From Paenibacillus sp. 453mf (GTDB lineage Bacteria; Bacillota; Bacilli; Paenibacillales; Paenibacillaceae), in NCBI RefSeq assembly GCF_900116105.1, contig NZ_FPAC01000001.1, positions 1,602,862-1,666,861 of the forward strand: a DNA stretch of 64,000 nt. The letters are read 5' to 3'. The position numbers and the translations under genes were made by a program. Shown in pieces: positions 1 to 64,000 of this stretch; position 1 is the first letter of the stretch, and every line of letters starts with the position of its first letter. The notes under the pieces are model-generated. The model saw only the letters and a list, made by a program, of their open reading frames with translations, was not told where the DNA came from and did not search any database.

Positions 1-417
1 GTGAAGCCTACAGAATTTACGGTGTCTGACTCAGAATTCACAATGAAATCCGGCATCAGCGTTGAGCTTGACATCAAAAATGTTGATCTCGTAGCGACAT
101 CTGAAGTTTTGTGGCCAGGTGAAAAAGTCTATGTACGCGGAGGGAATGCATCAACTGGCAAAGCTTTGAAGGGCGAAGTGAGTATTCCACTGGGCATGAA
201 CATTAACAGCAATGTTCCGGGCGAAACTTGGCTTTACTGGGATATTGAAACACCGGAAGGTACATTCGTGAATCAAACTCCCATTCACATGACTGGAATG
301 GTGAAAGGACTTCCACCGCAAGCTACTGAGTTTTCATCCCAGGATGTAATCTCGCTCTATGATCAGCTTGATGGCAAGTTCGCTGGCACAATCTATGCCT
401 GCACGCAAGTTACCTAA
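1..417 (+). CDS. Unknown 138-aa protein, possibly 5'-truncated by the window edge
   Basis: The reading frame is open from base 1 (a GTG) to TAA at 415-417, so the true start may lie upstream. I do not recognise the family. The protein is polar, rich in beta-type sequence (alternating V/T/I with G and P) and has no signal peptide or membrane segment in the visible part; a WPGEKVYVRGG stretch and a WLYWDIETPEG stretch are the most distinctive. A strong hairpin follows, and the FAD oxidoreductase gene starts 98 bp downstream on the same strand. I infer that it is the end of an upstream gene set belonging to the same cluster, but sequence alone does not prove it. Confidence 0.6.
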   Translation: MKPTEFTVSDSEFTMKSGISVELDIKNVDLVATSEVLWPGEKVYVRGGNASTGKALKGEVSIPLGMNINSNVPGETWLYWDIETPEGTFVNQTPIHMTGMVKGLPPQATEFSSQDVISLYDQLDGKFAGTIYACTQVT

Positions 418-456
418 TCATTGATCTAAAGGCACATTGCAGCACAGAAGTTACAG

Positions 457-490
457 CTCGACAAATCAGTCTTCGGACTGATTTGTCGAG
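457..490 (+). terminator. Perfect 15-bp hairpin with TTCG loop
   Basis: CTCGACAAATCAGTC pairs exactly with its complement across a TTCG tetraloop and is followed by the short T-run ATTTTC. It ends the first gene, though the weak T-run may allow read-through into the oxidoreductase. Confidence 0.7.
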
Positions 491-514
491 ATTTTCTTGA
501 AGGGAGACGAATGA

Positions 515-1711
515 ATGTATGATGCCGTTATCGTTGGGGCCAGGTGTGCCGGAGCAGCACTTGCCATTTTTCTGGCTCAAAAGGGTTACAAAGTCGCTAT
601 GGTAGATCGCGATACGTTCCCTAGTCATACGACTTCTACGCATGTGACGGGTGAGATTGATATCTATCAAAGGCTGGGTGTGCTGGAACAGCTTGAAGCC
701 GCTGGAGCTCCTTCGCTCCGACGAATGCATGTTCATCTGGGTACCAGCAGCTTTGAATCAGATATGCTGGTGACACCAAGAGCTATTGGGCTTCGCCGTT
801 ACCATTTTGACCAAATTCTCATTCAAAAAGCGATGTCATACCCTACGGTAAGCTTTGAACAAGGGAGCTTGGTTACCGGGCTGATCCAGGATCGGGGAAA
901 GGTTCAGGGAATAAGCATCAGAAAAGGAGCCGTTCAAAAAGAATTAATGGCAAACGTCATTGTTGGAGCAGACGGATATTTTTCCTTTGTCGCAAGCAGG
1001 GTGAATGCCGCATCGTATGAGACCTCTCCGTTAATGAGGCCAGCTTATTACGGTTATTTCAGGAATGTTAAACCGTTGCCTATACCGGCAGTTGAGTGGT
1101 TCTGGAACGAGGAGGATATCATTTTCTGCAACCCGACTGATGACGACCTTCATACCGTATTGGTAATGCCGCCTATGTCGGAGATGAAACGCTGGATGAG
1201 AAGTCCAAAGGATATGCTGCTAGAACGAATAACAAAAATACCCGGACTGCATGAACGGATGCAAGCAGCACAGCTGTCTGATCGAGTTCGAGGCATTGGA
1301 GCGAGACCCATGTATTTAAAGCAAGCATATGGACAAGGCTGGGCTCTTGTAGGAGACGCAGGAGCGTATGTACATCCGGTTACCGGTTCAGGAATGGATA
1401 ATGCCGTAGGAAGCGCGGAGCTATTGAGCAAGGCACTCCATGAAGTGTTCACTGGACAGGCTTCTTGGGAAAACGCTTTGAAGACCTATCAGACCAAGCG
1501 TGATGAGCTAATCAAGCCGCAGATGCATGGGGCCCATGTATCCATGAACAGGGCTGATCAAGCCATTAACTACGAGAAGCTTCAATGGCTGCAAGCCTTA
1601 TGCACTTTTCCTGGCTTGACTCATGACTTAGCAGCAAACGTGAAAGAGGTTGCCAGAATACTCGGCAATGAACGGTATGAACAGCTCGAAAAAATGATGA
1701 TGCCAAATTAA
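515..1711 (+). CDS. FAD-dependent oxidoreductase (PHBH/geranylgeranyl-reductase-like)
   Basis: This 398-aa protein has an N-terminal Rossmann FAD-binding motif, VIVGARCAGAALA (residues ~5-17), and the second FAD-contacting motif GWALVGDAGAYVHPVTGSG around residues 270-290, the order seen in group A flavin monooxygenases and geranylgeranyl-reductase-like enzymes. It probably uses NAD(P)H and FAD to hydroxylate, epoxidise or reduce a small hydrophobic substrate. No tryptophan-halogenase WxWxIP motif is evident, so halogenation is unlikely. It has no membrane segment and is probably cytosolic. It starts the run of co-directional genes with the two SRPBCC-PDZ proteins, the next gene being only 17 bp away, which suggests one operon. 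The substrate cannot be read from the sequence. Confidence 0.85.
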   Translation: MYDAVIVGARCAGAALAIFLAQKGYKVAMVDRDTFPSHTTSTHVTGEIDIYQRLGVLEQLEAAGAPSLRRMHVHLGTSSFESDMLVTPRAIGLRRYHFDQILIQKAMSYPTVSFEQGSLVTGLIQDRGKVQGISIRKGAVQKELMANVIVGADGYFSFVASRVNAASYETSPLMRPAYYGYFRNVKPLPIPAVEWFWNEEDIIFCNPTDDDLHTVLVMPPMSEMKRWMRSPKDMLLERITKIPGLHERMQAAQLSDRVRGIGARPMYLKQAYGQGWALVGDAGAYVHPVTGSGMDNAVGSAELLSKALHEVFTGQASWENALKTYQTKRDELIKPQMHGAHVSMNRADQAINYEKLQWLQALCTFPGLTHDLAANVKEVARILGNERYEQLEKMMMPN

Positions 1712-1728
1712 CGGAGGGGGAAGCGAAC

Positions 1729-2592
1729 ATGCTTAGCGAAGACAGAAGACATACGGTCAATGTGATTCATCTGGAGTCTACACCTGAAACGGTATGGAGG
1801 ATGATTGCCACTGTTTCCGGCTCAAATGCCTATTTGAGCGATTTCGGAAGCAGCACCGGGGATCCAGACCATCCGCAGGCGGGTGACAAATTCCGTTTTA
1901 CTTATGGGGATATCGAAAATGAAACGGAATGTATAGCTTCTCAATTTCCACACATGTACAAGCTATCGGATTGTTATGTCTCTATTCTGTCTAACGGCGA
2001 TACAGTCGAGTATAATTTGCAAACTACTTTTTTGATAGAACAGCAAGGCCCTTTTGTGATACTTACCGTAGAAGTTGAAGGATATGGGAACGAAGGACAT
2101 GGTTTATGGCTCAGGGAGTGTATGGAGACCGGGTGGAGAAGATCACTCACGAATTTGAAATGTGTGCTTGAACTTGGGCTGGATTTAAGGCTGAATTTGT
2201 TCGGCTACCCAAGACTCGGAGTCACCAATACAGGACACTCGGAAATTTATGAGAAAGAAACCGGATTACGTGCGGGTAAAGGTAATTACATCATGCAAGC
2301 TTTTTCTCAAGGTCCGGCTTACAAGGCAGGAATTAGAAGTGGTGATGTCATTCTTACTGTGAATGGAGCTGAAGTCAACACCCATAAAGCACTGGTTGTT
2401 GCTTTGTCCAAGCAATATAACAATCCGGCACCAATCAAGGTGCTGTACGCAAGAGATCGGCAGCTTTATGAAACGGAAGTTCATCTGTCCTACGACGAGA
2501 AATTCACAGGCTTTGTCGATGCGAAGACGAAGGAAGAGCTGCAAAGACTGAAGAGAGAACGAAGTATGGCTGCGGATAAGGAGGGAATATGA
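1729..2592 (+). CDS. SRPBCC-like domain fused to a PDZ domain (copy 1)
   Basis: A 287-aa protein with a GGAGGGGG ribosome binding site. Residues ~1-145 look like an SRPBCC/START (AHSA1-like) hydrophobic-ligand fold: VIHLESTPETVWRMIATV at the start and a long C-terminal helix around GWRRSLTNLKCVLE. Residues ~175-265 form a PDZ domain with the signature SQGPAYKAGIRSGDVILTVNG. No signal peptide or membrane anchor is visible, so it is unlike extracytoplasmic HtrA-type PDZ proteins. The next gene begins at the base after its stop and encodes a clear paralogue. SRPBCC proteins often bind or cyclise polyketide and aromatic ligands; the PDZ part could hold a partner enzyme. That role is inference. 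Confidence 0.75.
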   Translation: MLSEDRRHTVNVIHLESTPETVWRMIATVSGSNAYLSDFGSSTGDPDHPQAGDKFRFTYGDIENETECIASQFPHMYKLSDCYVSILSNGDTVEYNLQTTFLIEQQGPFVILTVEVEGYGNEGHGLWLRECMETGWRRSLTNLKCVLELGLDLRLNLFGYPRLGVTNTGHSEIYEKETGLRAGKGNYIMQAFSQGPAYKAGIRSGDVILTVNGAEVNTHKALVVALSKQYNNPAPIKVLYARDRQLYETEVHLSYDEKFTGFVDAKTKEELQRLKRERSMAADKEGI

Positions 2593-3282
2593 TTGAACAC
2601 GTCAACCCGCTTCCGAAATGAGATTCATATAATGGGAGATCAAGAGGAAATCTGGGGCTACTTGTCCACTTTAGAAGGGTACCTATCCTTCTTTGCAGAC
2701 AGCGGTGTACAGCATGGAGATGAACTTGTTATGGAGTACGGAGGTATTACTAATCGGGTTGAAATCCATGTACTAACAACGAATCAATCACTCCAGTGGA
2801 GACATGCTTACGAGATTTCAGGGAAAGAGTATCCGCTCATCACCACCTTTTACCTTCAGAGCTCTAGCCCATATGTTATTGTCCGTGTCGAAGTCAGTGG
2901 ATTCGGTCAAGAACCGGATGATTTGTTTGTTAAGGATCTGATGGATGAGACATGGACAAGAACGTTATTTAATTTAAAAAGTGTGGTGGAACTGGGAAGC
3001 GATATTCGCCAAGCCCTGTTCGGACATCGCCGTCTCGGTATTCTAAGCACAGGAATAAGTGATGGAAACCGGGTTTTATATTGCTTTGAAGGAAGCCCAG
3101 CGGCAGCAGCAGGTCTTAGAGCAGGAGATATCATTCGATCTATTGATGATCGTCCTGTCACGAATCACAAAGCCCTGGTCCGTGAATTGGCACGCAATAC
3201 ACTGCGGAAGTCAGAGATTGTCTTGAACTATGAGCGCGAAGGAATTCTTCATAATACCATGGTAAAATGGCTTGACGAATAA
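2593..3282 (+). CDS. SRPBCC-like domain fused to a PDZ domain (copy 2)
   Basis: This 229-aa paralogue of the preceding gene starts with TTG directly after its stop codon, so the two are almost certainly translationally coupled. Residues ~1-135 match the SRPBCC-like part, including the shared terminal helix (TWTRTLFNLKSVVELG). Residues ~155-225 are a PDZ domain with SPAAAAGLRAGDIIRSIDD. It lacks the ~40-residue charged tail of copy 1. Tandem duplication followed by divergence suggests that the two proteins either form a heterodimer or act on successive intermediates. I know of no characterised enzyme with this domain order. Confidence 0.72.
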   Translation: MNTSTRFRNEIHIMGDQEEIWGYLSTLEGYLSFFADSGVQHGDELVMEYGGITNRVEIHVLTTNQSLQWRHAYEISGKEYPLITTFYLQSSSPYVIVRVEVSGFGQEPDDLFVKDLMDETWTRTLFNLKSVVELGSDIRQALFGHRRLGILSTGISDGNRVLYCFEGSPAAAAGLRAGDIIRSIDDRPVTNHKALVRELARNTLRKSEIVLNYEREGILHNTMVKWLDE

Positions 3283-3367
3283 TATAGAAATATTTCACAA
3301 TTAAACTAAATATTATTGCTTCATCTCAAACTAATGAATGATAGAAGAGGGAGGTCGAAGTTTAATA

Positions 3368-4606
3368 ATGGAATCTGCACGTGCTCCACTGCCAATCACG
3401 TTCCAGCTTGGAAGATTCTTTGCACATACCGTACTTGTTAATTTTTTGCTGTGGCTGCCCATGTGGATCATTTTTTTGCAGCAGGTCAGGGGAATGAGTC
3501 TAGGACTTATCGGGATCATGCAAGGAGTTGGTTTTGTCATAGCAGCCATTGCTGAAGTTCCTGCGGGAGCGGTTGCAGACAGATATGGACGCAAGGTGTC
3601 TTTGTTCATTGGATCAGTTGCCTTCGGTATCTTGACGATACTATATGGATTGGTTTCCTGGATTCCCCTGCTATTATTAATTCATATTTTGTGGAGTGTA
3701 GCACAGACCTTCTTCAGTGGGACGGATGTAGCAGTTCTGTATGACGGATTAAAGAGTGCCGGCCGTGAGGAGGAATACGCCAAAATTATGGGCCGCTATA
3801 CGGCTGTTGTGCAAGGAACTCAGGCTGCAGCTGCACTAATTGGAAGCCTGCTGGCAGGCTATACGATGCTTCAGCCCTTCCTATGGAGTGGCCTGGCATG
3901 TATAGTGGGTGGATTTCTGTTATTTAAATTTCGTGAGCCTCCTGTAGGACAACCCTCCCAGGAAAATAAAGGAATTTCCGCTGATTTAAAGGAGGCATTC
4001 CATTTAAGTCTTCAATTTAAAACGCTGCGTAATTTCATCTTTTTTTCGACGGTTCTTTCCCTACCTACTTTTATGCTAATATTTTTCTTCATTCAGCCCT
4101 ATGTTCTTACCAGTGATATTCCTATTGGCTGGGTCGGTGCAATTATCCTGCTCCTTCGTGTCGCCAGTATTACAGGGTCCGCCTTATCCCATCGATTGAC
4201 AAAGAAACTCAAGGAATCTTTAATTTTGCTGCTGCTGCCCTTGATTATGACTTTGTGCTTGGCTGCCGCAGGATTGGCTCCTGTAGTATGGGGAATTGTT
4301 ATTTTATTTGTGATGGGCTTCTGCTCTTCTGCATTGCGGCCAGCGCTCGCTGCCATGCTGAATCGGATGATCCCATCCAATCGGCGTGCTACGGTATTAT
4401 CCATGCAATCTTTATTATTTACGTTAATGCTGGCCGGAACGCAGACCCTGCTTAGTACCGTTGTTGATTACTCAGGATTCCCTACATTCTTCCTCATTTT
4501 ATCGGCTCTGGTCGGTATTACAGGAGCTGTGTTTCTTCTGTTTAATTTGCGGCAGGTGGATGAAGGCGCCAGTCAGTCCGCTACCACGATCTCATCGGAC
4601 AATTGA
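3368..4606 (+). CDS. MFS transporter
   Basis: About 412 aa from the ATG at 3368; an in-frame ATG at 3338 adds ten non-hydrophobic residues, but the GGGAGG at ~3349-3354 favours the downstream start. There are around twelve hydrophobic segments, and the MFS signature between helices 2 and 3 is visible as GAVADRYGRKVSLF. The length is normal for a 12-TM drug/metabolite exporter. It lies 55-85 bp after the SRPBCC-PDZ pair, in the same direction, and ends at an intrinsic terminator, so it probably exports the product made by the neighbouring enzymes. Substrate unknown. Confidence 0.85.
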   Translation: MESARAPLPITFQLGRFFAHTVLVNFLLWLPMWIIFLQQVRGMSLGLIGIMQGVGFVIAAIAEVPAGAVADRYGRKVSLFIGSVAFGILTILYGLVSWIPLLLLIHILWSVAQTFFSGTDVAVLYDGLKSAGREEEYAKIMGRYTAVVQGTQAAAALIGSLLAGYTMLQPFLWSGLACIVGGFLLFKFREPPVGQPSQENKGISADLKEAFHLSLQFKTLRNFIFFSTVLSLPTFMLIFFFIQPYVLTSDIPIGWVGAIILLLRVASITGSALSHRLTKKLKESLILLLLPLIMTLCLAAAGLAPVVWGIVILFVMGFCSSALRPALAAMLNRMIPSNRRATVLSMQSLLFTLMLAGTQTLLSTVVDYSGFPTFFLILSALVGITGAVFLLFNLRQVDEGASQSATTISSDN

Positions 4607-4656
4607 GAGGAGAGAGTGTCAAGGAGACAAGCCAGCCTTGCTATTTGCACCAGTAT

Positions 4657-4690
4657 AACTGAGCTCCTCTCCTCGGAGTTCAGTTTTTTT
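4657..4690 (+). terminator. Intrinsic terminator after MFS gene
   Basis: AACTGAGCTCC pairs with GGAGTTCAGTT (one G-U) around a 7-base loop, followed by seven T. It separates the MFS gene from the aminotransferase, which therefore has its own promoter or depends on read-through. Confidence 0.85.
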
Positions 4691-4720
4691 ATGCCTTTCA
4701 TTTCAAGGAGCTGAGATAAA

Positions 4721-6028
4721 ATGTATAAATCAACCCAATTAACATATCCATTCCTGCATCCCTTTACCTATATGCCACCAGTGGATCAGCAGTCCCTTCC
4801 GCCATTTATGATGCTGGATAGAGGGGAGGGCTCGTGGGTATATGACGAAGCCGGGAACAAATTCATGTATCTAACAACCGCAGTTCCCTCAATCGGACTA
4901 GGAAATTCTCGGATCATTGATCGCATTTGCAAGCAATTTCAGCGTTTGAGCTATGCATCGACCTGCGAACAGAATCACGCTGCTGCTGCAACCCTTGCCG
5001 AACGGTTGATCTCGATTGCAGGCAAGCCGATGAGCATGGCATTCTTTACTATGGATGGATCTGGTGCAGTAGAGACAGCAATGAAGCTGGCCCGCCAATA
5101 CTTCATCACTCAGCAGCAGCCTCAGCGCACGAAATTTGTTAGTATCGAAGGGAATTACCATGGGACAACCTTTGGGTCGGGGTCGGTAACTCATATGGGC
5201 ATTCAAGCCTCCTTCGGCCCTGGTCTAGAAGGATGCTATTCTATCCCGTCTCCCTATCATCATAATGAGCAAAAAGAAGCAGAACGATCAGCAACCAGTC
5301 TGCAGGAGCTTCGAAGTATTATACAGGAGCATGGTGGTGATTCCATCGCTGCATTCGTTGTAGAGCTGGTTCAAGGGGTTAATGGTGCAGTTCCTATGCC
5401 CAAGGCATTCATTCAAGAGCTGGCAGCATTGACATCAGACCATGGTATTTTGCTCATTGTGGATGAAGTCACGACTGGGCTAGGAAGGACAGGAAGCTGG
5501 CTTGCTTCTCATGATTACCTAATCAATCCTGACATCATTCTCTTATCCAAAGGTTTGACTGGAGGCTACTTTCCCATGGGCGCAGCACTCTTCTCCGAAC
5601 AGTTGAGAGACTCCATGTTTGGCAGAGGAGGAGTATTTCTCCATGGATCAACGCAAAACGGTCACCCGGTCGGCTGTGAGGCCGCATTAGCAGTGCTTGA
5701 TATGATAGAAGAGGGACAGCTCGTGAGAAACGCTCAATTGCAAGGTATGCAGATTTTGACCCGGCTGCGTTCCGAGCTCGAAGGATACCCCTATATTTTA
5801 GACATTAGAGGGAAAGGCCTGATGATTGGCATTGAGTTTGTAGATCCACATAGCAAAAGTGGAATTACAATGGAGTGGGGAGGAAGACTCAGCGCAAATT
5901 TGAGACGCGAAGGAATATTAGGAAACTTTTTTAATGGGGCGTTAATTATTTACCCACCTTTGAATATCACCAGTACTGAAGCTGAATTCATTTGGAAAGG
6001 AATCGTCAATGCCATCCGTGCAATGTAA
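4721..6028 (+). CDS. Class III PLP-dependent aminotransferase
   Basis: A 435-aa enzyme of normal family length with AAGGAG eleven bases before its ATG. The class III signature is clear: the PLP-binding aspartate in LLIVDEVTTGLGRTGSW (~residues 245-262) and the Schiff-base lysine in LLSKGLTGGYFPMGA (~residues 276-290). HGSTQNGHPVGCEAALAVLD supplies the phosphate-binding threonine region. It moves an amino group between an omega-amine or alpha-amino acid and a keto acid or aldehyde in the cytosol. Its position directly after the oxidoreductase/SRPBCC-PDZ/MFS genes suggests that it aminates a cluster intermediate; ornithine- or diaminobutyrate-type catabolism is the alternative. The specific substrate is not resolvable. 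Confidence 0.85.
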   Translation: MYKSTQLTYPFLHPFTYMPPVDQQSLPPFMMLDRGEGSWVYDEAGNKFMYLTTAVPSIGLGNSRIIDRICKQFQRLSYASTCEQNHAAAATLAERLISIAGKPMSMAFFTMDGSGAVETAMKLARQYFITQQQPQRTKFVSIEGNYHGTTFGSGSVTHMGIQASFGPGLEGCYSIPSPYHHNEQKEAERSATSLQELRSIIQEHGGDSIAAFVVELVQGVNGAVPMPKAFIQELAALTSDHGILLIVDEVTTGLGRTGSWLASHDYLINPDIILLSKGLTGGYFPMGAALFSEQLRDSMFGRGGVFLHGSTQNGHPVGCEAALAVLDMIEEGQLVRNAQLQGMQILTRLRSELEGYPYILDIRGKGLMIGIEFVDPHSKSGITMEWGGRLSANLRREGILGNFFNGALIIYPPLNITSTEAEFIWKGIVNAIRAM

Positions 6029-6045
6029 CCCTTAATCGTTTGTAA

Positions 6046-6074
6046 TTGACAAATGTTCTTGTCTAATGTATCAA
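6046..6074 (+). promoter_or_regulatory. Possible sigma-A promoter
   Basis: TTGACA, 17 bp, then TATCAA, about 50 bp before the start of the nucleotidase gene. The -10 match is only partial. Confidence 0.35.
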
Positions 6075-6122
6075 TAAATTGAATTAGCAATATTGAGATT
6101 TGAGCCAAAAGCAGGAGGATCT

Positions 6123-6683
6123 ATGACGAAGCCAGTTGTAGCAGTAGACATGGACGATACGATATGTCATTTCATCAGAAGAGCAATATTTCATAACAAC
6201 AACGATTTTCCGACACATCCACTACGTTATGAAGACATGATTGACTGGAATACGGATCACCTGCGCCATCCAGACAGTACCCATGATGTATTCTTTAACC
6301 GGCCGCGAATTTATGAAGAGCTGGAGTTATTTGATGATCATGTTGTCGCCGAAATGGAAAAGCTTGATGAAGCATACGATCTGATTATAGTGACAGCGGG
6401 GGACCCTTCATCGGCAGCTGAGAAGTGGAATTGGCTGCAGAAGCATATGCCCTTTATTTCATTGCAGCAGCTGTTTGTATGTAAAAGAAAGTCTTTGATT
6501 GAATATGATCTACTCATCGATGACGGTATGCATAATCTATTGCCCGCCATAGAGCGAGGGAAAAAGGTTCTATGTATCCCCCATCCATGGAATCTTAAGG
6601 CACTGGAGCAGTATAAAGTACCTGTTATGGAATCATGGGAAGGTGCTAAAGAAAGAATTGATGCTATCTTCAGTATGGATTGA
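6123..6683 (+). CDS. 5'(3')-deoxyribonucleotidase-like HAD phosphatase
   Basis: 186 aa from the ATG at 6123, chosen because CAGGAGG sits at the right distance; an upstream in-frame ATG adds ten unlikely residues. The N-terminal VAVDMDDTICHF carries the HAD motif I DxDxT. IIVTAG supplies motif II, and the acidic LLIDDG supplies motif IV. These match the NT5C/YorS-like deoxyribonucleotidase family in Firmicutes, which hydrolyses deoxynucleoside monophosphates in the cytosol. It is monocistronic, with its own terminator. Confidence 0.8.
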   Translation: MTKPVVAVDMDDTICHFIRRAIFHNNNDFPTHPLRYEDMIDWNTDHLRHPDSTHDVFFNRPRIYEELELFDDHVVAEMEKLDEAYDLIIVTAGDPSSAAEKWNWLQKHMPFISLQQLFVCKRKSLIEYDLLIDDGMHNLLPAIERGKKVLCIPHPWNLKALEQYKVPVMESWEGAKERIDAIFSMD

Positions 6684-6696
6684 TCTTGAATGATTG

Positions 6697-6723
6697 AAAA
6701 AGCCTGACAAGTCAGGCTTTTTT
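6697..6723 (+). terminator. Intrinsic terminator
   Basis: AAAAAGCCTGAC-AA-GTCAGGCTTTTTT, usable in both directions; it ends the nucleotidase gene. Confidence 0.92.
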
Positions 6724-6799
6724 CTATAGGTCTCGTCTTGATTCAGTCAGTCGCTAATCAAGAAGATCTTACGACAAAAACAGCGATGAAAAGATGTCG

Positions 6800-6928
6800 T
6801 TATTTATTGGTGCTGTGCTGCTTGGATGGGAGCTTATCGCCAGGAGTGCCTTTACCGTTGTTTTTGTTATGACGCTGTTTTTCGGCATTTTCGTTTAATT
6901 TCTTTACATAATCCTTCGTGCTGTCCAT
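6800..6928 (-). CDS. Small hydrophilic protein, DUF4023-like (42 aa)
   Basis: On the minus strand an ATG preceded by AAGGAGG opens a 42-codon frame. The product is highly charged and polar, rich in N, K, H and Q, ending GDKLPSKQHSTNK. The composition, length and LPxKQH-type ending resemble the DUF4023 family of small Bacillales proteins of unknown function; this assignment is from memory of the pattern. It has no membrane segment or cysteine. It stands alone between the nucleotidase terminator and the metE control region. Confidence 0.65.
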   Translation of the reverse strand: MDSTKDYVKKLNENAEKQRHNKNNGKGTPGDKLPSKQHSTNK

Positions 6929-7113
6929 GAATTATTGCCTCCTTGTTAAGTTCCTCATCGATCATTTACCTAGCTTAATATAACCACGTTAGGCCCAATA
7001 TATTTCGTGTTTCGACATAGTTATATCCATATTTTTGTCGTTACACTGCGCTTATTATTCGACAATTTCGATTAACATTACTTGACGAATAATGACTACT
7101 CTCTGCTGTTTGC

Positions 7114-7161
7114 TATAGCCGCAGGCTATAACCAGGTATAGTTTATTACAGTTACACTATA
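7114..7161 (+). promoter_or_regulatory. Two TATAG...CTATA dyads upstream of metE (MtaR/MetR-like boxes)
   Basis: A perfect 7+3+7 palindrome TATAGCC-GCA-GGCTATA (7114-7130) is followed by a second TATAGT...ACTATA dyad (7137-7142 with 7156-7161). The 17-bp TATAG-N7-CTATA layout resembles the LysR-family MtaR/MetR motif reported upstream of methionine genes in streptococci. No S-box or T-box landmarks were seen in this leader, so LysR-type control of metE is the likely mode (inference). Confidence 0.5.
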
Positions 7162-7217
7162 ACCTCTTAACCGTGATATCTTTTGTTTAACAATTTGTCA
7201 GATAGGAGTGTTAAGAG

Positions 7218-9509
7218 ATGGTTAAGAGCAGCATATTAGGATATCCACGAATTGGAGCTCAGAGAGAATGGAAAAAAGCACTGGAGGCTTACTGGGCGGG
7301 CAAGCTTGAAGAAGCAGCGTTTCATGAACAATTACGTGAGATTCGCTTGAGTCATTTGAGAAAACAAAAAGAACAAGGGATTGACCTAATTCCTGTCGGT
7401 GACTTCAGCTATTACGATCAAGTGCTGGATACGGCAACGATGTTTGGTATCGTGCCTCAGCGCTTTACATACGATGGCGGCACCGTGCCACTATCCGTTT
7501 ATTATGGAATCGCTCGTGGAACGAAAGAAGCGACAGCGAGTGAAATGACAAAATGGTTCAATACCAATTATCACTATATTGTTCCTGAATTGGACGGAGC
7601 CGCTCCAACACTTACAGAAAATAAACCTCTCATCGCATACAAAGAAGCGAAGGAAGCTCTCGGAATTGAAGGGAAGCCGGTAATTATTGGACCCCTTACC
7701 TTGCTGAAGCTGTCCAAAGGCTATAAGGAAGAAGAGCTGGATCACTATCTCGATCAGCTGCTCCCCTTGTATAATCAAATTCTCCAGGAGTTGTCAGATG
7801 AAGGCGTGGAATGGGTACAGTTGGATGAACCGATTCTTGTGACCAAGCTGTCCTCACTAGATATCCAGCGACTACAGAAGATCTATAGTACATTTGCAGC
7901 TGCAGCGCCTAAGCTCCAAATCATGCTGCAAACCTATTTCGAATCCGTTGAGAACTACGAAGATATCATTCAGCTGCCGGTTCACGGTATTGGACTTGAT
8001 CTGGTGCATGGATATTCAGGTAATGTGAAGTCGCTTGAAAAACATGGATTCCCTCAAGACAAAGTGCTTGGAGCTGGCATTATTGATGGGCGCGGAATTT
8101 GGAAAGCCTCTTTGCGTGACAAGCTTGAACAGCTCAAAGTAATCAACAAATGGGTATCTGAGGATCGTCTCATACTCCAATCTTCTTGCAGCTTGCTTCA
8201 TGTGCCAGTATCGCTCGCAAGCGAGACAGCGCTTGCGAGCGAATTAAAAGGCGCTTTGGCCTTTGCCGACGAGAAACTGAATGAGCTGGTCCTTCTGACC
8301 AAGGGGATCAATCAAGGAAGCGAGGCCATCCAAGCAGAGCTTACCGATTGTGATCTGGCTCTAAATGCGCTGGAACAGTCACCAGATCGCAATCGTAACG
8401 ATATTCGTCAGCAGGTCGCAGCCATTAGTTCCGTCAACCCAGAGAGAAGTCAGCCATTCTCGAAGCGTCACTTGCTTCAGCAGGATAAATGGAATTTGCC
8501 ATTACTTCCGACAACTACGATTGGCAGCTTCCCGCAATCGGCTGAAGTACGGAAAGCTCGCAGACTCTGGCGTAAGGGCGAGTGGAGCGATAGCAAGTAT
8601 GAAGGCTTCATTGAGGAGCAGATCGATACTTGGATCCATCTGCAAGAAGAGATTGGACTGGATGTGCTTGTACACGGAGAATTCGAACGGACAGACATGG
8701 TTGAATTTTTCGGTGAGAAGCTTGGCGGATTTGCCTTCACTCAGAACGGCTGGGTACAATCCTATGGCTCCCGCTGCGTGAAGCCGCCCGTCATCTTTGG
8801 GGACATCCGATTTGAAGAACCGATGACGGTAAAAGAAACCAAGTATGCCCAATCCAAAACATCGCGCCCTGTTAAGGGGATGCTGACGGGTCCGATTACC
8901 ATTATGAACTGGTCATTTGTGAGAGATGACATTTCAAGAGAGCAGATTGCTTATCAGCTCGCTTACGCACTAAGACAAGAGGTTGAAGCACTGGAACTGG
9001 CTGGCATTGGGATGATTCAAGTGGATGAGCCTGCAGTTCGTGAAGGTCTCCCATTAAAGGAAGAAGAGCAAGCAGAATACTTGGCATGGTCAGTTAAGGC
9101 TTTCCGATTGACCACAAGTACGGTGAAGGACTCAACCCAGATTCATACTCATATGTGCTACTGTGAGTTCCGTGATATGATTGATTCAATTGAAGACATG
9201 GACGCAGATGTGATCTCGATCGAAACATCACGTAGTCACGGTGAGCTTATTCATAGCTTTGAGGATAATACTTACAAGCTGGGAATTGGACTTGGGGTCT
9301 ACGATATCCACAGCCCGCGTGTTCCAAAAGTCGAAGAAATGACCTCCATGATTGATCGAGCTTTGCGAGTGCTGGATCCTAAATTATTCTGGATCAATCC
9401 CGACTGCGGTTTAAAAACAAGAGGAACTGAAGAAACGGTTCAATCACTTAAGCATATGGTTGAAGCGACCAAAGCGGCTCGCGATAAATATGCGGTTTCC
9501 ATTAAATAA
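7218..9509 (+). CDS. metE: Cobalamin-independent methionine synthase
   Basis: 763 aa, the usual MetE length, with AGGAG before the ATG. It transfers a methyl group from 5-methyltetrahydropteroyltri-L-glutamate to homocysteine, the last step of methionine synthesis, in the cytosol. The N-terminal domain opens KSSILGYPRIGAQREWKKALE; the C-terminal catalytic barrel starts LPTTTIGSFPQ, carries the homocysteine site IHTHMCYCEF with zinc-binding H and C, and the last zinc cysteine in WINPDCGLKTRG. It is monocistronic with its own terminator. The coding sequence includes a perfect 13-bp inverted repeat at 8211-8242. Confidence 0.97.
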   Translation: MVKSSILGYPRIGAQREWKKALEAYWAGKLEEAAFHEQLREIRLSHLRKQKEQGIDLIPVGDFSYYDQVLDTATMFGIVPQRFTYDGGTVPLSVYYGIARGTKEATASEMTKWFNTNYHYIVPELDGAAPTLTENKPLIAYKEAKEALGIEGKPVIIGPLTLLKLSKGYKEEELDHYLDQLLPLYNQILQELSDEGVEWVQLDEPILVTKLSSLDIQRLQKIYSTFAAAAPKLQIMLQTYFESVENYEDIIQLPVHGIGLDLVHGYSGNVKSLEKHGFPQDKVLGAGIIDGRGIWKASLRDKLEQLKVINKWVSEDRLILQSSCSLLHVPVSLASETALASELKGALAFADEKLNELVLLTKGINQGSEAIQAELTDCDLALNALEQSPDRNRNDIRQQVAAISSVNPERSQPFSKRHLLQQDKWNLPLLPTTTIGSFPQSAEVRKARRLWRKGEWSDSKYEGFIEEQIDTWIHLQEEIGLDVLVHGEFERTDMVEFFGEKLGGFAFTQNGWVQSYGSRCVKPPVIFGDIRFEEPMTVKETKYAQSKTSRPVKGMLTGPITIMNWSFVRDDISREQIAYQLAYALRQEVEALELAGIGMIQVDEPAVREGLPLKEEEQAEYLAWSVKAFRLTTSTVKDSTQIHTHMCYCEFRDMIDSIEDMDADVISIETSRSHGELIHSFEDNTYKLGIGLGVYDIHSPRVPKVEEMTSMIDRALRVLDPKLFWINPDCGLKTRGTEETVQSLKHMVEATKAARDKYAVSIK
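8211..8242 (+). repeat. Perfect 13-bp inverted repeat inside metE
   Basis: TCGCTCGCAAGCG, a 6-base loop, then the exact complement. It encodes the repeated peptide LASETALASE in the linker between the two MetE barrels, a region free to vary. Confidence 0.85.
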
Positions 9510-9543
9510 TGACTTATACTTCATAAATGTTACGCAAGCATGC

Positions 9544-9572
9544 GAACCTGGCAGACAGCCAGGTTCTTTTTT
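9544..9572 (+). terminator. Intrinsic terminator after metE
   Basis: GAACCTGGC-AGACA-GCCAGGTTC followed by six or more T. Confidence 0.93.
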
Positions 9573-9750
9573 GTATTTTCACGAAAAGGATGTTAATTTA
9601 CAGTAAGTATTATTCCTCAAGTTGCTTACTTCATGAGAATAAATAAAGACATTTGTAACCCATCAGTCCGTAATACGTATAGGAACAAAGAGAAATGATG
9701 ATATCCAGAGTTATTTTTATCTAAAAACAGAAACTGAGGTCATACAACAA

Positions 9751-12147
9751 ATGATTAAGCAACATACAAGTCAAGCTGAAGCATGGTACCTGCAATCCGA
9801 ACAGAAGGCGGCCGAGTACTTTAAACTGTTAGCACAGCAGGTATCGGATAAGAGTTATGTAACTGCGCTGACGGATGATTTCAAAGTATGGAAGAATAAA
9901 CATATCCATCGACGTTCAATTTGGTCTTTTTTTGCAAATGACAAACAGAAGATGGACGCGAGCAATTATCATAAATACCTTGCTTATTTGAACATAACCG
10001 GTAAACTAGATGATTACTTAGATCGTAGTGTGTCGTATTTTTACTTAAGAGATATGGGTAAGTACCTTAATTCACCTCATACCGAGCGCAAGGTGCAGCA
10101 GATGGTCACCATGATTAAACGTCATTTGATAGAGCCTAAGCGCAGTAATGAGAAGGCGAAGACACAGCCTGAATTTGTGAGCCTGGCTTCTTTTTATCGT
10201 TGGGCTCAGAAGGAAGGGGTAGAACCGGCAGCCATCTGGGTAATGAACAAGCTGGGGAGCGTTTCCTCCCACATCCCTGAGCAGATGAATGCCGAGCAGG
10301 CTCAGCGCAAGCTGATTAAGATTATATTTGGCGTTGTTATGCATGTTCTGGATGATATAGGCGATGATACGCAGGCTGCAGAACGTGCACGGAGAATTGA
10401 TGAGGCGATAAGACTTGGGTATTCCTATGGTCTGACTTATCCATATATTGACGATCTGCTGGATTCCGAGACGTTAAGCGCACAGGAGAAGGAAAGGTAC
10501 TCTCAATTCATTCGAACGGCCCTGCTTACTGGAAAAGTCCCTGAACTCTCTATTCAAGAATGGTCCGGTGCGAATGCAGCACTGATGGAATTTATTCATT
10601 CTGAGCTTAAGGACGCATTTGAGTATATTAAGAATTATCAAAGCCCTGAGAAGATAAACACTTTTTTTGAACAATCCTATGTGTTCTTTGAAGCTCAGGA
10701 CATTGACCGTATAAAAAGCCTTGAGCACACAAGCTACACCAATGAAGAGCTGTACCTTCCGGTTATTCTCAAATCTGCCTCCTCCCGGCTCATTGTACGT
10801 TCAGTCATAAGTGCACCTGAGGATGAAGGCTTTGATTATCGAACCTTCTACTATGGAATTTATAATCAGCTTGCGGATGATTTCGCGGATATGTTCGAAG
10901 ACTTGGAGGATGGAGCAGTTACGCCCTACACGTACTATTTAACCCACCGGGATAAAAGACCGGATTTAGTTAATCCCTTTGAATTATACTGGGCCGTGAT
11001 CTCGAACCTGATTCATAATGTATACGATTCTGATCCGAAGACTAGAGAAGTGATATTGGATCGTGCCATCAATGGTCTCAAACGCTGCAAGAAACGTGTC
11101 GGTCAACTTAAATACAACGAAATCATGCAGATTTTTTCATCCGGACATCCTGAGTTTAACAAGCTCATTCAGTATATGGTGGATAAAGCAGAGGACGTCG
11201 ACTTCTTCGATAAATTGCTGCGAGATGAGATGCTGAACGTCATGAAGCATGATCAATCCGAGAAAGAAAAGTTTCTAGAGACACTGAAATCAGCTCAGAA
11301 CGAGATCAACCGTGTGCTTGAAATTACGAAGCCTGAAGGAATCTCTTCGATGAAGGAGCCGCTTATCGATGCTGCCAACTATAGTCTTGAAGGAGGAGGC
11401 AAACGTCTGCGCCCGCTACTAGCCTGGGTTATGGGTGTAAATGAATATGGTCTAGAGTATCCATCCATTATCCCGCTCCTTCGATCACTGGAGTATATGC
11501 ATACCGCTTCCTTGATCTTCGATGATCTTCCATCACAGGATAATGCACCAACCCGCAGAGGCCGGGCTACACTGCATGAGGTGCATAGCAGCGCTACAGC
11601 TGAGTTAACCGGTTTGTTCTTGATTCAAAAAGCCACCGAGGAGCAAGCCTCCCTGCATCAATTTGATCCAGCTTCGGTGCTCTCGCTGATACAGTATTCA
11701 TCCCAAAAAGCAGGAGAGATTTGTATGGGGCAAGCGATGGACCTGAATTCCAAGGGGAAGCCGCTGACCCTTGCTGAGCTCGATATGATTTGTTTCTACA
11801 AAACAGGAATTGGATTTGAAGCCTCCCTGGTGATGCCGGCTATACTTGCTAAGGCGGATGAAGCCGAAATGAATCTGCTTAAAAAATATGCATACCATGC
11901 GGGTATTGCCTTCCAGATCAAGGATGATCTGCTTGATGCAGAAGGTGATGTGGAGGCTCTAGGAAAGCCGGTCCAACAGGATGTCGAGAACAATAACTCC
12001 ACCTTTGTCACTGTCCTCGGCAAGGAGGGTGCCAGTAAAATGATGTGGGACCACTATTGTAACGCTATAGAAGCTCTAAATGAAATGCCGCGAAAGACCG
12101 ATTTTCTGAAGCATTTATTGGACTACATCATTAATCGAAACAATTAA
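9751..12147 (+). CDS. Large polyprenyl-synthetase fusion protein (class I isoprenoid enzyme)
   Basis: At 798 aa this is far longer than a normal trans-isoprenyl diphosphate synthase (~300 aa). Residues ~500-795 are the synthase: GGKRLRPLLAWVMG, the first Asp-rich region LIFDDLPSQDNAPTRRGRATLHE and the second, FQIKDDLLDAEGD. The first lacks the canonical DDxxD/DDxxxxD spacing end residue only in part (DDLPSQD fits DDx4D). The ~500-aa N-terminal part is helical and itself carries Asp-rich stretches: VLDDIGDD (~200), PYIDDLLD (~233) and ADDFADMFEDLED (~375). I infer a second class I-like all-alpha domain, possibly a terpene cyclase or a degenerate duplicate. No signal peptide or membrane segment is visible; no partner genes are adjacent. 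Confidence 0.8.
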   Translation: MIKQHTSQAEAWYLQSEQKAAEYFKLLAQQVSDKSYVTALTDDFKVWKNKHIHRRSIWSFFANDKQKMDASNYHKYLAYLNITGKLDDYLDRSVSYFYLRDMGKYLNSPHTERKVQQMVTMIKRHLIEPKRSNEKAKTQPEFVSLASFYRWAQKEGVEPAAIWVMNKLGSVSSHIPEQMNAEQAQRKLIKIIFGVVMHVLDDIGDDTQAAERARRIDEAIRLGYSYGLTYPYIDDLLDSETLSAQEKERYSQFIRTALLTGKVPELSIQEWSGANAALMEFIHSELKDAFEYIKNYQSPEKINTFFEQSYVFFEAQDIDRIKSLEHTSYTNEELYLPVILKSASSRLIVRSVISAPEDEGFDYRTFYYGIYNQLADDFADMFEDLEDGAVTPYTYYLTHRDKRPDLVNPFELYWAVISNLIHNVYDSDPKTREVILDRAINGLKRCKKRVGQLKYNEIMQIFSSGHPEFNKLIQYMVDKAEDVDFFDKLLRDEMLNVMKHDQSEKEKFLETLKSAQNEINRVLEITKPEGISSMKEPLIDAANYSLEGGGKRLRPLLAWVMGVNEYGLEYPSIIPLLRSLEYMHTASLIFDDLPSQDNAPTRRGRATLHEVHSSATAELTGLFLIQKATEEQASLHQFDPASVLSLIQYSSQKAGEICMGQAMDLNSKGKPLTLAELDMICFYKTGIGFEASLVMPAILAKADEAEMNLLKKYAYHAGIAFQIKDDLLDAEGDVEALGKPVQQDVENNNSTFVTVLGKEGASKMMWDHYCNAIEALNEMPRKTDFLKHLLDYIINRNN

Positions 12148-12241
12148 TCTGATACGTGCTGCGGATAAGTTTTTTCTTGCGGCAAACAATACAGGAATAT
12201 GAAATAACTTTCTTTTAAAATACATTAAGAATATAGGAGAT

Positions 12242-13717
12242 ATGATGACAAATATTAAATCAGGCAAGGACGAAGGCTGGAATTTCGATCATAGCTACTC
12301 TAGATTGCCGAATCTGCTATTTCGACCTACAGAACCTACTAAAGTTAAAGCTCCAAGCATGGTCATATTGAACAAGCCGCTTGCGCAATCACTGGGATTG
12401 AATACAGATTTGTTAAACAGTGAAGAAGGAGCAGCTCTACTGGCAGGAAATATCATTCCTGAAGGAGCTTTCCCCATAGCCCAGGCATATGCAGGTCATC
12501 AATTTGGACATTTCAATATGCTTGGGGACGGCCGTGCTATTCTGTTGGGTGAACAAATAACGCCTGAAGGGGATCGTGTAGATATTCAACTGAAAGGTGC
12601 GGGCCGGACTCCTTACTCCAGAGGTGGCGATGGTCGAGCGGCGCTCGGACCGATGCTTCGTGAATACATTATTAGTGAGGCCATGCATGGGCTTGGCATA
12701 GCTACAACCCGCAGTCTGGGAGTCGTCGCCACAGGAGAACCTGTATATCGCGAGGTTGTGCTGCCTGGTGCAATTCTCACCCGTATAGCAGATAGTCATC
12801 TGCGTGTGGGCACGTTTCAGTACGTAAGGAACTGGGGCAGTATTGAGGATCTGCGGACGCTGGCTGATTACACTTTACTTAGGCATTATGCTGATATTGA
12901 GCAGGATGAGGGGCGATATTTGCAGCTCCTAAAAAAAGTGGTGGAACGACAAGCTGAGCTCATCGCAAAATGGCAGCTGGTTGGCTTTATTCATGGGGTT
13001 ATGAATACGGACAATATGGCAGTGAGCGGAATTACGATTGATTATGGTCCGTGTGCTTTTATGGATACATATGACCCCGCAACCGTATTCAGCTCCATCG
13101 ATCGAGAGGGCCGCTATGCATATGGGAATCAGCCGCAGATCGGAGCATGGAATTTGGCGCGTTTTGCAGAAACGCTGCTGCCCCTGCTAGATGAGGATGA
13201 ATCGACAGCCGTGAAGATGGCCGAAGAGACGTTATCAGCGTACTTCAGCTTATTTCATCAGACGTGGCTGTCGGGACTTCGATTCAAGCTGGGAATGTAT
13301 AATGAAGAACAGGAAGATGAAACATTAATTGCCGAGCTGTTAGAGATGATGCAGCAGCATAAGGCGGATTATACGAATACCTTCCGTTCATTAACTTTGG
13401 ATCAACAGGTCGGTCAAATGATGTTTGAGACGACAGAATATAAGGAATGGCATTCCAAATGGCAGAAGCGTCTTGAGCGACAAGATCAGATCCGCGAAGA
13501 ATCTCTTGCTTTAATGAAGAGGAGTAATCCTGCTGTCATTCCTCGGAACCATAGAGTAGAAGAAGCGCTGGAGGCAGCCGTGGAGGATGAGGATCTGTCG
13601 GTGATGGAGCAATTGCTGGAGGTTCTATCTGACCCTTACGCCTATACCAAGGAACAAGAAGAGTATGCTGTGTTGCCTCCGAAAGATTGTTCTTATCAGA
13701 CCTTTTGTGGAACTTAG
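12242..13717 (+). CDS. selO: SelO/YdiU family protein adenylyltransferase
   Basis: 491 aa. SelO is a pseudokinase-fold enzyme that transfers AMP from ATP to Ser/Thr/Tyr of proteins, linked to redox stress in studied species. Family landmarks are clear: [23 protein letters not shown] near residue 82, [21 protein letters not shown] with the nucleotide-binding lysine, and the metal-binding [20 protein letters not shown]. The C-terminus ends CSYQTFCGT, matching the family's CxxC-type tail (CSYQTFCG); the selenocysteine of eukaryotic SelO is a plain Cys here. Either of two adjacent ATGs could serve as start, with AGGAGAT before them. Monocistronic. Confidence 0.95.
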
Positions 13718-13774
13718 GGACGGAATTATTTCATGAATAGGTTCAAAATGCCGATATAAATAGAATCAATGAGG

Positions 13775-13813
13775 AGCACGCATTTCACCTAATTGGTAAA
13801 TGTGTGCTTTTTT
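13775..13813 (+). terminator. Intrinsic terminator after selO
   Basis: AGCACGCATTT pairs with AAATGTGTGCT (one G-U) around a ~12-base loop, followed by a run of T. Confidence 0.85.
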
Positions 13814-13843
13814 ATGTCCTGATCGCGAGAGGAAGGGTTAACA

Positions 13844-14563
13844 ATGTTAATAGACAAGATCAGTGAATTTGTTCTATTGGAGAGTATGGTGATGATTCGG
13901 GCTCAGGATCATACATTCGGAGGGCGTATTACGTATATTGATGGAGATGTGTTTGAAATTGCACTAAATGAGAACAAGAACATCTCTCTCGGGGAATCCG
14001 TGGGCATCACCATTTATGCAGAAGGATTGATTACCTTTGATACCTATCCCATCGGGTTCTATCGTAAACATGTATTATGTATTCTTCCTCCGCCGGTTCA
14101 AAGAAGATTCTTTCAGCGTCGTAAAGAAGTGCTGCTGCCGGTACAGCATCTAACATGCACGATTGAAAGAATAAATAAGACAGATGAGGCTGGATCCCTG
14201 AATGAAGAAACAGACTCCTTATGCGAGGTGAAAAATTTGAGCATGAGCGAGATCTTGTTTGCTGCCGGATCAGTTCTCGGACTACAAAGAAATGAAAGAA
14301 TCTACCTTCATCTTGGGGAAGATCTACAGCTTGAAGCCGTAATCCAGCATATCAAGCATAGCGGAGAACAACCACTTTATTTAGCCGAGCTTCAAGAAGT
14401 GACGAAGTCTGCAAAACAGAATCTTAAGTCCTTAATGATTAGTCAATTAGCGATACATAGAAATGAACAGATCAGATCAGAGCAGGATACGATCGAGCAA
14501 GATATCAAATCGAATGAGATCAATTCCTACATATTTAATAATTTTAGACCAAATAAGAAATGA
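13844..14563 (+). CDS. PilZ-like (YcgR/YpfB-type) protein
   Basis: 239 aa. Residues ~1-90 form a beta-rich YcgR-N-like domain, and residues ~105-210 look like a PilZ domain. The c-di-GMP signatures are imperfect: an arginine-rich QRRFFQRRKEVLLPV in place of RRxxxR and VKNLSMSEILFAAG in place of (D/N)xSxxG. It may therefore bind c-di-GMP weakly or not at all. The C-terminus is a charged, probably coiled-coil tail rich in Q and E. It stands alone between two terminators. Confidence 0.6.
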   Translation: MLIDKISEFVLLESMVMIRAQDHTFGGRITYIDGDVFEIALNENKNISLGESVGITIYAEGLITFDTYPIGFYRKHVLCILPPPVQRRFFQRRKEVLLPVQHLTCTIERINKTDEAGSLNEETDSLCEVKNLSMSEILFAAGSVLGLQRNERIYLHLGEDLQLEAVIQHIKHSGEQPLYLAELQEVTKSAKQNLKSLMISQLAIHRNEQIRSEQDTIEQDIKSNEINSYIFNNFRPNKK

Positions 14564-14628
14564 TGCATGGAGATCCAATACAGCAGAGATTAGACCAACC
14601 CTACTCCATCACATTTGTGTTCAAACTT

Positions 14629-14657
14629 CAAGCCGCGTTCATCGCGGTTTATTTTTA
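14629..14657 (+). terminator. Probable terminator
   Basis: AAGCCGCG-TTCAT-CGCGGTTT followed by ATTTTT; ends the PilZ-like gene. Confidence 0.7.
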
Positions 14658-14703
14658 TCCGTAATTTTTCTACCTTCTTACCGAGGTTATTCTCCTTATC
14701 AGA

Positions 14704-14717
14704 TGTAAGCGCTTCTA
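14704..14717 (+). promoter_or_regulatory. cre-like (CcpA) site before the sugar ABC operon
   Basis: TGTAAGCGCTTCTA matches the consensus TGWAARCGYTWNCW except at one position. It lies about 40 bp before the binding-protein gene, where CcpA-HPr-Ser-P would repress it during growth on preferred sugar. Confidence 0.6.
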
Positions 14718-14756
14718 TTAAAATGAGACTAACATATTTAAGGGGGTTAGCCATAC

Positions 14757-16070
14757 ATGAAGAAATGGAGTATTGTCCTAAGCTTGTGTTTGCTTATCTC
14801 GGTAGTTGTCGCAGGATGCGGTGGAGGAAGTGGAACGAGCGGAAATAACGAAGACTCAGAAAAGGTGTCCATTACAATATGGCACAACTGGACAGGTCAG
14901 GATGCCAAGGCAGTAGCGATGCGCGGTATTATTGATCAATTTCGAGCAGATCATCCCAGCATTGAAGTCATCGATGAGGGTCTTCCATCGGATGGACTTC
15001 GTACACGTCTGCGTACAGTAGCTGCCGCCGATGAAATGCCCGATCTATTTGTAATGTGGCCGGATGCCATGACCAAGGAATTTGTTAAGGGCAATCTGCT
15101 TCAGCCCATTAACGAAGAGCTAGACAATAATCCGGAGTGGAAGGATAAGTTCATTCCTAATGCTCTTGACGGCTATACCGTGGATGGAAATATTTACTCT
15201 GTACCGATGAACCTGGCACCAAGCTCTTTTATTTATTATAACGAGGCATTGTTCAATGAGCACGGGGTCAAGGTGCCAACAACTTGGGCGGAATTGGAGA
15301 CTGCAATTCAGACATTTAATGAGAAGGATGTTATTCCAATTGCGCTGGGCAATAAGGCCAACTGGGTTGTCCAGTCTACGCTATTCAGCACACTTGCTGA
15401 CCGAATTACAGGAACGGAGTGGTTCTTATCAGCCATCGAGCAGGACGGTGCTGAATTTACAGATCCAGAGTTTGTGGAAGCACTACGCGTGCTTAAGAAT
15501 CTCGGAGACTCAGGTGCTTTTCAGGATGGCTTTAACAGCATAGATGAGACGCAAATGATGCAGCTCTATTTTCAAGGCAAAGCGGGGATGGTGATCAATG
15601 GCGGATGGGCACTGGCTAACCTGGTGAATAATGCCCCTGAAGAAGTGCTGAACAATACGCATATCACGATATTGCCTCCGATCGAAGGAGGAAAAGGCGA
15701 GGAGAATGTGACCGCTGGTGTCGTCGGCACAGGCCTTGGTGTAAGCAAAAAACTGACGGGCGAGCGAAAAGAAGCAGCCATGAAATTATTCTATGAGTTA
15801 GCCGGGCCAGAAGGTCAAAAAGCAACCCTTGAGAGCAGCACACTCGTCAGCTATGACGTTGAACTGGATCGAAGTAAAGCTCATCCGCTTTTTGTAGAGC
15901 TGTACGAGCTGATGCAGGATGTAAAAATTACGCCTGTATATGATTCCAAGTTTGGCTCAGCCGCAACCGAAGTGGTAAACAATAGTTTGCAGGAGCTGCT
16001 GATGAACGGAAATCCGGAAGAGGTTGCCCGTAAAATTCAGGAAGCGCAGGCTGCAGCCATCGGAAAATAG
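14757..16070 (+). CDS. Carbohydrate ABC transporter substrate-binding lipoprotein
   Basis: 437 aa. A signal peptide ends in a lipobox (VVVAGCGGGSG, Cys ~21), so the mature protein is lipid-anchored outside the membrane. The rest follows the family 1 (MalE/UgpB-like) plan: ITIWHNWTGQDAK at the start of lobe 1, a hinge region around YSVPMNLAPSSFIYYNEALF, and the characteristic GKAGMVINGGWALA. It binds a sugar, probably an oligosaccharide, and hands it to the two permeases that follow. No ATPase gene is in the cluster, so a shared MsmK-type ATPase is probably used (known for such Firmicute systems). Confidence 0.92.
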   Translation: MKKWSIVLSLCLLISVVVAGCGGGSGTSGNNEDSEKVSITIWHNWTGQDAKAVAMRGIIDQFRADHPSIEVIDEGLPSDGLRTRLRTVAAADEMPDLFVMWPDAMTKEFVKGNLLQPINEELDNNPEWKDKFIPNALDGYTVDGNIYSVPMNLAPSSFIYYNEALFNEHGVKVPTTWAELETAIQTFNEKDVIPIALGNKANWVVQSTLFSTLADRITGTEWFLSAIEQDGAEFTDPEFVEALRVLKNLGDSGAFQDGFNSIDETQMMQLYFQGKAGMVINGGWALANLVNNAPEEVLNNTHITILPPIEGGKGEENVTAGVVGTGLGVSKKLTGERKEAAMKLFYELAGPEGQKATLESSTLVSYDVELDRSKAHPLFVELYELMQDVKITPVYDSKFGSAATEVVNNSLQELLMNGNPEEVARKIQEAQAAAIGK

Positions 16071-16076
16071 AATAAT

Positions 16077-16098
16077 CCCCTTCCCGAAAGGGGAGGGG
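16077..16098 (+). terminator. Intercistronic GC hairpin with GAAA loop
   Basis: CCCCTTCCC-GAAA-GGGGAGGGG, nine paired positions, then TATTCTC without a full T-run. Placed between binding-protein and permease genes, it probably stabilises or attenuates the transcript so that the binding protein is made in excess. Confidence 0.7.
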
Positions 16099-16127
16099 TA
16101 TTCTCATTTAAAGGGAGTGTCAAAGCC

Positions 16128-17009
16128 ATGAATGCATTGCGAAATCGCCGCTTTATTCTTATAGGACTCGCTCCAGCGGTTATTCTATATGCTCTATTTG
16201 TGTTCGTACCCGTGATATGGTCAGCGTACTACGGTTTTTTTGACTGGTCTGGGATAGGAGACGCGGTCTATATCGGGGTTCAGAATTACGCAGAAATTTT
16301 TAGAGACCCGATCTTTTGGCGGGCGCTAAAAAATAACATTATCTTTGTCCTTGCCTCTGTCTTTGGTCAAATTCCCCTTGCGCTGGTCTTGGCCGTCCTG
16401 CTGCATAAGAGCAGCCCTTTGCAAAAGTTTTTACGGTCATCCGTGTTCTTACCTATGGTCTTGTCGACGGTTGTTATTGGTATGATCTGGCAGTATATCT
16501 ATCATCCCCAGATCGGTATCTTAAACTTTCTCCTGGATGCGTTAAATCTGGAGGATTGGAAGATGGAATGGCTGTCAGATCCGGCAATTGCGATATATTC
16601 GCTCGTTCCACCATTACTATGGAGCTTTGTCGGACTGTATTTAATCATCTTCGTCTCGGCACTTCAGAATATCCCGAGTGAAATTCATGATGCAGCCAAG
16701 ATTGACGGAGTAACAGGGATTCGAAAAATATGGAGTATTACCCTGCCCATGATAAAAAACACGGTGCAGGTGGCTGTCATCTTGTGTATATCCGGAAGCT
16801 TGAAATCTTTTGATCTCGTCTACATCATGACAAAGGGCGGACCCGCACATACCACAGAATTGCTGGCAACCTACATGTATAACTCCACCTTTACGACCTA
16901 TCGGTACGGTTTCGGGAGTGCTATTTCCACAACGATTGTACTGATCAGTCTCTTATTGATTGGAACAAGCCAGTGGCTCACTTCTAGAAAGAGAGAATCA
17001 TCGGTGTAA
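16128..17009 (+). CDS. Sugar ABC transporter permease (MalF/UgpA-like)
   Basis: 293 aa with six predicted membrane segments and AAGGGAG before the ATG. The permease EAA loop that docks on the ATPase is visible as IHDAAKIDGVTGIRKIWSITLPMI (~residues 185-208). The end of the protein carries the typical GGPAHTTELLATYMYN. With the second permease it forms the inner-membrane channel of the importer. Confidence 0.92.
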   Translation: MNALRNRRFILIGLAPAVILYALFVFVPVIWSAYYGFFDWSGIGDAVYIGVQNYAEIFRDPIFWRALKNNIIFVLASVFGQIPLALVLAVLLHKSSPLQKFLRSSVFLPMVLSTVVIGMIWQYIYHPQIGILNFLLDALNLEDWKMEWLSDPAIAIYSLVPPLLWSFVGLYLIIFVSALQNIPSEIHDAAKIDGVTGIRKIWSITLPMIKNTVQVAVILCISGSLKSFDLVYIMTKGGPAHTTELLATYMYNSTFTTYRYGFGSAISTTIVLISLLLIGTSQWLTSRKRESSV

Positions 17010-17093
17010 TCTACATTTTACAGATAAAGAGTATAGGCCAAAATACATTTGCAAATTTAATTCATGCCAATAGAATTGAAGGGAGGCATACAA

Positions 17094-17969
17094 ATGCAGC
17101 CGAACATTGCTGGTTCAGGACCTGCCATTTCCCAAGGTTCCTCTATGTTTCGTAGAATAGGAAGATCCTTATTCTGGTTCGTGCTTTTGCTCTATGGAAT
17201 TTTGACGTTGTATCCTTTTGTATGGCTTGTTACCAGTGCATTTAAGACCAATGAAGATTTCTATAACAGACCCTTTGGACTTCCGGAAGTCTGGAGATGG
17301 GAGAATTTCTCTGTCGCCTGGGAGAGCTCCAACCTTGGAAATGCCTTCAATAATTCAATGATAGTATCCATGGGCTCCTTGGCACTCACTTTGTTTATAT
17401 CCGCACTTGCCTCATTTGTTCTCGCTCGCTTTTCTTTTCGGTGGAAAGGCATGATACTTGCATTTTTTGTTATCGGTATGCTGATTCCAATACATAGCAC
17501 ATTGGTTCCTTTATTCATTCTGATGAAGCAAATGCTTCTATTAAATACGTATTGGGCTCTAATCTTACCTTACACCGCTTTTGCGCTGCCAACGGCCATC
17601 TTCATACTCACTGCTTATTTGACCAGTATTCCTCGCGATATTGAAGAAGCAGCCTTTATGGATGGAACAGGGCTATGGGGATTATTTTTTCGCATCATGC
17701 TTCCTATGTCACTGCCAGCCTTGTCTACGGTAACAATTCTTAGCTTCTTGCATGCATGGAACGATTTTTCTTTTGCCTTGGTGTTCATTAATAAGACAGA
17801 ACTCAAGACACTTCCATTAGCCATCGCCAATTTTGCCGACGGTTATCAGACTGATTATGGACTTACGCTTGCTGCCATGACATTGTCTATTATCCCAACG
17901 GTTCTCCTCTACCTGTTGTTTCAGGAGCAGATGATGAAAGGAATGACAGCCGGAGCAGTTAAGGGATAA
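17094..17969 (+). CDS. Sugar ABC transporter permease (MalG/UgpE-like)
   Basis: About 291 aa from the ATG at 17094, which has GGGAGG eight bases upstream; an in-frame ATG at 17064 would put the ribosome site inside the gene. Six membrane segments and the EAA loop IPRDIEEAAFMDGTGLWGLF are visible. It ends in the usual MKGMTAGAVKG. It is the partner of the preceding permease and ends 33 bp before the sensor kinase gene. Confidence 0.92.
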   Translation: MQPNIAGSGPAISQGSSMFRRIGRSLFWFVLLLYGILTLYPFVWLVTSAFKTNEDFYNRPFGLPEVWRWENFSVAWESSNLGNAFNNSMIVSMGSLALTLFISALASFVLARFSFRWKGMILAFFVIGMLIPIHSTLVPLFILMKQMLLLNTYWALILPYTAFALPTAIFILTAYLTSIPRDIEEAAFMDGTGLWGLFFRIMLPMSLPALSTVTILSFLHAWNDFSFALVFINKTELKTLPLAIANFADGYQTDYGLTLAAMTLSIIPTVLLYLLFQEQMMKGMTAGAVKG

Positions 17970-18002
17970 CCAATAACCGCATTATGAAGGAGGGGTAGAA
18001 CC

Positions 18003-19772
18003 TTGAGGAGCTGGCTACGATCCTCATTACAGCGCAAGCTGTCCGTGCTCATTGCTGGTTCGATCATTGTCCCCCTCGTGGTGCTTGGTTTATTTGCCTT
18101 TGATACAGCGGCACGCATTTCCGAAGAAAAAGCGACGCTGTCGGGGATTGACTATTTGAAACAGCTCGAAGCCAATTTGAGATTTATGCTGCAGGATGTA
18201 GATAATTTGTCTATCTATTTGATTGGTGAGCGGGATATTCAAGATTATCTTGTGCAGAACGAGGATCAAGAAGAAGAGAGGCAAGAGATCATAGGCAGAA
18301 TGACCAATCTTGCCGCCTCTAAATCTTATATCGCAAGTATTGTGATTAAACCCGAACACTTCTCTGCTGATTTGACTACGGCTAATTGGTATGAAGCGGA
18401 TACACCCGAGGAACAATTGACCCCAATAAGAGAAAAGCACTGGTCTCCCGTATATCGAATTTTAAATTACGCCGGAGAACAGCATGTGATGACTCTGACG
18501 CGACCCATCCGTAGCATCCATAACTATAAACATCTTGGATGGCTGTCTATCAGTTTAAGCGAGAAGGATATTTCTCATCGACTTGCTGAAAAGGACTTTG
18601 CCAGGGGCAGCGGTCGAATTGAACTCATCGATTCAAATGGTGTAATTCTATCTTCTCCTGATAAGACCCAATTAGGAATACGAATAGAAGATCAATATCC
18701 AGGACTCTTATCCATGCTGAACCAAGGAAATAACGGTTCTGTTGTTTACGGAGAGAAGCAAGAGAAGAGGACGATCATGTACGTGCGTGAGCCTTCTACG
18801 GGATGGACATTGATAGGCTCTATTCCGTATGACCTCTATCGAGAAGAGAACCGCTACATCTTAACCATTACCGCGGTTGCTGTTGCTATGTCGGTTCTTA
18901 TCAGCGCATGCTTGGCCTGGGCGACCGTACGCAGAATTACTCGACCGTTGCTGCTTCTTACACGTCATTTGTATCGGATTAATCCCCACGAGCCGCTTCC
19001 CCATTTCACAGTTACGACCGAGGATGAGATTGGTAAGCTCGGACAGAGCTATAACATGCTCGGAGCACATATTGAGCAGCTCAAACAGGATCTGATTCGT
19101 GAAGAAGCACGTAAAAAAGAAGCGGATATGCATGCTCTTCAAGCGCAGATCAATCCTCATTTTCTATACAATACTTTGGCATCCATACACTGGATTTCAC
19201 TAATGGCCCAAGAGAAGAGAATTGCAGATATGGTGGAGGGGCTGAGCCAATTTCTACGTATCAGCTTGAATCAAGGGAAGGAGTATTGTCCTGTTTCGCA
19301 AGAGATAGACCATATCCGCCAATATGTCCGGGTACAGAATATTCGCTATCCTGACAAATTTAAGATCCAGTATATGGTTGATCCGGAGCTAGAGAACAAA
19401 TGGATGCTCAAGCTGCTCCTTCAGCCATTAATCGAAAATGCGATGATTCACGGTCTTAACAAGAAGGAAGGTCCGGGCTCTATTCTGATTATGGTTCGTC
19501 AGGAGCAGAAGCGAATGGGTTTTCTAATCCTAGATGATGGGGCTGGAATGTCCATGAATCGCTTGGCAGATGTCCGCAAAATGATAGAAGCTCCTAAACA
19601 TGGGGATGAATCGATATCTGATCGTGTGAAGGAGGGGAGTTACGGATTAAGAAATGTGAACGAGCGTCTGTTGCTGCATTACGGACCTGATGCTCATCTC
19701 GAAATTGACAGCAGGGAAGGCGGAGGAACCCGAATTGCTTTCACCATACCGATTATGGAGGAAACGATATGA
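18003..19772 (+). CDS. YesM-type sensor histidine kinase
   Basis: 589 aa, starting at TTG with GGAGGGG upstream. Order: a membrane segment (~15-35), an extracytoplasmic dCache-like region (~36-290), a second membrane segment (~285-310), a HAMP domain (~310-365), the His_kinase domain with the phospho-acceptor in QINPHFLYNTLASIHW (~385) and a HATPase_c domain (N-box QPLIENAMIHGL, G-boxes DDGAGMS and GSYGLRNV). YesM-type kinases sense extracellular sugars, often through the adjacent binding protein, and phosphorylate the YesN-type regulator next to them. It overlaps the regulator gene by 4 bp. Confidence 0.95.
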   Translation: MRSWLRSSLQRKLSVLIAGSIIVPLVVLGLFAFDTAARISEEKATLSGIDYLKQLEANLRFMLQDVDNLSIYLIGERDIQDYLVQNEDQEEERQEIIGRMTNLAASKSYIASIVIKPEHFSADLTTANWYEADTPEEQLTPIREKHWSPVYRILNYAGEQHVMTLTRPIRSIHNYKHLGWLSISLSEKDISHRLAEKDFARGSGRIELIDSNGVILSSPDKTQLGIRIEDQYPGLLSMLNQGNNGSVVYGEKQEKRTIMYVREPSTGWTLIGSIPYDLYREENRYILTITAVAVAMSVLISACLAWATVRRITRPLLLLTRHLYRINPHEPLPHFTVTTEDEIGKLGQSYNMLGAHIEQLKQDLIREEARKKEADMHALQAQINPHFLYNTLASIHWISLMAQEKRIADMVEGLSQFLRISLNQGKEYCPVSQEIDHIRQYVRVQNIRYPDKFKIQYMVDPELENKWMLKLLLQPLIENAMIHGLNKKEGPGSILIMVRQEQKRMGFLILDDGAGMSMNRLADVRKMIEAPKHGDESISDRVKEGSYGLRNVNERLLLHYGPDAHLEIDSREGGGTRIAFTIPIMEETI

Positions 19773-21331
19773 AAGTACTCGTCGTTGACGATGAAGAAAT
19801 TATTAGAGAAGGATTAGCGTGTGTTATATCTTGGTCCGAGCTTGGACTTGAGCTGCTTCAGCCCGCTGCTTCAGGAGAAGAAGCACTTCTGCGACTTGAA
19901 CAAGAGCGTCCAAGTATCCTACTGACCGACATTCGTATGAATGGAATCTCAGGACTTCAGCTTTGTGAACAAGCTAAAACCATTCTTCCCGATTTAGAAG
20001 TGATCATATTATCTGGATACGATGATTTTTCATATGCTCAAACTGCAATTCGTCAAGGAGTATCGGATTATTTGCTCAAAACTAGTCCTCCTGAAGATAT
20101 CATTCGCACGGTTCTTGAAGCTAAGCGCCGGATTACGGAGCGCTGGGCTGAGAAGGGAAAGGATGTACAACAGGCCCGTGAGGAATTCGAAAGAAAATGC
20201 ATTAGATGGATCATCCATGGTGATGTGACAGAAGGAATCGAGTCCTTAACAAGTGGTTTGCCAGTGAACAAAATAAAAGATCATTCAAGTTTAGGCTGTA
20301 AGGTATTCATCTTGGAAGCCAGCGGATGGAATGGACCCAACTATTCTTCGACACTACTGTTATTTGCACTTCGAAATTTGCTTCAAGATTTATTGCCGAG
20401 CTGTATCTATTTGATTCATCAACAAGCCTTGGTCTGCCTTATCCCTGCTGATTATGGTCCAGAGTTACCCCGGTACGGAACATGGTCAAGACTGCTCGAA
20501 CGTGTAGAAAGCTTGCTTAAATGCACTATACGACTGGCAGCGGGAAGGTCCGTAGCTGACTTGGAAGATGCACATGAGAGTTACGAAGATGCTGCCTATG
20601 CTCTACGGTATTTCCCTCTCTTGGACGATAAGATAATCGATTACAGCGATATAGTACATCGTAAAGGTGGAAAAAACATTATCAGTCCAGAAGAAGAGAA
20701 CCGGCTGGGTGTCATTCTATTGGATAATGATCCTGTCGCTCTAAAAGCATGGACCTCACAGTTATATGAGAATTTGATCATGGATCCGGAATGTACCTTT
20801 GAAACGACGCTGGCTTGTTTACGTTCCGCTGCCGTTGCCGGACATCGATGGATGGACAGGACATTTCGAATGCTCGGTTCAGATGGTGAGATCCATATCG
20901 ATTCTAGCTTAGATGCAGATAGAGACGGGTTTATTAGGGAAGGAACATTATTCCGTTATCTTCATGCCATCATGTCCGGCTACCATGCTCAAGTCAGTCA
21001 AGGCCCGGAATCTCATGTGGATCGAGCAAAAGCGTTCATGGAAACCGTGTCATTGAGAGAGGTGAATCTTCAGCATGTAGCGAATCATCTGCATCTTCAT
21101 CCTGGTCATCTTAGTGAACTATTTAAGAAGGTAACAGGCAGATCATTTGTGGAATTTGTCACTGATTTAAGAATGAAAAAAGCAGAAGAGCTCTTATCCG
21201 TATCTCCTGCCAAGCTAAGCGAAATCGCACTGCTCATTGGCTATGAGGATGTAAAATATTTCAGCAGGCTGTTTAAGAAGCATTATGGCTTAACCCCTAG
21301 TGATTATCGTGAGATGCGATCTTCTATTTAA
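19769..21331 (+). CDS. YesN-type response regulator, AraC family
   Basis: 520 aa. The N-terminal receiver domain (1-~120) has acidic pocket residues in VVDDEEIIREG, the phospho-acceptor Asp in ILLTDIRMNG and Lys in DYLLKTSP. A ~270-aa linker of poor conservation follows. The last ~100 residues are an AraC double helix-turn-helix (VNLQHVANHLHLHPGHLSELFKK ... IGYEDVKYFSRLFKKHYGLTPSDYRE). It shares ATGA with the kinase gene. It probably activates the upstream transporter operon from a promoter near 14.70 kb. Confidence 0.95.
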   Translation: MKVLVVDDEEIIREGLACVISWSELGLELLQPAASGEEALLRLEQERPSILLTDIRMNGISGLQLCEQAKTILPDLEVIILSGYDDFSYAQTAIRQGVSDYLLKTSPPEDIIRTVLEAKRRITERWAEKGKDVQQAREEFERKCIRWIIHGDVTEGIESLTSGLPVNKIKDHSSLGCKVFILEASGWNGPNYSSTLLLFALRNLLQDLLPSCIYLIHQQALVCLIPADYGPELPRYGTWSRLLERVESLLKCTIRLAAGRSVADLEDAHESYEDAAYALRYFPLLDDKIIDYSDIVHRKGGKNIISPEEENRLGVILLDNDPVALKAWTSQLYENLIMDPECTFETTLACLRSAAVAGHRWMDRTFRMLGSDGEIHIDSSLDADRDGFIREGTLFRYLHAIMSGYHAQVSQGPESHVDRAKAFMETVSLREVNLQHVANHLHLHPGHLSELFKKVTGRSFVEFVTDLRMKKAEELLSVSPAKLSEIALLIGYEDVKYFSRLFKKHYGLTPSDYREMRSSI

Positions 21332-21378
21332 TGGAACAGCTTAATATAAAATTCGACGTATCTATATTGAGATTTACA

Positions 21379-21404
21379 GCCATCATAGTTTGATGGTTTT
21401 TTTA
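21379..21404 (+). terminator. Intrinsic terminator after the two-component genes
   Basis: GCCATCA-TAGTT-TGATGG followed by seven T. Confidence 0.88.
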
Positions 21405-21422
21405 TTAGAACCTGGCCTTTAT

Positions 21423-21851
21423 TTACTTGATTGCAACAAGGATGGCCCCGAGAGCGATAAGAATGACACCCATACCATTTAACCAGGTTATTTTCTCACC
21501 CAAAAAGACAACAGCCAGGATGACTGCGACCACTACGCTTAATTTATCAATAGGACCAACCTGAGACACCTTGCCGTACTTGAGAGCCAGAAAATAAAAC
21601 AACCATGACAATGCCCCAGCGACTCCACTAAGAACGATAAAGCTCAGTGCTTTTTTCTGTGTCAGTATTTCACCGACCTCAGCAAACTTACCTTGTACAG
21701 CAATGACACCGACTAAGAATATTGCCATAATGACAGAACGAATTGCAGTGGCGGAATTGGAGTCGATGTTCTCCAGGCCGATCTTGCCAAAGATCGCTAC
21801 AAGTGCAGCGGTAATGGCAGACAGTATAGAATATAGAAGCCACACAGGCAT
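21423..21851 (-). CDS. EamA/DMT-family small transporter
   Basis: 142 aa, almost entirely hydrophobic, with about five membrane helices, which is half the length of a ten-helix EamA protein and probably works as a dimer. The end carries the EamA-type LAVVFLGEKITWLNGMGVILIALGAILV. AGGAGG precedes the ATG. It is convergent with the response regulator and separated from the divergent MarR gene by a long leader. Substrate unknown. Confidence 0.85.
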   Translation of the reverse strand: MPVWLLYSILSAITAALVAIFGKIGLENIDSNSATAIRSVIMAIFLVGVIAVQGKFAEVGEILTQKKALSFIVLSGVAGALSWLFYFLALKYGKVSQVGPIDKLSVVVAVILAVVFLGEKITWLNGMGVILIALGAILVAIK

Positions 21852-22220
21852 TTTTTTAAATCCTCCTTAACAGAGAAGTTCCCTGTACCCTATCTTTTTC
21901 TGTATCCAGATTATATATAAATATCCTGGTATAATAAGTATGGTCTAACATTCCATTTTCTACGCAGCTTAGAGGATCATTTGGTGAACCGGCACTTGCA
22001 TCTAGTTGCACCTCATACAGCTGCTTACATATGAGTCTTCCCCTTCACGTTCATAATATTGATAACGATTACAATTTGATTACACCTTTGGTTACATAAT
22101 AAGATATAATTAATGTTTGTAATAAATCAGATCAGTACGTTTTAATTGATATCAAGCTGATTGATTATCTAACAGAGCCAAGCTCTAGATTATGATATAC
22201 ACGAAGTAGGAGTGAGAACG
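21852..22220 (+). other. Intergenic region between EamA and MarR genes
   Basis: 369 bp, AT-rich, carrying the divergent promoters of both genes. I saw no ORF with a ribosome binding site, no clear operator and no terminator. Confidence 0.5.
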
Positions 22221-22649
22221 ATGGAAGGTTTTTTTCAGCGCTATCTTGGTCTTTATCGGCCTATTATTACGAAACTCAATGAATTGATGAGCACTTATGA
22301 GCTCTCCTATTCGTTATGGCAGGTTATCTATTATTTGAAAAACAATGGACCCGACACGCTCATCGCAATTTCAGCGTATTATCAAGTAGAGAAACCCACG
22401 ATCACAAGAAGAGTCCATCGACTTCAGGAGCTTGACATTGTCCGTCAGATACCCGGTAAAGACAAACGAGAGAAAATAATTGAGCTGACCGAATCAGGTG
22501 AAGCTATCTATCTAGAGTGCAGACAGAAAATAACAGCCTTAGAGCACCGTATTATGGATGGAATCACTCCAGCGCAGCAGGAAGCATTATTTGAGGCTGT
22601 CCCTCTGCTTCGTCAGAATATCGTGAATACGAGAGAAGATATGGAGTAA
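22221..22649 (+). CDS. MarR family transcriptional regulator
   Basis: 142 aa from the ATG at 22221, eight bases after AGGAG; an in-frame GTG at 22212 overlaps that site. A winged helix-turn-helix is visible (LIAISAYYQVEKPTITRRVHRLQELDIVRQIPGKDKREKIIELT), with the typical DKR wing. Such proteins bind palindromic operators as dimers and respond to small phenolic or oxidative signals. It may control the divergent EamA gene (inference from layout). Confidence 0.9.
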   Translation: MEGFFQRYLGLYRPIITKLNELMSTYELSYSLWQVIYYLKNNGPDTLIAISAYYQVEKPTITRRVHRLQELDIVRQIPGKDKREKIIELTESGEAIYLECRQKITALEHRIMDGITPAQQEALFEAVPLLRQNIVNTREDME

Positions 22650-23033
22650 TTGATGTAGACAAGCAAGATTGCAAGAAATGCGTTGAGAGATACACCGGAA
22701 CTTAAGTACTGATAGAGGGCAGGCTTTGATTAAATTTTAGCATTCAAAATAAAAGGAGCGCAGAGGGAAATCTGTGCTTCTTTTTTTGTTAATCCCAAAC
22801 CTATTAAAATCTAAAATCCAGATTATGGTTGACGGATGATCATAGCAGAGTGTATAGTGTGTATATTGATATGCACAGTTAATTCGTTTAACAATTGTTT
22901 TATTCAAGCAGGGTGAAGCAATACATCATTTTGAATTGAAGTTTGAGATTCGTATTCCGTTGTTTTCTTATAGCTGGTTTATCCTGCATCTGCAGGATTT
23001 CCAAATATATTATGATTGAGGAGAAAGTAACCT
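22650..23033 (+). terminator. Intergenic region with a terminator at 22754-22787
   Basis: GGAGCGCAGA-GGGAAA-TCTGTGCTTC followed by seven T ends the MarR gene. The remaining ~240 bp hold the promoter of the TraB-like gene and no ORF I could support. Confidence 0.8.
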
Positions 23034-24230
23034 ATGAAGAGAAAGAAATCATCCATTATTGCCTTATTATTATCCGCAAGCATGCTGGTACTTCCTGTAG
23101 TTCCCGCAGCTGCCGCCGTTCCTGCCACGGATATTGAAGTGAATGGACATGAGATTGATTTTACAAGCAGACTGCCATTGATTGAAAAAGGCGTTACGTA
23201 CGCACCACAGAAGGATCTGCTTAAAGCACTGAATGCAACACTCGTCCAATCCGATACGACGGGAACGATCACCGTACTTGTGGACAATGAGCAGTTAACG
23301 GTGAATGCAAAGACGAAGATCGTAAACGGTACTACATATGTTCCTGTACGAGTGGTGAGTGAGCAGATTGGCTACAAGGTGGAATGGGATCCTGCAACCC
23401 GCACCATTATTCTAACTACAGGTGGCAAGGGCTTCTTGTGGGAAGTGAGCAACGGTGACAATACGGTCTATCTTGTTGGTTCGATGCACATTGCAGACGA
23501 CAGCTTCTATCCGTTAGACCCATCATATGAAATTGCGTTCGAAGATTCGGAATATCTAGGAGTAGAGATTGACCTGACGCAAGCACAGGATGAAGCCCTG
23601 CAGAAAATGATGCTGGATCTCGGAATGTATCAGGACGGATCGACACTGAAGGATCATATCTCAAGCGAAACGTATGAGCAGCTTGGCGCTATCCTTGCTG
23701 AGAATGGGATGCAAAAAGACGCGTTAGATGGTTATAAACCGTGGGTTGTTGAGATGACGATGTCACAGCTTAAATCCATGGAATCCGGGTATCAAGGTGA
23801 GATCGGTATAGATCTTCATTTCCTGCAAAAGGCCGTAGAACGCAAGATGCCAATCATCGAGCTTGAGTCCTTTGAATCCCAGCTGGAACTATTAAGCGGA
23901 TTCTCAAATGAATTGCAAGAAGCCAATTTGAAATCAGTCCTTGATAACTATCATCTGGTAGATGATTCTATCGATCAAATGGCGAATATGTGGAAGCAAG
24001 GCAACGATGAAGCTCTGCTCGAGATCACGAATAGCATGAAGACGAATGAAGAGTACTATAATGGCATGCTGGTGGACCGTAATCTGAAAATGGCAGACCA
24101 AATTATTGGATATTTAACCGCAGAAGATGATGCAGATTACTTTATCGTCGTAGGAGCAGCGCATTATGCTGGTGAAGACGGTATCGTGAAGCTGCTGCAG
24201 GATCGTGGCTATACTGTAACTCGTAAATAA
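23034..24230 (+). CDS. Secreted TraB/GumN family protein with copper-amine-oxidase-N domain
   Basis: 398 aa. A Sec signal peptide (to about AAAAVPA, residue ~25) is followed by one copper amine oxidase N-terminal (stalk) domain, residues ~28-125, with TYVPVRVVSEQIGYKVEWDPATRTI. Residues ~130-398 are a TraB/GumN (Tiki-like) domain: VYLVGSMHIADDSFYPL with the HIA histidine, and the terminal FIVVGAAHYAGEDGIVKLLQDRGY. Tiki-type proteins are metal-dependent proteases in animals; bacterial activity is mostly untested. The amine-oxidase-N module is a Paenibacillus hallmark that probably holds the protein in the wall. Confidence 0.88.
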   Translation: MKRKKSSIIALLLSASMLVLPVVPAAAAVPATDIEVNGHEIDFTSRLPLIEKGVTYAPQKDLLKALNATLVQSDTTGTITVLVDNEQLTVNAKTKIVNGTTYVPVRVVSEQIGYKVEWDPATRTIILTTGGKGFLWEVSNGDNTVYLVGSMHIADDSFYPLDPSYEIAFEDSEYLGVEIDLTQAQDEALQKMMLDLGMYQDGSTLKDHISSETYEQLGAILAENGMQKDALDGYKPWVVEMTMSQLKSMESGYQGEIGIDLHFLQKAVERKMPIIELESFESQLELLSGFSNELQEANLKSVLDNYHLVDDSIDQMANMWKQGNDEALLEITNSMKTNEEYYNGMLVDRNLKMADQIIGYLTAEDDADYFIVVGAAHYAGEDGIVKLLQDRGYTVTRK

Positions 24231-24271
24231 TGCAGACACTACGTAGATCATAATTAATGTGAATTGATTGG

Positions 24272-24316
24272 GAAACCATCCCTCAGCTGAGTTTGTTCTA
24301 AGCGGGATGGTTTTTT
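24272..24316 (+). terminator. Intrinsic terminator
   Basis: AACCATCCC...GGGATGGTT around a 22-base loop, then TTTTT. Confidence 0.8.
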
Positions 24317-24439
24317 CATGTGTGTATCTTTTATATGAGTTCGCCGTGTGCATGGTTTTAAATCGAGAATTTTCGGTTACAAAGAAGAGAGCTGCACCTT
24401 TACTAAATCCTAATGTTGTAACTTAAGGAGGTACTAATA

Positions 24440-25342
24440 ATGGCAAATCAAGACCAATATACGATGCAGGATCCCACGAAACAGTATCCAAAGGCTACAC
24501 CAGAGTGGAAGCAGAAGCAGCCTGAGCCTGGCATTCAATCGAAGATGGAGCCTGTTCCCGATTGCGGAGAGACAAGCTATCGCGGAACGGGGCGTCTAAA
24601 AGGACGCAAGGCAGTCGTCACTGGAGCGGATAGTGGAATCGGACGCGCAGCAGCCATTGCTTATGCACGCGAAGGGGCAGATGTTGTACTGTCTTATCTT
24701 CCTGAAGAGGAATCTGATGCCAAAGAAGTGGTTAAGCTCATCGAAGAGGCAGGACAGAAGGCCGTCGCCATCCCTGGTGATCTGAAGGATGAAGCCTATT
24801 GCGTGAAGCTGATTGAGAGTGCGGTAAAAGAGCTTGGCGGTATTGACATCCTAGCGAATGTCGCAGGGAAGCAGCAATATGTGGAGCAGATCGAGGAGCT
24901 CACAACAGAGCAATTCGACGCGACATTTAAGACGAATGTGTATTCCATGTTCTGGCTGTGCAAAGCGGCTGTGAAGCATATGAAGCCTGGAAGCTCCATT
25001 ATTAACACATCCTCCATTCAAGCATATAAGCCGTCGCCAATACTGCTGGATTACGCAACAACGAAGAGCGCGATTAATACATTCAGCAAAGCTTTGGCTC
25101 AGCAGCTTGGAAGCAAGGGGATTCGTGTAAATGTAGTTGCACCTGGACCGGTATGGACACCTCTTCAGATCGTAGGCGGTCAGCCGACAGAGAAGCTCGC
25201 AGAGTTTGGTTCAACAACTCCGCTTGGACGCGCGGGTCAGCCTGCAGAAATGGCTTCGTCTTATGTATTCTTGGCGAGTCAGGAATCCAGCTACATTACC
25301 GGTGAGACGATTAATGCAAACGGTGGATCACCTACACCCTAA
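24440..25342 (+). CDS. SDR family oxidoreductase, YhdF/YhxC-like
   Basis: 300 aa, classical short-chain dehydrogenase with the ~45-residue N-terminal extension typical of the YhdF/YhxC/GsiB-associated stress group. The NAD(P) motif is [16 protein letters not shown] (TGxxxGIG), followed by NVAGKQQ (NAG-like), the catalytic Ser in INTSSIQAY and YxxxK in [20 protein letters not shown] is ideally placed. Enzymes of this group are part of general stress responses; the substrate is not known. Monocistronic. Confidence 0.92.
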
Positions 25343-25355
25343 TAGATATATACAG

Positions 25356-25392
25356 AAAGAACGGGATCTTTATTGGATCACCGTTCTTTTTT
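25356..25392 (+). terminator. Intrinsic terminator
   Basis: AAAGAACGG...CCGTTCTTTTTT, with an inner GATC/GATC pairing. Confidence 0.82.
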
Positions 25393-25433
25393 GTGAAATC
25401 ATAAGATAAACGTTTTATTTAATCCGAATGTAA

Positions 25434-26006
25434 TCAGGAGATACCAGTAGATAAAACGTCATTATTCTTAGCCAAGCTTTTCAGCATATTCATCAAATTC
25501 TGCCTTAGACTGTTCAATCCATTCTTGGCGGTCTTCACTTTGGCATTCCCTTGGGTAAGCAGTGTACGGTTAATGGTGTACTTCGATAGTGCGCGCTTAT
25601 ACAACAGGTATCCTTCGAGCTGATTGTAGCTTCCACGAGTTAATTTGGTATGGATTTTTTGCAGCTCAGCATTTTCCGGTTTGATCTGCTTCAGCTGTGA
25701 TACATATTTCGTATAGTTAGGCACTACGGTATTGTTAAATTTAAGGAACAGAGACTTACGATTGGAAGAGGATATGTACAACGTACTCGGCAGTGCTGAA
25801 GAAGCTTTTTCCTCGTATTGTGCAATCGCAAGCAATTGATCGAGATAGTTCTCATAATCCAGTTCATCTGCTGTTAATTCTACTTCTTCTTCCTCGCTAA
25901 TCACAGGATCATCGGTTTGACTGTAAGGGTAGGGGACTAAGGAATGAGTTAAGCTAAGATTGAAATATAGTCGAGTTGTCTCATAAAAATATGCGTAAGA
26001 AGCCAA
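25434..26006 (-). CDS. Unknown 190-aa helical protein, N-terminus doubtful
   Basis: The C-terminal ~150 residues look like a genuine protein: an acidic stretch (SEEEEVELTADELDYENYLDQL) then a helical domain rich in K, N and L, ending in QNLMNMLKSLAKN. The first ~28 residues (aromatic, MASYAYFYETTRLYF) do not look like a signal peptide, and no good ribosome site precedes the ATG. The family probably has a secretion signal that has been lost here, so this may be a 5'-truncated gene. It is divergent from the PadR gene. Confidence 0.5.
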   Translation of the reverse strand: MASYAYFYETTRLYFNLSLTHSLVPYPYSQTDDPVISEEEEVELTADELDYENYLDQLLAIAQYEEKASSALPSTLYISSSNRKSLFLKFNNTVVPNYTKYVSQLKQIKPENAELQKIHTKLTRGSYNQLEGYLLYKRALSKYTINRTLLTQGNAKVKTAKNGLNSLRQNLMNMLKSLAKNNDVLSTGIS

Positions 26007-26014
26007 ATGATGGG

Positions 26015-26055
26015 TTGACTATAACGATATATCGCTATATTATTACGATATATCG
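26015..26055 (+). promoter_or_regulatory. PadR promoter with twin operator half-palindromes
   Basis: TTGACT (26015-26020), 17 bp, TATTAT (26038-26043) form a good sigma-A promoter. The identical palindrome CGATATATCG lies between -35 and -10 (26025-26034) and just after the -10 (26046-26055), 21 bp apart, i.e. two helical turns. This is the layout expected of an autorepressing PadR operator. Confidence 0.75.
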
Positions 26056-26076
26056 TTAATAGGGAGTGAGTGTCAG

Positions 26077-26802
26077 ATGAAGTTTCAAGACAGACACATG
26101 GAGTGGAGACATTTTGCAGGGCACAGAGATATATCTCATTTTGAGGGAACATTTATAAAGCACCGGCATGGAGGATCACGCGGAGATCATCGAGGCGGAC
26201 GAGGGGAAGGCAGGCATCGATTCTTTGGGAGAGGTGAATTTAAATTTGCTCTGCTGGAGTTATTGATCTCTGAACCTATGCATGGATATCAGTTAATTAA
26301 GGCTATGGAAGAGAAGACAGGTGGATTATATGTTCCCAGTGCAGGATCTGTATATCCCAATCTGCAGCTGCTGGAAGACATGAAGCTCATCACAAGTACG
26401 GATACGGATGGGAAGAAGCTGTATCATATTACCGAGGAAGGCATAGCTGTATTGGCAGAAAGAAAGATAGGTCAGGATCAACCAGGAGGACATTGGGAGG
26501 AGCGTAAACGTCATCTGCGTCCGGATAAAGAAGTGGGAAGGCATCATCTACGTGGATTAATGAAGGAGCAGCCAGATCTTTTGTTTCTAATGGCAGGAGC
26601 AGTGAAAGAAATCAAACTTAATCCCGAATCAGCACAATCTCTGCAAATCAAAGAGCTACTGGGTCAATTTGAGTCTCGTCTAAGTGAACTATTAGGAGCC
26701 CAACCGAATACACATCGTGAAGATGAAGCTGCAGGCTCTAACATTATAGACTCGGATTCAGATTTAGCTACAGATAAGGGAATGGATCAATCTCAAGAGT
26801 AA
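26077..26802 (+). CDS. PadR family transcriptional regulator
   Basis: 241 aa. A His/Arg/Gly-rich N-terminal stretch (~residues 1-50, HRHGGSRGDHRGGRGEGRH) precedes the PadR winged helix (KFALLELLISEPMHGYQLIKAMEE ... PSAGSVYPNLQLLEDMKLI). A His/Arg-rich leader of this kind is common in Paenibacillus PadR proteins and could bind metal. The C-terminus is a dimerisation helix and an acidic tail. The twin CGATATATCG sites suggest that it represses itself. No efflux gene follows, so its other targets are elsewhere. Confidence 0.9.
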   Translation: MKFQDRHMEWRHFAGHRDISHFEGTFIKHRHGGSRGDHRGGRGEGRHRFFGRGEFKFALLELLISEPMHGYQLIKAMEEKTGGLYVPSAGSVYPNLQLLEDMKLITSTDTDGKKLYHITEEGIAVLAERKIGQDQPGGHWEERKRHLRPDKEVGRHHLRGLMKEQPDLLFLMAGAVKEIKLNPESAQSLQIKELLGQFESRLSELLGAQPNTHREDEAAGSNIIDSDSDLATDKGMDQSQE

Positions 26803-27278
26803 ACATGAATAATACAAGGGGATTAATATCATTGCACAAAACGAAAGTTAGCGCTTTCATTTTAAGATGGTCATATAAATACATAAGGATTATAAAATCT
26901 AATTTTCACTATATGTTCACAAAACCCGTATTTTGTACATATGTATGCAGGTTAGAAAAATCCCCTTTTCTCAGGGCTCTATCGCCAGTGATCTGGCATC
27001 ATGTGACCTTCTATGACTCATTATCACCAAAAGAAAAGCTAGGAACACCAAAATATTCTTCATGTATACTCCCCCATATTCTTGTTGTCTTAATATAGAC
27101 GAAATAAAAATATTAGTAGTTCCGTAGCTTTTCAACATTTCAAGTTCTTGCCTTTCGAAAGCACTAGTTAATTACATAATCCATCTACTGTGAAAGGAAA
27201 CAAGTAGTGTAGAATGATTAATTCAAAGTAACTTCTCTCATATATGGTGTAATAGAAAAACAATTATCAAGTTCTTCT
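26803..27278 (+). other. Gene-free stretch with an orphan cre-like site
   Basis: About 475 bp, AT-rich, without a supportable gene. It contains TGAAAGCGCTAACT on the minus strand (26846-26859), a full match to the CcpA cre consensus TGWAARCGYTWNCW, but no carbon gene stands next to it. The stretch marks the change from the ordered left part to the repeat-rich right part. Confidence 0.5.
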
Positions 27279-27608
27279 TCAGTTAAACGACCAAAATATA
27301 ATTGTTCCTCTATGCAAATTCATATCTTCTATTAGATGTTTCTTTATGTTTTTCCAAGTCTTTAATTCGTAATTGCCTTCTGTTATTGCGTCATCAATTG
27401 ATGAAATTATTAAGTTCATTAAGGCGAATTTTTCATCTCGATCCAATGCAGCAGTTCCATAAAAAGAAATGAACTCATTCACTCTTGATGAATTTACAGC
27501 TTCAAATTCCCAATCTTGAGAGTTCTCATCTAATTCTGGAAGCCTTAATTTATTGTAAAGGGACTCAATCGCTTTTCTGGTAATAAAAAAATCATGCAAG
27601 CTATTCAA
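27279..27608 (-). CDS. Unknown 109-aa protein
   Basis: It starts at TTG with GGAGG ten bases upstream, directly after the end of repeat A1. The protein is soluble, acidic to neutral and mostly helical, with ALDRDEKFALMNLIISSIDDAITEG as the most structured part. Its size and composition resemble immunity proteins of polymorphic toxin systems, but I do not recognise a family. It follows the repeat within about 25 bp, the same layout as cargo genes elsewhere in this half of the window. Confidence 0.55.
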   Translation of the reverse strand: MNSLHDFFITRKAIESLYNKLRLPELDENSQDWEFEAVNSSRVNEFISFYGTAALDRDEKFALMNLIISSIDDAITEGNYELKTWKNIKKHLIEDMNLHRGTIIFWSFN

Positions 27609-27630
27609 GCTGCTGTTACCTCCACTCTCA

Positions 27631-27835
27631 TTAAACTAACCTGCCCGTTAGCTTAATGAAAAAGCTGTAAAATTTAATTAGATATCTATCTAATCGGTAA
27701 TAGGAACATGTTCTTGTCCATTCCGGCAATCGGTACAAGTTCTTGTCCTTGACTCGGGACACGAACTTGTACCGATAACATAAAAAAGCCGCTAAAATAG
27801 CGACTTCAATGGGAATATGTTCTTGTCCCCCGACA
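27631..27835 (-). repeat. Type A dispersed repeat, full copy (A1)
   Basis: Modules in order on the plus strand: CTAACCTGCCCGTTAG dyad (27635-27650), a TTAGAT-TATC-TAATC dyad near 27680, a long hairpin GGTACAAGTTCTTGTCC/GGGACACGAACTTGTACC (27732-27773), the terminator-like GCCGCTAAAATAGCGAC (27788-27804; T-run on the minus strand), and GGGAATATGTTCTTGTCCC (27811-27829) then CGACA. Read on the minus strand it follows the DUF2247-like gene and precedes the next gene. Confidence 0.85.
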
Positions 27836-27932
27836 ATTAGGTATTATGAATAAAAGGCATCTAAAAGGTTAAACCAACCGCATAGCAAGAAAAGCCTTGA
27901 GGATTGCTGCCCTCAAGGTCATAACATGTTAA

Positions 27933-28439
27933 TCATTTCTTATGATATTTATCTTCTTCGTGTGTTAAATATGATTTCCATTCACGAAATAATTGTGCAA
28001 TATTTTCCTCATACAAATCAGATATAGGTTTTTGACTAGGCATATATCGTACAAATTCAGATATTTCAGTTGGATAATCAAAATCCGCATATATCACTTC
28101 GACCATGCCAAGAGGATCGGAATATTGAGTCTTATGCTCGTATAACCAACTCAAAATTAAATACAGAAACTTTTTCTTGCTCCCATTGTAATCTCTCTCT
28201 GTGGAGCTTATTATTCTGTCTAAATAATACAGCACTCCTTTATCATCTTTTAGCCAAGTTAAATCTATTACATCTTTAGAAGGATTGGGTTCTTTGCTAA
28301 TAATTTCAAAGGCATGTTCAATAGCTGATATTCTTGACATGAAACCATTTTCAATAGCAAATGAAACATCATTCCAAGTTAAATTAGTTAACTTATCAAC
28401 ATATTCATAAGGTAAAACTACGTTCAGAGTATTCATCAT
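27933..28439 (-). CDS. DUF2247-like protein, possible immunity protein
   Basis: 168 aa. The opening LNVVLPYEYVDKLTNLTWNDVSFAIENGFMS and the following FEIISKEPNPSKDVIDLTWLKD match my memory of the DUF2247 family, which is often found near polymorphic toxin genes. It is soluble with no catalytic motif. GAGGTG precedes the ATG. An RHS remnant (47.1 kb) elsewhere in the island fits with scattered toxin-immunity debris. Role inferred only. Confidence 0.6.
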   Translation of the reverse strand: MMNTLNVVLPYEYVDKLTNLTWNDVSFAIENGFMSRISAIEHAFEIISKEPNPSKDVIDLTWLKDDKGVLYYLDRIISSTERDYNGSKKKFLYLILSWLYEHKTQYSDPLGMVEVIYADFDYPTEISEFVRYMPSQKPISDLYEENIAQLFREWKSYLTHEEDKYHKK

Positions 28440-28476
28440 TCACCTCTTTAGTTTGGCTTACCATTTATAATCCCAC

Positions 28477-28686
28477 CTACTTTAAACAATTGGTGCAAAT
28501 AGTGATACCCAATTCATTATTACATTTCTTTTCAATACTCTTAAGAAATATTGCATACCTCTCGCATAATTCTTGATAAAAAATTATGTCTTCAAGGTCC
28601 TCAGATTCATCGATTTTTTTAGATAGTCTAAGCAATTGTATTTTTATATCTTGATGTTTTCTTCGATAACTCAATAATTTTGACAT
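28477..28686 (-). CDS. Unknown 69-aa protein with C-terminal CxxC
   Basis: AAAGGAGGGG lies seven bases before the ATG, the best ribosome site in this area. The product is a charged helical protein (RRKHQDIKIQLLRLSKKIDESEDLEDI), with cysteines in ELCERY and ITICTNCLK. The CxxC could bind zinc. It lies 37 bp before the DUF2247-like gene on the same strand, so the two may be co-transcribed. Confidence 0.6.
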   Translation of the reverse strand: MSKLLSYRRKHQDIKIQLLRLSKKIDESEDLEDIIFYQELCERYAIFLKSIEKKCNNELGITICTNCLK

Positions 28687-29618
28687 AAATACCCCTCCTT
28701 TATATTAGAAAGTGTATCAAAACATAAATTTAACAACCTAAATTTAAAGTGAACTCTGGTTTCAATGGTGTATCGTGAATTTACTTGCAGATCATTAAAA
28801 TATTTAAGGAAAGAAGTTACCGATAAACACAATAAATTGTGGCTCAACCCGCAACGGGTGTATCGCTCAATTTCCCGCCCATCCGATCTCCGTTCTCAAT
28901 GCGGGAATCGTTGGCAATCAAATATTGAAGAATGGGCCAGCCCTAGACTATATAACCGGAAACCAGGTTGCGGGCAAGGCAGTGCTTTCCGTAAGTTCCG
29001 CAGGCGGTCCGCTGGGAGTTTAGCTCGCTGTCGCATTTGCAGACTATCGTATGCAATTTACACGGAATCAACTGTTCACAGTGGATTTCGATCGGGTATG
29101 GATTGAACACGTACGGTCCCGGTGGCGCTCCTTTAGAGGCTTCAAAGGGAATAGTTATTATCCCCCAACAACATGGGTTCTATCATACAAACTCTTCTTG
29201 TGCCATCAACGAAAATAATCGACAGTTTGGGTGGCGATAACCTTCCCAAGTGGTGAGAATATCCAGAGAATATGCCCATGCCCCTCTTCCAGATCATACA
29301 ATGGATCAGAGAGAGTCGTGTGCCCGTGTATTAATATACAAGTTGCCTTTTAATCTATGATCAAATCTGCAGAAAACTTTACCAAGTTACACTGGGATCT
29401 AACAAGTCGCCAATTCTAGGAGCACTTCTACTCATAAGTTTTTGGATTAATTACCAATAGACTAATTTTATTGATTTTCTATATAATGGTATTGCTTATG
29501 TATGGCCATACATAGTAAATAGGGATGCCCGTTGCCCAAGTAACTAAAAAGTGGCAAATAAATGCAAAATAGTTCTACTATGAAAAATATCAACTGTATT
29601 TTAGAAAGGGGAGAAATT
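28687..29618 (+). pseudogene. Degraded coding remnant at ~28835-29110 in a long gene-poor stretch
   Basis: The plus frame reading PISVLNAGIVGNQILKNGP at ~28890-28945 then continues through a stop (after GGPLGV, ~29020) to AVAFADYRMQFTRNQLF and DFDRVW. The LNAGIVGNQIL text faintly recalls SGNH/GDSL hydrolases, but I cannot assign it. GC is higher than in the surroundings, as expected of an imported and decayed gene. Nothing else is supportable between 28.69 and 29.62 kb. Confidence 0.4.
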
Positions 29619-30146
29619 TTGAGAAAATTTATTAGTGCGTTACTCCTTATTATATTATTTGTGTCTATCTTCTTAAATGTTTCTATGTTGTATCAAGATT
29701 ATAAATCGACTCCAAACAATGGTGATATAAAAGGTTCTTATGAGTTGTTTATGGTTGACATTCGTGCTGCGCAAACAAGTCTGAATACCTATTTTGAGGA
29801 AACGGATGAAAAAAAGAAACAACTAGCGCTTTATGACTTGCTAAGTTCCACTTACAAGATGGATTCGGATTTAAAACTTCTAGATGTAAAAAGTAAATTG
29901 TTGTACAAAAGAGGGCTATCCCCTCTTCAGAGTTTTACTTCAGATTTTGTAATAATTTCTTCACGATTATTTACTAGTTATACCATGGAAGGTAAAGATA
30001 TTACGGGTGATGCGAAAAAATACAAATCCTACATTGATGATTTGAATAATGTGTTAAAGGATACAACCATGCAAGACAAGAAGTCCACCAAAAAAGTTTT
30101 CGACAAAGTAGATAATTACTCAAGAAATCATACTCCAATTTATTAG
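29619..30146 (+). CDS. Membrane-anchored protein of unknown function
   Basis: Best start is TTG at 29619 (GGGGAG upstream), giving 175 aa; the frame is open from 29562, but that start lacks a ribosome site. Residues ~2-22 are a single membrane helix (FISALLLIILFVSIFLNVSML), then an exterior helical domain of ~150 residues, rich in K, D and S. No known motif. It is the only plus-strand gene between 27 and 31.7 kb, flanked by repeat A2. Confidence 0.6.
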   Translation: MRKFISALLLIILFVSIFLNVSMLYQDYKSTPNNGDIKGSYELFMVDIRAAQTSLNTYFEETDEKKKQLALYDLLSSTYKMDSDLKLLDVKSKLLYKRGLSPLQSFTSDFVIISSRLFTSYTMEGKDITGDAKKYKSYIDDLNNVLKDTTMQDKKSTKKVFDKVDNYSRNHTPIY

Positions 30147-30244
30147 GTTAAAACATGCTTACCTCTCCTTGAGGCAGTGGTTCCATTTAAGAGGAATGTC
30201 CTGTATCATTGTATTTATCGTGGCTCAAACTACATGTGCTTCTA

Positions 30245-30376
30245 TTTAGATATCCATCTAATCGGCAATCGGATTAAGTTCTTGTCCTTGGCTCGGGACA
30301 AGAACTTGTACCGATAAAATAAAAAAAGCCGCTAAAATAGCGACTTCAATGGGAATATGTTCTTGTCCCTCGACAC
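30245..30376 (-). repeat. Type A dispersed repeat (A2), lacking the CTAAC dyad
   Basis: Contains the TTAGAT...ATCTAATC dyad, the hairpin AAGTTCTTGTCC/GGGACAAGAACTT, GCCGCTAAAATAGCGAC and GGGAATATGTTCTTGTCCC, in the same order and orientation as A1. Confidence 0.85.
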
Positions 30377-30515
30377 CACTAGCTCAATATCTCTATAACC
30401 GTTGTGAAGATACAAGGCAACTTCATAAAATTTCATTATGTTTATCCCTCCCGAGAAACCCTTATAATCATCAAATACCATACCAACTTTACTTTCACTC
30501 GAATCTTACATTAAT

Positions 30516-30612
30516 GTAACTAACCTGCCCGTTAGCTTAATGAATTAGCGGTCAGATACCGATTAGATATTTCATCTAATCGGTAATCGAATTATGTTCT
30601 TGTCCCCCGACA
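30516..30612 (-). repeat. Type A dispersed repeat (A3), internally deleted
   Basis: CTAACCTGCCCGTTAG dyad (30520-30535), a longer ACCGATTAGATA...ATCTAATCGGT dyad, then ATTATGTTCTTGTCCCCCGACA. It lacks the GGTACAAG hairpin and the terminator-like module. It directly follows the recombinase gene when read on the minus strand. Confidence 0.85.
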
Positions 30613-30696
30613 ACCGTTCCCCAGTTGAATACCGATAAACGGTTAGTCTCGTTTGTTTGTAATCATTTATAATCTATAACACGTCTGTTCAAGTTT

Positions 30697-31647
30697 TCAA
30701 AGTAACGATTCAACTTCTGATTGCAGATCCACACGAGTCGCCTTGAAGTAAGTCATCGTTGTGTTCAGACTATCGTTCCCCATAATTTGCGCCAAACGGT
30801 GTAACGGCGTATTCTCTGCCATTACGTAACCAAACCGGTGCCGTAGATCATGGGCGCTTAATCCTTCGAGCATTGATGCTTTCATATATTTTTGAATCAA
30901 ATGTCGTAAAGCGCGTTCAGTCAATCGATCACCAGTTTTCTCCGAAGGAAACAGATATTGACTGTCCGGAGGGAGTTCTTCCAAATATTTTTCTATAGCA
31001 ACTCTGCATGTAGCGTTCAAAGGTACTTCACGCTGTTTATTTCGTTTTCCGGATCGAACTATAAGCTGGGCACTATGTGTTCCGATTTGAATATCCTTTG
31101 GAGCTAAATCACATAATTCCATTGTCCGCAAGCCGGTGTGAAGCATCACGATTAGGATAGTCTGATCCCGATGAGAACCGCCTTGCTCAGCTGCAGCGAT
31201 CAATGCAGCTTCTTCTATATCTGTCATCTTGCGCGGGCTTACCTTTTCTTCGGGAATCAATTTGACCTGCTTGGAAGGATCGCGGTGAATCCTGGATTCC
31301 GACATAGCCCATTCAAAAAAACGTTTTAGAGTTATAAGCCGGCGGTTAATGGTCGCTGGTTTCAATTCCATCACTTTTTGCGCGGAATCTCGATATCGTA
31401 TTATTGTTGAAGCGGCAACTTCTTCAATTCGGAATATAACTTCTTCCTCTTGGTTGTAGGCTTTCTCAAACCAACTAATAAAATGTTTTAAGTCGCTTGC
31501 GTACTCTTTTAATGTTTTAGGATTCAAATTTCCATGGGTGGTGAGAGCGAAAACAAAGTCCTGAATCGTTTGCTTACCCTGTTCTGAAATCCCGTTCGCT
31601 TCTTTCATTAGCAAAGCCTCCAAATCTTGACTTACATTAGCGGACAT
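30697..31647 (-). CDS. Tyrosine recombinase (XerC/D-like integrase)
   Basis: 316 aa: an N-terminal SAM-like core-binding domain (~25-120) and the catalytic domain. The active-site residues visible are Arg I in HTGLRTMELCDL, HxLRH in SAHDLRHRFG and the Tyr nucleophile in NTTMTYFKAT. The usual second His/Trp (G-H before the Tyr helix) reads IMGNDSL, i.e. Asn. It lacks the extra ~20-residue patch that marks integron IntI. Its ATG is embedded in one of two 14-bp direct repeats. It may be the integrase of an integrative element covering part of this island. Confidence 0.88.
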   Translation of the reverse strand: MSANVSQDLEALLMKEANGISEQGKQTIQDFVFALTTHGNLNPKTLKEYASDLKHFISWFEKAYNQEEEVIFRIEEVAASTIIRYRDSAQKVMELKPATINRRLITLKRFFEWAMSESRIHRDPSKQVKLIPEEKVSPRKMTDIEEAALIAAAEQGGSHRDQTILIVMLHTGLRTMELCDLAPKDIQIGTHSAQLIVRSGKRNKQREVPLNATCRVAIEKYLEELPPDSQYLFPSEKTGDRLTERALRHLIQKYMKASMLEGLSAHDLRHRFGYVMAENTPLHRLAQIMGNDSLNTTMTYFKATRVDLQSEVESLL

Positions 31648-31682
31648 GGTATTCTTATATTAACCTAAACATTAGCGGACAT
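31634..31682 (-). repeat. Two 14-bp direct repeats over the recombinase start
   Basis: ACATTAGCGGACAT occurs at 31634-31647 and 31669-31682, 35 bp apart. The first contains the recombinase ATG; the second gives a five-codon decoy frame. It could be an operator, a recombinase binding site or a local duplication. Confidence 0.75.
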
Positions 31683-31775
31683 CAACTTGTATGCATTGAT
31701 AACACCTAATGATCGTTAATATATATTAGCTGTCAATGAAATGGTTATGGTTAAATTTATTTTAGGAGGAATTCT

Positions 31776-31979
31776 ATGCAAACAGGTACAGTTAAATGGT
31801 TTAATGCTGAGAAAGGCTTTGGCTTTATCGAAATCGAAGACGGAAATGACGTATTCGTTCATTTCAGCGCGATTGAAGGTGATGGTTACAAGTCATTGGA
31901 TGAAGGTCAACGCGTTCAGTTCAATGTGGCCCAAGGTAATCGTGGACCGCAGGCTGAGAACGTTTCTAAAATATATTAA
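31776..31979 (+). CDS. Cold shock protein (CspA family)
   Basis: 67 aa, the standard length, with AGGAGG before the ATG. RNP1 KGFGFIE and RNP2 VFVHFSAI are intact. It is a single-stranded nucleic-acid chaperone of the cytosol. The end ([15 protein letters not shown]) is usual for the Firmicute family. It has its own terminator. Confidence 0.96.
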
Positions 31980-31986
31980 AATCTTT

Positions 31987-32017
31987 TAAGCTGTCCTAAA
32001 AGTGGGATAGCTTTTTT
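31987..32017 (+). terminator. Intrinsic terminator after csp
   Basis: AAGCTGTCC-TAAAAGT-GGGATAGCTT followed by T; one G-U pair. Confidence 0.88.
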
Positions 32018-32092
32018 GTTTATTCTTGGTTGCGTCCATACAAGAGGTCTTTCATTTTCATAATTTATAATCATAAAAGTGAGGTATCGCAA

Positions 32093-32365
32093 ATGAATAA
32101 TGAAGAATTAATAGAAGCAGTGTATAAGTCTAGTGGGTTTTCAAAAAAGAATGCCGAAAAAGCTGTAAGTCAAGTGCTGGACTCCATCTTTGAAGCTTTA
32201 AAGCAAGGAAAAGAAGTTCAACTAGTAGGCTTCGGGAAGTTTGATGTCCGCTATCGTGAAGCACGCATGGGAAAAAACAGCAAAACCGGTGAAAAGGTGC
32301 TGCTTCCGGCAGGTAACGTTCCTGTATTCACGGCAGGCTCTGCTCTTAAAGAAGCTTTAAATTAA
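32093..32365 (+). CDS. hup: HU family DNA-binding protein
   Basis: 90 aa from the ATG at 32093 (GTGAGG upstream). The HU signature VQLVGFGKFDVRYREARMGKNSKTGE and the conserved end GSALKEALN are present. It bends and packages DNA as a dimer. Residues are shifted from the housekeeping form (KNSKTGEKVLLPAGNVP), so it may be an accessory copy acquired with the island. Confidence 0.93.
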   Translation: MNNEELIEAVYKSSGFSKKNAEKAVSQVLDSIFEALKQGKEVQLVGFGKFDVRYREARMGKNSKTGEKVLLPAGNVPVFTAGSALKEALN

Positions 32366-32371
32366 GCTTAA

Positions 32372-32638
32372 AGTCACCAAATTCTTAGAATAAAAGATGT
32401 TACTACATCAGAAAAGTGGTTTTATATCGAAATAAGTACACTTGATTCAAATACAAATGTCCCATTTGCTACTATCGATGACATTATTAATTATTATTCC
32501 AAACAGGGCTTGCAAACAGAAACAGCTAATCTGGGCATTTTAAGGAAAGACATATGTAAGGAAGCTACTGCACTGGATTACGAGGAATATCGGCTGCCAC
32601 TCTATTCATCATCTGGACCTTCAGGTGCTGAACTATAG
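32372..32638 (+). pseudogene. Start-less ORF remnant of about 88 codons
   Basis: An open frame without a usable start codon or ribosome site, bounded by stops at both ends. The text (EKWFYIEISTLDSNTNVPF, IDDIINYYSKQGLQTETANL) looks like true protein, so this is probably the C-terminal half of a lost gene. Family unknown. Confidence 0.5.
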
Positions 32639-32699
32639 AGCAACGCAGCCATGCACTACATTCCTGCGATCGGAATTCGTTTGAGCCTGCAGACGTTTT

Positions 32700-32758
32700 C
32701 AACCGGCATAACTGCTCCTTCCTGTTTTTGAACTAACGCTTCCCCTCAGTTTAATCAT
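32700..32758 (-). repeat. Type B dispersed repeat, decayed copy (B1)
   Basis: AACCGGCATAACTGCTCCTT then TTTGAACTAACGCTTCCCCTCAGTTTAATC; the same order as the other B copies but with the left half missing and the dyad eroded. Confidence 0.6.
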
Positions 32759-32781
32759 GACCGAATGTAGAAGTCACCTCT

Positions 32782-32865
32782 TCATTTTTCTTTCTTCCAT
32801 ATAGCAGTTACTACAAAAGCAAATGCATAACCAATCACTTTAAACACAGCGTTAATAATCTCCAT
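32782..32865 (-). CDS. 27-aa hydrophobic peptide
   Basis: ATG with GAGGAG eleven bases upstream, then a 27-codon frame: MEIINAVFKVIG, a hydrophobic centre (YAFAFVVTAIW) and a basic end KKEK. The size and charge layout resemble leaderless bacteriocins, phenol-soluble-modulin-like peptides or holin-like toxins. It is too short to be caught by usual gene calling. Confidence 0.45.
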   Translation of the reverse strand: MEIINAVFKVIGYAFAFVVTAIWKKEK

Positions 32866-32907
32866 CTTGAACCATCTCCTCTATGGAGATTGTATGCGAA
32901 ACCCCGC

Positions 32908-32931
32908 GTTAACCTGACCGTTAGCTTAACG
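32908..32931 (-). repeat. Solitary CTAAC/GTTAG-type dyad
   Basis: GTTAACCTGACCGTTAGCTTAAC, the end module of the dispersed repeats standing alone. Confidence 0.65.
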
Positions 32932-33124
32932 GTATATTACTGACTTCGTTAGATAATAGTTATTTAAATAATTGTGCTATTGTCTTCGGAACTAAGAGAA
33001 GTAACTCACCAATCGTCAAAGTATTCTCCAATTTATCAAATCTATCACCACATGTATCATTTTTTCCTCGGACATTAGAAATGGTATCATTTGAACAAAG
33101 CAAATAGCGGTAAAGATATGCCTT

Positions 33125-33271
33125 TTAAAATTTCCATATAATCGTCAAAGTTGGATTTGTTTCGCCACGTTCGATATTCCCCAGAGTAAGTTTGCTTACG
33201 CCCGTTAATTCAGCTAAGTCGTCTAAGCTAATATTTTTTTCTTTTCTGTACTTTTTCAAGGCAGCGCCCAT
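33125..33271 (-). pseudogene. Truncated XRE-family helix-turn-helix protein
   Basis: 48 codons: MGAALKKYRKEKNISLDDLA then ELTGVSKLTLGNIERGETNP, a textbook XRE helix-turn-helix, stopping at TLTIIWKF. The expected continuation (KILKGISLPLFALF) appears in another frame just after the stop, so a frameshift has removed the C-terminal cupin-like part. The rest of 32.93-33.47 kb shows no gene. Confidence 0.75.
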
Positions 33272-33467
33272 TATAATACAATTTGTTTTGATTCATAGAC
33301 TTCATCCATTTAATATTCACCTCAACAATAAACTGTTATAGCTAGTATATTGTCGTCTTACATCTTTCAGTAATCAAGGCTCTTCTACAAAATATTTAGT
33401 AATCCGGTTGAGCCACGAAGCATGCCTGGGTGTATAGATAAATTGAATCGCATTGGCCAGCTACCTA

Positions 33468-34124
33468 CTAAAAGCTACCATCTAGCAAAGCGTTCCATTG
33501 CAGTCGCGTTGTGCGCTCCACACTGCCCGCTGCGGCGCAGAGACCGAGCGCGATGTTGATCCACATCGGCAGAGCAATGGGCGAGTTGAAGGTCCCGAAG
33601 CGCTGAGCTATCAAAGGCACCTGAGTGACCGCATCGATGATCTGAGGGATGGCGAGAACCATAGGAACGATGAGCATGATCAGCGAAATAAATCCGATCC
33701 ATCGGCTCAACGACGGGTGCTCGCGATCAAGACGAGCGCGCCGCCCTTCGGCGGAACTCTCGTCCGGGATGAGCTGGTGCACGGCTCCTTCGTCGGTGAC
33801 GTAGTGGCAACGTTTGAGGCCGAAAACCGTGGACGCTACTTCGATCGTTCCTCCAGCCACGGGGAAGTCCGCAGGGAGTTTGGACTCGGCGTGATGTTTG
33901 CCATCGAGGTATAGATGGGCCTTGCCCTTACCATCATCCGCCAGAAACTGTTGCCAATACGAGACGTCAACGGCGAAGACCAATTGTCGGTCATCATCGT
34001 TTGTCAACGTGAGGTAGTACAGGGCACGGGAGAGCGGCTGCCACCAGCGGAAGTCCTTTAGTGGACGCCCGTTCCCGGTCTTGACCCGTCGCGCGGCTTT
34101 ACGTCGACTCCTCTCTTTGAACAC
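33468..34124 (-). CDS. Unknown membrane protein in a high-GC segment
   Basis: 218 aa from GTG, with AAGGATG upstream. The N-terminal ~130 residues are soluble and basic, starting RSRRKAARRVKTGNGRPLK; two membrane helices follow (WIGFISLIMLIVPMVLAIPQI and ALPMWINIALGLCAAAGSV). The codon use is GC-rich and rich in Ala and Arg, unlike its neighbours, and the protein looks actinobacterial in style. Function unknown. It is co-directional with the DUF4097-like gene. Confidence 0.65.
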   Translation of the reverse strand: MFKERSRRKAARRVKTGNGRPLKDFRWWQPLSRALYYLTLTNDDDRQLVFAVDVSYWQQFLADDGKGKAHLYLDGKHHAESKLPADFPVAGGTIEVASTVFGLKRCHYVTDEGAVHQLIPDESSAEGRRARLDREHPSLSRWIGFISLIMLIVPMVLAIPQIIDAVTQVPLIAQRFGTFNSPIALPMWINIALGLCAAAGSVERTTRLQWNALLDGSF

Positions 34125-34232
34125 TTCTTCACATCCTTTTTGTTTATTAAATTAACAAATTACCGCTATTTTTCAACAGAGGCGTAAGCCTGCCTCAACT
34201 CTTTCACCATGATCTCTCACTGACGGACACCT

Positions 34233-35177
34233 TCACCGGATCCGAATATCGCCCGAAGCTGCCCGTACCTTGATAACGTCCGTCGTCTCTTGCGGGGATT
34301 CGGGCGCCGTGATGTGTCCGGATGTGGTCTTCAGGTCGAAGAACCCATTGAACTCCGGATCGGGCGACAAAGTCACGTCACCGGTACGGACGGAGATGTC
34401 AAGGCTGTCCGAACGCTGCCCCGTCAGAGTAATGTTGCCAGAGGCCGATTTAAACACGCCGTGTCCGGTGAACCGGTCAAACTTGATATTGCCCGAATGC
34501 AGCGAGGTATCGGCCGAGCCGTCGACGTCCACGGCGGTAATGCTGCCGGAAGTCGACTGCACTGTCAGGGCGCCCTTCAGCCCATCCACCTTGATATCGC
34601 CGGAGTGCAGCTGGATTTCTGTATCCCCCTGGATCCGCTCCGCAGTAATATCCCCGGATTTTGAAGTTAAACTCAACCGTCCGGCGGTGATAACTTCCGC
34701 GCGCAGATTGCCGGAAGAAACGGACAAGTCGATCATTTCCGCCTTCAAGCCGGTAAAGCTGGTGTTGCCGGAGCCCGATTTATAACTGATCTGCTGCAGC
34801 CGGGTGTCATCCGCCAGCGCTACAATAATCCGCGTATTGATGGACTTGTAGTTGGGGGCGACTAATTTCACATCCTTCAGCAGCTGGAGTTCCAGCGCAT
34901 CCCCTGTGATTTCTGTCGCTTTCAACTGATCGATCGTATTTTGCTGCATATTCCCGCTGATTTCCACGTAGTTGGTGTCGTCGGGGCTGGCGATGAACTC
35001 CATGTTCACGTCATATTCACTGTCGATGACGAGCGCATTCAACTCGTGCTGCGCAAACGTCCATTTCTGCTCGTGCGCGGGCAACTTGTCGACAAAATCG
35101 AGCGGCTGACAAGCCGTTCCGGCGAAGCTCAAGACGATCAGCGAAATCCCCAGGAAAAACCACTTCTTATTGTTCAC
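34233..35177 (-). CDS. DUF4097-family beta-repeat lipoprotein
   Basis: 314 aa from the GTG at 35177 (GGGAGA upstream); an upstream ATG at 35243 gives a non-signal leader. A lipoprotein signal peptide ends in LSFAGTACQ. The rest is a right-handed beta-helix-like series of ~20-residue repeats with the hallmark SGSGNTSF, SSGNLRAE, KSGDITAE, HSGDIKVD, TSGSITAV, SGNIKFD, ASGNITL, RTGDVTL, TSGHIT and ASGDIRI. This is the DUF4097 adhesin-like fold, usually transcribed with envelope-stress or PspC-type genes. GC is high like the preceding gene. Confidence 0.88.
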   Translation of the reverse strand: MNNKKWFFLGISLIVLSFAGTACQPLDFVDKLPAHEQKWTFAQHELNALVIDSEYDVNMEFIASPDDTNYVEISGNMQQNTIDQLKATEITGDALELQLLKDVKLVAPNYKSINTRIIVALADDTRLQQISYKSGSGNTSFTGLKAEMIDLSVSSGNLRAEVITAGRLSLTSKSGDITAERIQGDTEIQLHSGDIKVDGLKGALTVQSTSGSITAVDVDGSADTSLHSGNIKFDRFTGHGVFKSASGNITLTGQRSDSLDISVRTGDVTLSPDPEFNGFFDLKTTSGHITAPESPQETTDVIKVRAASGDIRIR

Positions 35178-35324
35178 GATTAATTCTCCCTTTTTAAAGG
35201 TTCGGATGTTCCAGCGCAGATAGGCGGCGCCTAGCCGGAGCATATCCGTAAATACATACTGCTAGCCAGCGCCAGCAAAATGCCCGTCTCGTAACAGTTG
35301 AACCTTCTTCCTGTTAAAGCCTCC

Positions 35325-35400
35325 GGTAGATCCTTGCGCCCTGTTCTCGATATTATAATCAGTAATCCCATGCCTGACGAACGTAATTGATGTCACCGCT
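35325..35400 (-). pseudogene. Histidine phosphatase fragment
   Basis: TSITFVRHGITDYNIENRAQ contains the RHG phosphohistidine motif and the following TDYN/RAQG of the phosphoglycerate-mutase-like family. Nothing of the remaining ~170 residues is recognisable. The rest of 35.18-35.70 kb is a mosaic of frames without a supportable gene. Confidence 0.65.
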
Positions 35401-35706
35401 GCAGCGACTGCAAAAAGAGTTCTAAGGCCGTTCATACGATTTGCTCGTAAGCCACACCACCGTTGTGTTCTCGCGCTATATCTAGCTCGCTTAGCAGCAT
35501 CGACAAAGCACGGATGATTCGCGCTCGATTGGGCGATCGCTCTGCAACAGCTGCTTGCCTTGATCCATGAAGTGGTGTCGAAAGCGGGCAAAAAGCTTTC
35601 GTTCCTTATTCGGCGTCATCTCCAGCAGTGGATTGTCGCTTTGCCCAGTTGCATCAAGGCTTATCTGCCGATTTCAAGCTGCGAAAGTTGAGTTGCTTTC
35701 GGTTTA

Positions 35707-36300
35707 TTATTTAATCATTTTTAAAAAGCTCTTTATTATCTTTTCACTGTAGTCTTCAAGGCTTAATTCATTTTGAGGCAATGACATTGACGCTGATAAA
35801 GCACCCCGAATGACAATTGCAATCACTTGAGGATCAAAATCACCAAATTCTTTAGACTCTTGTCCTTTGTAAAGAATCTCTTTCAACAAAACATTTAATT
35901 GATCTTCATCATTAATTTCTGCCAGATAATAAGGGACGTTGTCTGGCGTGCGAGCATTAAAAACAATTTCAAGTAAAGCAGTGTTATATCCACGGTTTGT
36001 ACCCTGGTAGGCTAAACTTGCTTCTATAAAAACCATTAATTTCTCCATATACGTTTGTTTCTGTTCTACTTTTCCCTTAATAAACGCTCGCTCTTGTTCA
36101 ACCAAATACATCAAAGTATTTTTCATCAAATCTTCCTTACCAGAGAAATGATAAGATATAAGTCCTGTACTTATATTTGCTTTATTTGCTATTTTGGAAA
36201 GGCTCGTGCTGAGATAACCAATTTCTGTTAAAACCTCTATAGCAGCTTTAATGATCTGTTCTCTCCGTGCATCAGCTATCAAAGATTGTTTGTTTTCCAT
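35707..36300 (-). CDS. TetR/AcrR family regulator
   Basis: 197 aa. The N-terminal helix-turn-helix is clear: RREQIIKAAIEVLTEIGYLSTSLSKIANKANISTGLISYHFSGKEDL. The C-terminal ligand domain is of the BetI/TetR_C_6 type. The promoter region carries TGATTGTTC...GTTCAATCA near 36325-36357, a possible operator. No partner gene is adjacent, as the neighbours are remnants, so its target may have been lost. Confidence 0.88.
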   Translation of the reverse strand: MENKQSLIADARREQIIKAAIEVLTEIGYLSTSLSKIANKANISTGLISYHFSGKEDLMKNTLMYLVEQERAFIKGKVEQKQTYMEKLMVFIEASLAYQGTNRGYNTALLEIVFNARTPDNVPYYLAEINDEDQLNVLLKEILYKGQESKEFGDFDPQVIAIVIRGALSASMSLPQNELSLEDYSEKIIKSFLKMIK

Positions 36301-36531
36301 TTATTCATCCACCTTCATTTTAAACTGATTGTTCATTTTTTATTTTGATCGTTCAATCAAATTTTATTTTAAGCACTTTTCAATTTCCTGTCAATGTTTT
36401 GTTCTTGGCCCTCTACATTTCTTGAAAATTCTTGATCAGTCTAATCATCTTTGCTAACCTCCGTCAATGAAATCATATCGGGAATGAAATAAAATTCTTG
36501 TCATTGTGTGTTGACTTTTAATTAGGTTTGT

Positions 36532-36570
36532 GACAAATCGGTAATCGGACCATTTTCTTGTCCCTCGTCA
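36532..36570 (-). repeat. Type A repeat fragment (A4)
   Basis: AATCGGTAATCGGACCATTTTCTTGTCCCTCGTCA: only the outer modules remain, adjacent to the start of the IS110 remnant. Confidence 0.65.
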
Positions 36571-36582
36571 CTTTTTTAAAAT

Positions 36583-37113
36583 TGACACAAAGTTCCCTTA
36601 GCAAAACGGCTCGCCCCTTTCCAAAAAGACCTGGATCGTCTGGATAGCATTCCGGGAATCGCAGCCCGAACGGCCGAGCAAATCCTTGCCGAGATTGGCA
36701 CGGACATTGCTTCTCGTTTCCCGAGTGCAGCTCATTTATGCTCATGGGTTGGCCTTGTTCCAGGTCACAATGAAAGCGCAGGCAAACGCAAGTCCTCCAA
36801 AACACATAAAGGCAATAAATATTTCCGATCCGCACTCATCGAAGCTTCTCACTCCATACGGGGATCAGATCATTATCTCGGTGCCCAGTACAGGCGAATT
36901 GCAGCTCGCAAAGGAAGGCAACGCGCAGCTGTTGCCGTAGCCCACTCCATCATGACCATTGCTTACCATTTACTAACCAGGCAAGAAGATTATAAAGACT
37001 TAGGTTCCGATTATTTTGAGAAACGGCACCAAGACGCGATCGTCAAACAGACTGTTCGAAAGCTAGAAAACCTTGGATTTACTGTAACTCTGGTCACTTC
37101 GGAAGCATCCTAA
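36583..37113 (+). pseudogene. IS110-family transposase, C-terminal part
   Basis: An open frame of ~176 codons without a start encodes the Transposase_20 (helix-hairpin-helix and Ser-containing) domain of IS110 elements: LDSIPGIAARTAEQILAEIG, then LCSWVGLVPGHNESAGKRKS and GNKYFRSALIEASHSI. The DEDD N-terminal half is missing. The IS insertion is therefore dead; its break coincides with repeat fragment A4. Confidence 0.88.
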
Positions 37114-37213
37114 TTAACCTTCTCAAACCAAGAGACGCAGCTTTTTTAAAAATCTTGTAAGCTGCGCCTAGTTTCGTATTGTTTTTTAGAGTTACGCTAT
37201 GAGTTAATTTTCA

Positions 37214-37301
37214 GGGTAGCTTAACAAAAAAGGAGCAGCGCCGACTGGCAAACTGCTCCATTACTGTTTTGATCTAACGTTTCCCGTTATCTTAATCATA
37301 A
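37214..37301 (-). repeat. Type B dispersed repeat (B2)
   Basis: GGTAGCTTAAC, then a GGAGCAG...CTGCTCC hairpin (37231-37259) holding an inner GCCGACTGGC, then GATCTAACGTTTCCCGTTATCTTAATC. Confidence 0.8.
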
Positions 37302-37367
37302 AACCCTTTTGGTGCAGTTGCCTGGCGTCATTAGACCTATTTCGCTTGCGGTGAATGAATTATGCTT

Positions 37368-37421
37368 TTAGCATACCACACTTGAACCTTTGGCCACATC
37401 CACGCCTACAACAGGTTCCAT
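37368..37421 (-). pseudogene. IS110-family transposase, N-terminal stub
   Basis: ATG, then EPVVGVDVAKGSSVVC and a stop. The xVxGVDVAK text with its Asp is the usual start of the DEDD domain in IS110 transposases. The frame then breaks. It lies just downstream of repeat C1 on the minus strand, in the position where an IS110 gene follows its non-coding left end. Confidence 0.6.
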
Positions 37422-37425
37422 TTCC

Positions 37426-37524
37426 TCACTCCTCGTCTTTGATTTCGCCGGCTAGTTCCACGATGGTTCCAAATCCATAGCTTCGCTTGTTATGCGAGGT
37501 CATCGTCCCTACCAGCTCAAACAT
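37426..37524 (-). CDS. Small ORF between repeat C1 and the IS110 stub
   Basis: 32 codons opening with MFELVGTMTSHNKRSY and closing with IVELAGEIKDEE, ending 4 bp before the IS110 start. The composition looks like real protein, but there is no clear ribosome site. It may be the end of another gene or incidental. Confidence 0.3.
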   Translation of the reverse strand: MFELVGTMTSHNKRSYGFGTIVELAGEIKDEE

Positions 37525-37717
37525 GGAGTTTTAGAGGTCGTGGGAGAACCGTTTTTATTACGAGGTCAAAGCCCCTAAAGCCCCTGCGTTCTCCCGGCTT
37601 CCCCCATCGTAAAACGACCACAAAAAAAGGCCAACCAGTAATTACTGGCTAACCTGATAATAAGAAAAGCAGCTAAAATAGCGACTTTCAATGGGAATAT
37701 GTTCTTGTCCCCCGACA
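37522..37717 (-). repeat. Repeat C, copy 1 (~195 bp, structured), ending in a type A tail (A5)
   Basis: Nearly identical to 44901-45096. Nested pairings: GGTCGT (37537-37542) with ACGACC, GGGAGAAC with GTTCTCCC, and the palindrome CCAGTAATTACTGG. The last ~60 bp (AGCTAAAATAGCGACTTTCA... to CGACA) are the right modules of type A. Confidence 0.85.
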
Positions 37718-37769
37718 AACGTTAATCGACACTACTACTGAATTTTCATTTAGTCCCCTTTCTTGCAGT

Positions 37770-37806
37770 AAAAAAGCAATTCGGATTTAATCCGAATTGC
37801 TTTTTC
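37770..37806 (-). terminator. Bidirectional terminator after the AlaRS gene
   Basis: AAAAAGCAATTCGGATT, then AATCCGAATTGCTTTTT; a 15-bp perfect stem with A and T runs on its sides. Confidence 0.88.
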
Positions 37807-37942
37807 TTTGAATACTGTGCTCCGGTACCGCCAACGGAAAGGCGAAGCGATGTCAAACCCTCTTCGTTTGCCGGATTTATCATTCATCCTGGATTCCCGG
37901 CAACTCATAACGTTGTTACAAATGGCAATCCTAAAACATCAG

Positions 37943-39823
37943 CTATTGTTCCGCGTTCTGGAAATATTTATTAATTACTCCTTTAATCCTTCTAACTCCA
38001 GCAGCAGAAGATTGTTCTTTTTTAATACTGAACTTTCCTAAGTTTGTTGTATCTTCTACATGAGGTCCTCCACATACTTCTCGACTCCAAACTTTCCCTT
38101 CGTTATCTTTGATTGTATACACCTTAACGATATCCGGATATTTATCCCAAAAATTCCCTTCAACATTACTTTCTTTCGCTTCAATTTTAGGCATCTCTGA
38201 AATATAGGTAACTGCTTTTGATAAAATCGCATCATTCACATACTTTTCCACCTCAGCTATTTGCTCTGGCGTAAGTTTTTCATCATGATTGAAGTCAAAC
38301 CGTAATCGTTCTGAAGTAATATTACTTCCTTGTTGATGAACATGATCACCTAAAACTTCCCTTAAACCAGCAAGTAATAAATGAGATACCGTGTGCAGCG
38401 CTGTTGTTTCTGTTGAATGTTCAGCTAATCCACCTTTAAATTTACCCGCAGAAGCAGTTCTGCTCTTTTCAGCATGTTTCTTTGCCGCCTCTATATAAGA
38501 CGCCTTGCCCTCCACGCTATATCCATTTTCAGTTAGAAACTCTTCCGTCAACTCCAAGGGAAACCCATATGTTTCGTAAAAATAAAAGGCATCCGCACCT
38601 GTAACTTTACCCTTATTCTTAAGATGTTTTTGTATTTCAATTTCTCCTTGTTGTAAAGTTCTATAGAAAAGATTTTCTTCCTTATTTACTATTTCGATAA
38701 CTTTCTTTTTATTACCGATCAAATCTTCATAAGCTGTTGCTTCATCTATATAAACTTCAGACAACTCACCCACAAAACTTCCTTGTATACCTATTTTTTT
38801 ACCTGCACGAATCGCCCTTCTTAATAACCTTCTTGTTATATACCCTGCATCACTATTAGCTGGCTCCGCACCATCATTAATTAGAAAAGTAGCCGCTCTC
38901 ACATGATCAAGTATGATTCTAAACGACTTTAAATCGTCAGTATATTGTTTACCACTTAACTCCATCAATTTTTTCTTGGGATTAAGGAAGAAAGCCGTAT
39001 TATAAATATCCTTGTCACCATTAAGGGCTGTTGCAACCCTTTCTAATCCGCCTCCATAATCAATATTGGGATTTTGCATTTTTACAAATCCTGTGTCTTC
39101 TTTTTTGTAACACATAAATACGTTGTTCCCAATTTCTAAAAACCTCTCGCTTACAGAAGCAGGATGATCCAGTGAATCACCGCCTGGTTCAAGATCATAG
39201 AACATTTCACTATCAGGCCCACCCGGTTCACCAACAGGCATATCCAATGGACTTCCGGCTCGGCTCCACCAATTTTCTTTTTCATCGTATAAGAATATTT
39301 TCCCACCTCTAGATGCCCCATATTGATAGGGATCATCTTCAATGATAGGTTCTATACCAACTGATTTAAATTTTTCTGACCAGATTTGAATGGCTTCCGT
39401 ATCTTTCTGTATATTCAAATCATCACTTCCTATAAAAGCACTGATATACAGCCTGCCAGGATCAATTCCTAATTCGATAATATGCCAATTCCAAATGGCA
39501 TCGATTTGCTTTTTCTTATAGTTATTTTCATTTGCTTCAAACTCCCATCGACCTATCATTTCAAAAAATGTCAGATGCGACGTATCTCCTACTTCATCAA
39601 TATCCACTGTCCTTAAACACTTCTGAATATTAGCAATCTCATTACCTATCGGATGCTTTTCCCCCAATAAATATGGAACCATAGGTTGCATTCCACTTCC
39701 TGTAAACAACGTTGAGGGATCATTTTCTGGTAACAAGCTAGAAGAGGGCACTTGGCTAGCCCCTATTCCTTTCATAAAATCAATATATGACTTTCTTAAG
39801 TCATCTGGTGTCATTTTCACCAT
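37943..39823 (-). CDS. alaS: Alanyl-tRNA synthetase, short form lacking the C-Ala domain
   Basis: About 626 aa from the ATG at 39823 (GGAGG upstream); housekeeping AlaRS is ~875 aa. The class II catalytic domain (HPIGNEIANIQKCLRTVDID, TFFEMIGRWEFE, DYGGGLERV), the tRNA-recognition domain (GYITRRLLRRAIR) and the editing domain (HTVSHLLLAG with HxxxH, and VCGGPHVEDT with CxxxH) are all present. The protein ends after the editing domain (RRIKGVINKYFQNAEQ), so the oligomerising C-Ala is absent. A T-box leader precedes it. It is most likely a second, non-housekeeping AlaRS carried by the island; a resistance role against an AlaRS inhibitor is possible but unproven. Confidence 0.92.
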   Translation of the reverse strand: MVKMTPDDLRKSYIDFMKGIGASQVPSSSLLPENDPSTLFTGSGMQPMVPYLLGEKHPIGNEIANIQKCLRTVDIDEVGDTSHLTFFEMIGRWEFEANENNYKKKQIDAIWNWHIIELGIDPGRLYISAFIGSDDLNIQKDTEAIQIWSEKFKSVGIEPIIEDDPYQYGASRGGKIFLYDEKENWWSRAGSPLDMPVGEPGGPDSEMFYDLEPGGDSLDHPASVSERFLEIGNNVFMCYKKEDTGFVKMQNPNIDYGGGLERVATALNGDKDIYNTAFFLNPKKKLMELSGKQYTDDLKSFRIILDHVRAATFLINDGAEPANSDAGYITRRLLRRAIRAGKKIGIQGSFVGELSEVYIDEATAYEDLIGNKKKVIEIVNKEENLFYRTLQQGEIEIQKHLKNKGKVTGADAFYFYETYGFPLELTEEFLTENGYSVEGKASYIEAAKKHAEKSRTASAGKFKGGLAEHSTETTALHTVSHLLLAGLREVLGDHVHQQGSNITSERLRFDFNHDEKLTPEQIAEVEKYVNDAILSKAVTYISEMPKIEAKESNVEGNFWDKYPDIVKVYTIKDNEGKVWSREVCGGPHVEDTTNLGKFSIKKEQSSAAGVRRIKGVINKYFQNAEQ

Positions 39824-39900
39824 GTTCAATACCTCCATTTCAATTATTATTTATTCTCGGAAAATTATTTTGCAAATAATTAAACGAGAAGAAATAAAAC

Positions 39901-40190
39901 AAAAAAAGCCCTGAGCTGACATATTTCTTGTCAACTTAGGGCGAACTATTATGTCCGTGTTACCACCTAATTTCAGATTTCTCTGCACTCTATCAATACG
40001 GGATATCTCCGATATTGTTTCCTGAATAACGGTGGAACTCCGTTGAAGCCTACTAAGATTCCTCTGTTCGGTTCACAGCTCCGAGACTGCTTCACTATTA
40101 GATCAATGAAGATTCGCACCAACCATCTTCTCTCTGTGAGATCCCTAATACCTACTATTTCTCATCATAGCCTTTTCGTTTTAAGTTAAA
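39901..40190 (-). promoter_or_regulatory. T-box riboswitch leader
   Basis: Read on the minus strand: Stem I apical text GATGGTTGGTGCGAATC, the specifier arm around GTGAAGCAGTCTCGGAGC (GCA and GCT are alanine-codon candidates), the T-box AATTAGGTGGTAACACGG (39955-39972) and the terminator stem TAGGGCG.../...CAGGGC with a run of T (39901-39941). Uncharged tRNA(Ala) would favour the antiterminator and switch the synthetase on. The end of Stem I at the 5' side is approximate. Confidence 0.88.
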
Positions 40191-40960
40191 CCAATGGTAT
40201 CACACCCAACTTGCTCCGTAAATTAACATTTTTGTTAAATTATGAAAAGGAAGAAATTAGTTGATCTGCCCTTTTCTTTGAAGGTTATTGCTTGTTAAAG
40301 AGATAGGATTCATTCGTTGATAAACTTCACAAATTCACTTTTCAGCCAATGCTGATTGGTTATTGATCCAGAAGGAATAGGTATCCACCAAAACACAATT
40401 CGTAAGAACCAAGAACTTTAAACCAACACTGGGTGTGCTTCTGAGAGAGGGAATTGCTGAACAATTACCTGGAAAGCGGTCAGCAGGAGGCCTTCCGTCA
40501 GCCTTTGATTTGTCCAAAGCAGTTCGGTAAGAAACTTGTTCGCAGTGGAGCCTCACTAGCCATAACTGCCGTGCTTTTATATTCGCAATTGAAAACGATT
40601 GAGAATCAAAATTATCTCTACAACATGGAATTTATCAATTTGACTTTCATAATAGCATTTAAAGGCATATTACATTATCAATTGTTTTCACTTTGTATTA
40701 TTTCAAAAATTCTTTTTTTATATATGCCTCAACAGTTTTTTGAAGCTGCTTATGCTCATAATTGCCATTTTTTGTGGTGTGCAAGATTTCATTGATTGAA
40801 TATTCATTTTATCTAATTCATGCTGATATGGGCATTCATAGTTAAAATGTTCCACTTCTTTGGCTGCTAAATGCTAAAACTCAATCCTGCAAGATGAACT
40901 GCTCTTTTTAAAGGTGTGGTAATCCATTGAAATTAGAGGAGCATTTCGAGTAAAAAACAA
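40191..40960 (-). other. Gene-poor stretch upstream of the T-box
   Basis: About 770 bp between the T-box promoter and the CPBP protease gene. A short frame on the minus strand near 40340-40460 (VLVDTYSFWINNQSA) may be a gene remnant, but I cannot assign it. No ribosome-site-supported ORF was found. Confidence 0.4.
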
Positions 40961-41860
40961 TCAAAAATACAATAACTTTAGGATAAACACCCCGACGGAT
41001 GCAACAATAGGGACAATCCACTGTACCGAGGAACTCATTTTCTGCTCTTTTTCCTTCTCTCCTGGCGGGTCAAATCGGCTTAAGAGCCATTTGCAAATAA
41101 AGAAGCAAATTATTGATGCACCCAAGGTTAGTAAAAGGATACCCGCACCGGGACCCTCAGGTCTCGAAATTCCCTCAAGCATATCTCCGCCCTGTAAATA
41201 GGAACTGAGCACATAAACCGAATTGGTCAACAAATGAACGATGATCCCCGGAATGATGGAGCCTGACTTGATCACCAGCAGTGAAGAGACAAAGGCCGCT
41301 CCGAATAATTCGATCAGCCTGTAAGGATTATCGTGGAAAATAGCGAACAAAAAAGAGCTGGCCGCTGCTGCAAACCACATTCCACGCCATGCATATCCCG
41401 TTATCAGCACTCCCCGGAACAACAGCTCTTCGCAAATCGGCGGGATAATTCCAATACTAACCAATAGGATAAATAAAGAGAGCAGGGAATCCGCAACCGG
41501 ATAATGCGATGTCTGATAAGGAGCGCCCAACCATACAGAAAAAACCTCGGTAACCTGATGAAAAAACAATAAAATAATTTGACATAGGGCGTAGATTAGC
41601 AGTGAAAGCATAACATTTTTAAATGAAACTCTATGAAGTCTGAACACGGTAATAAGAGATATTTTCCGATACCGGCACCATAATACGGCGGGGAGCACGT
41701 TCAGTCCGATCTGCCCTACGGCAACATAACCCATAAATAAGTATAGGTCCTCATGGTGCCTATTCCCTTGCCCGCTCATCCATGCAGACAGAAGGATCCC
41801 GGTGACATAGGAAACAAAGAATATCCAGCCTGCACTCTTCATTGTTAGTTGGTTATTCAT
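40961..41860 (-). CDS. CPBP family intramembrane metalloprotease
   Basis: 299 aa, eight or so membrane helices. The CPBP (Abi) signatures are present: EELLFRGVLITG (EExxxR), FAIFHDNPYR (FxxxH) and IIVHLLTNSVYV (HxxxN). Firmicute members process prenylated proteins, peptides or are linked to bacteriocin self-immunity. It is followed (upstream in map order) by a lipoprotein gene on the same strand, ~105 bp apart, so the two may be co-transcribed. Confidence 0.92.
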   Translation of the reverse strand: MNNQLTMKSAGWIFFVSYVTGILLSAWMSGQGNRHHEDLYLFMGYVAVGQIGLNVLPAVLWCRYRKISLITVFRLHRVSFKNVMLSLLIYALCQIILLFFHQVTEVFSVWLGAPYQTSHYPVADSLLSLFILLVSIGIIPPICEELLFRGVLITGYAWRGMWFAAAASSFLFAIFHDNPYRLIELFGAAFVSSLLVIKSGSIIPGIIVHLLTNSVYVLSSYLQGGDMLEGISRPEGPGAGILLLTLGASIICFFICKWLLSRFDPPGEKEKEQKMSSSVQWIVPIVASVGVFILKLLYF

Positions 41861-41965
41861 TTTATTTGTACCTTTATACGCTTTGTAGATAGTTCATCCT
41901 CCTTGCTGCAATACTGCAAGATCAAAGTGAGCTTGAAAATCCATATCTAAACCTTCTTTCTATTA

Positions 41966-43138
41966 TTATTTGACTAGCATCTTAAAATCGTAAATATGAA
42001 CACTATCTTTTCCGATTTGCTCTTTAATGCCCTTTACGGGTAAGATGGATTTTTTTTCACCATCCAGTGTATAAGTTTCGATTATATGATCTCCGCTCTC
42101 TTGATTTTTCCTGAAAAAGTACACAAGATTGTCGGTAAAATGAACTTGCTCATCTTGAAGCATAGAAGTTCTCGTATAGTTTTCAAAATGGAACTTTTTA
42201 TTCAAGGACTCTGCTTCAGGATCATAAGCATAGACATCACCGTAACCGTCCGCATAATAGATCAACCCGTCGTGAACATGAATGCTGTCCTTGTTATAAA
42301 GGAAATAATCTGAACTATAGCCGGGGTAACTCTTTAATTCATGTATCTTGGCATCAGAAGGTTCTTCAGGGTTAATCTCCAATAACTTGAGCTCAGCATT
42401 ACCTAACGACGAGTCTGAGAAAATACCTAAAAGCCGATCCTTATACGGTATAAAGCGAGTGAACATGATTCTTGCATCTGACTCCATACTGGTTAATTCT
42501 ACCGGGTCGCTCTCCGTAATCTCGCCATCGGAAAGCGTCACTCTTCGGAAGTTTAATTTCTCCGGATCTACTGAATCTCCGCTGAACAAATAAATGAATT
42601 CATCGTCATTCCCAAATGTCTCAAAAAAACTCCCAATCTCCCCACAGTAGTTGCTCTTTCCATCGCCCCACCTGATTTTGGAGGTATAACCGCTCATATC
42701 CTCGGTGAAACCGACATTAAATAATGAATAATGATAGCCGGGTCCTTCCAATACGCCCGAAGATTGACCGTACCCGGACGGCGCATTACAATCTTGAAAC
42801 TCAATCCGGTTGATTTCGCTATCTGCTTGTATTTCTACCAGTTCGCTCTTTTGATGAAGCAGCAACTTATCCTGATAAGGAATGAGCGAATTGAGTTCCA
42901 AACCTCTATCCTTGACCACAGATATGCTCCCGTCATCTTTAACAAGAAAAAGATAGCTAATTCCAGAGCCTAACCCCTCTCCAGCGACGTCCGTTGAGTA
43001 TAGAATAGAAGCTACAGCCTCTGAATAGGTCACTTTCTCTGTTTCCGGAGCCTGATCTCCAGAACATGCCGCAAGCATGATGACGAGCAACAATAGAACG
43101 CATAAGAGTATAATTTTATAGCTTGGCAGGTTATACAT
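41966..43138 (-). CDS. Unknown lipoprotein, probable beta-propeller
   Basis: 390 aa. The signal peptide ends in a lipobox (VIMLAACSGDQ). The mature protein repeats ~50-residue beta-rich segments with aromatic ends (YLFLVKDDGS, FIYLFSGDS, GLIYYADGYGDVYAYDP, NLVYFFRKNQ), suggesting a DUF5050-like or seven-bladed propeller fold. It sits outside the membrane. Function unknown; the neighbouring CPBP protease is its likely operon partner. Confidence 0.7.
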   Translation of the reverse strand: MYNLPSYKIILLCVLLLLVIMLAACSGDQAPETEKVTYSEAVASILYSTDVAGEGLGSGISYLFLVKDDGSISVVKDRGLELNSLIPYQDKLLLHQKSELVEIQADSEINRIEFQDCNAPSGYGQSSGVLEGPGYHYSLFNVGFTEDMSGYTSKIRWGDGKSNYCGEIGSFFETFGNDDEFIYLFSGDSVDPEKLNFRRVTLSDGEITESDPVELTSMESDARIMFTRFIPYKDRLLGIFSDSSLGNAELKLLEINPEEPSDAKIHELKSYPGYSSDYFLYNKDSIHVHDGLIYYADGYGDVYAYDPEAESLNKKFHFENYTRTSMLQDEQVHFTDNLVYFFRKNQESGDHIIETYTLDGEKKSILPVKGIKEQIGKDSVHIYDFKMLVK

Positions 43139-43139
43139 T

Positions 43140-43666
43140 GTTTGAAATCTCCTTCGACTGTGTTAAGAGTGTGATTCATCCCCGGTAAAAGGTCCCGAAC
43201 AACTTTGGCAAGTTAGCAACATTATGCATATGTACTGTATTGTGAATGGTACGAGGCCAGGACACATGTACTCCTGACCTCGTTATGGAAGTACAGCCTT
43301 TGATCCCGGCTGCTTCGATCAGTAAACTTGAATATCTTAAACCGAAGACGCCGAAACCGTAATCCTTGTCTAAATCAATGCCGGTAGGTGGATGTTGCTG
43401 TATCTTTATTCGGTTTTGCTTTTCTAACCTTCCGGGACATTTGCAAGTAATTTAAAGTTGTCATTTTCTTTTCCTGAATCAATTTCAAAATACCTTTAGC
43501 TGCTTAAATCAAGAGTATATATAGATCAAAATGATTTAATTTGTCTATTATAGTTTCGAATCCACCTTTTTAATGAGTTATGAAATTGATTCACCTATGT
43601 CTGTTTTTTGGGTGTGATGTAGAGTAGATTGCACTTAAGATGATTAGAGGTTATATAGCGGTTACA
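43140..43666 (-). pseudogene. Gene-poor stretch with a duplicate stub of the papain-like gene at ~43310-43400
   Basis: On the minus strand the text PTGIDLDKDYGFGVFGLRYSS parallels AGIDLDKNKGAGVYPNDI of the next gene, so this is a decayed second copy of its C-terminus. The remaining ~430 bp hold promoters and no supportable gene. Confidence 0.6.
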
Positions 43667-44449
43667 TTAATACACTTTGATGTCATATACATTGGCATGA
43701 TCACGAATGTCATTCGGGTAGACACCTGCTCCCTTATTCTTGTCTAGATCGATACCGGCTTTTTGTTTAAATGAACACCATACGAGCTGTGAGCAATTGT
43801 ACTTAGGTCCACCGCAGGAACGGTTGACCGCAAAGTTGCTGTTATATCCGTTGCCTTTTTTGCTGTATGCCCAATTCGCAGCATTACTATCTTCGGTTAG
43901 TGTAGTAAGAGAAGTAGACATGACTCTGGATCCCTTCGCTACTTTGCGATTTGCAACTGAGGCTGTTCTTATTCCATCATCAGGATTGGCTGCCTCAATA
44001 ATCGTCGTTGTAGTATAGTACATTCCGATATGGCCATGGGTGAAACCCCAAGTTGCCGCCGGCTGGTAGAAGAAGGTGCCTTTACGGCTTTGAATTAGTT
44101 GATAACTTCCATCATTTCCATTGTTAGAGAATGGATTGATTTGACTAGAATACAGGGAAACAGCCGCTTTATCTTTTTCAGGAATCTCCGTTATTGTTCT
44201 CATGGGCTCGATCGCTGCTTTACTAGTCTGCAATTCTTTCAAAATCTGGTCTGCTGCTTGATCCTGAGTAATTCCTTCTTGATCGGAATAATCTGAAAGG
44301 CTCTCTTTCAATTCTTCCTTGGTCAGTCCATTGCCATGCAGTGAAATGATCTGATCCAGCTTGTCTACCGATTCGGCTCCAACGGCTTGAAAAGGAACGG
44401 TTAGCATTAATGCCATGCTTAGCAAAAATCCTGCAATTCTTTTTCTCAT
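43667..44449 (-). CDS. Secreted papain-like (YiiX/YycO-type) cysteine hydrolase
   Basis: 260 aa from the ATG at 44449 (GGAGGAGAAGG upstream). Signal peptide to about QAVGA. Residues ~25-100 are a helical propeptide-like part; residues ~110-260 hold a permuted NlpC/P60 fold: GFTHGHIGMYY with the histidine and KYNCSQLVWCSFKQKAGIDLD with the catalytic Cys. Such enzymes cleave amide or ester bonds in wall peptides or lipids. A decayed copy of its end lies just beyond the stop. Confidence 0.8.
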   Translation of the reverse strand: MRKRIAGFLLSMALMLTVPFQAVGAESVDKLDQIISLHGNGLTKEELKESLSDYSDQEGITQDQAADQILKELQTSKAAIEPMRTITEIPEKDKAAVSLYSSQINPFSNNGNDGSYQLIQSRKGTFFYQPAATWGFTHGHIGMYYTTTTIIEAANPDDGIRTASVANRKVAKGSRVMSTSLTTLTEDSNAANWAYSKKGNGYNSNFAVNRSCGGPKYNCSQLVWCSFKQKAGIDLDKNKGAGVYPNDIRDHANVYDIKVY

Positions 44450-44900
44450 AAATCCTTCTCCTCCAAACAATGTCATATTGAAAATCTTCTGGCCAGATCA
44501 ATTTTCATACCTGAATATAATAGATTGATGACTAGAAGGTCAATCCTATTTTTACAAATATTTGTAAATTATTTCTCGTTCTGTATTAGTTATATTATAT
44601 TAATGTAAAATCAATCAAACGGATGATCTATTTTATTCAAGGCAGAGAAAATGTAATTTAGTAGGGAAAATTGTAGAACTAGCATGAATAATGTCTTCAA
44701 TCTTTATTTTTCGCATTTATGATATACTTATCGCATTATTAACAGATTAATAATCTCTTGTTTTTTTCATTAATGTGTAGATATCACTTCCATGCAATGA
44801 TTAATTTACTAACTTTGAATACTAGAGAAAAGAACTAGAGAAAAAGTCTGCTTAGACAAGCCCATCCTCATCAAATCCTACGCGAGCTTTTCCCTCATTC

Positions 44901-45096
44901 CATGGTGTTTTGGAGGTCGTGGGAGAACCGTTTTTATTACGAGGTCAAAGCCCCTAAAGCCCCTGCGTTCTCCCGGCTTCCCCCATCGTAAAACGACCAC
45001 AAAAAAAGGCCAACCAGTAATTACTGGCTAACCTGATAATACGAAAAGCAGCTAAAATAGCGACTTTCAATGGGATAATGTACTTGTCCTCCGACA
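44901..45096 (-). repeat. Repeat C, copy 2, ending in a type A tail (A6)
   Basis: Differs from copy 1 (37522-37717) at only about eight of ~195 positions, most in the type A tail. The identity ends abruptly at CATGG on the left and CGACA on the right. Another ~400 bp on the left (44.48-44.90 kb) are AT-rich promoter DNA without a gene. Confidence 0.85.
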
Positions 45097-45213
45097 AAAA
45101 GCCGTCCTTTTTTAATTTAATGTCTCCCATTTGCCTAATGACCTGGCATATATGATAAAGTTCATCTTAACGGGTCTATAAGCGAAAAAAAGGAGCCATC
45201 TTTGATAGTTTTT

Positions 45214-45657
45214 TTACAAGTCATAATGTACTCCGGTTAACTTCTCGGATAGTAACCAAAGTTTTTCAGCAAGCTGCACATCCAATGCCTTTTTGGGGAA
45301 GTCTACAAACTTCGGTTTCTTAGCCTTTAGAGGATTCATTCCTAGCCCTACATATATATCTCCGGTGATTGTCGAATCCGTCGCCGCAATAAGTGATGGC
45401 CAAGATGATTGATCAGGAGGAGTTCCGAATATTTTCATTAATAACAGTCCGAATGCTTTGGTTCCCTTCGGTGCGTTTCTCCCGATTCCTGTAGGACTTG
45501 TACCAGGATGTACTGCTATAGAAGTGATACCTTTCTTCTTCGCACGTCGATTTAATTCTCGGGCACACAGTATGTTTGAAAGTTTCGAGCGATTGTATCC
45601 TGCCATTGGTCTATATTTCTTGTCCATTTTTAAATCAGAAAAATCTATCTCAGATTA
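45214..45657 (-). pseudogene. SDR oxidoreductase, C-terminal half
   Basis: The active-site YNRSKLSN (YxxxK) and the following AVHPGTSPTGI are those of a retinol-dehydrogenase-like SDR. The text runs back from MDKKYRPMAG to EIDFSDLK and then hits a stop at ~45656, so the NAD-binding half is gone. Its broken end overlaps the small membrane ORF at 45645-45746, marking a recombination joint. Confidence 0.82.
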
Positions 45658-45746
45658 AATTGATCACCGAAAAATCCCATGACGAAGGATAAAATCACGA
45701 ACAAAATTCCGCCTATGTAGTACCAGTTTCTGCTATAGAATTTCAT
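45645..45746 (-). CDS. 33-aa membrane peptide (HXXEE-type start), probably truncated
   Basis: GGAGAGG precedes the ATG. The product MKFYSRNWYYIGGILFVILS ends after one more hydrophobic stretch and QFNLR at the joint with the SDR remnant. It resembles the start of HXXEE-domain membrane proteins (NWYYIGGxLF), so it is likely an N-terminal fragment. Confidence 0.45.
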   Translation of the reverse strand: MKFYSRNWYYIGGILFVILSFVMGFFGDQFNLR

Positions 45747-45782
45747 AATAGCCTCTCCTTTACTTTAATGTTATCCAAGAAA

Positions 45783-45908
45783 TCATTCCATTTTGTTTAA
45801 GGGATAGCGATCGGGAATTCCTAGTGGACCAATAAGGCCATATAGTAAAATCAAAAATAACGCCAATCCGACAAATAGAATGCCTCCGATGTAATACCAG
45901 TGTTTCAA
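45783..45908 (-). CDS. 41-aa membrane peptide, paralogue of its neighbour
   Basis: TTG start with GAGG five bases upstream. It reads MKHWYYIGGILFVGLALFLI and on to PDRYPLNKME. The shared WYYIGGILFV with the 33-aa ORF 37 bp away shows a tandem duplication. Single membrane helix. Function unknown; could be a real small protein or another HXXEE stub. Confidence 0.45.
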   Translation of the reverse strand: MKHWYYIGGILFVGLALFLILLYGLIGPLGIPDRYPLNKME

Positions 45909-46044
45909 TAAAACCTCATCATTATCACTCCAACTAGTTTAATCCAACAACATGTCGTGTTATAATTTTCATTATAAAATACACCACGAATTCATCAACC
46001 GACAATAAAGCAACTTTTGTCGTTTTATTTACGAAAAGAGGATT

Positions 46045-46596
46045 TTGTATGAAAAAAAACCTGAAGTCACTGCTGTAACAAAAGAAAAACTGATGGCATC
46101 ATTTTGGAAGTTTTATTGGGAAAAAAAGATTGAGAAAATAACAGTAAAAGAAATAACAGATGAAGCTGGGTACTATCGCAGCACGTTTTATGATTATTTT
46201 ATTGATATTTATGATGTCCTTGAGCAATTGGAAACACGACTTATCCTTACACTAAAAGAAAACGTTCAGAATAGTCTCGTAATGAAACAGCAGAAAGATA
46301 TAATTGAAATACTTGCGAATATGTATGAGACTCAAGGAGAATATTTAAGTATCTTATTAGGAAAAGGCGGCGACCCCAATTTCCACCAAAAATTAAAAGA
46401 ATCGCTTCGGCCTATGTTGTTTCATGAGTTTGGATTATCAAAAAACGATGTGTACAATCAACTAATTTTTGAGTTTGGAATTGCCGGCATTATTTCTACC
46501 ATTGGACACTGGTATGATAATGAGAAACCAATAACTAATGAGCAGTTGGCCATTTTAATTCGTTCAATGTTGATGAATGGTACCACTCCTCTCTAA
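46045..46596 (+). CDS. TetR/AcrR family regulator
   Basis: 183 aa from TTG at 46045; the AGAGG site is only three bases away, so the start is unsure and an ATG at residue 17 is an alternative. The helix-turn-helix is clear: KLMASFWKFYWEKKIEKITVKEITDEAGYYRSTFYDYFIDIYDVL, a form common among Firmicute TetR proteins with the TetR_C_7-like end. It is divergent from the small membrane ORFs, which it may control. Confidence 0.82.
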   Translation: MYEKKPEVTAVTKEKLMASFWKFYWEKKIEKITVKEITDEAGYYRSTFYDYFIDIYDVLEQLETRLILTLKENVQNSLVMKQQKDIIEILANMYETQGEYLSILLGKGGDPNFHQKLKESLRPMLFHEFGLSKNDVYNQLIFEFGIAGIISTIGHWYDNEKPITNEQLAILIRSMLMNGTTPL

Positions 46597-46883
46597 GCGT
46601 TCCAAGAGTGATTTATTCGAACGATTCTATCCCGCCCAATAGCTGAACAAACTGCTGATCAAGCCGGCAGGGCGATTATAATGAGAACGCATTGTTATAA
46701 TTCGAGTCTTGACATCACACTTCAAACTGCATGGATCTCTTTAAATCGGAACTAAAAAAATCAGGGTATCTCATCGTCACTTAATGACTTATGAAATACC
46801 CCAAACATTTATTTGAAATTTTCAAACTGAGATTTAAGCCATGTCTGATTCTGCACTGCAATAAATAAGCACTTCCACAAGTT
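46597..46883 (+). terminator. Intergenic region with hairpin at 46764-46803
   Basis: GGGTATCTCAT...ATGAAATACCC with an inner CAC/GTG-type pairing; it probably ends transcripts from the TetR gene. No ORF otherwise. Confidence 0.5.
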
Positions 46884-47087
46884 CTAAGTATAGATCCGTA
46901 TTGTTTTTGACGCTATTTGGGTGAATATGTGAATACTCTTTCCCGATACATCAAATTCCTTTGATCTTTCTGCAATATTTCGATAGGAAATTGTTTTTGA
47001 ATCTCTAAGCAAAGAATGAATTGATTTAACACCAAGTTTAAAGATTCTACTTTTTGATTCCTCATTATTTTCTATTAACCATGGCAT
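46884..47087 (-). CDS. Unknown 67-aa ORF
   Basis: Opens MPWLIENNEESKSRIF and contains SYRNIAERSKEFDVSGKSIH. The text looks protein-like, perhaps the N- or mid-part of a mobile-element DNA-binding protein, but there is no clear ribosome site. It lies directly after the RHS remnant. Probably a fragment. Confidence 0.35.
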   Translation of the reverse strand: MPWLIENNEESKSRIFKLGVKSIHSLLRDSKTISYRNIAERSKEFDVSGKSIHIFTQIASKTIRIYT

Positions 47088-47342
47088 TCAGTTGTTGATC
47101 TTAATTTTTGTCTCATAACGATCATCCTTTTGAGTCTTTGTTTTGTTTCCATTTGAATCATACTCATAAACGTAAGAGTTACCTAAAACATCAGCTGCTT
47201 TGATGATATTCCCTTGAGAATTGTATTTTAATTCTCTGGTTTGGTCATTTGCATAGATTGTTTTGAGTAAATTACCGTTTGCATCATACTCCATCTTTGT
47301 TTCTTTACCATTTGCATCAGTAGCTTTAATTAACTTATACAT
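47088..47342 (-). pseudogene. RHS/YD-repeat fragment
   Basis: Three YD repeats are visible: ATDANGKETKMEYDANGNL, NDQTRELKYNSQGNI and DVLGNSYVYEYDSNGNKT. Full RHS/WapA toxins exceed 1,500 aa; only ~85 residues remain here. Such repeats form the shell around a C-terminal toxin. It is a scar of a lost polymorphic toxin gene. Confidence 0.8.
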
Positions 47343-47343
47343 A

Positions 47344-47368
47344 AAATGCCCCCAAATCGGGGGCATTT
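47344..47368 (-). terminator. Perfect hairpin beside the RHS fragment
   Basis: AAATGCCCCC-AAATC-GGGGGCATTT; ten perfect base pairs. Confidence 0.65.
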
Positions 47369-47521
47369 CCCCAAACAATGTTGCATTTTCAATGAGAATC
47401 GTCCCTCTTCCATCAAACATATGTACCTATCGAAATTGACTGATTTTTTAGTGGGACAATTATATGAAAGCAAAGCATCTTCTCTGCTGTATCTCCAACA
47501 AAAACATAGATGGATATTTGT

Positions 47522-48061
47522 TTATCTTGAAACCGACATTATGATATTCTGAGTATCGCTTAAAGAAACAAACCAGTTTTGTAGAACCATATTATGGTGT
47601 GAAATGATTTGATCTGCACTTAAAAAGGAAGAGTCCGCGGTACTGTGGGCATCTTTTACTAAAATAACGTCATATCCCAAGCTAAATGCTCTACGACATG
47701 TCGAATCAACACATATCTCAGTCTGAATTCCCGCCACAACCAGTCGATTAACGTTAAGATGAGTTAAATGTGATTCAAGGTTGGTACCTTGAAATGAATC
47801 TGGAAAGTCCTTTTCTATTTTCGTATCTTGAGCTAACAAGGGTAAGGCGGGATGAAGACACCACCCTGAAGATGTTTTTGAGGTAATCGTCCCTAATTTC
47901 CCATTATGCTGAGTAAGTATGACTGGAATCTTACTTATGTGGGCCCAAGTAATAAGTTGCTTGATATTGGTTAATAATTTTTCACTGTTATGAATAAAGA
48001 GAGGATCCATAAAAGATCCGGTTTGTACATCTACGATCAATAAAGCTGGCTTATGGATCAT
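47522..48061 (-). CDS. Isochorismatase-family cysteine hydrolase
   Basis: 179 aa. The catalytic triad can be placed: Asp in ALLIVDVQTGSF, Lys in the KLGTITSKTSSGW region and Cys in VVAGIQTEICVDSTCRRAF (usual GxxTxxCV). The family includes nicotinamidases and ureidoacrylate or N-carbamoyl amidases. Length is normal. It stands alone, followed by a short gap. Confidence 0.92.
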   Translation of the reverse strand: MIHKPALLIVDVQTGSFMDPLFIHNSEKLLTNIKQLITWAHISKIPVILTQHNGKLGTITSKTSSGWCLHPALPLLAQDTKIEKDFPDSFQGTNLESHLTHLNVNRLVVAGIQTEICVDSTCRRAFSLGYDVILVKDAHSTADSSFLSADQIISHHNMVLQNWFVSLSDTQNIIMSVSR

Positions 48062-48941
48062 AACTATCCCCTCCTCATCTTCTTCATTAATTTCTAGAGG
48101 TTAGAATTGCCCGTAATCATAATTATATTCATCATTTTTCACACTGAAAGATCGACAGTGACTATGTAATCGAAGCAGACCACACAACAACGAAATGTTT
48201 CAACAGGCTAATACTCTTATTCCTCGACATTCAAGGTCATACATACAATTTTACTTAAGTACGGCAGAAAAAGCAGATTTTTCATAAACGGAAAAATTTA
48301 AATTGTCAGCATAATGGAAAGTCCCTAGTGACTTCTAAATGCTACAATGATGAACTCAATACAAATACCTAATGTCATCCGTTGTGTTTCCATTCCGAGT
48401 AAATTGGAAAAAGCTTTTGCGGGGGACGCTACGTCACCATCTATAAGAGGCTGTTCAAAAAGCACCATTTCAGTTTAAAGAGAGCAGCATAAAAAAATGT
48501 TGAGCGACCAATATTGGAAATGAAAGGGAGATCAGCATAGCGGGCAGTCACTTCTCATCCCGATTCCATTTCAGTCGCTAAATTTGAACAGACGTATCCC
48601 CTGTGCCGTAATGATCCTTTTTTCGATTATGCGTGGAGACAATTTTACGCTGCCAGAGGCAGCGAGAGTTGCTCGACCTGCATTTCTTGCAGCTGTTTGA
48701 GGGTTGCCACATGATTCGGGGGCAAAACTGTTTCCCATGCGCAATCATCCGTTCAATTAATCGAAACGCATCCCGCAGGATGAACCAACCTGATAACATT
48801 GCAGAAGTAACAACAATATCGCTAAGACTTAATTTGTTGTAAGATGTTGGAGGTTCATTTTTCGTCTGCCCTTTTTCAGAGTATTTTCTCAATTCCGAAT
48901 TATATATTCTACACGCCTTCGTGCTGTCCTGATCGTTATTT
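48062..48941 (-). other. Gene-poor stretch, possible IS remnant
   Basis: About 880 bp. GAGGCTGTTCAAAAAGCACC (48449-48468) and the ...TTTGAACAGACG at ~48585 look like opposite ends of an insertion sequence. A minus frame at 48578-48970 contains plausible text (DAFRLIERMIAHGKQFCPRI) but I do not recognise it and it lacks a ribosome site. Confidence 0.4.
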
Positions 48942-49014
48942 TTAAAAAAAGAACAGCTGCCGATCGGCAAACTGCTCCATTCTATTTTGAACTAACGTTT
49001 CCTGTTAGTTCAAC
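48942..49014 (-). repeat. Type B dispersed repeat (B3), containing the GNAT stop codon
   Basis: GAACAGCTGCCGATCGGC-AAACTGCTCC hairpin, then TTTGAACTAACGTTTCCTGTTAGTTCAA. Read on the minus strand, the TAA stop of the acetyltransferase lies inside the CTAAC/GTTAG dyad. Confidence 0.82.
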
Positions 49015-49481
49015 CTAAACTCCATTTTTCTACTCTTCGTTGTCATCCCGAATGATTCATAAAATAAAATTGCAGCAGCATTGTTCTCCGATACCCCTAA
49101 TTCAATACTATCAACTTTCAGACTTCCTCCGAAATCAATTACATATTGCATAAGTTTCTTTCCAACGCCCTTATTTCTGTACGTTTCGGAAACAGACAAA
49201 CTATTTATATATAAAATCTTTCTCGCATTAACAAAAGAATTTTCAATTATTTCTTCTTCTTTCGTCACAACCAGGCCGATTATTTCTAAGCCTATGGTAG
49301 CAACAAAAATATGCTGTTTGGGATCAATCAGCTGGCATAAGAAGAATTCCTTCCCGACTGGAGTTGAGTTTTTTTTGTACAAATCGGGTCTTTCAAAAAC
49401 GTGGAGATCATGAATCTGCCTAAATAAAGGCAATAAAGACTCGTAGTCATCTTGATGAGCGTTTTTGATAGATATATCCAT
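49005..49481 (-). CDS. GNAT family N-acetyltransferase
   Basis: 158 aa. The acetyl-CoA motif A is SLSVSETYRNKGVGKKLMQYVIDF (R/QxxGxG/A), followed by motif B LGVSENNAAAILFYESFGM. It transfers an acetyl group to an amine of unknown identity. Its stop lies in repeat B3. It starts 51 bp after the SecA-like gene on the same strand. Confidence 0.92.
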   Translation of the reverse strand: MDISIKNAHQDDYESLLPLFRQIHDLHVFERPDLYKKNSTPVGKEFFLCQLIDPKQHIFVATIGLEIIGLVVTKEEEIIENSFVNARKILYINSLSVSETYRNKGVGKKLMQYVIDFGGSLKVDSIELGVSENNAAAILFYESFGMTTKSRKMEFRLN

Positions 49482-49531
49482 ATATTAATGCCCTCAGCTA
49501 ACGATGAATTGAGTGTTCGCTCTCGTCCCGA

Positions 49532-51625
49532 TTATAATTTTCCCCACCCAAATATCGGCCTTAACATTTTGCGAATATAATAAGCAAATACGGTCGTGGT
49601 AGTCCATGAGCTGCGCTTATTCTGTATGTATTGATCGTTAATAATATACGTCCGAGTGGAAGTAGGATTCTTTAGACCGAACATTTCCCACTTCGCTGGA
49701 TCATCTGAACCTTCGAGCTTTATAAGCATATTCGTAGACTCACTATTTACTTTAGCCGGAATTTGCTCGTATGCTCGGGTGATTTGCGCATGAAATTCGT
49801 CGATCGGATTACGGCTAGCAAGGCTCTCCAGATGAATACCTTCGCGAAGGTAAGAAACGTATTCTAGATGGTCAGCCCAGAACTGGTCGATATAAAATAG
49901 CCTTACCCGCTGCTCCGAAGGGCTCATCGGCTTCTCGCCTTTCAAAATTCTGAGTCTCTCCTCGTATAGAATTCGCCTCTGATCCTCCAACATATCCGAA
50001 TAACCGTTCAGTTCCTTTTGTATATCGAAGTTTTGGCCCATAATAACACGCTGAATATGGGCGATTTTGCTGTGGAGTACCGGCTCTTCGAGAGCTTCAT
50101 CCTGCCTGGGCTTGCGAATCATTTTATCAATGCCAAACCGAAGCAACAACTCATCCTCCAAGCTTACGAAAAATACGGAAGCTCCGGGGTCGCCTTGGCG
50201 GCCGGAACGCCCGCGCAGTTGGTCGTCGATCCGCACGCTTTCGTGCACATGTGTACCAATCACGTACAATCCGCCTAACTTGGCGACAACTTCTGCTTGC
50301 GTGGGTTTGCCACCCCCTAGCCGAATGTCGACGCCGCGTCCCGCCATATTCGTAGATACCGTCACCGCGCCAATTCCTCCTGCATTGGCGATAATCCTGG
50401 CTTCTTCTGCGTCATTTTTTGCATTAAGTACTTGACAAGGTACGTCGGCAATCGCTAGCGCCTTTGCTAGTATGTCAGACTCCTCAACGCTTGAAGTGCC
50501 AATTAGAATTGGACGTCCCGTCCTATGAACGGACGAGATTTCGTTTACAAGTGCCTTAAGCTTGGCTTCTTTATGGGTATAAATCCGGTGCGGATGGTCA
50601 ATCCGTATGTTTGGACGGTTCGGTGGAATTTGCACTACCTGCAGCGAATAAATATCTTCGAATTCTATTGCGGAAGCGTGCGCAGTAGCCGTCATTCCGC
50701 AAATCTTCGGATATAGGCTTATGAAGTGTTGAAGGGTAATCGTACCGAGAATTTTCCCGCCGGATTTTAGCTGTAGTCCTTCTTTGGCCGCAAGCGCGGC
50801 TTGCAGCCCTTCCGCTTTGGTAGATCCCGCTTCATTCAAATATACATTCCGCATAAACTCGTCGAAGTCGTAATGCTCATATTGAACGATCTGCTTGGCC
50901 ACTTCTGCGAAACAAGTGCCCTCGCTTATGGAAAAGCCCGGCTCGCCGGCAATGACTAGCGGCACCCGTGCTTCGTCCAGAAGAAGCGAATCCGCTTCGT
51001 CGACGATAACGTAGTGGAAGGGACGATGCACGGTTTGGGCTTCTCCCAGTGCAATCGTGTCGCGCAAATAATCGAATCCCGCCTCTTTAGCCGTAACATA
51101 GGTTATATCCGCGGCATACGCTTCTCGTTTCTCGGACAAGCTCATGCCCGCTTGGACCGATTTTACCGTTAATCCGAGAAAACGATAGATCGGACCCATC
51201 CAATCCGCATCCCTCTTTGCCAAATAATCATTAAAAGTCAGCACATGAACACCTTCGCCGGTCAGCGCATTTAGATAAGTAGGCATAACCGCAGAGAGCG
51301 TTTTTCCTTCGCCCGTATGCTGCTCAATTAAAAATCCCTCGTGCAGAGCGATGGCAGCCATGATCTGGACAGCGTAGGGCTGTAATCCAAGCGTTCTCTT
51401 CGCTGCCTCGCAGACTAGCGTATAGGCATCGACCAGCAGCTCGTCCAAAGGAGTACCCGATTTTGCTTCCTTTTTCAGCCTGAGAGATTCTGCTTTTAAC
51501 TGCTGGTCGTCCCATACTTCCAAATTCCCTTTTCTAATGAGTTTCGCTTTGTCCTGATAGATCTTCAGCTTGTTCTGAGTTTCACGGTTATTGATTTTTT
51601 GTATCAACTTGGCGGCTAAATTCAT
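49532..51625 (-). CDS. SecA-like preprotein translocase ATPase, accessory type
   Basis: About 697 aa from the ATG at 51625 (GAGGAGGG upstream); an in-frame upstream ATG has no ribosome site. Walker A is IEQHTGEGKTLSAVMP, the DEAD-like motif VIVDEADSLLLDEARVP, and motif VI is DQLRGRSGRQGDPG. The cross-linking and scaffold parts are shortened, and the zinc-binding tail of housekeeping SecA is missing; the end is instead a basic hydrophobic stretch, TTTVFAYYIRKMLRPIFGWGK. It would power export of a small set of proteins. No SecY2 or clear substrate gene is adjacent, though two membrane proteins of unknown role lie upstream. Confidence 0.9.
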   Translation of the reverse strand: MNLAAKLIQKINNRETQNKLKIYQDKAKLIRKGNLEVWDDQQLKAESLRLKKEAKSGTPLDELLVDAYTLVCEAAKRTLGLQPYAVQIMAAIALHEGFLIEQHTGEGKTLSAVMPTYLNALTGEGVHVLTFNDYLAKRDADWMGPIYRFLGLTVKSVQAGMSLSEKREAYAADITYVTAKEAGFDYLRDTIALGEAQTVHRPFHYVIVDEADSLLLDEARVPLVIAGEPGFSISEGTCFAEVAKQIVQYEHYDFDEFMRNVYLNEAGSTKAEGLQAALAAKEGLQLKSGGKILGTITLQHFISLYPKICGMTATAHASAIEFEDIYSLQVVQIPPNRPNIRIDHPHRIYTHKEAKLKALVNEISSVHRTGRPILIGTSSVEESDILAKALAIADVPCQVLNAKNDAEEARIIANAGGIGAVTVSTNMAGRGVDIRLGGGKPTQAEVVAKLGGLYVIGTHVHESVRIDDQLRGRSGRQGDPGASVFFVSLEDELLLRFGIDKMIRKPRQDEALEEPVLHSKIAHIQRVIMGQNFDIQKELNGYSDMLEDQRRILYEERLRILKGEKPMSPSEQRVRLFYIDQFWADHLEYVSYLREGIHLESLASRNPIDEFHAQITRAYEQIPAKVNSESTNMLIKLEGSDDPAKWEMFGLKNPTSTRTYIINDQYIQNKRSSWTTTTVFAYYIRKMLRPIFGWGKL

Positions 51626-51822
51626 CGGAATTTGATCCCTCCTCGTATATATACCCGACTCTAAAGTGGCTAAAGTATACTCGAAATCTATAAACAATAG
51701 CCTTTATATCTCATACAATTACAAAACTTTGCCCTTATCCTTTTCTAAATTAGATACGCTATCTATACCATAAAGTTCCAACATGGAGCTGTTCTACAAA
51801 TACTGAGTTGTTAGCCCAATAA

Positions 51823-51917
51823 AGTTAACCTAACAGATAGCTTAATGAAAAAGAAGCAGCTGCCAACCGGCGAACTGCTCCTTCTATGTTGAACTAACGT
51901 TTCCCGTTAGCTTAATC
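51823..51917 (-). repeat. Type B dispersed repeat, most complete copy (B4)
   Basis: GTTAACCTAACAGATAGCTTAATG, the hairpin GCAGCTGCCAACCGGCGAACTGC, then TTGAACTAACGTTTCCCGTTAGCTTAATC. The outer dyads pair with each other as well as with themselves. Confidence 0.85.
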
Positions 51918-51957
51918 TTTGCACTCTAATCTAATTTCATAGATAATAATCAATCAT

Positions 51958-52512
51958 TTAAAACAACGTCTTCATTCCCATATCCACGTATTTAGAATCT
52001 TCTAATTTACTTTGAAATTCAGTTCTCCATTTATTAGGTGAATTAATTAATGGAGAGTCGGCTTGCCCCTGCCACATTTCTACATCTTCTCTAGATACTA
52101 CATACGATAAGTCAGAAAATGTATAACGAATCTCCTGCAAGTTATCAATTAATGCAAAGGTTGCTGTTGCATTATATATTAATGAACGTTCCATCAGTTC
52201 TGGTGTGATGTCAGCAGTAGAAGATTTATATAATATATTTGCTGTCAGCGTATCAGGAAAGAGTTCAAGTTCACTCTCAATATTGCCTAGAGGAAGAGAA
52301 TGAATTAAACCCGATAAATTCCCCGCATTACCCATGTATTTATTTTTATATCTGATGGATTCTTCAATATTGTGAGTTAGGGGGTCAGTCTGTTGAGCTG
52401 CATAGACTTGATCTTCGCGTTCCATTCTCGGCAATAAGATTCCATAAACGGTGACAAAGAGAATAACCCCTATCGTTGCGAGAACAAAAATCGCTGTGTT
52501 TTTTTTATTCAT
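51958..52512 (-). CDS. DUF4825-like membrane-anchored protein
   Basis: 184 aa with one N-terminal membrane helix (TAIFVLATIGVILFVTVYGILL). The following YKNKYMGNAGNLSGLIHSLPLG is typical of DUF4825 domains (KxxYxGD/NxSxxxxL). It is the last gene of a three-gene operon behind PadR and a permease-prefix protein; its start overlaps the previous stop. Function unknown, probably envelope sensing. Confidence 0.75.
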   Translation of the reverse strand: MNKKNTAIFVLATIGVILFVTVYGILLPRMEREDQVYAAQQTDPLTHNIEESIRYKNKYMGNAGNLSGLIHSLPLGNIESELELFPDTLTANILYKSSTADITPELMERSLIYNATATFALIDNLQEIRYTFSDLSYVVSREDVEMWQGQADSPLINSPNKWRTEFQSKLEDSKYVDMGMKTLF

Positions 52513-53183
52513 TAAGATTCACCTACCATATGTTTTTGTTTTATTTTCAATGAAGCTTGGAACAATAATGGAATAATACCAGTAATTAAGGGCCAAATAT
52601 AATGAGTTGCAAGAACTGCAAACTGATAGGGTCCTAGTATCTGGATACCTCTTCCAAACCATATATCGCTTCCAAAATGGACAGCTGTCGTGAACAACGA
52701 TTGGATAAGGAAAAATACAGTCCAAATAGCCCAAGCTATATTGCGATGACGCTTATTCGAGACATCATGAGAAATAGCTACAACTTTATTATTTTGATTT
52801 GAATTAGTATTCATAAGATAACTTATATAACAGACTGCTGCCAAAATCGGCAGAATGACGCTTAAGAGAATACCTGCTTGTTCGATAAGACTAAAAGGTA
52901 TAGTTACAACCCAGGCAATTAAAAAATAGAGCGCTGCGGTTTGAAGAAGTTCCGCTTTGTATTTACTCACGTAATATGGGAAATGTCCTTCCACCAAGCC
53001 TTCTACACTCTTGATGCTACTTTTTGCTTCTTGTACTGCAACTTCGTATTCCACACCATGTGCTGTCAAATCATCTACTTTGGCTTGAAGATTGCTTAGA
53101 ATCTCATTTCTAAGTTCTTGCACTTGCCGAGTCTTTTTATATCCGGTAAATAAATGGTCCACATATCTTTCTAATTTGTTCAT
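52512..53183 (-). CDS. Permease-prefix (HAAS-type) membrane protein
   Basis: 223 aa. The N-terminal ~80 residues (LERYVDHLFTGYKKTRQVQELRNEILSNLQAKVDDL) are the HAAS/permease prefix domain 1 that partners PadR-like regulators. Four to five membrane helices follow. It overlaps the PadR gene by 4 bp and probably senses a membrane signal and relays it to PadR. Confidence 0.82.
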   Translation of the reverse strand: MNKLERYVDHLFTGYKKTRQVQELRNEILSNLQAKVDDLTAHGVEYEVAVQEAKSSIKSVEGLVEGHFPYYVSKYKAELLQTAALYFLIAWVVTIPFSLIEQAGILLSVILPILAAVCYISYLMNTNSNQNNKVVAISHDVSNKRHRNIAWAIWTVFFLIQSLFTTAVHFGSDIWFGRGIQILGPYQFAVLATHYIWPLITGIIPLLFQASLKIKQKHMVGES

Positions 53184-53530
53184 TTTGCTCCCCCCTCTGA
53201 TTCAATTAATTGATCAATTAGCTTTTTGGCGTTTTTCCATGCTAAGAGGTTATGTAAATATACTTCATGACCAGAAGAAGTAATAGTGTAATATTTACGC
53301 CTACCTCCATGGCTTTCATCTCCCCAGTACGATTTTATGTGACCATGGGATTCCAATCTTTTGAGGCTCGTATAAAGTGATGGTTCTTTTAATTCATACT
53401 GGCCATAACTATATTTCGAAATAGCTTTTATAATTTCATAGCCATAGTTATCTCCTTCGGTTAAAACACGTAAGATGATCGTATCCATGTTACCGCGAAG
53501 CAAATCTCGGCTGATACTGCTTTCCGTCAT
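53180..53530 (-). CDS. PadR family transcriptional regulator
   Basis: 116 aa from the ATG at 53530 with GGAGGTG ten bases upstream. The winged helix is MDTIILRVLTEGDNYGYEIIKAISK ... LKEPSLYTSLKRLESHGHIKSYWGDESHGGRRKYYTIT. It is the first gene of the operon and sits just downstream of a 36-bp dyad, so autorepression is likely. Confidence 0.93.
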   Translation of the reverse strand: MTESSISRDLLRGNMDTIILRVLTEGDNYGYEIIKAISKYSYGQYELKEPSLYTSLKRLESHGHIKSYWGDESHGGRRKYYTITSSGHEVYLHNLLAWKNAKKLIDQLIESEGGAK

Positions 53531-53546
53531 TTTGTTCACCTCCACA

Positions 53547-53582
53547 TACATCGTACCACATATTACTATGTAGTACAATGTA
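53547..53582 (-). promoter_or_regulatory. 36-bp dyad, probable PadR operator
   Basis: TACATCGTACCACATA, TTAC, TATGTAGTACAATGTA: 14 of 16 positions are complementary. The ATGT-N8-ACAT form matches known PadR sites. Confidence 0.72.
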
Positions 53583-53710
53583 ATATGTGGCGAGATGCAA
53601 TTTCATCTTAGAATAAACTATAACTACTACCGGTTTTCTGTTTAGTAATGACTGCCAACAAAAAAAGTAACTAATTGCTTTGATTGGCAGTCCTGGTGCA
53701 ATGCTTTTTT

Positions 53711-53886
53711 AAACTAACCTGCCCGTTAGCTTAATGAAAAAAGCTGTAAACTTCAGTTAGATATCTATCTAATCGGTAATCGGTACAAGTTCTTGTCCTT
53801 TGCTCGGGACACGAACATGTACTGAAAAAACAAAAAAGCCGCTTAATTAGCGACTTTCAATGGGAATATATTCTTGTCTCCTGACA
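53711..53886 (-). repeat. Type A dispersed repeat, full copy (A7)
   Basis: All modules as in A1: CTAACCTGCCCGTTAG (53713-53728), TTAGATA...TCTAATC, GGTACAAGTTCTTGTCC/GGGACACGAACATGTAC, GCCGCTTAATTAGCGAC, GGGAATATATTCTTGTCTC and TGACA. Same orientation. Confidence 0.88.
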
Positions 53887-54035
53887 TGTGTCAAATAGTG
53901 TTTGTACCTCTATTACAACAAACGTCTTACACAACTGCGAATCGACCGTTCAAGGTTACCGCCAGCAACCTCGAACAGCCGCCGAATCATAGATGGTGAA
54001 CATGTTCGCATACGTAGTTAGTATAAACATAGGAG

Positions 54036-55037
54036 TTACTTAATTTTAATAACCACCTTTCCTTTGGCACTTCCGCCTTGGAGGTACGAGAATGCTTGCG
54101 CAGTCTTTTCCAAATGATACACCTTATCAATAACTGGCTTAATGTGGCCTCCTTCAATAAATTCTTTTAAAATCTTCAGTTGTGTTCCACTCGATTTCAT
54201 AAAAAGGAAATGATATCTTGTATCGTACTTCTTCTCAAGCGCTGTGATCTTTCGGCTCACGATGGACAAAATGGCTGTTTTCATCCAACCTAACTTTGTT
54301 TCTTTGCCAAATCTTGCGTTTGGCATGCCGGAGATGGATACGATATGTCCACCTGGCTTTAGAACTTGGAACGATTTTTCCAAAGCAGTTCCTCCAAGAG
54401 TATCAAAAACAGCGTCATATCCGGTAAGCATTTCTTCAAAGTTATCTTTTTTATAATTAATGATCAGATCTGCGCCCATCGACTTGACCAACTCATACCC
54501 TTTCTCGCTGGCTGTTGTTGCAACAAAAGCTCCCATCAATTTAGCCAGTTGAATGGCGAACGTCCCCACACCTCCTGAACCTGCGTGAATCAAAATTTTT
54601 TGGCCCTTTTGGAGATGCAAAATATCGGTAAAGGCTTGGTAAGCCGTAAGTCCAACCAGTGGAATAGATGCAGCTTCTTCAAAGTTTAGATTCTGCGGCT
54701 TTAACCAAATATCTTCCTCATGTACAGCAATGTATTCCGCCAATGTACCGATACGGCTCTTGCGTGGTCTACCATAAACTTCATCACCGGGTTTAAATGC
54801 ACTTACCCGTTCACCAACCTTAACGATGACCCCGGAGAAATCATTGCCTAATATTAGAGGAAAAGAGTAACTCAACAGGAGTTTTACTTTCCCTTCCTTA
54901 ATTTTATAGTCGATAGGATTTAGGCTGGCTGCATGAATTTCTACTAACACATCATGTTCTCCGATATGAGGCATTGGTTGTTCAGTCAAAACCAAGGGAA
55001 CATCTTTCCCATATTTCTCAATGGTTATAGCCTTCAT
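54036..55037 (-). CDS. NADP-dependent quinone-oxidoreductase-like enzyme (MDR family)
   Basis: 333 aa, zinc-free medium-chain dehydrogenase: GroES-like part (~1-120) with DFSGVIVKVGERVSAFKPGDEVYG and nucleotide motif ILIHAGSGGVGTFAIQLAKLMGA. It reduces quinones or enals with NADPH. The ArsR regulator gene 96 bp upstream in transcription order likely controls it. Confidence 0.93.
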   Translation of the reverse strand: MKAITIEKYGKDVPLVLTEQPMPHIGEHDVLVEIHAASLNPIDYKIKEGKVKLLLSYSFPLILGNDFSGVIVKVGERVSAFKPGDEVYGRPRKSRIGTLAEYIAVHEEDIWLKPQNLNFEEAASIPLVGLTAYQAFTDILHLQKGQKILIHAGSGGVGTFAIQLAKLMGAFVATTASEKGYELVKSMGADLIINYKKDNFEEMLTGYDAVFDTLGGTALEKSFQVLKPGGHIVSISGMPNARFGKETKLGWMKTAILSIVSRKITALEKKYDTRYHFLFMKSSGTQLKILKEFIEGGHIKPVIDKVYHLEKTAQAFSYLQGGSAKGKVVIKIK

Positions 55038-55132
55038 TTAATATCTCTCCCGTTATGATCATTAGTTTAAACGAATGAACCAAAAGAACAAAAATAATCT
55101 GCTCTACAGTATTCACTTAAGTCATTTTCTAG

Positions 55133-55456
55133 TCACTGAGGCCAAGTGCACTCTGCTTCAATGACAGTAATCAAGTTTTTCAGTTGTTCCAGCGGTTTAC
55201 GGACAGTTAATATATAATAATTTTCTACGCCCTTTTTCTCGGATTGAATAAAACCAGATTGTTTCAGCACCTTCAGATGATGGGAAACAGCTGGCCTAGA
55301 TAAATTGATATGACCTGATATCGCATTTACATTAAGTCCCGATTTGTTCTGTGCCAGCACCATAATAATAGCTTGACGGTTTTCATCAGTCAGCACTTCC
55401 AACAACGGGATGGACTCTTTGAATTGTTGTAAAACTTGCTCGGTTCCCTGGCTCAT
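55133..55456 (-). CDS. ArsR family transcriptional regulator
   Basis: 107 aa from the second ATG (55456), which has AAGGATG at a proper distance; the first ATG lies inside that site. The helix-turn-helix is LNVNAISGHINLSRPAVSHHLKVLKQSGFIQSEKKGVENYY. No metal-binding CxC is seen, so it likely reads a non-metal signal. Confidence 0.92.
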   Translation of the reverse strand: MSQGTEQVLQQFKESIPLLEVLTDENRQAIIMVLAQNKSGLNVNAISGHINLSRPAVSHHLKVLKQSGFIQSEKKGVENYYILTVRKPLEQLKNLITVIEAECTWPQ

Positions 55457-55506
55457 ACGATCCATCCTTTTCGCTCATTCGTTTAATCACTTAAACATAA
55501 TTATAA

Positions 55507-55761
55507 CTACCTGTATAAAAAAATCAAGCGTAGTGCCATTGCGACTGGAATACCACCCATTTCTAGTCCCACAAAAACCTCGGTTCCAGAGGGAATTAGC
55601 TCTGACAAATGTTCAAGTAAGGCGGGATTGGATTCAAACAGATATTTATCAAAATAATAGTTTGATTCTTTTCCAGATCTTACACGGATCCATCGTTTCC
55701 TTGACCAAGAGTTGGAGACTAATCTGAATATTATCTTAAGAGAAAAAGAAGCAGCAGCCAA
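55507..55761 (-). pseudogene. Orotate phosphoribosyltransferase fragment
   Basis: KESNYYFDKYLFESNPALL and EVFVGLEMGGIPVAMALRL are the N-terminal core of the PyrE-like family; the PRPP loop and the last ~100 residues are missing. It is likely a remnant of a stand-alone PRTase gene, not the housekeeping pyrE. Confidence 0.75.
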
Positions 55762-55865
55762 CCGGATAGACTACAACTTCATTCGATATACCCCAGCCTC
55801 ACCAAGAAAATCTTTTCTGGTCAATCCATTTTCTCCAGGCAATATCCGATAATTTTATCGTACCA

Positions 55866-56278
55866 TCATGTGAAATAATGAAAATTTTTTATAGCTTCCC
55901 CGATCCAATCTAATAACTCCTTAGCATATCCTTCAAAGATAAAGATATCTTGTTCTATCCTATTAATCCCTTCTTTCCAGCAATCCAAATTGAAATCAAG
56001 AATTTCAATATCTCCTCGGACCAACAAATGGAGAAATAATGAAGTCCACACCATTTTTTTATAATAGTTGCCGTCTCAATTGTACGTTTAGTTGGACTGA
56101 CAAGAACTAAATCTTCAGGATCAATTTTTATTTCATTTCGTAGCTGCATTACTTGGAATTTACCGTACTCTGTAAGACTAGGATGCAGAGTATTTAACCG
56201 ATTTGGATAATCGTTGAGAATTCTATGATTGTATTGAGCAATCCTGCCCGTTAGATTAATGAAATTCCATGAAAACAC
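55866..56278 (-). pseudogene. Histidine phosphatase remnant
   Basis: In one frame, LHPSLTEYGKFQVMQLRNEI and LVLVSPTKRTIETATI are the middle of a phosphoglycerate-mutase-like phosphatase; the RHG start is missing, replaced by text encoded in repeat A8 (WNFINLTGRIAQ). The continuation lies in a second frame (EILDFNLDCWKEG) after a frameshift near 56050. Confidence 0.72.
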
Positions 56279-56394
56279 AGTTAGATACTTATCTAATCGG
56301 TAATCGGTACGGCTCGGGACAAGAACTTGTACCTATAAATAAAAAGCCTTCAAAATAGCGACTTCCAAAGGGCCTATGTTCTTGTCCTTCGACA
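56239..56394 (-). repeat. Type A dispersed repeat (A8)
   Basis: CCTGCCCGTTAGATTAATG, TTAGATACTTATCTAATC, a shortened hairpin (GGTACGGCTCGGGACAAGAACTTGTACC), AGCCTTCAAAATAGCGACT and TATGTTCTTGTCCTTCGACA. It abuts and has replaced the start of the phosphatase gene. Confidence 0.85.
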
Positions 56395-56459
56395 TTTTTT
56401 GAGGTGTTAACGTGTCAAAAGTAAGAAGATTGTAATCTTATAAAAGTTTACTTTCAATT

Positions 56460-56479
56460 AAAAAATGGGCAAATGCCCT
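56460..56479 (-). terminator. Terminator of the 56-aa gene
   Basis: GGGCATTTGCCC followed by six T on the minus strand. Confidence 0.8.
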
Positions 56480-56480
56480 C

Positions 56481-56651
56481 TTATTTCCCGATTAGCAAGG
56501 CCACAAAGAAAGACCATGCTGTCATTGTGAAGCTAAAGGAGATAAACATTCTGCTTCCTGTTGTTCTCTTCTCGCTCAATAGAAGATAAATAGAAATGAA
56601 TAGAAAAATTGGCATGAAAATAAATCCATAAGCCACTGCCACATCTTGCAT
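56481..56651 (-). CDS. 56-aa membrane protein
   Basis: MQDVAVAYGFIFMPIFLFIS begins the first of two membrane helices; the second ends FFVALLIGK. A basic loop (SEKRTTGSRM) links them. A terminator follows at once, which supports a real gene; the ribosome site GGGTGATTGA is weak. Function unknown. Confidence 0.6.
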   Translation of the reverse strand: MQDVAVAYGFIFMPIFLFISIYLLLSEKRTTGSRMFISFSFTMTAWSFFVALLIGK

Positions 56652-57150
56652 TCAATCACCCAAAATATTAGATACTTTGGACATGATACTGGAACTATTT
56701 ATATAAGTCCATGGATAATATTATCAAAACCATTACAATATTAAACAAGTAGGAAAGGAGATGAGATTATCTTTAGTTGCAAATTTTTTCTATTAAGTCT
56801 CTTCTCACTTGAATATAATTTCTTTCCGTCTATACTTCGGGGTGAATACAATGTGGCATTTGCACATTACTTTGTGTGAGCTAGGCTGTAGCTCTTGTTT
56901 GCCATCTAAGACCATTCCTTTTTTGAGCCTGAACATCTAATGCCGTCTTTTATACCAAACGCTGCAGAATTCTATACCTGTACCGGACGTAATAAGGGCG
57001 TAGAAAGGCAAGCCAATCCGTTTAAGCTCCTTCTTGTTCATGCCGATGCTGTCTTAAGAAAATAAAGTCTTAGACTACCGCTGAATCATTGAACTAACGT
57101 CTCTCGTTAGCGGAATGATATCGACACATTCTTGAATTATCCTCCCATTT
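56652..57150 (-). repeat. Gene-poor stretch with a type B dyad (B5, 57089-57115)
   Basis: TTGAACTAACGTCTCTCGTTAGCGGAATG is the end module of type B standing alone, just downstream of the HxlR gene in transcription order. The remaining ~430 bp show no supportable gene. Confidence 0.6.
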
Positions 57151-57480
57151 CTAGGATTGATTTTTCATTCCCCACTCACATAACTCTTCCAAAACGGGTA
57201 AGAGTGTTTTTGCTTTATCTGTAAGACTGTACTCGACTTTAGGGGGAACTTGAGGATACTCTTTCCGTTTTACCATACCGTCATTCTCTAGTTCTTTCAG
57301 TTGTGCACTCAATGTTTTATAAGTAATAGCACCTATCCGCCTTTTCAGGTCATTAAAGCGAACCGTTTGGTTTTCTGCCAGAAGGTAAATAATAAGCAAT
57401 TTCCACTTGCCGCCAATCACAGACAAGGTGTAACCAAAAGGTGTCTCTTTAATATTACCCTTATAGTCAGCCACGCTCAT
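57151..57480 (-). CDS. HxlR family transcriptional regulator
   Basis: 109 aa from the ATG at 57480; an upstream ATG at 57513 lies inside the probable operator. The winged helix is PFGYTLSVIGGKWKLLIIYLLAENQTVRFNDLKRRIGAITYKTLSAQLKELENDGMVKRKEY. It is divergent from the RidA gene and likely controls it. Confidence 0.92.
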   Translation of the reverse strand: MSVADYKGNIKETPFGYTLSVIGGKWKLLIIYLLAENQTVRFNDLKRRIGAITYKTLSAQLKELENDGMVKRKEYPQVPPKVEYSLTDKAKTLLPVLEELCEWGMKNQS

Positions 57481-57499
57481 GTTTACACTATCCTTTCGG

Positions 57500-57528
57500 G
57501 TAGTACCTATCAAAATAGTGCGTACTAC
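57500..57528 (+). promoter_or_regulatory. Dyad between HxlR and RidA genes
   Basis: GTAGTAC-N15-GTACTAC with inner TAT/ATA; a shared operator for the divergent pair. HxlR-like YodB sites (TACTATTTGTAAGTA type) are similar in form. Confidence 0.65.
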
Positions 57529-57584
57529 ATAATAATTTGTGCTCAGTTTATACTGATCTTACTTTGAAGTAAAGGGTGAAATAA

Positions 57585-57968
57585 ATGACCAATATTAAAA
57601 GCTTTAATCACGATCTTTGGGATCACGGGATCACCCAAGGTTACAGTGTCAACGGTACCATCTACATTTCGGGACAATTTTCTCACGATATGGAGGGCGT
57701 ATTCATTGGCGAGGGAGATATCGAAGTACAGACACGGCAGACGCTGGAAAATCTTGATCGTGTACTGGCGGGATTTGGTGTCACGAAGTACAATCTCGCT
57801 TATGTGGAGATATATCTAACAAACGCGCAAGAGCATTCCGAGTCAGTCGTCCATTTGTTCAAAGAATACGTGGAACAACATCGGCCGGCCGGCAGTCTTA
57901 TCGGCGTGACTTACTTAGCGTCACCTGAGCAACTGATCGAAATTAGAGCCGTCGCACACACGGACTAA
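57585..57968 (+). CDS. RidA (YjgF/YER057c/UK114) family protein
   Basis: 127 aa. The fold is that of RidA imine/enamine deaminases: GTIYISGQFSHDMEGVFIGEGDIEVQTRQTLENLDRVLAGFG, later VTYLASPEQLIEIRAVA. The usual catalytic Arg before the end (RVAVEV-type) is represented by IEIRAVA. It is divergent from HxlR. Confidence 0.93.
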   Translation: MTNIKSFNHDLWDHGITQGYSVNGTIYISGQFSHDMEGVFIGEGDIEVQTRQTLENLDRVLAGFGVTKYNLAYVEIYLTNAQEHSESVVHLFKEYVEQHRPAGSLIGVTYLASPEQLIEIRAVAHTD

Positions 57969-58695
57969 CCCAGCACGGCTGCCGGGGAAATGTAGTCCAA
58001 AAAAACGAACAATATTTCCCCGGTCATTTCGGAATTAATTATAGACGAACTACCAGTTGATGATTTAACCAAAATTGAATATCTATTAGGTAACGCCATG
58101 ATCATTGTTACAAGGAGAAGCAGTTGAGATTACAAACTAGCTCATATTCATTAAAGGAATATACTTTGTCGAACTGGGAATGAGCTAGCCAATTGCCCGA
58201 TTCCCTCTAATTTGCTCTCTTCTCGTGAGTTCTTTTTCTTGAACACAAGTCAATTGCGGTATCGACGATGACATTTATCCCTGCCTTTGCGATTTACTCC
58301 GACAGCGTACTATACCCGGAGTAACACAGTTATAGAAATAAAAATACGAGTGATGAGCCCATATACCACCCCTCGACATTTGAAGAGTAGTTCTATCCTC
58401 TCAACACAAAAGTCCATATTGTTGATTGAATTAGGAATAACGGACGCACTAAGATTTAATTAGAACGACAATCAACACGTTGTTCAATAATTAATCCTAT
58501 ATCTGTTCATAAACATTCATAGTCATAGTCCTCTTCCCTTTCAATTAACGATGACATGCGAAAGTAAGTATATGCATTAGTTATTATAAGATCATTATAA
58601 AAATACACCCCCTTAAATTCATCGATTAGACCCGAGGGTTTTTCAATGTCTATTTTAAGGGGGGGGGCTTTAAGCTCATGTTACAGATCCAAACT
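57969..58695 (+). other. Gene-poor stretch
   Basis: About 725 bp. A start-less plus frame at ~58000-58126 (ELIIDELPVDDLTKIEYLLG) looks like the tail of a lost gene. A run of nine G lies at 58662-58670. No ribosome-site-supported ORF. Confidence 0.45.
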
Positions 58696-59481
58696 TTACA
58701 GCGGTAAATCCTTTTTCATAAAGACACGCATTCCGAGTATATAAAGCGCAAGTCCAACAACCGCAAGAATGATAAATTGAATGGAGTAACTACCACCGGT
58801 CGTAATCGCATTGGTGTCGAATAACGTGTTCAGAGATACATATTTCAATCCTTCTAAGCTGCTATCCACATCTCCCATCAACTTCAGGAGGAAAAATGCC
58901 ATTGGTATTCCCGCGCCAAAAGCCAAAGAGTTCTTCGTGAGATTGAATAAACAGGAGAAGAAGAACGAAATCCCGCTAGTTGCAAACATTAAGAGAAACA
59001 AACCTAAGTTAAGCATAAGATATTCCGTCATGTTGATGTCAATCTCACTTTGGAACACATTGATCGATACAATACCAGAAACAGTAACAATTAAAAACAT
59101 GACAATAAGCGACATAACCAAGTAAACTGCTTGAGTCCGCACAACGGTACTTCTTTTGGTAGGTGTAGACAACAAGTATGCCATGGAACCTCGATCCACT
59201 TGTGATGCGATCAGACTGTTAGCGGTCATAATGATGAATACAATCGGTATGAGAACACCCTGAATGCCATAAAAGGTTTTGGAAAGCATCCCTAGGAAAG
59301 TGGCATCTCCAAGCAGACCAGCAAGCGGTGTATCCTTTACCATACCAGACATGTCCGTTAGGGTACTTGGATTGAATACCGCAATTAGAGCAACATGAAA
59401 CACGGTCATGATCAACGTGAAAACAATCCACAATTTTAAGTTCGATTTGAGTGTTTGTTTGAAGATTGGTTTGCTAAACAT
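58696..59481 (-). CDS. ABC-2 type permease
   Basis: 261 aa from the ATG at 59481 (GGGGG upstream), overlapping the ATPase gene by 8 bp. Six membrane helices and the ABC-2 plan: SNLKLWIVFTLIMTVFHVALIAVF at the start, DRGSMAYLLSTPTKRSTVVRTQ in the middle. With the two ATPases it forms an exporter. Confidence 0.9.
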   Translation of the reverse strand: MFSKPIFKQTLKSNLKLWIVFTLIMTVFHVALIAVFNPSTLTDMSGMVKDTPLAGLLGDATFLGMLSKTFYGIQGVLIPIVFIIMTANSLIASQVDRGSMAYLLSTPTKRSTVVRTQAVYLVMSLIVMFLIVTVSGIVSINVFQSEIDINMTEYLMLNLGLFLLMFATSGISFFFSCLFNLTKNSLAFGAGIPMAFFLLKLMGDVDSSLEGLKYVSLNTLFDTNAITTGGSYSIQFIILAVVGLALYILGMRVFMKKDLPL

Positions 59482-60376
59482 TTGCTCTTTCCCCCTCATA
59501 TAAACCGTTGAAATAATCAGCAAGCGTATATTTTTTCTCTACTATAAATTTGATGGGGTAATCTTTTAGTGTTGTAAACAGCAAATTGATATCCCGATCG
59601 TTTATTTTAATGAGTACTTGGTTCTGACTCTCTCGTTTCTCCGTGAACTGGAATGGTTCAGATAAGAAACGTTCATAATCCTTAGGCGTAAGAAATTCGA
59701 TCTTATACTCTTTGTTTTCATTATGCTTAACCTCAACCGTTGGCTTGACCGCTATTAATTGTCCTCCCTTAATTAAGGCAACCTTGTCACACGTATGCTC
59801 TACCTCCTCAAACATGTGACTCGACATAAAGATCGTCTTTCCTTTCTTCTTCTCTTCATTGAGGATATCAACGAATTGTGATCTCATAAGGGGGTCGAGT
59901 CCCGTGGTTGGCTCATCCAAAATCAATATCTCAGGGTCGGCCATTAATGCTGCGACGATCGCCGTTTTCTGTTTCATTCCTTTAGACATTCTCTTTAAGT
60001 TGGCTGTAGGATCAAGCTGTAGCTTCTTTATAATGCTTTCAGCATACGACATATCTTTTAAACCCAAAATTTCTGCTTGTCTCTTCAGAAACTCTGTTCC
60101 TGTAGGGGCATCGGGAAATGCAATTTCTCCGGGTATATAGCCGATCATCTTTTTGATCTCAGCAGATTCAGTCCAACAATCCATTCCATTAATGGTCACT
60201 GTACCGCTTTTCGGTTTTAAGAAACCCATCATATGGCGAATGGTCGTCGTTTTACCGGCTCCATTGATTCCAACAAATCCAAATACCTCGCCTCTCTCAA
60301 TCGACAGGTTTAGATTAAACAATCCTCGCCCTTCTCCAAAGTCTTTAGTTAGATTATTAATCTCGATAAATGGCAT
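59474..60376 (-). CDS. ABC transporter ATPase (second)
   Basis: 300 aa from the ATG at 60376 (GGGAGGGG upstream). Walker A GINGAGKTTTIRHMMG, signature LKRMSKGMKQK (degenerate LSGGQ), Walker B ILILDEPTTGLDPL. The C-terminal ~80 residues form the DUF4162-like domain. Paralogue of the next gene; the two probably make a heterodimer. Confidence 0.92.
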   Translation of the reverse strand: MPFIEINNLTKDFGEGRGLFNLNLSIERGEVFGFVGINGAGKTTTIRHMMGFLKPKSGTVTINGMDCWTESAEIKKMIGYIPGEIAFPDAPTGTEFLKRQAEILGLKDMSYAESIIKKLQLDPTANLKRMSKGMKQKTAIVAALMADPEILILDEPTTGLDPLMRSQFVDILNEEKKKGKTIFMSSHMFEEVEHTCDKVALIKGGQLIAVKPTVEVKHNENKEYKIEFLTPKDYERFLSEPFQFTEKRESQNQVLIKINDRDINLLFTTLKDYPIKFIVEKKYTLADYFNGLYEGERANV

Positions 60377-60381
60377 TAGGA

Positions 60382-61308
60382 TCATCCCCTCCCGTCTGTG
60401 TTGGTGTTGCGATCATAAAACTTCATGAAATAATCCTCTAGTGAAAATTTTATCTCTGTAAAAAACTTCACTTCATAGTCTGCGATGAAAGAGATAAAAT
60501 GGTTAATATCCGCATCGTGGATACGGAGTGTCGTTTGACGTTTACTTGGGATCAAAGTAAGCACCTTAATCTTGGGCTCAGCTTTTACTTCCTTATCAAA
60601 ACGATGAAATGAGTCCTCTGTTTTAAATTCAATTTCATAGGTTTTTATTTCACTATGGCGTAAATCATTCGCCACGAAAGAAGAAATTAATCGACCATCC
60701 TTAATAATCGATATCTTGTCGCAGGTTGCATCGATTTCCGAAAATATATGACTCGATATCAAAATGGTTTTGCCTTTTTCTTTTTGCTCTTTAATGAAAT
60801 CTATAAATAAATTTTGCATAATGGGATCCAAACCACTTGTAGGTTCATCAAGCACAAGCACAGATGGATCATGCATAAACGCTGTAACGATAGCTAGCTT
60901 CCGCTTCATGCCGAGCGACATCCGCTTCAAGCTCCCACTTGGATCGAGTTCAAACTTCTTAATCAAGGATTCCGTGTGGGACATATCCGTGATACCACGT
61001 AATTCAGCCATCATATTTATGAATTGAGTCCCCGTAAGAGACTCTGGTAAAGCAATCTCACCCGGTAAATACCCCAGCTCCCTTTGAATATCTCCCGCGC
61101 GTTCCCAACTATTAAGGCCATTTACTAAGGTTTTCCCTTGTTGTGGACGGGAAAAGCCCATGATATGCCGGATGGTCGTCGTTTTCCCAGCACCATTCGG
61201 ACCTAAGAATCCGTAAACTTCTCCTTTTTCGATACTAAAGGAGACATCAAATATACCTCGATTATGACCATAATCCTTGGTCAAATGCTCAATTTCAATG
61301 ACGGGCAC
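60382..61308 (-). CDS. ABC transporter ATPase (first)
   Basis: 308 aa from the GTG at 61308 (AAGGGTGG upstream). Walker A GPNGAGKTTTIRHIMG, signature LKRMSLGMKRK, Walker B VLVLDEPTSGLDP. It starts the three-gene exporter operon. Its promoter and a 16-bp dyad lie upstream, and the remnant of its probable TetR repressor is divergent. Confidence 0.92.
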   Translation of the reverse strand: MPVIEIEHLTKDYGHNRGIFDVSFSIEKGEVYGFLGPNGAGKTTTIRHIMGFSRPQQGKTLVNGLNSWERAGDIQRELGYLPGEIALPESLTGTQFINMMAELRGITDMSHTESLIKKFELDPSGSLKRMSLGMKRKLAIVTAFMHDPSVLVLDEPTSGLDPIMQNLFIDFIKEQKEKGKTILISSHIFSEIDATCDKISIIKDGRLISSFVANDLRHSEIKTYEIEFKTEDSFHRFDKEVKAEPKIKVLTLIPSKRQTTLRIHDADINHFISFIADYEVKFFTEIKFSLEDYFMKFYDRNTNTDGRG

Positions 61309-61346
61309 TATGTTATCCACCCTTTCTGAATATAATAATCGAAAAC

Positions 61347-61406
61347 AAACAACGTGTTGTTTATCTCTATGTATTTTATTATAATTACAAAACAAAGAGT
61401 CAACAA
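61347..61406 (-). promoter_or_regulatory. ABC operon promoter with operator dyad
   Basis: Minus strand: TTGTTG (61401-61406), 17 bp, TATAAT (61378-61383), then the dyad AAACAAC-N2-GTTGTTT (61347-61362) at the start site: a repressor site in the classic TetR position. Confidence 0.68.
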
Positions 61407-61485
61407 TAATCAATAATGTCTATTGTGCTGGATATCCAACACCATTTGAGATTGTGTACGTTTTAAAAAAAGGAGTGAATTAGTT

Positions 61486-61700
61486 TTGCGAGAACAGGAT
61501 AAGGATTTACGAATTATTCAAACGAAGGAACTCATTCGAATAGCACTGATTTAATGGCAAAATGCCAAGAAGAAATTTTGGCTGACATGGCTAATATTGT
61601 TGAACAGAACTTTACCAATATGAACCGTAAAACAACAACGGATGGAGGAAGAAGCTATTCGCTGAACAGCAGTAGTTTCAAAGATATTTTACTGCCTTAA
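61486..61700 (+). pseudogene. TetR regulator, broken
   Basis: TTG start with AAAGGAG; 22 codons (REQDKDLRIIQTKELIRIAL) give the first TetR helix, then a stop. A second frame starting in the same place (61554-61700) carries a mid-protein piece (AKCQEEILADMANIVEQNF). The helix-turn-helix itself is deleted. It is divergent from the ABC operon it presumably repressed. Confidence 0.78.
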
Positions 61701-61823
61701 GGCTTCAAAAGGTATAGCACCTACATTTAATATAGCGTTTCGAGCAGAGACCCTTCTCTTGCTGTGTATTCTTGAATGATACGTAGCAATTCTTCCGGGA
61801 AAATAACACAATTTCAGTTTATT

Positions 61824-61900
61824 AAAGTACCTGCCCGTTAGCTTAATTAATTTGATGTAAACTCCAGTTAGATATTTATCTAATCTGTAATTGGACCCAG
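61824..61900 (-). repeat. Type A dispersed repeat, left part only (A9)
   Basis: ACCTGCCCGTTAGCTTAATT, CCAGTTAGATATTTATCTAATC, then TGTAATTGGACC; the hairpin and later modules are absent. Same orientation as all other copies. Confidence 0.8.
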
Positions 61901-61976
61901 TTTTACAAAAATATAATTTTTAACTGACAAAAAAGGCAGCTCCCTGATGAGGGGTAGCTACCTTCGTTTAAGATTA

Positions 61977-63074
61977 TTATGAAAAGGTAGGAGCAGGGAA
62001 TTGATCAATTCTCATACGAAGTAAACTATATGGTTTTTCCCGCAGGTCTCTTCCATAATGAAATCTCGCCTGCCGATGTAATTGATTCACAATGACATAT
62101 AAGTATTGATCGGGGCCAATCGAGAAAGTATCCGGCCATAAAATTCTCGGGTCATGTGCGATGGTTTCCATTGCGCCATTCGGCAATATCTTCCGGATAC
62201 TGTTGTTTTCATAGTCTCCCGCATAAACGGTTCCTTTTGCGCCGGTGATCATTCCATCAGACGCACCTTTTCCCCCCCAATACTGGACATATTGGGATAA
62301 ATTCATGTCCTGTATCCTTCTGTCTCTTAGGGCTTCTGTTGAGATCGAGAACAGCTGACGGCTGGTTAGCGGAGCATAAAATAAAACCTTTCCATCAGGA
62401 GAAATCGCTAAACTATCGGAAGCCAATCTAAATGGGGAAGTCGAGCCGTCCGGGTTTCGATTCATCAAAATTTCACCTTCTACTTTCGGTAAAATATAGG
62501 GATCAGGTGAAGTTGATATTGCCCCATTTAACCGTCTAAACGCGTTCCCATTTTCTAAATCTACGACGATAATAGCCCCCGGCCCTCTGGAAGAAGAATC
62601 CGTTATATATGCATAGCCTGCTCTTCCAACCCGAAAATCCAAACGGACATCATTCAGATAAGTTGTTGGTAAGACAACATCTTCTGTAAAGGTATATATT
62701 CTCCTTATTTTATTCGTGCTTAAATCAACAGCAACTAATTTTGCTCCCCCTTGAATAGGTTCAGAAAAATTTGGTGCCCCTGTATCTAGTACCCAAAGTG
62801 TTCCTCTTCCATCAGCAACGATACTTTGGACACTGACGAAAGACATTGTAATATTATCATTATTAACCAAATTGGTCTTTAAACTGGGATAAGGCTGCAA
62901 TTCACCCTCAACAATTTCCGCCACAGTAAATTGAACGTCGTCTCCCCATTTCGGAAAGCAAACAAAAATACGATCGGTTTCGGAAACGCTGACACCTGTA
63001 GGCATAGCCCCATAAAAAGCATGCACCAGTTCAAACTGCCCAAAATATTTTTCCATAGGTAACATAGGTTGCAT
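61977..63074 (-). CDS. Yellow/major-royal-jelly-like (MRJP) beta-propeller protein
   Basis: 365 aa. The family text is clear: GVSVSETDRIFVCFPKWGDD, then TLWVLDTGAPNF, LNDVRLDFRVGRAGYAYITDSS, RLASDSLAISPDGKVLFYAPL, and WPDTFSIGPDQYLYVIVNQ. It is the six-bladed propeller related to L-dopachrome tautomerase-like proteins; in bacteria it is a probable lactonase or binding protein. No signal peptide is visible. AGGAGG precedes the ATG. Confidence 0.88.
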   Translation of the reverse strand: MQPMLPMEKYFGQFELVHAFYGAMPTGVSVSETDRIFVCFPKWGDDVQFTVAEIVEGELQPYPSLKTNLVNNDNITMSFVSVQSIVADGRGTLWVLDTGAPNFSEPIQGGAKLVAVDLSTNKIRRIYTFTEDVVLPTTYLNDVRLDFRVGRAGYAYITDSSSRGPGAIIVVDLENGNAFRRLNGAISTSPDPYILPKVEGEILMNRNPDGSTSPFRLASDSLAISPDGKVLFYAPLTSRQLFSISTEALRDRRIQDMNLSQYVQYWGGKGASDGMITGAKGTVYAGDYENNSIRKILPNGAMETIAHDPRILWPDTFSIGPDQYLYVIVNQLHRQARFHYGRDLREKPYSLLRMRIDQFPAPTFS

Positions 63075-63230
63075 GATATCCTCCTCATCAAATCCGAACG
63101 GATATCAAATATATATGATGAAAATTTTTATTAGTGCCTAGTTCTTGATAAATTTTTCTATCGTGATGGATGCTGTGGGTTTCAACTTTCCATTATTAAA
63201 AATGTTGGTTTTATTAACGATAGAATGAAA

Positions 63231-63610
63231 TTATTTAAGAACCTCAATTAGCGTATCCGTACCAAGCGCTTTACGCAGCTCGCGAATGACCTCGACAAAG
63301 CTGTCGCCCGGCGTTTCGCTGCTTCATTATCCAGATCAATGCCGTCCAAGCCCGGTCAGTTCGGATTTCCGTTGATCGACATGACGACCTTCTGGTCCCT
63401 GGCTTTAAGAACGGCAATGCCGTTCATGATTTCTTCCCGAGAATGCTTGCTTGTAAAGAAATCCGTTGTAATCGAATCTTCGGGATATGTTACTCCGAAC
63501 GCCAAAGTGACAATGTCTACCTCTGCAGGAACTTCCTCCAGCTTTGTTGCCTTCTGCTTCGTACCCTAAGTCAATACCCCAATAACCATTCCGCGCTCAT
63601 AGTCCATCGC
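63231..63610 (-). pseudogene. GH18 (chitinase-like) remnant
   Basis: PAEVDIVTLAFGVTYPEDS, VVMSINGNPN, an internal stop, GLDGIDLDNE with the GH18 DxxDxDxE active-site motif, a frameshift, then DSFVEVIRELRKALG. The reading frame changes at least twice, so it is inactive. It follows the partial gene at the window edge. Confidence 0.78.
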
Positions 63611-64000
63611 CTCCTTGGAGTTGATAGATTTTTAGCCCTCGGAGCCAAAACAAAGTGACCGAGTCGGCATTCACAATTAATGAAGTTGTGTTCGCGCCCG
63701 GCCGTAGAATCGGAATCGCCGCCGCGAAGTAGCTGTCAACATAACCGAATCCCGCGCCGGGAAACGTGTAATTGGCAGCAAGCGGCTGATCGTTAAAGCT
63801 GATTTCAACCGGCGCTTTTCCTGCTTGATTGCCGTTTCGGGAAACGAGTCCGTTATAGTTGACAACAATCGGGAAAGCGTAGCCTTGTTGAAATTCCATT
63901 GACGCTTGAAAAGTGCCGTTTCGGTAATAGACAAAATGATCCCCTGCGAACCTCCCGTCATTGCGTTGAACCGATACGTTGTGGGTAGCCGGCGGGTTTG
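63597..64000 (-). CDS. Partial protein with carbohydrate-binding-like beta domain
   Basis: Open on the minus strand from the window edge to TAA at 63597-63599, ~134 codons. The text (GRFAGDHFVYYRNGTFQASM, APVEISFNDQPLAANYTFPGAG, PILRPGANTTSLIVNADSV, LFWLRGLKIYQL) looks like a beta-sandwich carbohydrate-binding or capsid-like domain. The start lies outside the window. It may once have been joined to the GH18 remnant. Confidence 0.6.
   Translation of the reverse strand, partial: NPPATHNVSVQRNDGRFAGDHFVYYRNGTFQASMEFQQGYAFPIVVNYNGLVSRNGNQAGKAPVEISFNDQPLAANYTFPGAGFGYVDSYFAAAIPILRPGANTTSLIVNADSVTLFWLRGLKIYQLQGGDGL

Follow-up and report, generated by a model that had tools for sequence, protein, structure and literature searches.

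The DNA analysed here, hereafter the window, is a stretch of 64,000 nucleotides from Paenibacillus sp. 453mf (assembly GCF_900116105.1, contig NZ_FPAC01000001.1, positions 1,602,862-1,666,861 of the forward strand). A preliminary description of the window had reported two families of structured repeats, types A and B, between 27.63 and 61.82 kb, all in the same orientation and separated by cargo genes mostly transcribed one way, and had compared this layout to a gene-capture array. Pattern searches recovered both families at these positions (Table 1) and, as described, neither of them in the first 27 kb; the common orientation also holds, with matches to B cores confined to the + strand. The A core, a near-palindrome, also matches the opposite strand at the sites where it occurs, and a single weak match to the type A end lies on the - strand, inside the 30.3 kb copy. 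The copy at 32.91 kb, previously listed as type B, is in fact an A core. The array extends past the window end, to about 89 kb (window coordinates), beyond which only stray modules occur, for example one hairpin at 144.7 kb. Over the whole array (27.6 to 89.1 kb), 38 genes lie on the - strand and 8 on the + strand, in agreement with the mostly one-way transcription initially noted. A 21-base core pattern (up to 2 mismatches) gives 6 matches in the genome, all on the + strand and all within the window array, the backward control of this pattern giving 4 matches in the same genome. With a tighter 22-base pattern, whose control gave 0 in every row for 197 related genomes, the joint core is present in 109 of these 197 relatives.

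The repeats are two things. Type B elements, about 95 bp long, consist of a core CTAACCTGCCCGTTAG, a hairpin and a second core CTAWCGTKTCCCGTTAG, the hairpin being strong in 86 of 95 elements. Type A elements consist of a core and modules and terminate in TGTTCTTGTCCC-CGACA, the sequence by which their right ends were called (up to 3 mismatches); the module loss previously described among type A copies was seen.

Table 1. Type A and type B elements and cassette segments of the window (positions in window coordinates)
Feature	Position	Strand	Details
Full type A element	27634..27835	+	A core 27636, dyads, right end 27818, end TGTTCTTGTCCCCCGACA
Type A without A core	30241..30375	+	right end 30358
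Short type A	30518..30612	+	A core 30520, one dyad, right end 30595
Degenerate type B core	32733..32754	+	3 mismatches
Solitary A core	32909..32929	+	core match
Type A right end	36400	+	2 mismatches
Degenerate short type A	36517..36570	+	right end 36553 (2 mismatches)
Type B joint	37226..37298	+	hairpin and B core 37274-37295 (1 mismatch); left core decayed
Type A end, different left module	37522..37719	+	right end 37700; 96% identical to copy at 44901
Segment, alanyl-tRNA-synthetase-like gene and T-box leader	37754..40224	-	95% identical in G054
Type A end, different left module	44901..45098	+	right end 45079 (2 mismatches)
Segment	45107..45651	-	95% identical to G054
Decayed B core	about 45118-45140	+	3' of type A end at 44901..45098
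Type B joint	48945..49016	+	hairpin and B core 48992-49013 (2 mismatches); left core decayed
Cassette segment, SecA-like gene	49494..51883	-	about 91% identical to G054, stops at B core
Complete type B joint	51823..51918	+	degenerate A core 51825-51845, hairpin 51853-51881, intact B core 51894-51915 (0 mismatches)
Cassette, three genes (one with DUF4825)	51894..53739	-	94.5% identical block in G012, with other neighbours, begins at B core
Type A element	53712..53886	+	A core 53714, right end 53869 (3 mismatches)
Type A element	56237..56394	+	A core 56239, right end 56377 (1 mismatch)
Degenerate type B core	57094..57115	+	4 to 5 mismatches
Partial type A	61824..61902	+	A core 61826 and first dyad

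The window cassettes adjoin different neighbours in other species. Indeed, the two sides of position 51894 have different partners, homology with relative G054 stopping at 51883 and homology with relative G012 beginning at 51894. Likewise, the segments of G054 that match 37754..40224 and 45107..45651 are only 129 nt apart in that genome, across one type B joint. Among 66 pairs of B sites with a common flank, 24 are alike on the right side only, 41 on the left side only and 1 on both, 25 of the 41 left-only pairs being comparisons of the attI-like sites described below and some of the remaining 16 depending on a common type A repeat. The switch point lies inside the second (B) core, at GTTAG or immediately before it. 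Starts of homology coincide with the left edge of this core 21 times and ends fall just past it 28 times, versus 0.7 expected in each case. The position is not uniform: in three right-only pairs the differences reach rightwards to core positions 10 to 11, and two left-only pairs differ at core positions 8 and 9.

Reordering of genes by homologous recombination between dispersed 95-bp repeats, without any dedicated recombinase, would draw on repeats that are abundant and similar in sequence, and a smaller pile of 9 homology ends about 24 bp before the B core is consistent with it. However, the starts and ends of homology cluster on the edges of a single 17-bp core instead of being distributed over the repeat, which, with the integrase data given below, makes this explanation unlikely.

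A family of XerD-like integrases of 280 residues is encoded by 39 of the 197 relatives. As no copy of it was found in the genome of Paenibacillus sp. 453mf, the window array is probably an orphan. With the IntI model (NCBIfam TIGR02249), the integrase scores 93 bits, in two pieces, for a cut-off of 265, which leaves it outside IntI; with the XerC, XerA and XerD models it scores about 197 bits, also under their cut-offs. A fold search ranked XerA first, and the integron integrase 2a3v came seventh at a comparable TM-score; the fold alone therefore does not separate this enzyme from IntI. In 17 of 24 integrase genes, a B core was matched within 250 nt upstream, the remaining 7 having no core by the pattern used; where patterns matched, it lies 67 to 88 bp from the integrase start. 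This attI-like site carries the same core as the joints, without A core and hairpin. G111 carries two almost identical integrase-attI copies, and the DNA that follows them diverges immediately after GTTAGTTTAAT.

The arrays lie mainly on the attI side of the integrase gene, where 46 joints were found in 158 kb, versus 10 in 142 kb on the other side (21 neighbourhoods). The spacers of the joints are closer to their own attI than to others, only 2 of 2000 shuffles doing as well over 10 platforms, among which three near relatives weigh heavily. The joint pattern is present in 31 of 36 integrase-encoding genomes, the other 5 being devoid of it, versus 78 of 161 genomes without the integrase. Whereas these 78 genomes suit homologous recombination, arrays headed by an integrase with the same core on its 5' side, and spacers that track attI, do not.

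From these sequence comparisons, type B elements are probably the joints of a gene-cassette system of the Paenibacillaceae, likely integron-like and worked by the 280-residue XerD-like integrase. This enzyme would perform the exchange, recombining cassette joints with each other and with the attI-like site beside its own gene; the exchange would fall within CCCGTTAG and the cassettes would leave as circles. The array of the window may have been orphaned when the integrase was lost, or filled by one of outside origin. The gene capture initially envisaged thus fits type B, with its fixed switch place in the core and an integrase with an attI-like site heading the arrays of relatives, while for type A such a role was sought and not demonstrated.

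Two other tyrosine recombinases were considered as the joint enzyme. The one encoded at 30.7 kb belongs to another family than the 280-residue integrase; in 17 of 24 relatives of this recombinase, no joint core lies nearby, the other 7 displaying one or two weak matches, and a core was found upstream in 0 of 22. The second is the dif-side Xer, and the host Xer pair acting at dif, or yet another recombinase, could work the joints as in pdif modules, the 280-residue integrase being a mere passenger. The dif-side Xer gene occurs in 128 of 197 genomes, a breadth closer to that of the joints (109) than that of the integrase (39), and joint orientation turns at this gene. However, the B core is absent near it in all 20 loci, and the neighbouring dif-like palindrome, GGTTTACATAA-6-TTATGTAAACC, is unlike the joint core, so that the similarity of sites to the host dif, a test for pdif, is not observed. 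This palindrome was found, with up to 3 mismatches, in 17 of 20 seven-kb dif-side Xer loci and matched twice in 320 kb of arrays. As the 280-residue integrase, in contrast, has the core upstream of most of its genes, recombination of the joints by the host Xer pair, or by another enzyme of this kind, is very unlikely. The dif-side Xer gene, close to the palindrome and without a B core nearby, was rather used as a marker of the terminus.

Joint orientation follows the replication arm for 127 of 153 joints, a rule that weakens away from the terminus (33 to 16). This is compatible with one template strand being either the substrate of the reaction or selected against. The preliminary description had considered that copies scattered genome-wide in both orientations, with target-site duplications, would indicate an ordinary MITE; copies are indeed scattered, in clusters, over the genomes of relatives, but their orientation tracks the replication arm. 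The elements could nevertheless belong to a family of the MITE or REP kind, or be structured terminators between genes, found on the strand favoured by replication and transcription, with gene reordering being incidental. The frequency of strong hairpins in type B, the fixed ends with which type A behaves as a repeat, and the predominant co-orientation of array genes (443 to 135, the majority opposite to the ordinary integron cassette layout relative to the joint) agree with such a family. For type B this is most improbable, since the genes on either side switch as whole blocks at the core, entire cassettes and not the repeat alone being different, and since joints keep a single orientation even though 135 of the 578 genes in arrays face the opposite way.

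A terminator role could be additional to recombination: as the hairpin is strong in most type B elements, it may also end transcription between cassettes. The arms of the two type B cores can pair; however, no covariation was found between these cores, RNAalifold gave no common fold (zero pairs) for 47 joints, and folding of the attC type, in single strand, is therefore unsupported. An arm test within the same cassette was borderline (109 of 2000 shuffles). The substrate may thus be either a folded single strand, like attC, or a double-stranded core, like that of dif modules.

For type A, a MITE-like or REP-like repeat, or a structured terminator, is the leading reading. These elements are as one-way as type B and more widespread, and 63 copies display sharp ends, just 2 starts of homology falling in the terminal 12 bp on the right. 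Of these 63 copies, 32 have an A core no more than 300 nt to their left (11% at random) and 4 have a B core no more than 130 nt to their right (2% at random); pair comparisons testing type A as a joint gave a mixed outcome. The first type A copy of the window had no match among phage records.

The Paenibacillaceae system resembles integrons and CALIN by its tyrosine recombinase gene with a simple site on the 5' side, its cassettes, mostly single genes in one orientation, its joints with two inverted-arm cores around a hairpin and apparent exchange at one core only, and its orphan arrays and cassettes common to several species. It differs from integrons by a recombinase that scores twice as high with XerC/XerA/XerD models as with the IntI model, by most genes pointing the opposite way relative to the joint, by arrays in several clusters on both replication arms and by the lack of covariation for a folded attC. 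The pdif sites have inverted arms and a 6-8 bp spacer, as do type B joints. Dif modules of Acinetobacter plasmids (pdif, XerC/XerD), as published accounts present them, also have genes bounded by short sites and an Xer-type enzyme; here, in contrast, one dedicated integrase has its own attI-like site, and each joint has two unequal cores and a hairpin, in long chromosomal arrays.

The IntegronFinder 2.0 paper (PMC9024848) describes integrons as extremely rare in Firmicutes, naming a single complete one, that of Limnochorda pilosa, besides a few clusters that lack an integrase. An IntI-based search would likely not call the Paenibacillaceae system, and no report of such a cassette system in Paenibacillus was found in the open-access literature. 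The chances appear evenly balanced that the integron evolved twice: a non-IntI Xer recombinase of Paenibacillaceae would have gained an attI of its own together with a pool of attC-like cassettes spread through the family, with B and the longer A as two types of joint, in one-way arrays arranged according to the direction of replication. If the system operates as proposed, Gram-positive bacteria would possess a gene-collecting machine whose enzyme is not the known integron integrase, a second, independent case for asking which integron features (joint folding, the strand facing the fork, attI design, control of the integrase) are essential. The data also indicate that a genus of soil bacteria harbours an extensive, still unsorted reservoir of cassette genes.

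Group IIC-attC introns and IS1111-attC are elements that settle at cassette joints. Similarly, insertion sequences of the IS1202 family settle at pdif, according to one report (PMC10132070). Type A elements have the A core and orientation in common with the joints but, unlike these elements, encode no protein. On P. urinalis plasmids, the gene of a group II intron is located some 100 bp from an A core; what distinguishes these plasmids from one another is the replacement of about 20 kb of DNA, not of single cassettes.

Type B, the proposed joint between the cassettes of the array, is a repeat of ~95 bp that comprises a left core CTAACCTGCCCGTTAG (the A core), a hairpin (for example GCAGCYGATC..GATCRGCTGC, or GGAGCAGCTGCC..GGCAAACTGCTCC) and, at the right, the B core CTAWCGTKTCCCGTTAG with YTTAA after it. 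For the B core, 17 array stretches from eight genomes yielded 141 matches, and 99 two-core elements, including those of Paenibacillus urinalis plasmids, were gathered. In the window, matches to the A and B cores lie where the preliminary description had placed its one-way repeats, on the + strand and none before 27.6 kb, which agrees with its repeat-free first 27 kb. With 60 kb of left flank and 100 kb of right flank included, the array extends past the window to ~89 kb (window coordinates), with only stray modules further right. In the whole genome, the core pattern (up to 2 mismatches) has 6 matches, all on the + strand and within the window array (backward control, 4).

The cargo is also largely one-way, as had been proposed: 38 array genes against 8, the majority being carried by the strand opposite the repeats. 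It is mutually unrelated (GNAT, SecA-like, TetR, alcohol dehydrogenase and ABC transporters, then DinB and MFS proteins past the window) and also includes a gene that resembles alanyl-tRNA synthetase and carries its own T-box. Blocks as long as 1.87 kb from the unit carrying the window recombinase recur in several Paenibacillaceae with 76 to 86% identity, and this recombinase by itself was found in 24 loci.

Features of the array (window coordinates; G012 and G054 are genomes among the 197 relatives)
Feature	Coordinates	Strand	Remarks
Tyrosine recombinase (window recombinase)	30697-31647	-	within the array, family different from the 280-residue integrase; cold-shock-like and HU-like genes adjoin (unit 30697-32568)
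Presumed IS110-family transposase remnant	36598-37112		between two array repeats; read by eye
Second alanyl-tRNA-synthetase-like gene and T-box leader (Rfam)	37943-40177		array cargo; 95% identical in another species
Segment common with G054	49494-51883		ends at the B core at 51894
Segment common with G012	51894-53739		begins at the B core at 51894

Shared DNA switches at type B. In a junction comparison of the 17 array stretches and then of a 2.0-Mb set, homology runs begin at the left boundary of the B core (21 vs 0.7 expected) or stop just beyond it (28 vs 0.7 expected), with a smaller cluster of 9 ends ~24 bp ahead of it. Among 66 pairs of B sites with a common flank, 24 share only the right flank (several deriving from one cassette), 41 only the left (25 compare attI sites, and some of the other 16 depend on a type A repeat) and one shares both. 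Segments 37754-40224 and 45107-45651, which lie 4,883 nt apart in the window genome, are separated in G054 by 129 nt containing one type B joint. Per-base identity of right-sharing pairs exceeds the background from the first base past GTTAG, a position at which left-sharing pairs show background identity, and the rare variant GTTAACG travels with one cassette in three pairs. The leftward differences of right-only pairs extend up to core positions 7 to 11; in two left-only pairs there are differences at core positions 8 and 9, which would require point changes. The exchange is therefore located in or next to TCCCGTTAG, its exact base not being fixed.

Type A consists of variable dyads and a terminal TGTTCTTGTCCC-CGACA. 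The whole-module loss noticed earlier holds for this family, to which the lost modules belong. Besides being lost, its modules are swapped: in a 198-nt block found at 37522-37719 and 44901-45098 (96% identical), a different left module (GGAGGTCGTGGGAGAACCG...) is joined to the type A end. An A core lies within 300 nt to the left in 32 of 63 copies, and 63 of 64 matches are oriented like the B cores; in the junction comparison, sharpness was seen only at the own ends of type A. Type A has the A core, orientation and neighbourhood in common with type B.

The type B core pattern is present in 109 of the 197 relatives, with up to 34 copies, a marked strand bias (2 vs 32 in G054) and no backward control match in any of them. 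The type A end pattern, whose control matches each strand of a genome 0 to 3 times, is present in 145 (30 vs 0 in G034, 38 vs 3 in G039). Five plasmid records, all from Paenibacillus, match a type B joint. P. urinalis plasmids carry genes for group II intron reverse transcriptases at a distance of ~100 bp from an A core (L167, 18538 and 43464; likewise in L168), which recalls the introns that target attC sites.

G111 carries a 280-residue tyrosine recombinase in two almost identical copies, which adjoin a B core devoid of A core and hairpin (attI-like site), and the DNA of these two platforms diverges immediately after GTTAGTTTAAT. This integrase family occurs in 39/197 relatives (E<=1e-40), many copies being partial or carrying stops; a protein collection contains 288 relatives (E<=1e-50) and, among the 120 listed, the named ones are nearly all from Paenibacillus and annotated integrase or XerD. 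A B core was found by pattern within 250 nt upstream of 17 of 24 family members, versus none of 20 dif-side Xer genes (a second Xer-type gene) and none of 22 genes related to the window recombinase. Where patterns match, 67 to 88 bp separate the attI-like core from the start codon downstream of it, and an inverted repeat in between includes the ribosome-binding site GGGAGG, pairable with CCTCCC (137/150 cells in 25 leaders; changes on both sides in 1/6 pairs). In the integrase leaders (L169-L197), this conserved inverted repeat could mask the ribosome-binding site, a possible translational control.

Joints accumulate on the attI side of the integrase (46 in 158 kb, compared with 10 in the 142 kb of the opposite side, 21 neighbourhoods). 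Their spacers resemble the attI of their own platform more closely than those of others (mean edit distance 1.65 vs 2.60; 2/2000 shuffles; 10 usable platforms, those of G005, G052 and G018 being alike). The joint pattern occurs in 31 of 36 integrase-bearing genomes (after removal of 3 weak matches) versus 78 of 161 others. A search with the integrase at E<=1e-40 found nothing in the window genome; in the 224 kb that span the window and its flanks, the sole match is the unrelated window recombinase (24% identity), without attI leader.

Judged from its sequence, the 280-residue integrase is not an IntI. It scores 93 bits with the NCBIfam integron integrase model (cut-off 265) and ~197 with XerC, XerA (entitled tyrosine recombinase/integron integrase) and XerD, all under their cut-offs. 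A sequence search of solved structures places a XerC-like archaeal protein and XerD on top and the integron integrase 2a3v sixth; the predicted structure (mean pLDDT 85.6, pTM 0.59) is closest to XerA, with 2a3v seventh at a similar TM-score. R, K, HxxR, H and Y, which we take to be the catalytic set, are readable in its sequence.

No covariation was found between the two cores of type B, and we therefore make no claim of a folded attC. The integron definition applied here comes from a passage of PMC8618304, and a passage of PMC9024848 mentions one complete integron and a few integrase-less clusters in Firmicutes. Searches of open-access literature on integrons and Paenibacillus gave no report of such a system.

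The dif-side Xer gene, carried by 73 of the 75 genus members (window genome included) and 128 of 197 overall, with a dif-like palindrome within a few kb in 17 of 20 loci, was used as terminus marker. Joints are oriented as the replication arm predicts at 127 of 153 sites and in 91 of 114 clusters (33 genomes; five G157 sites, which have no marker, omitted and several genome lengths rounded). Up to a distance of a quarter genome from the marker, the rule holds for 94 sites vs 10, and farther away for 33 vs 16. Three of the aligned loci (L146, L160 and L161) have a perfect palindrome, ACTGCGTATAATATAAATTATACGCAGT, upstream of their dif-side Xer gene.
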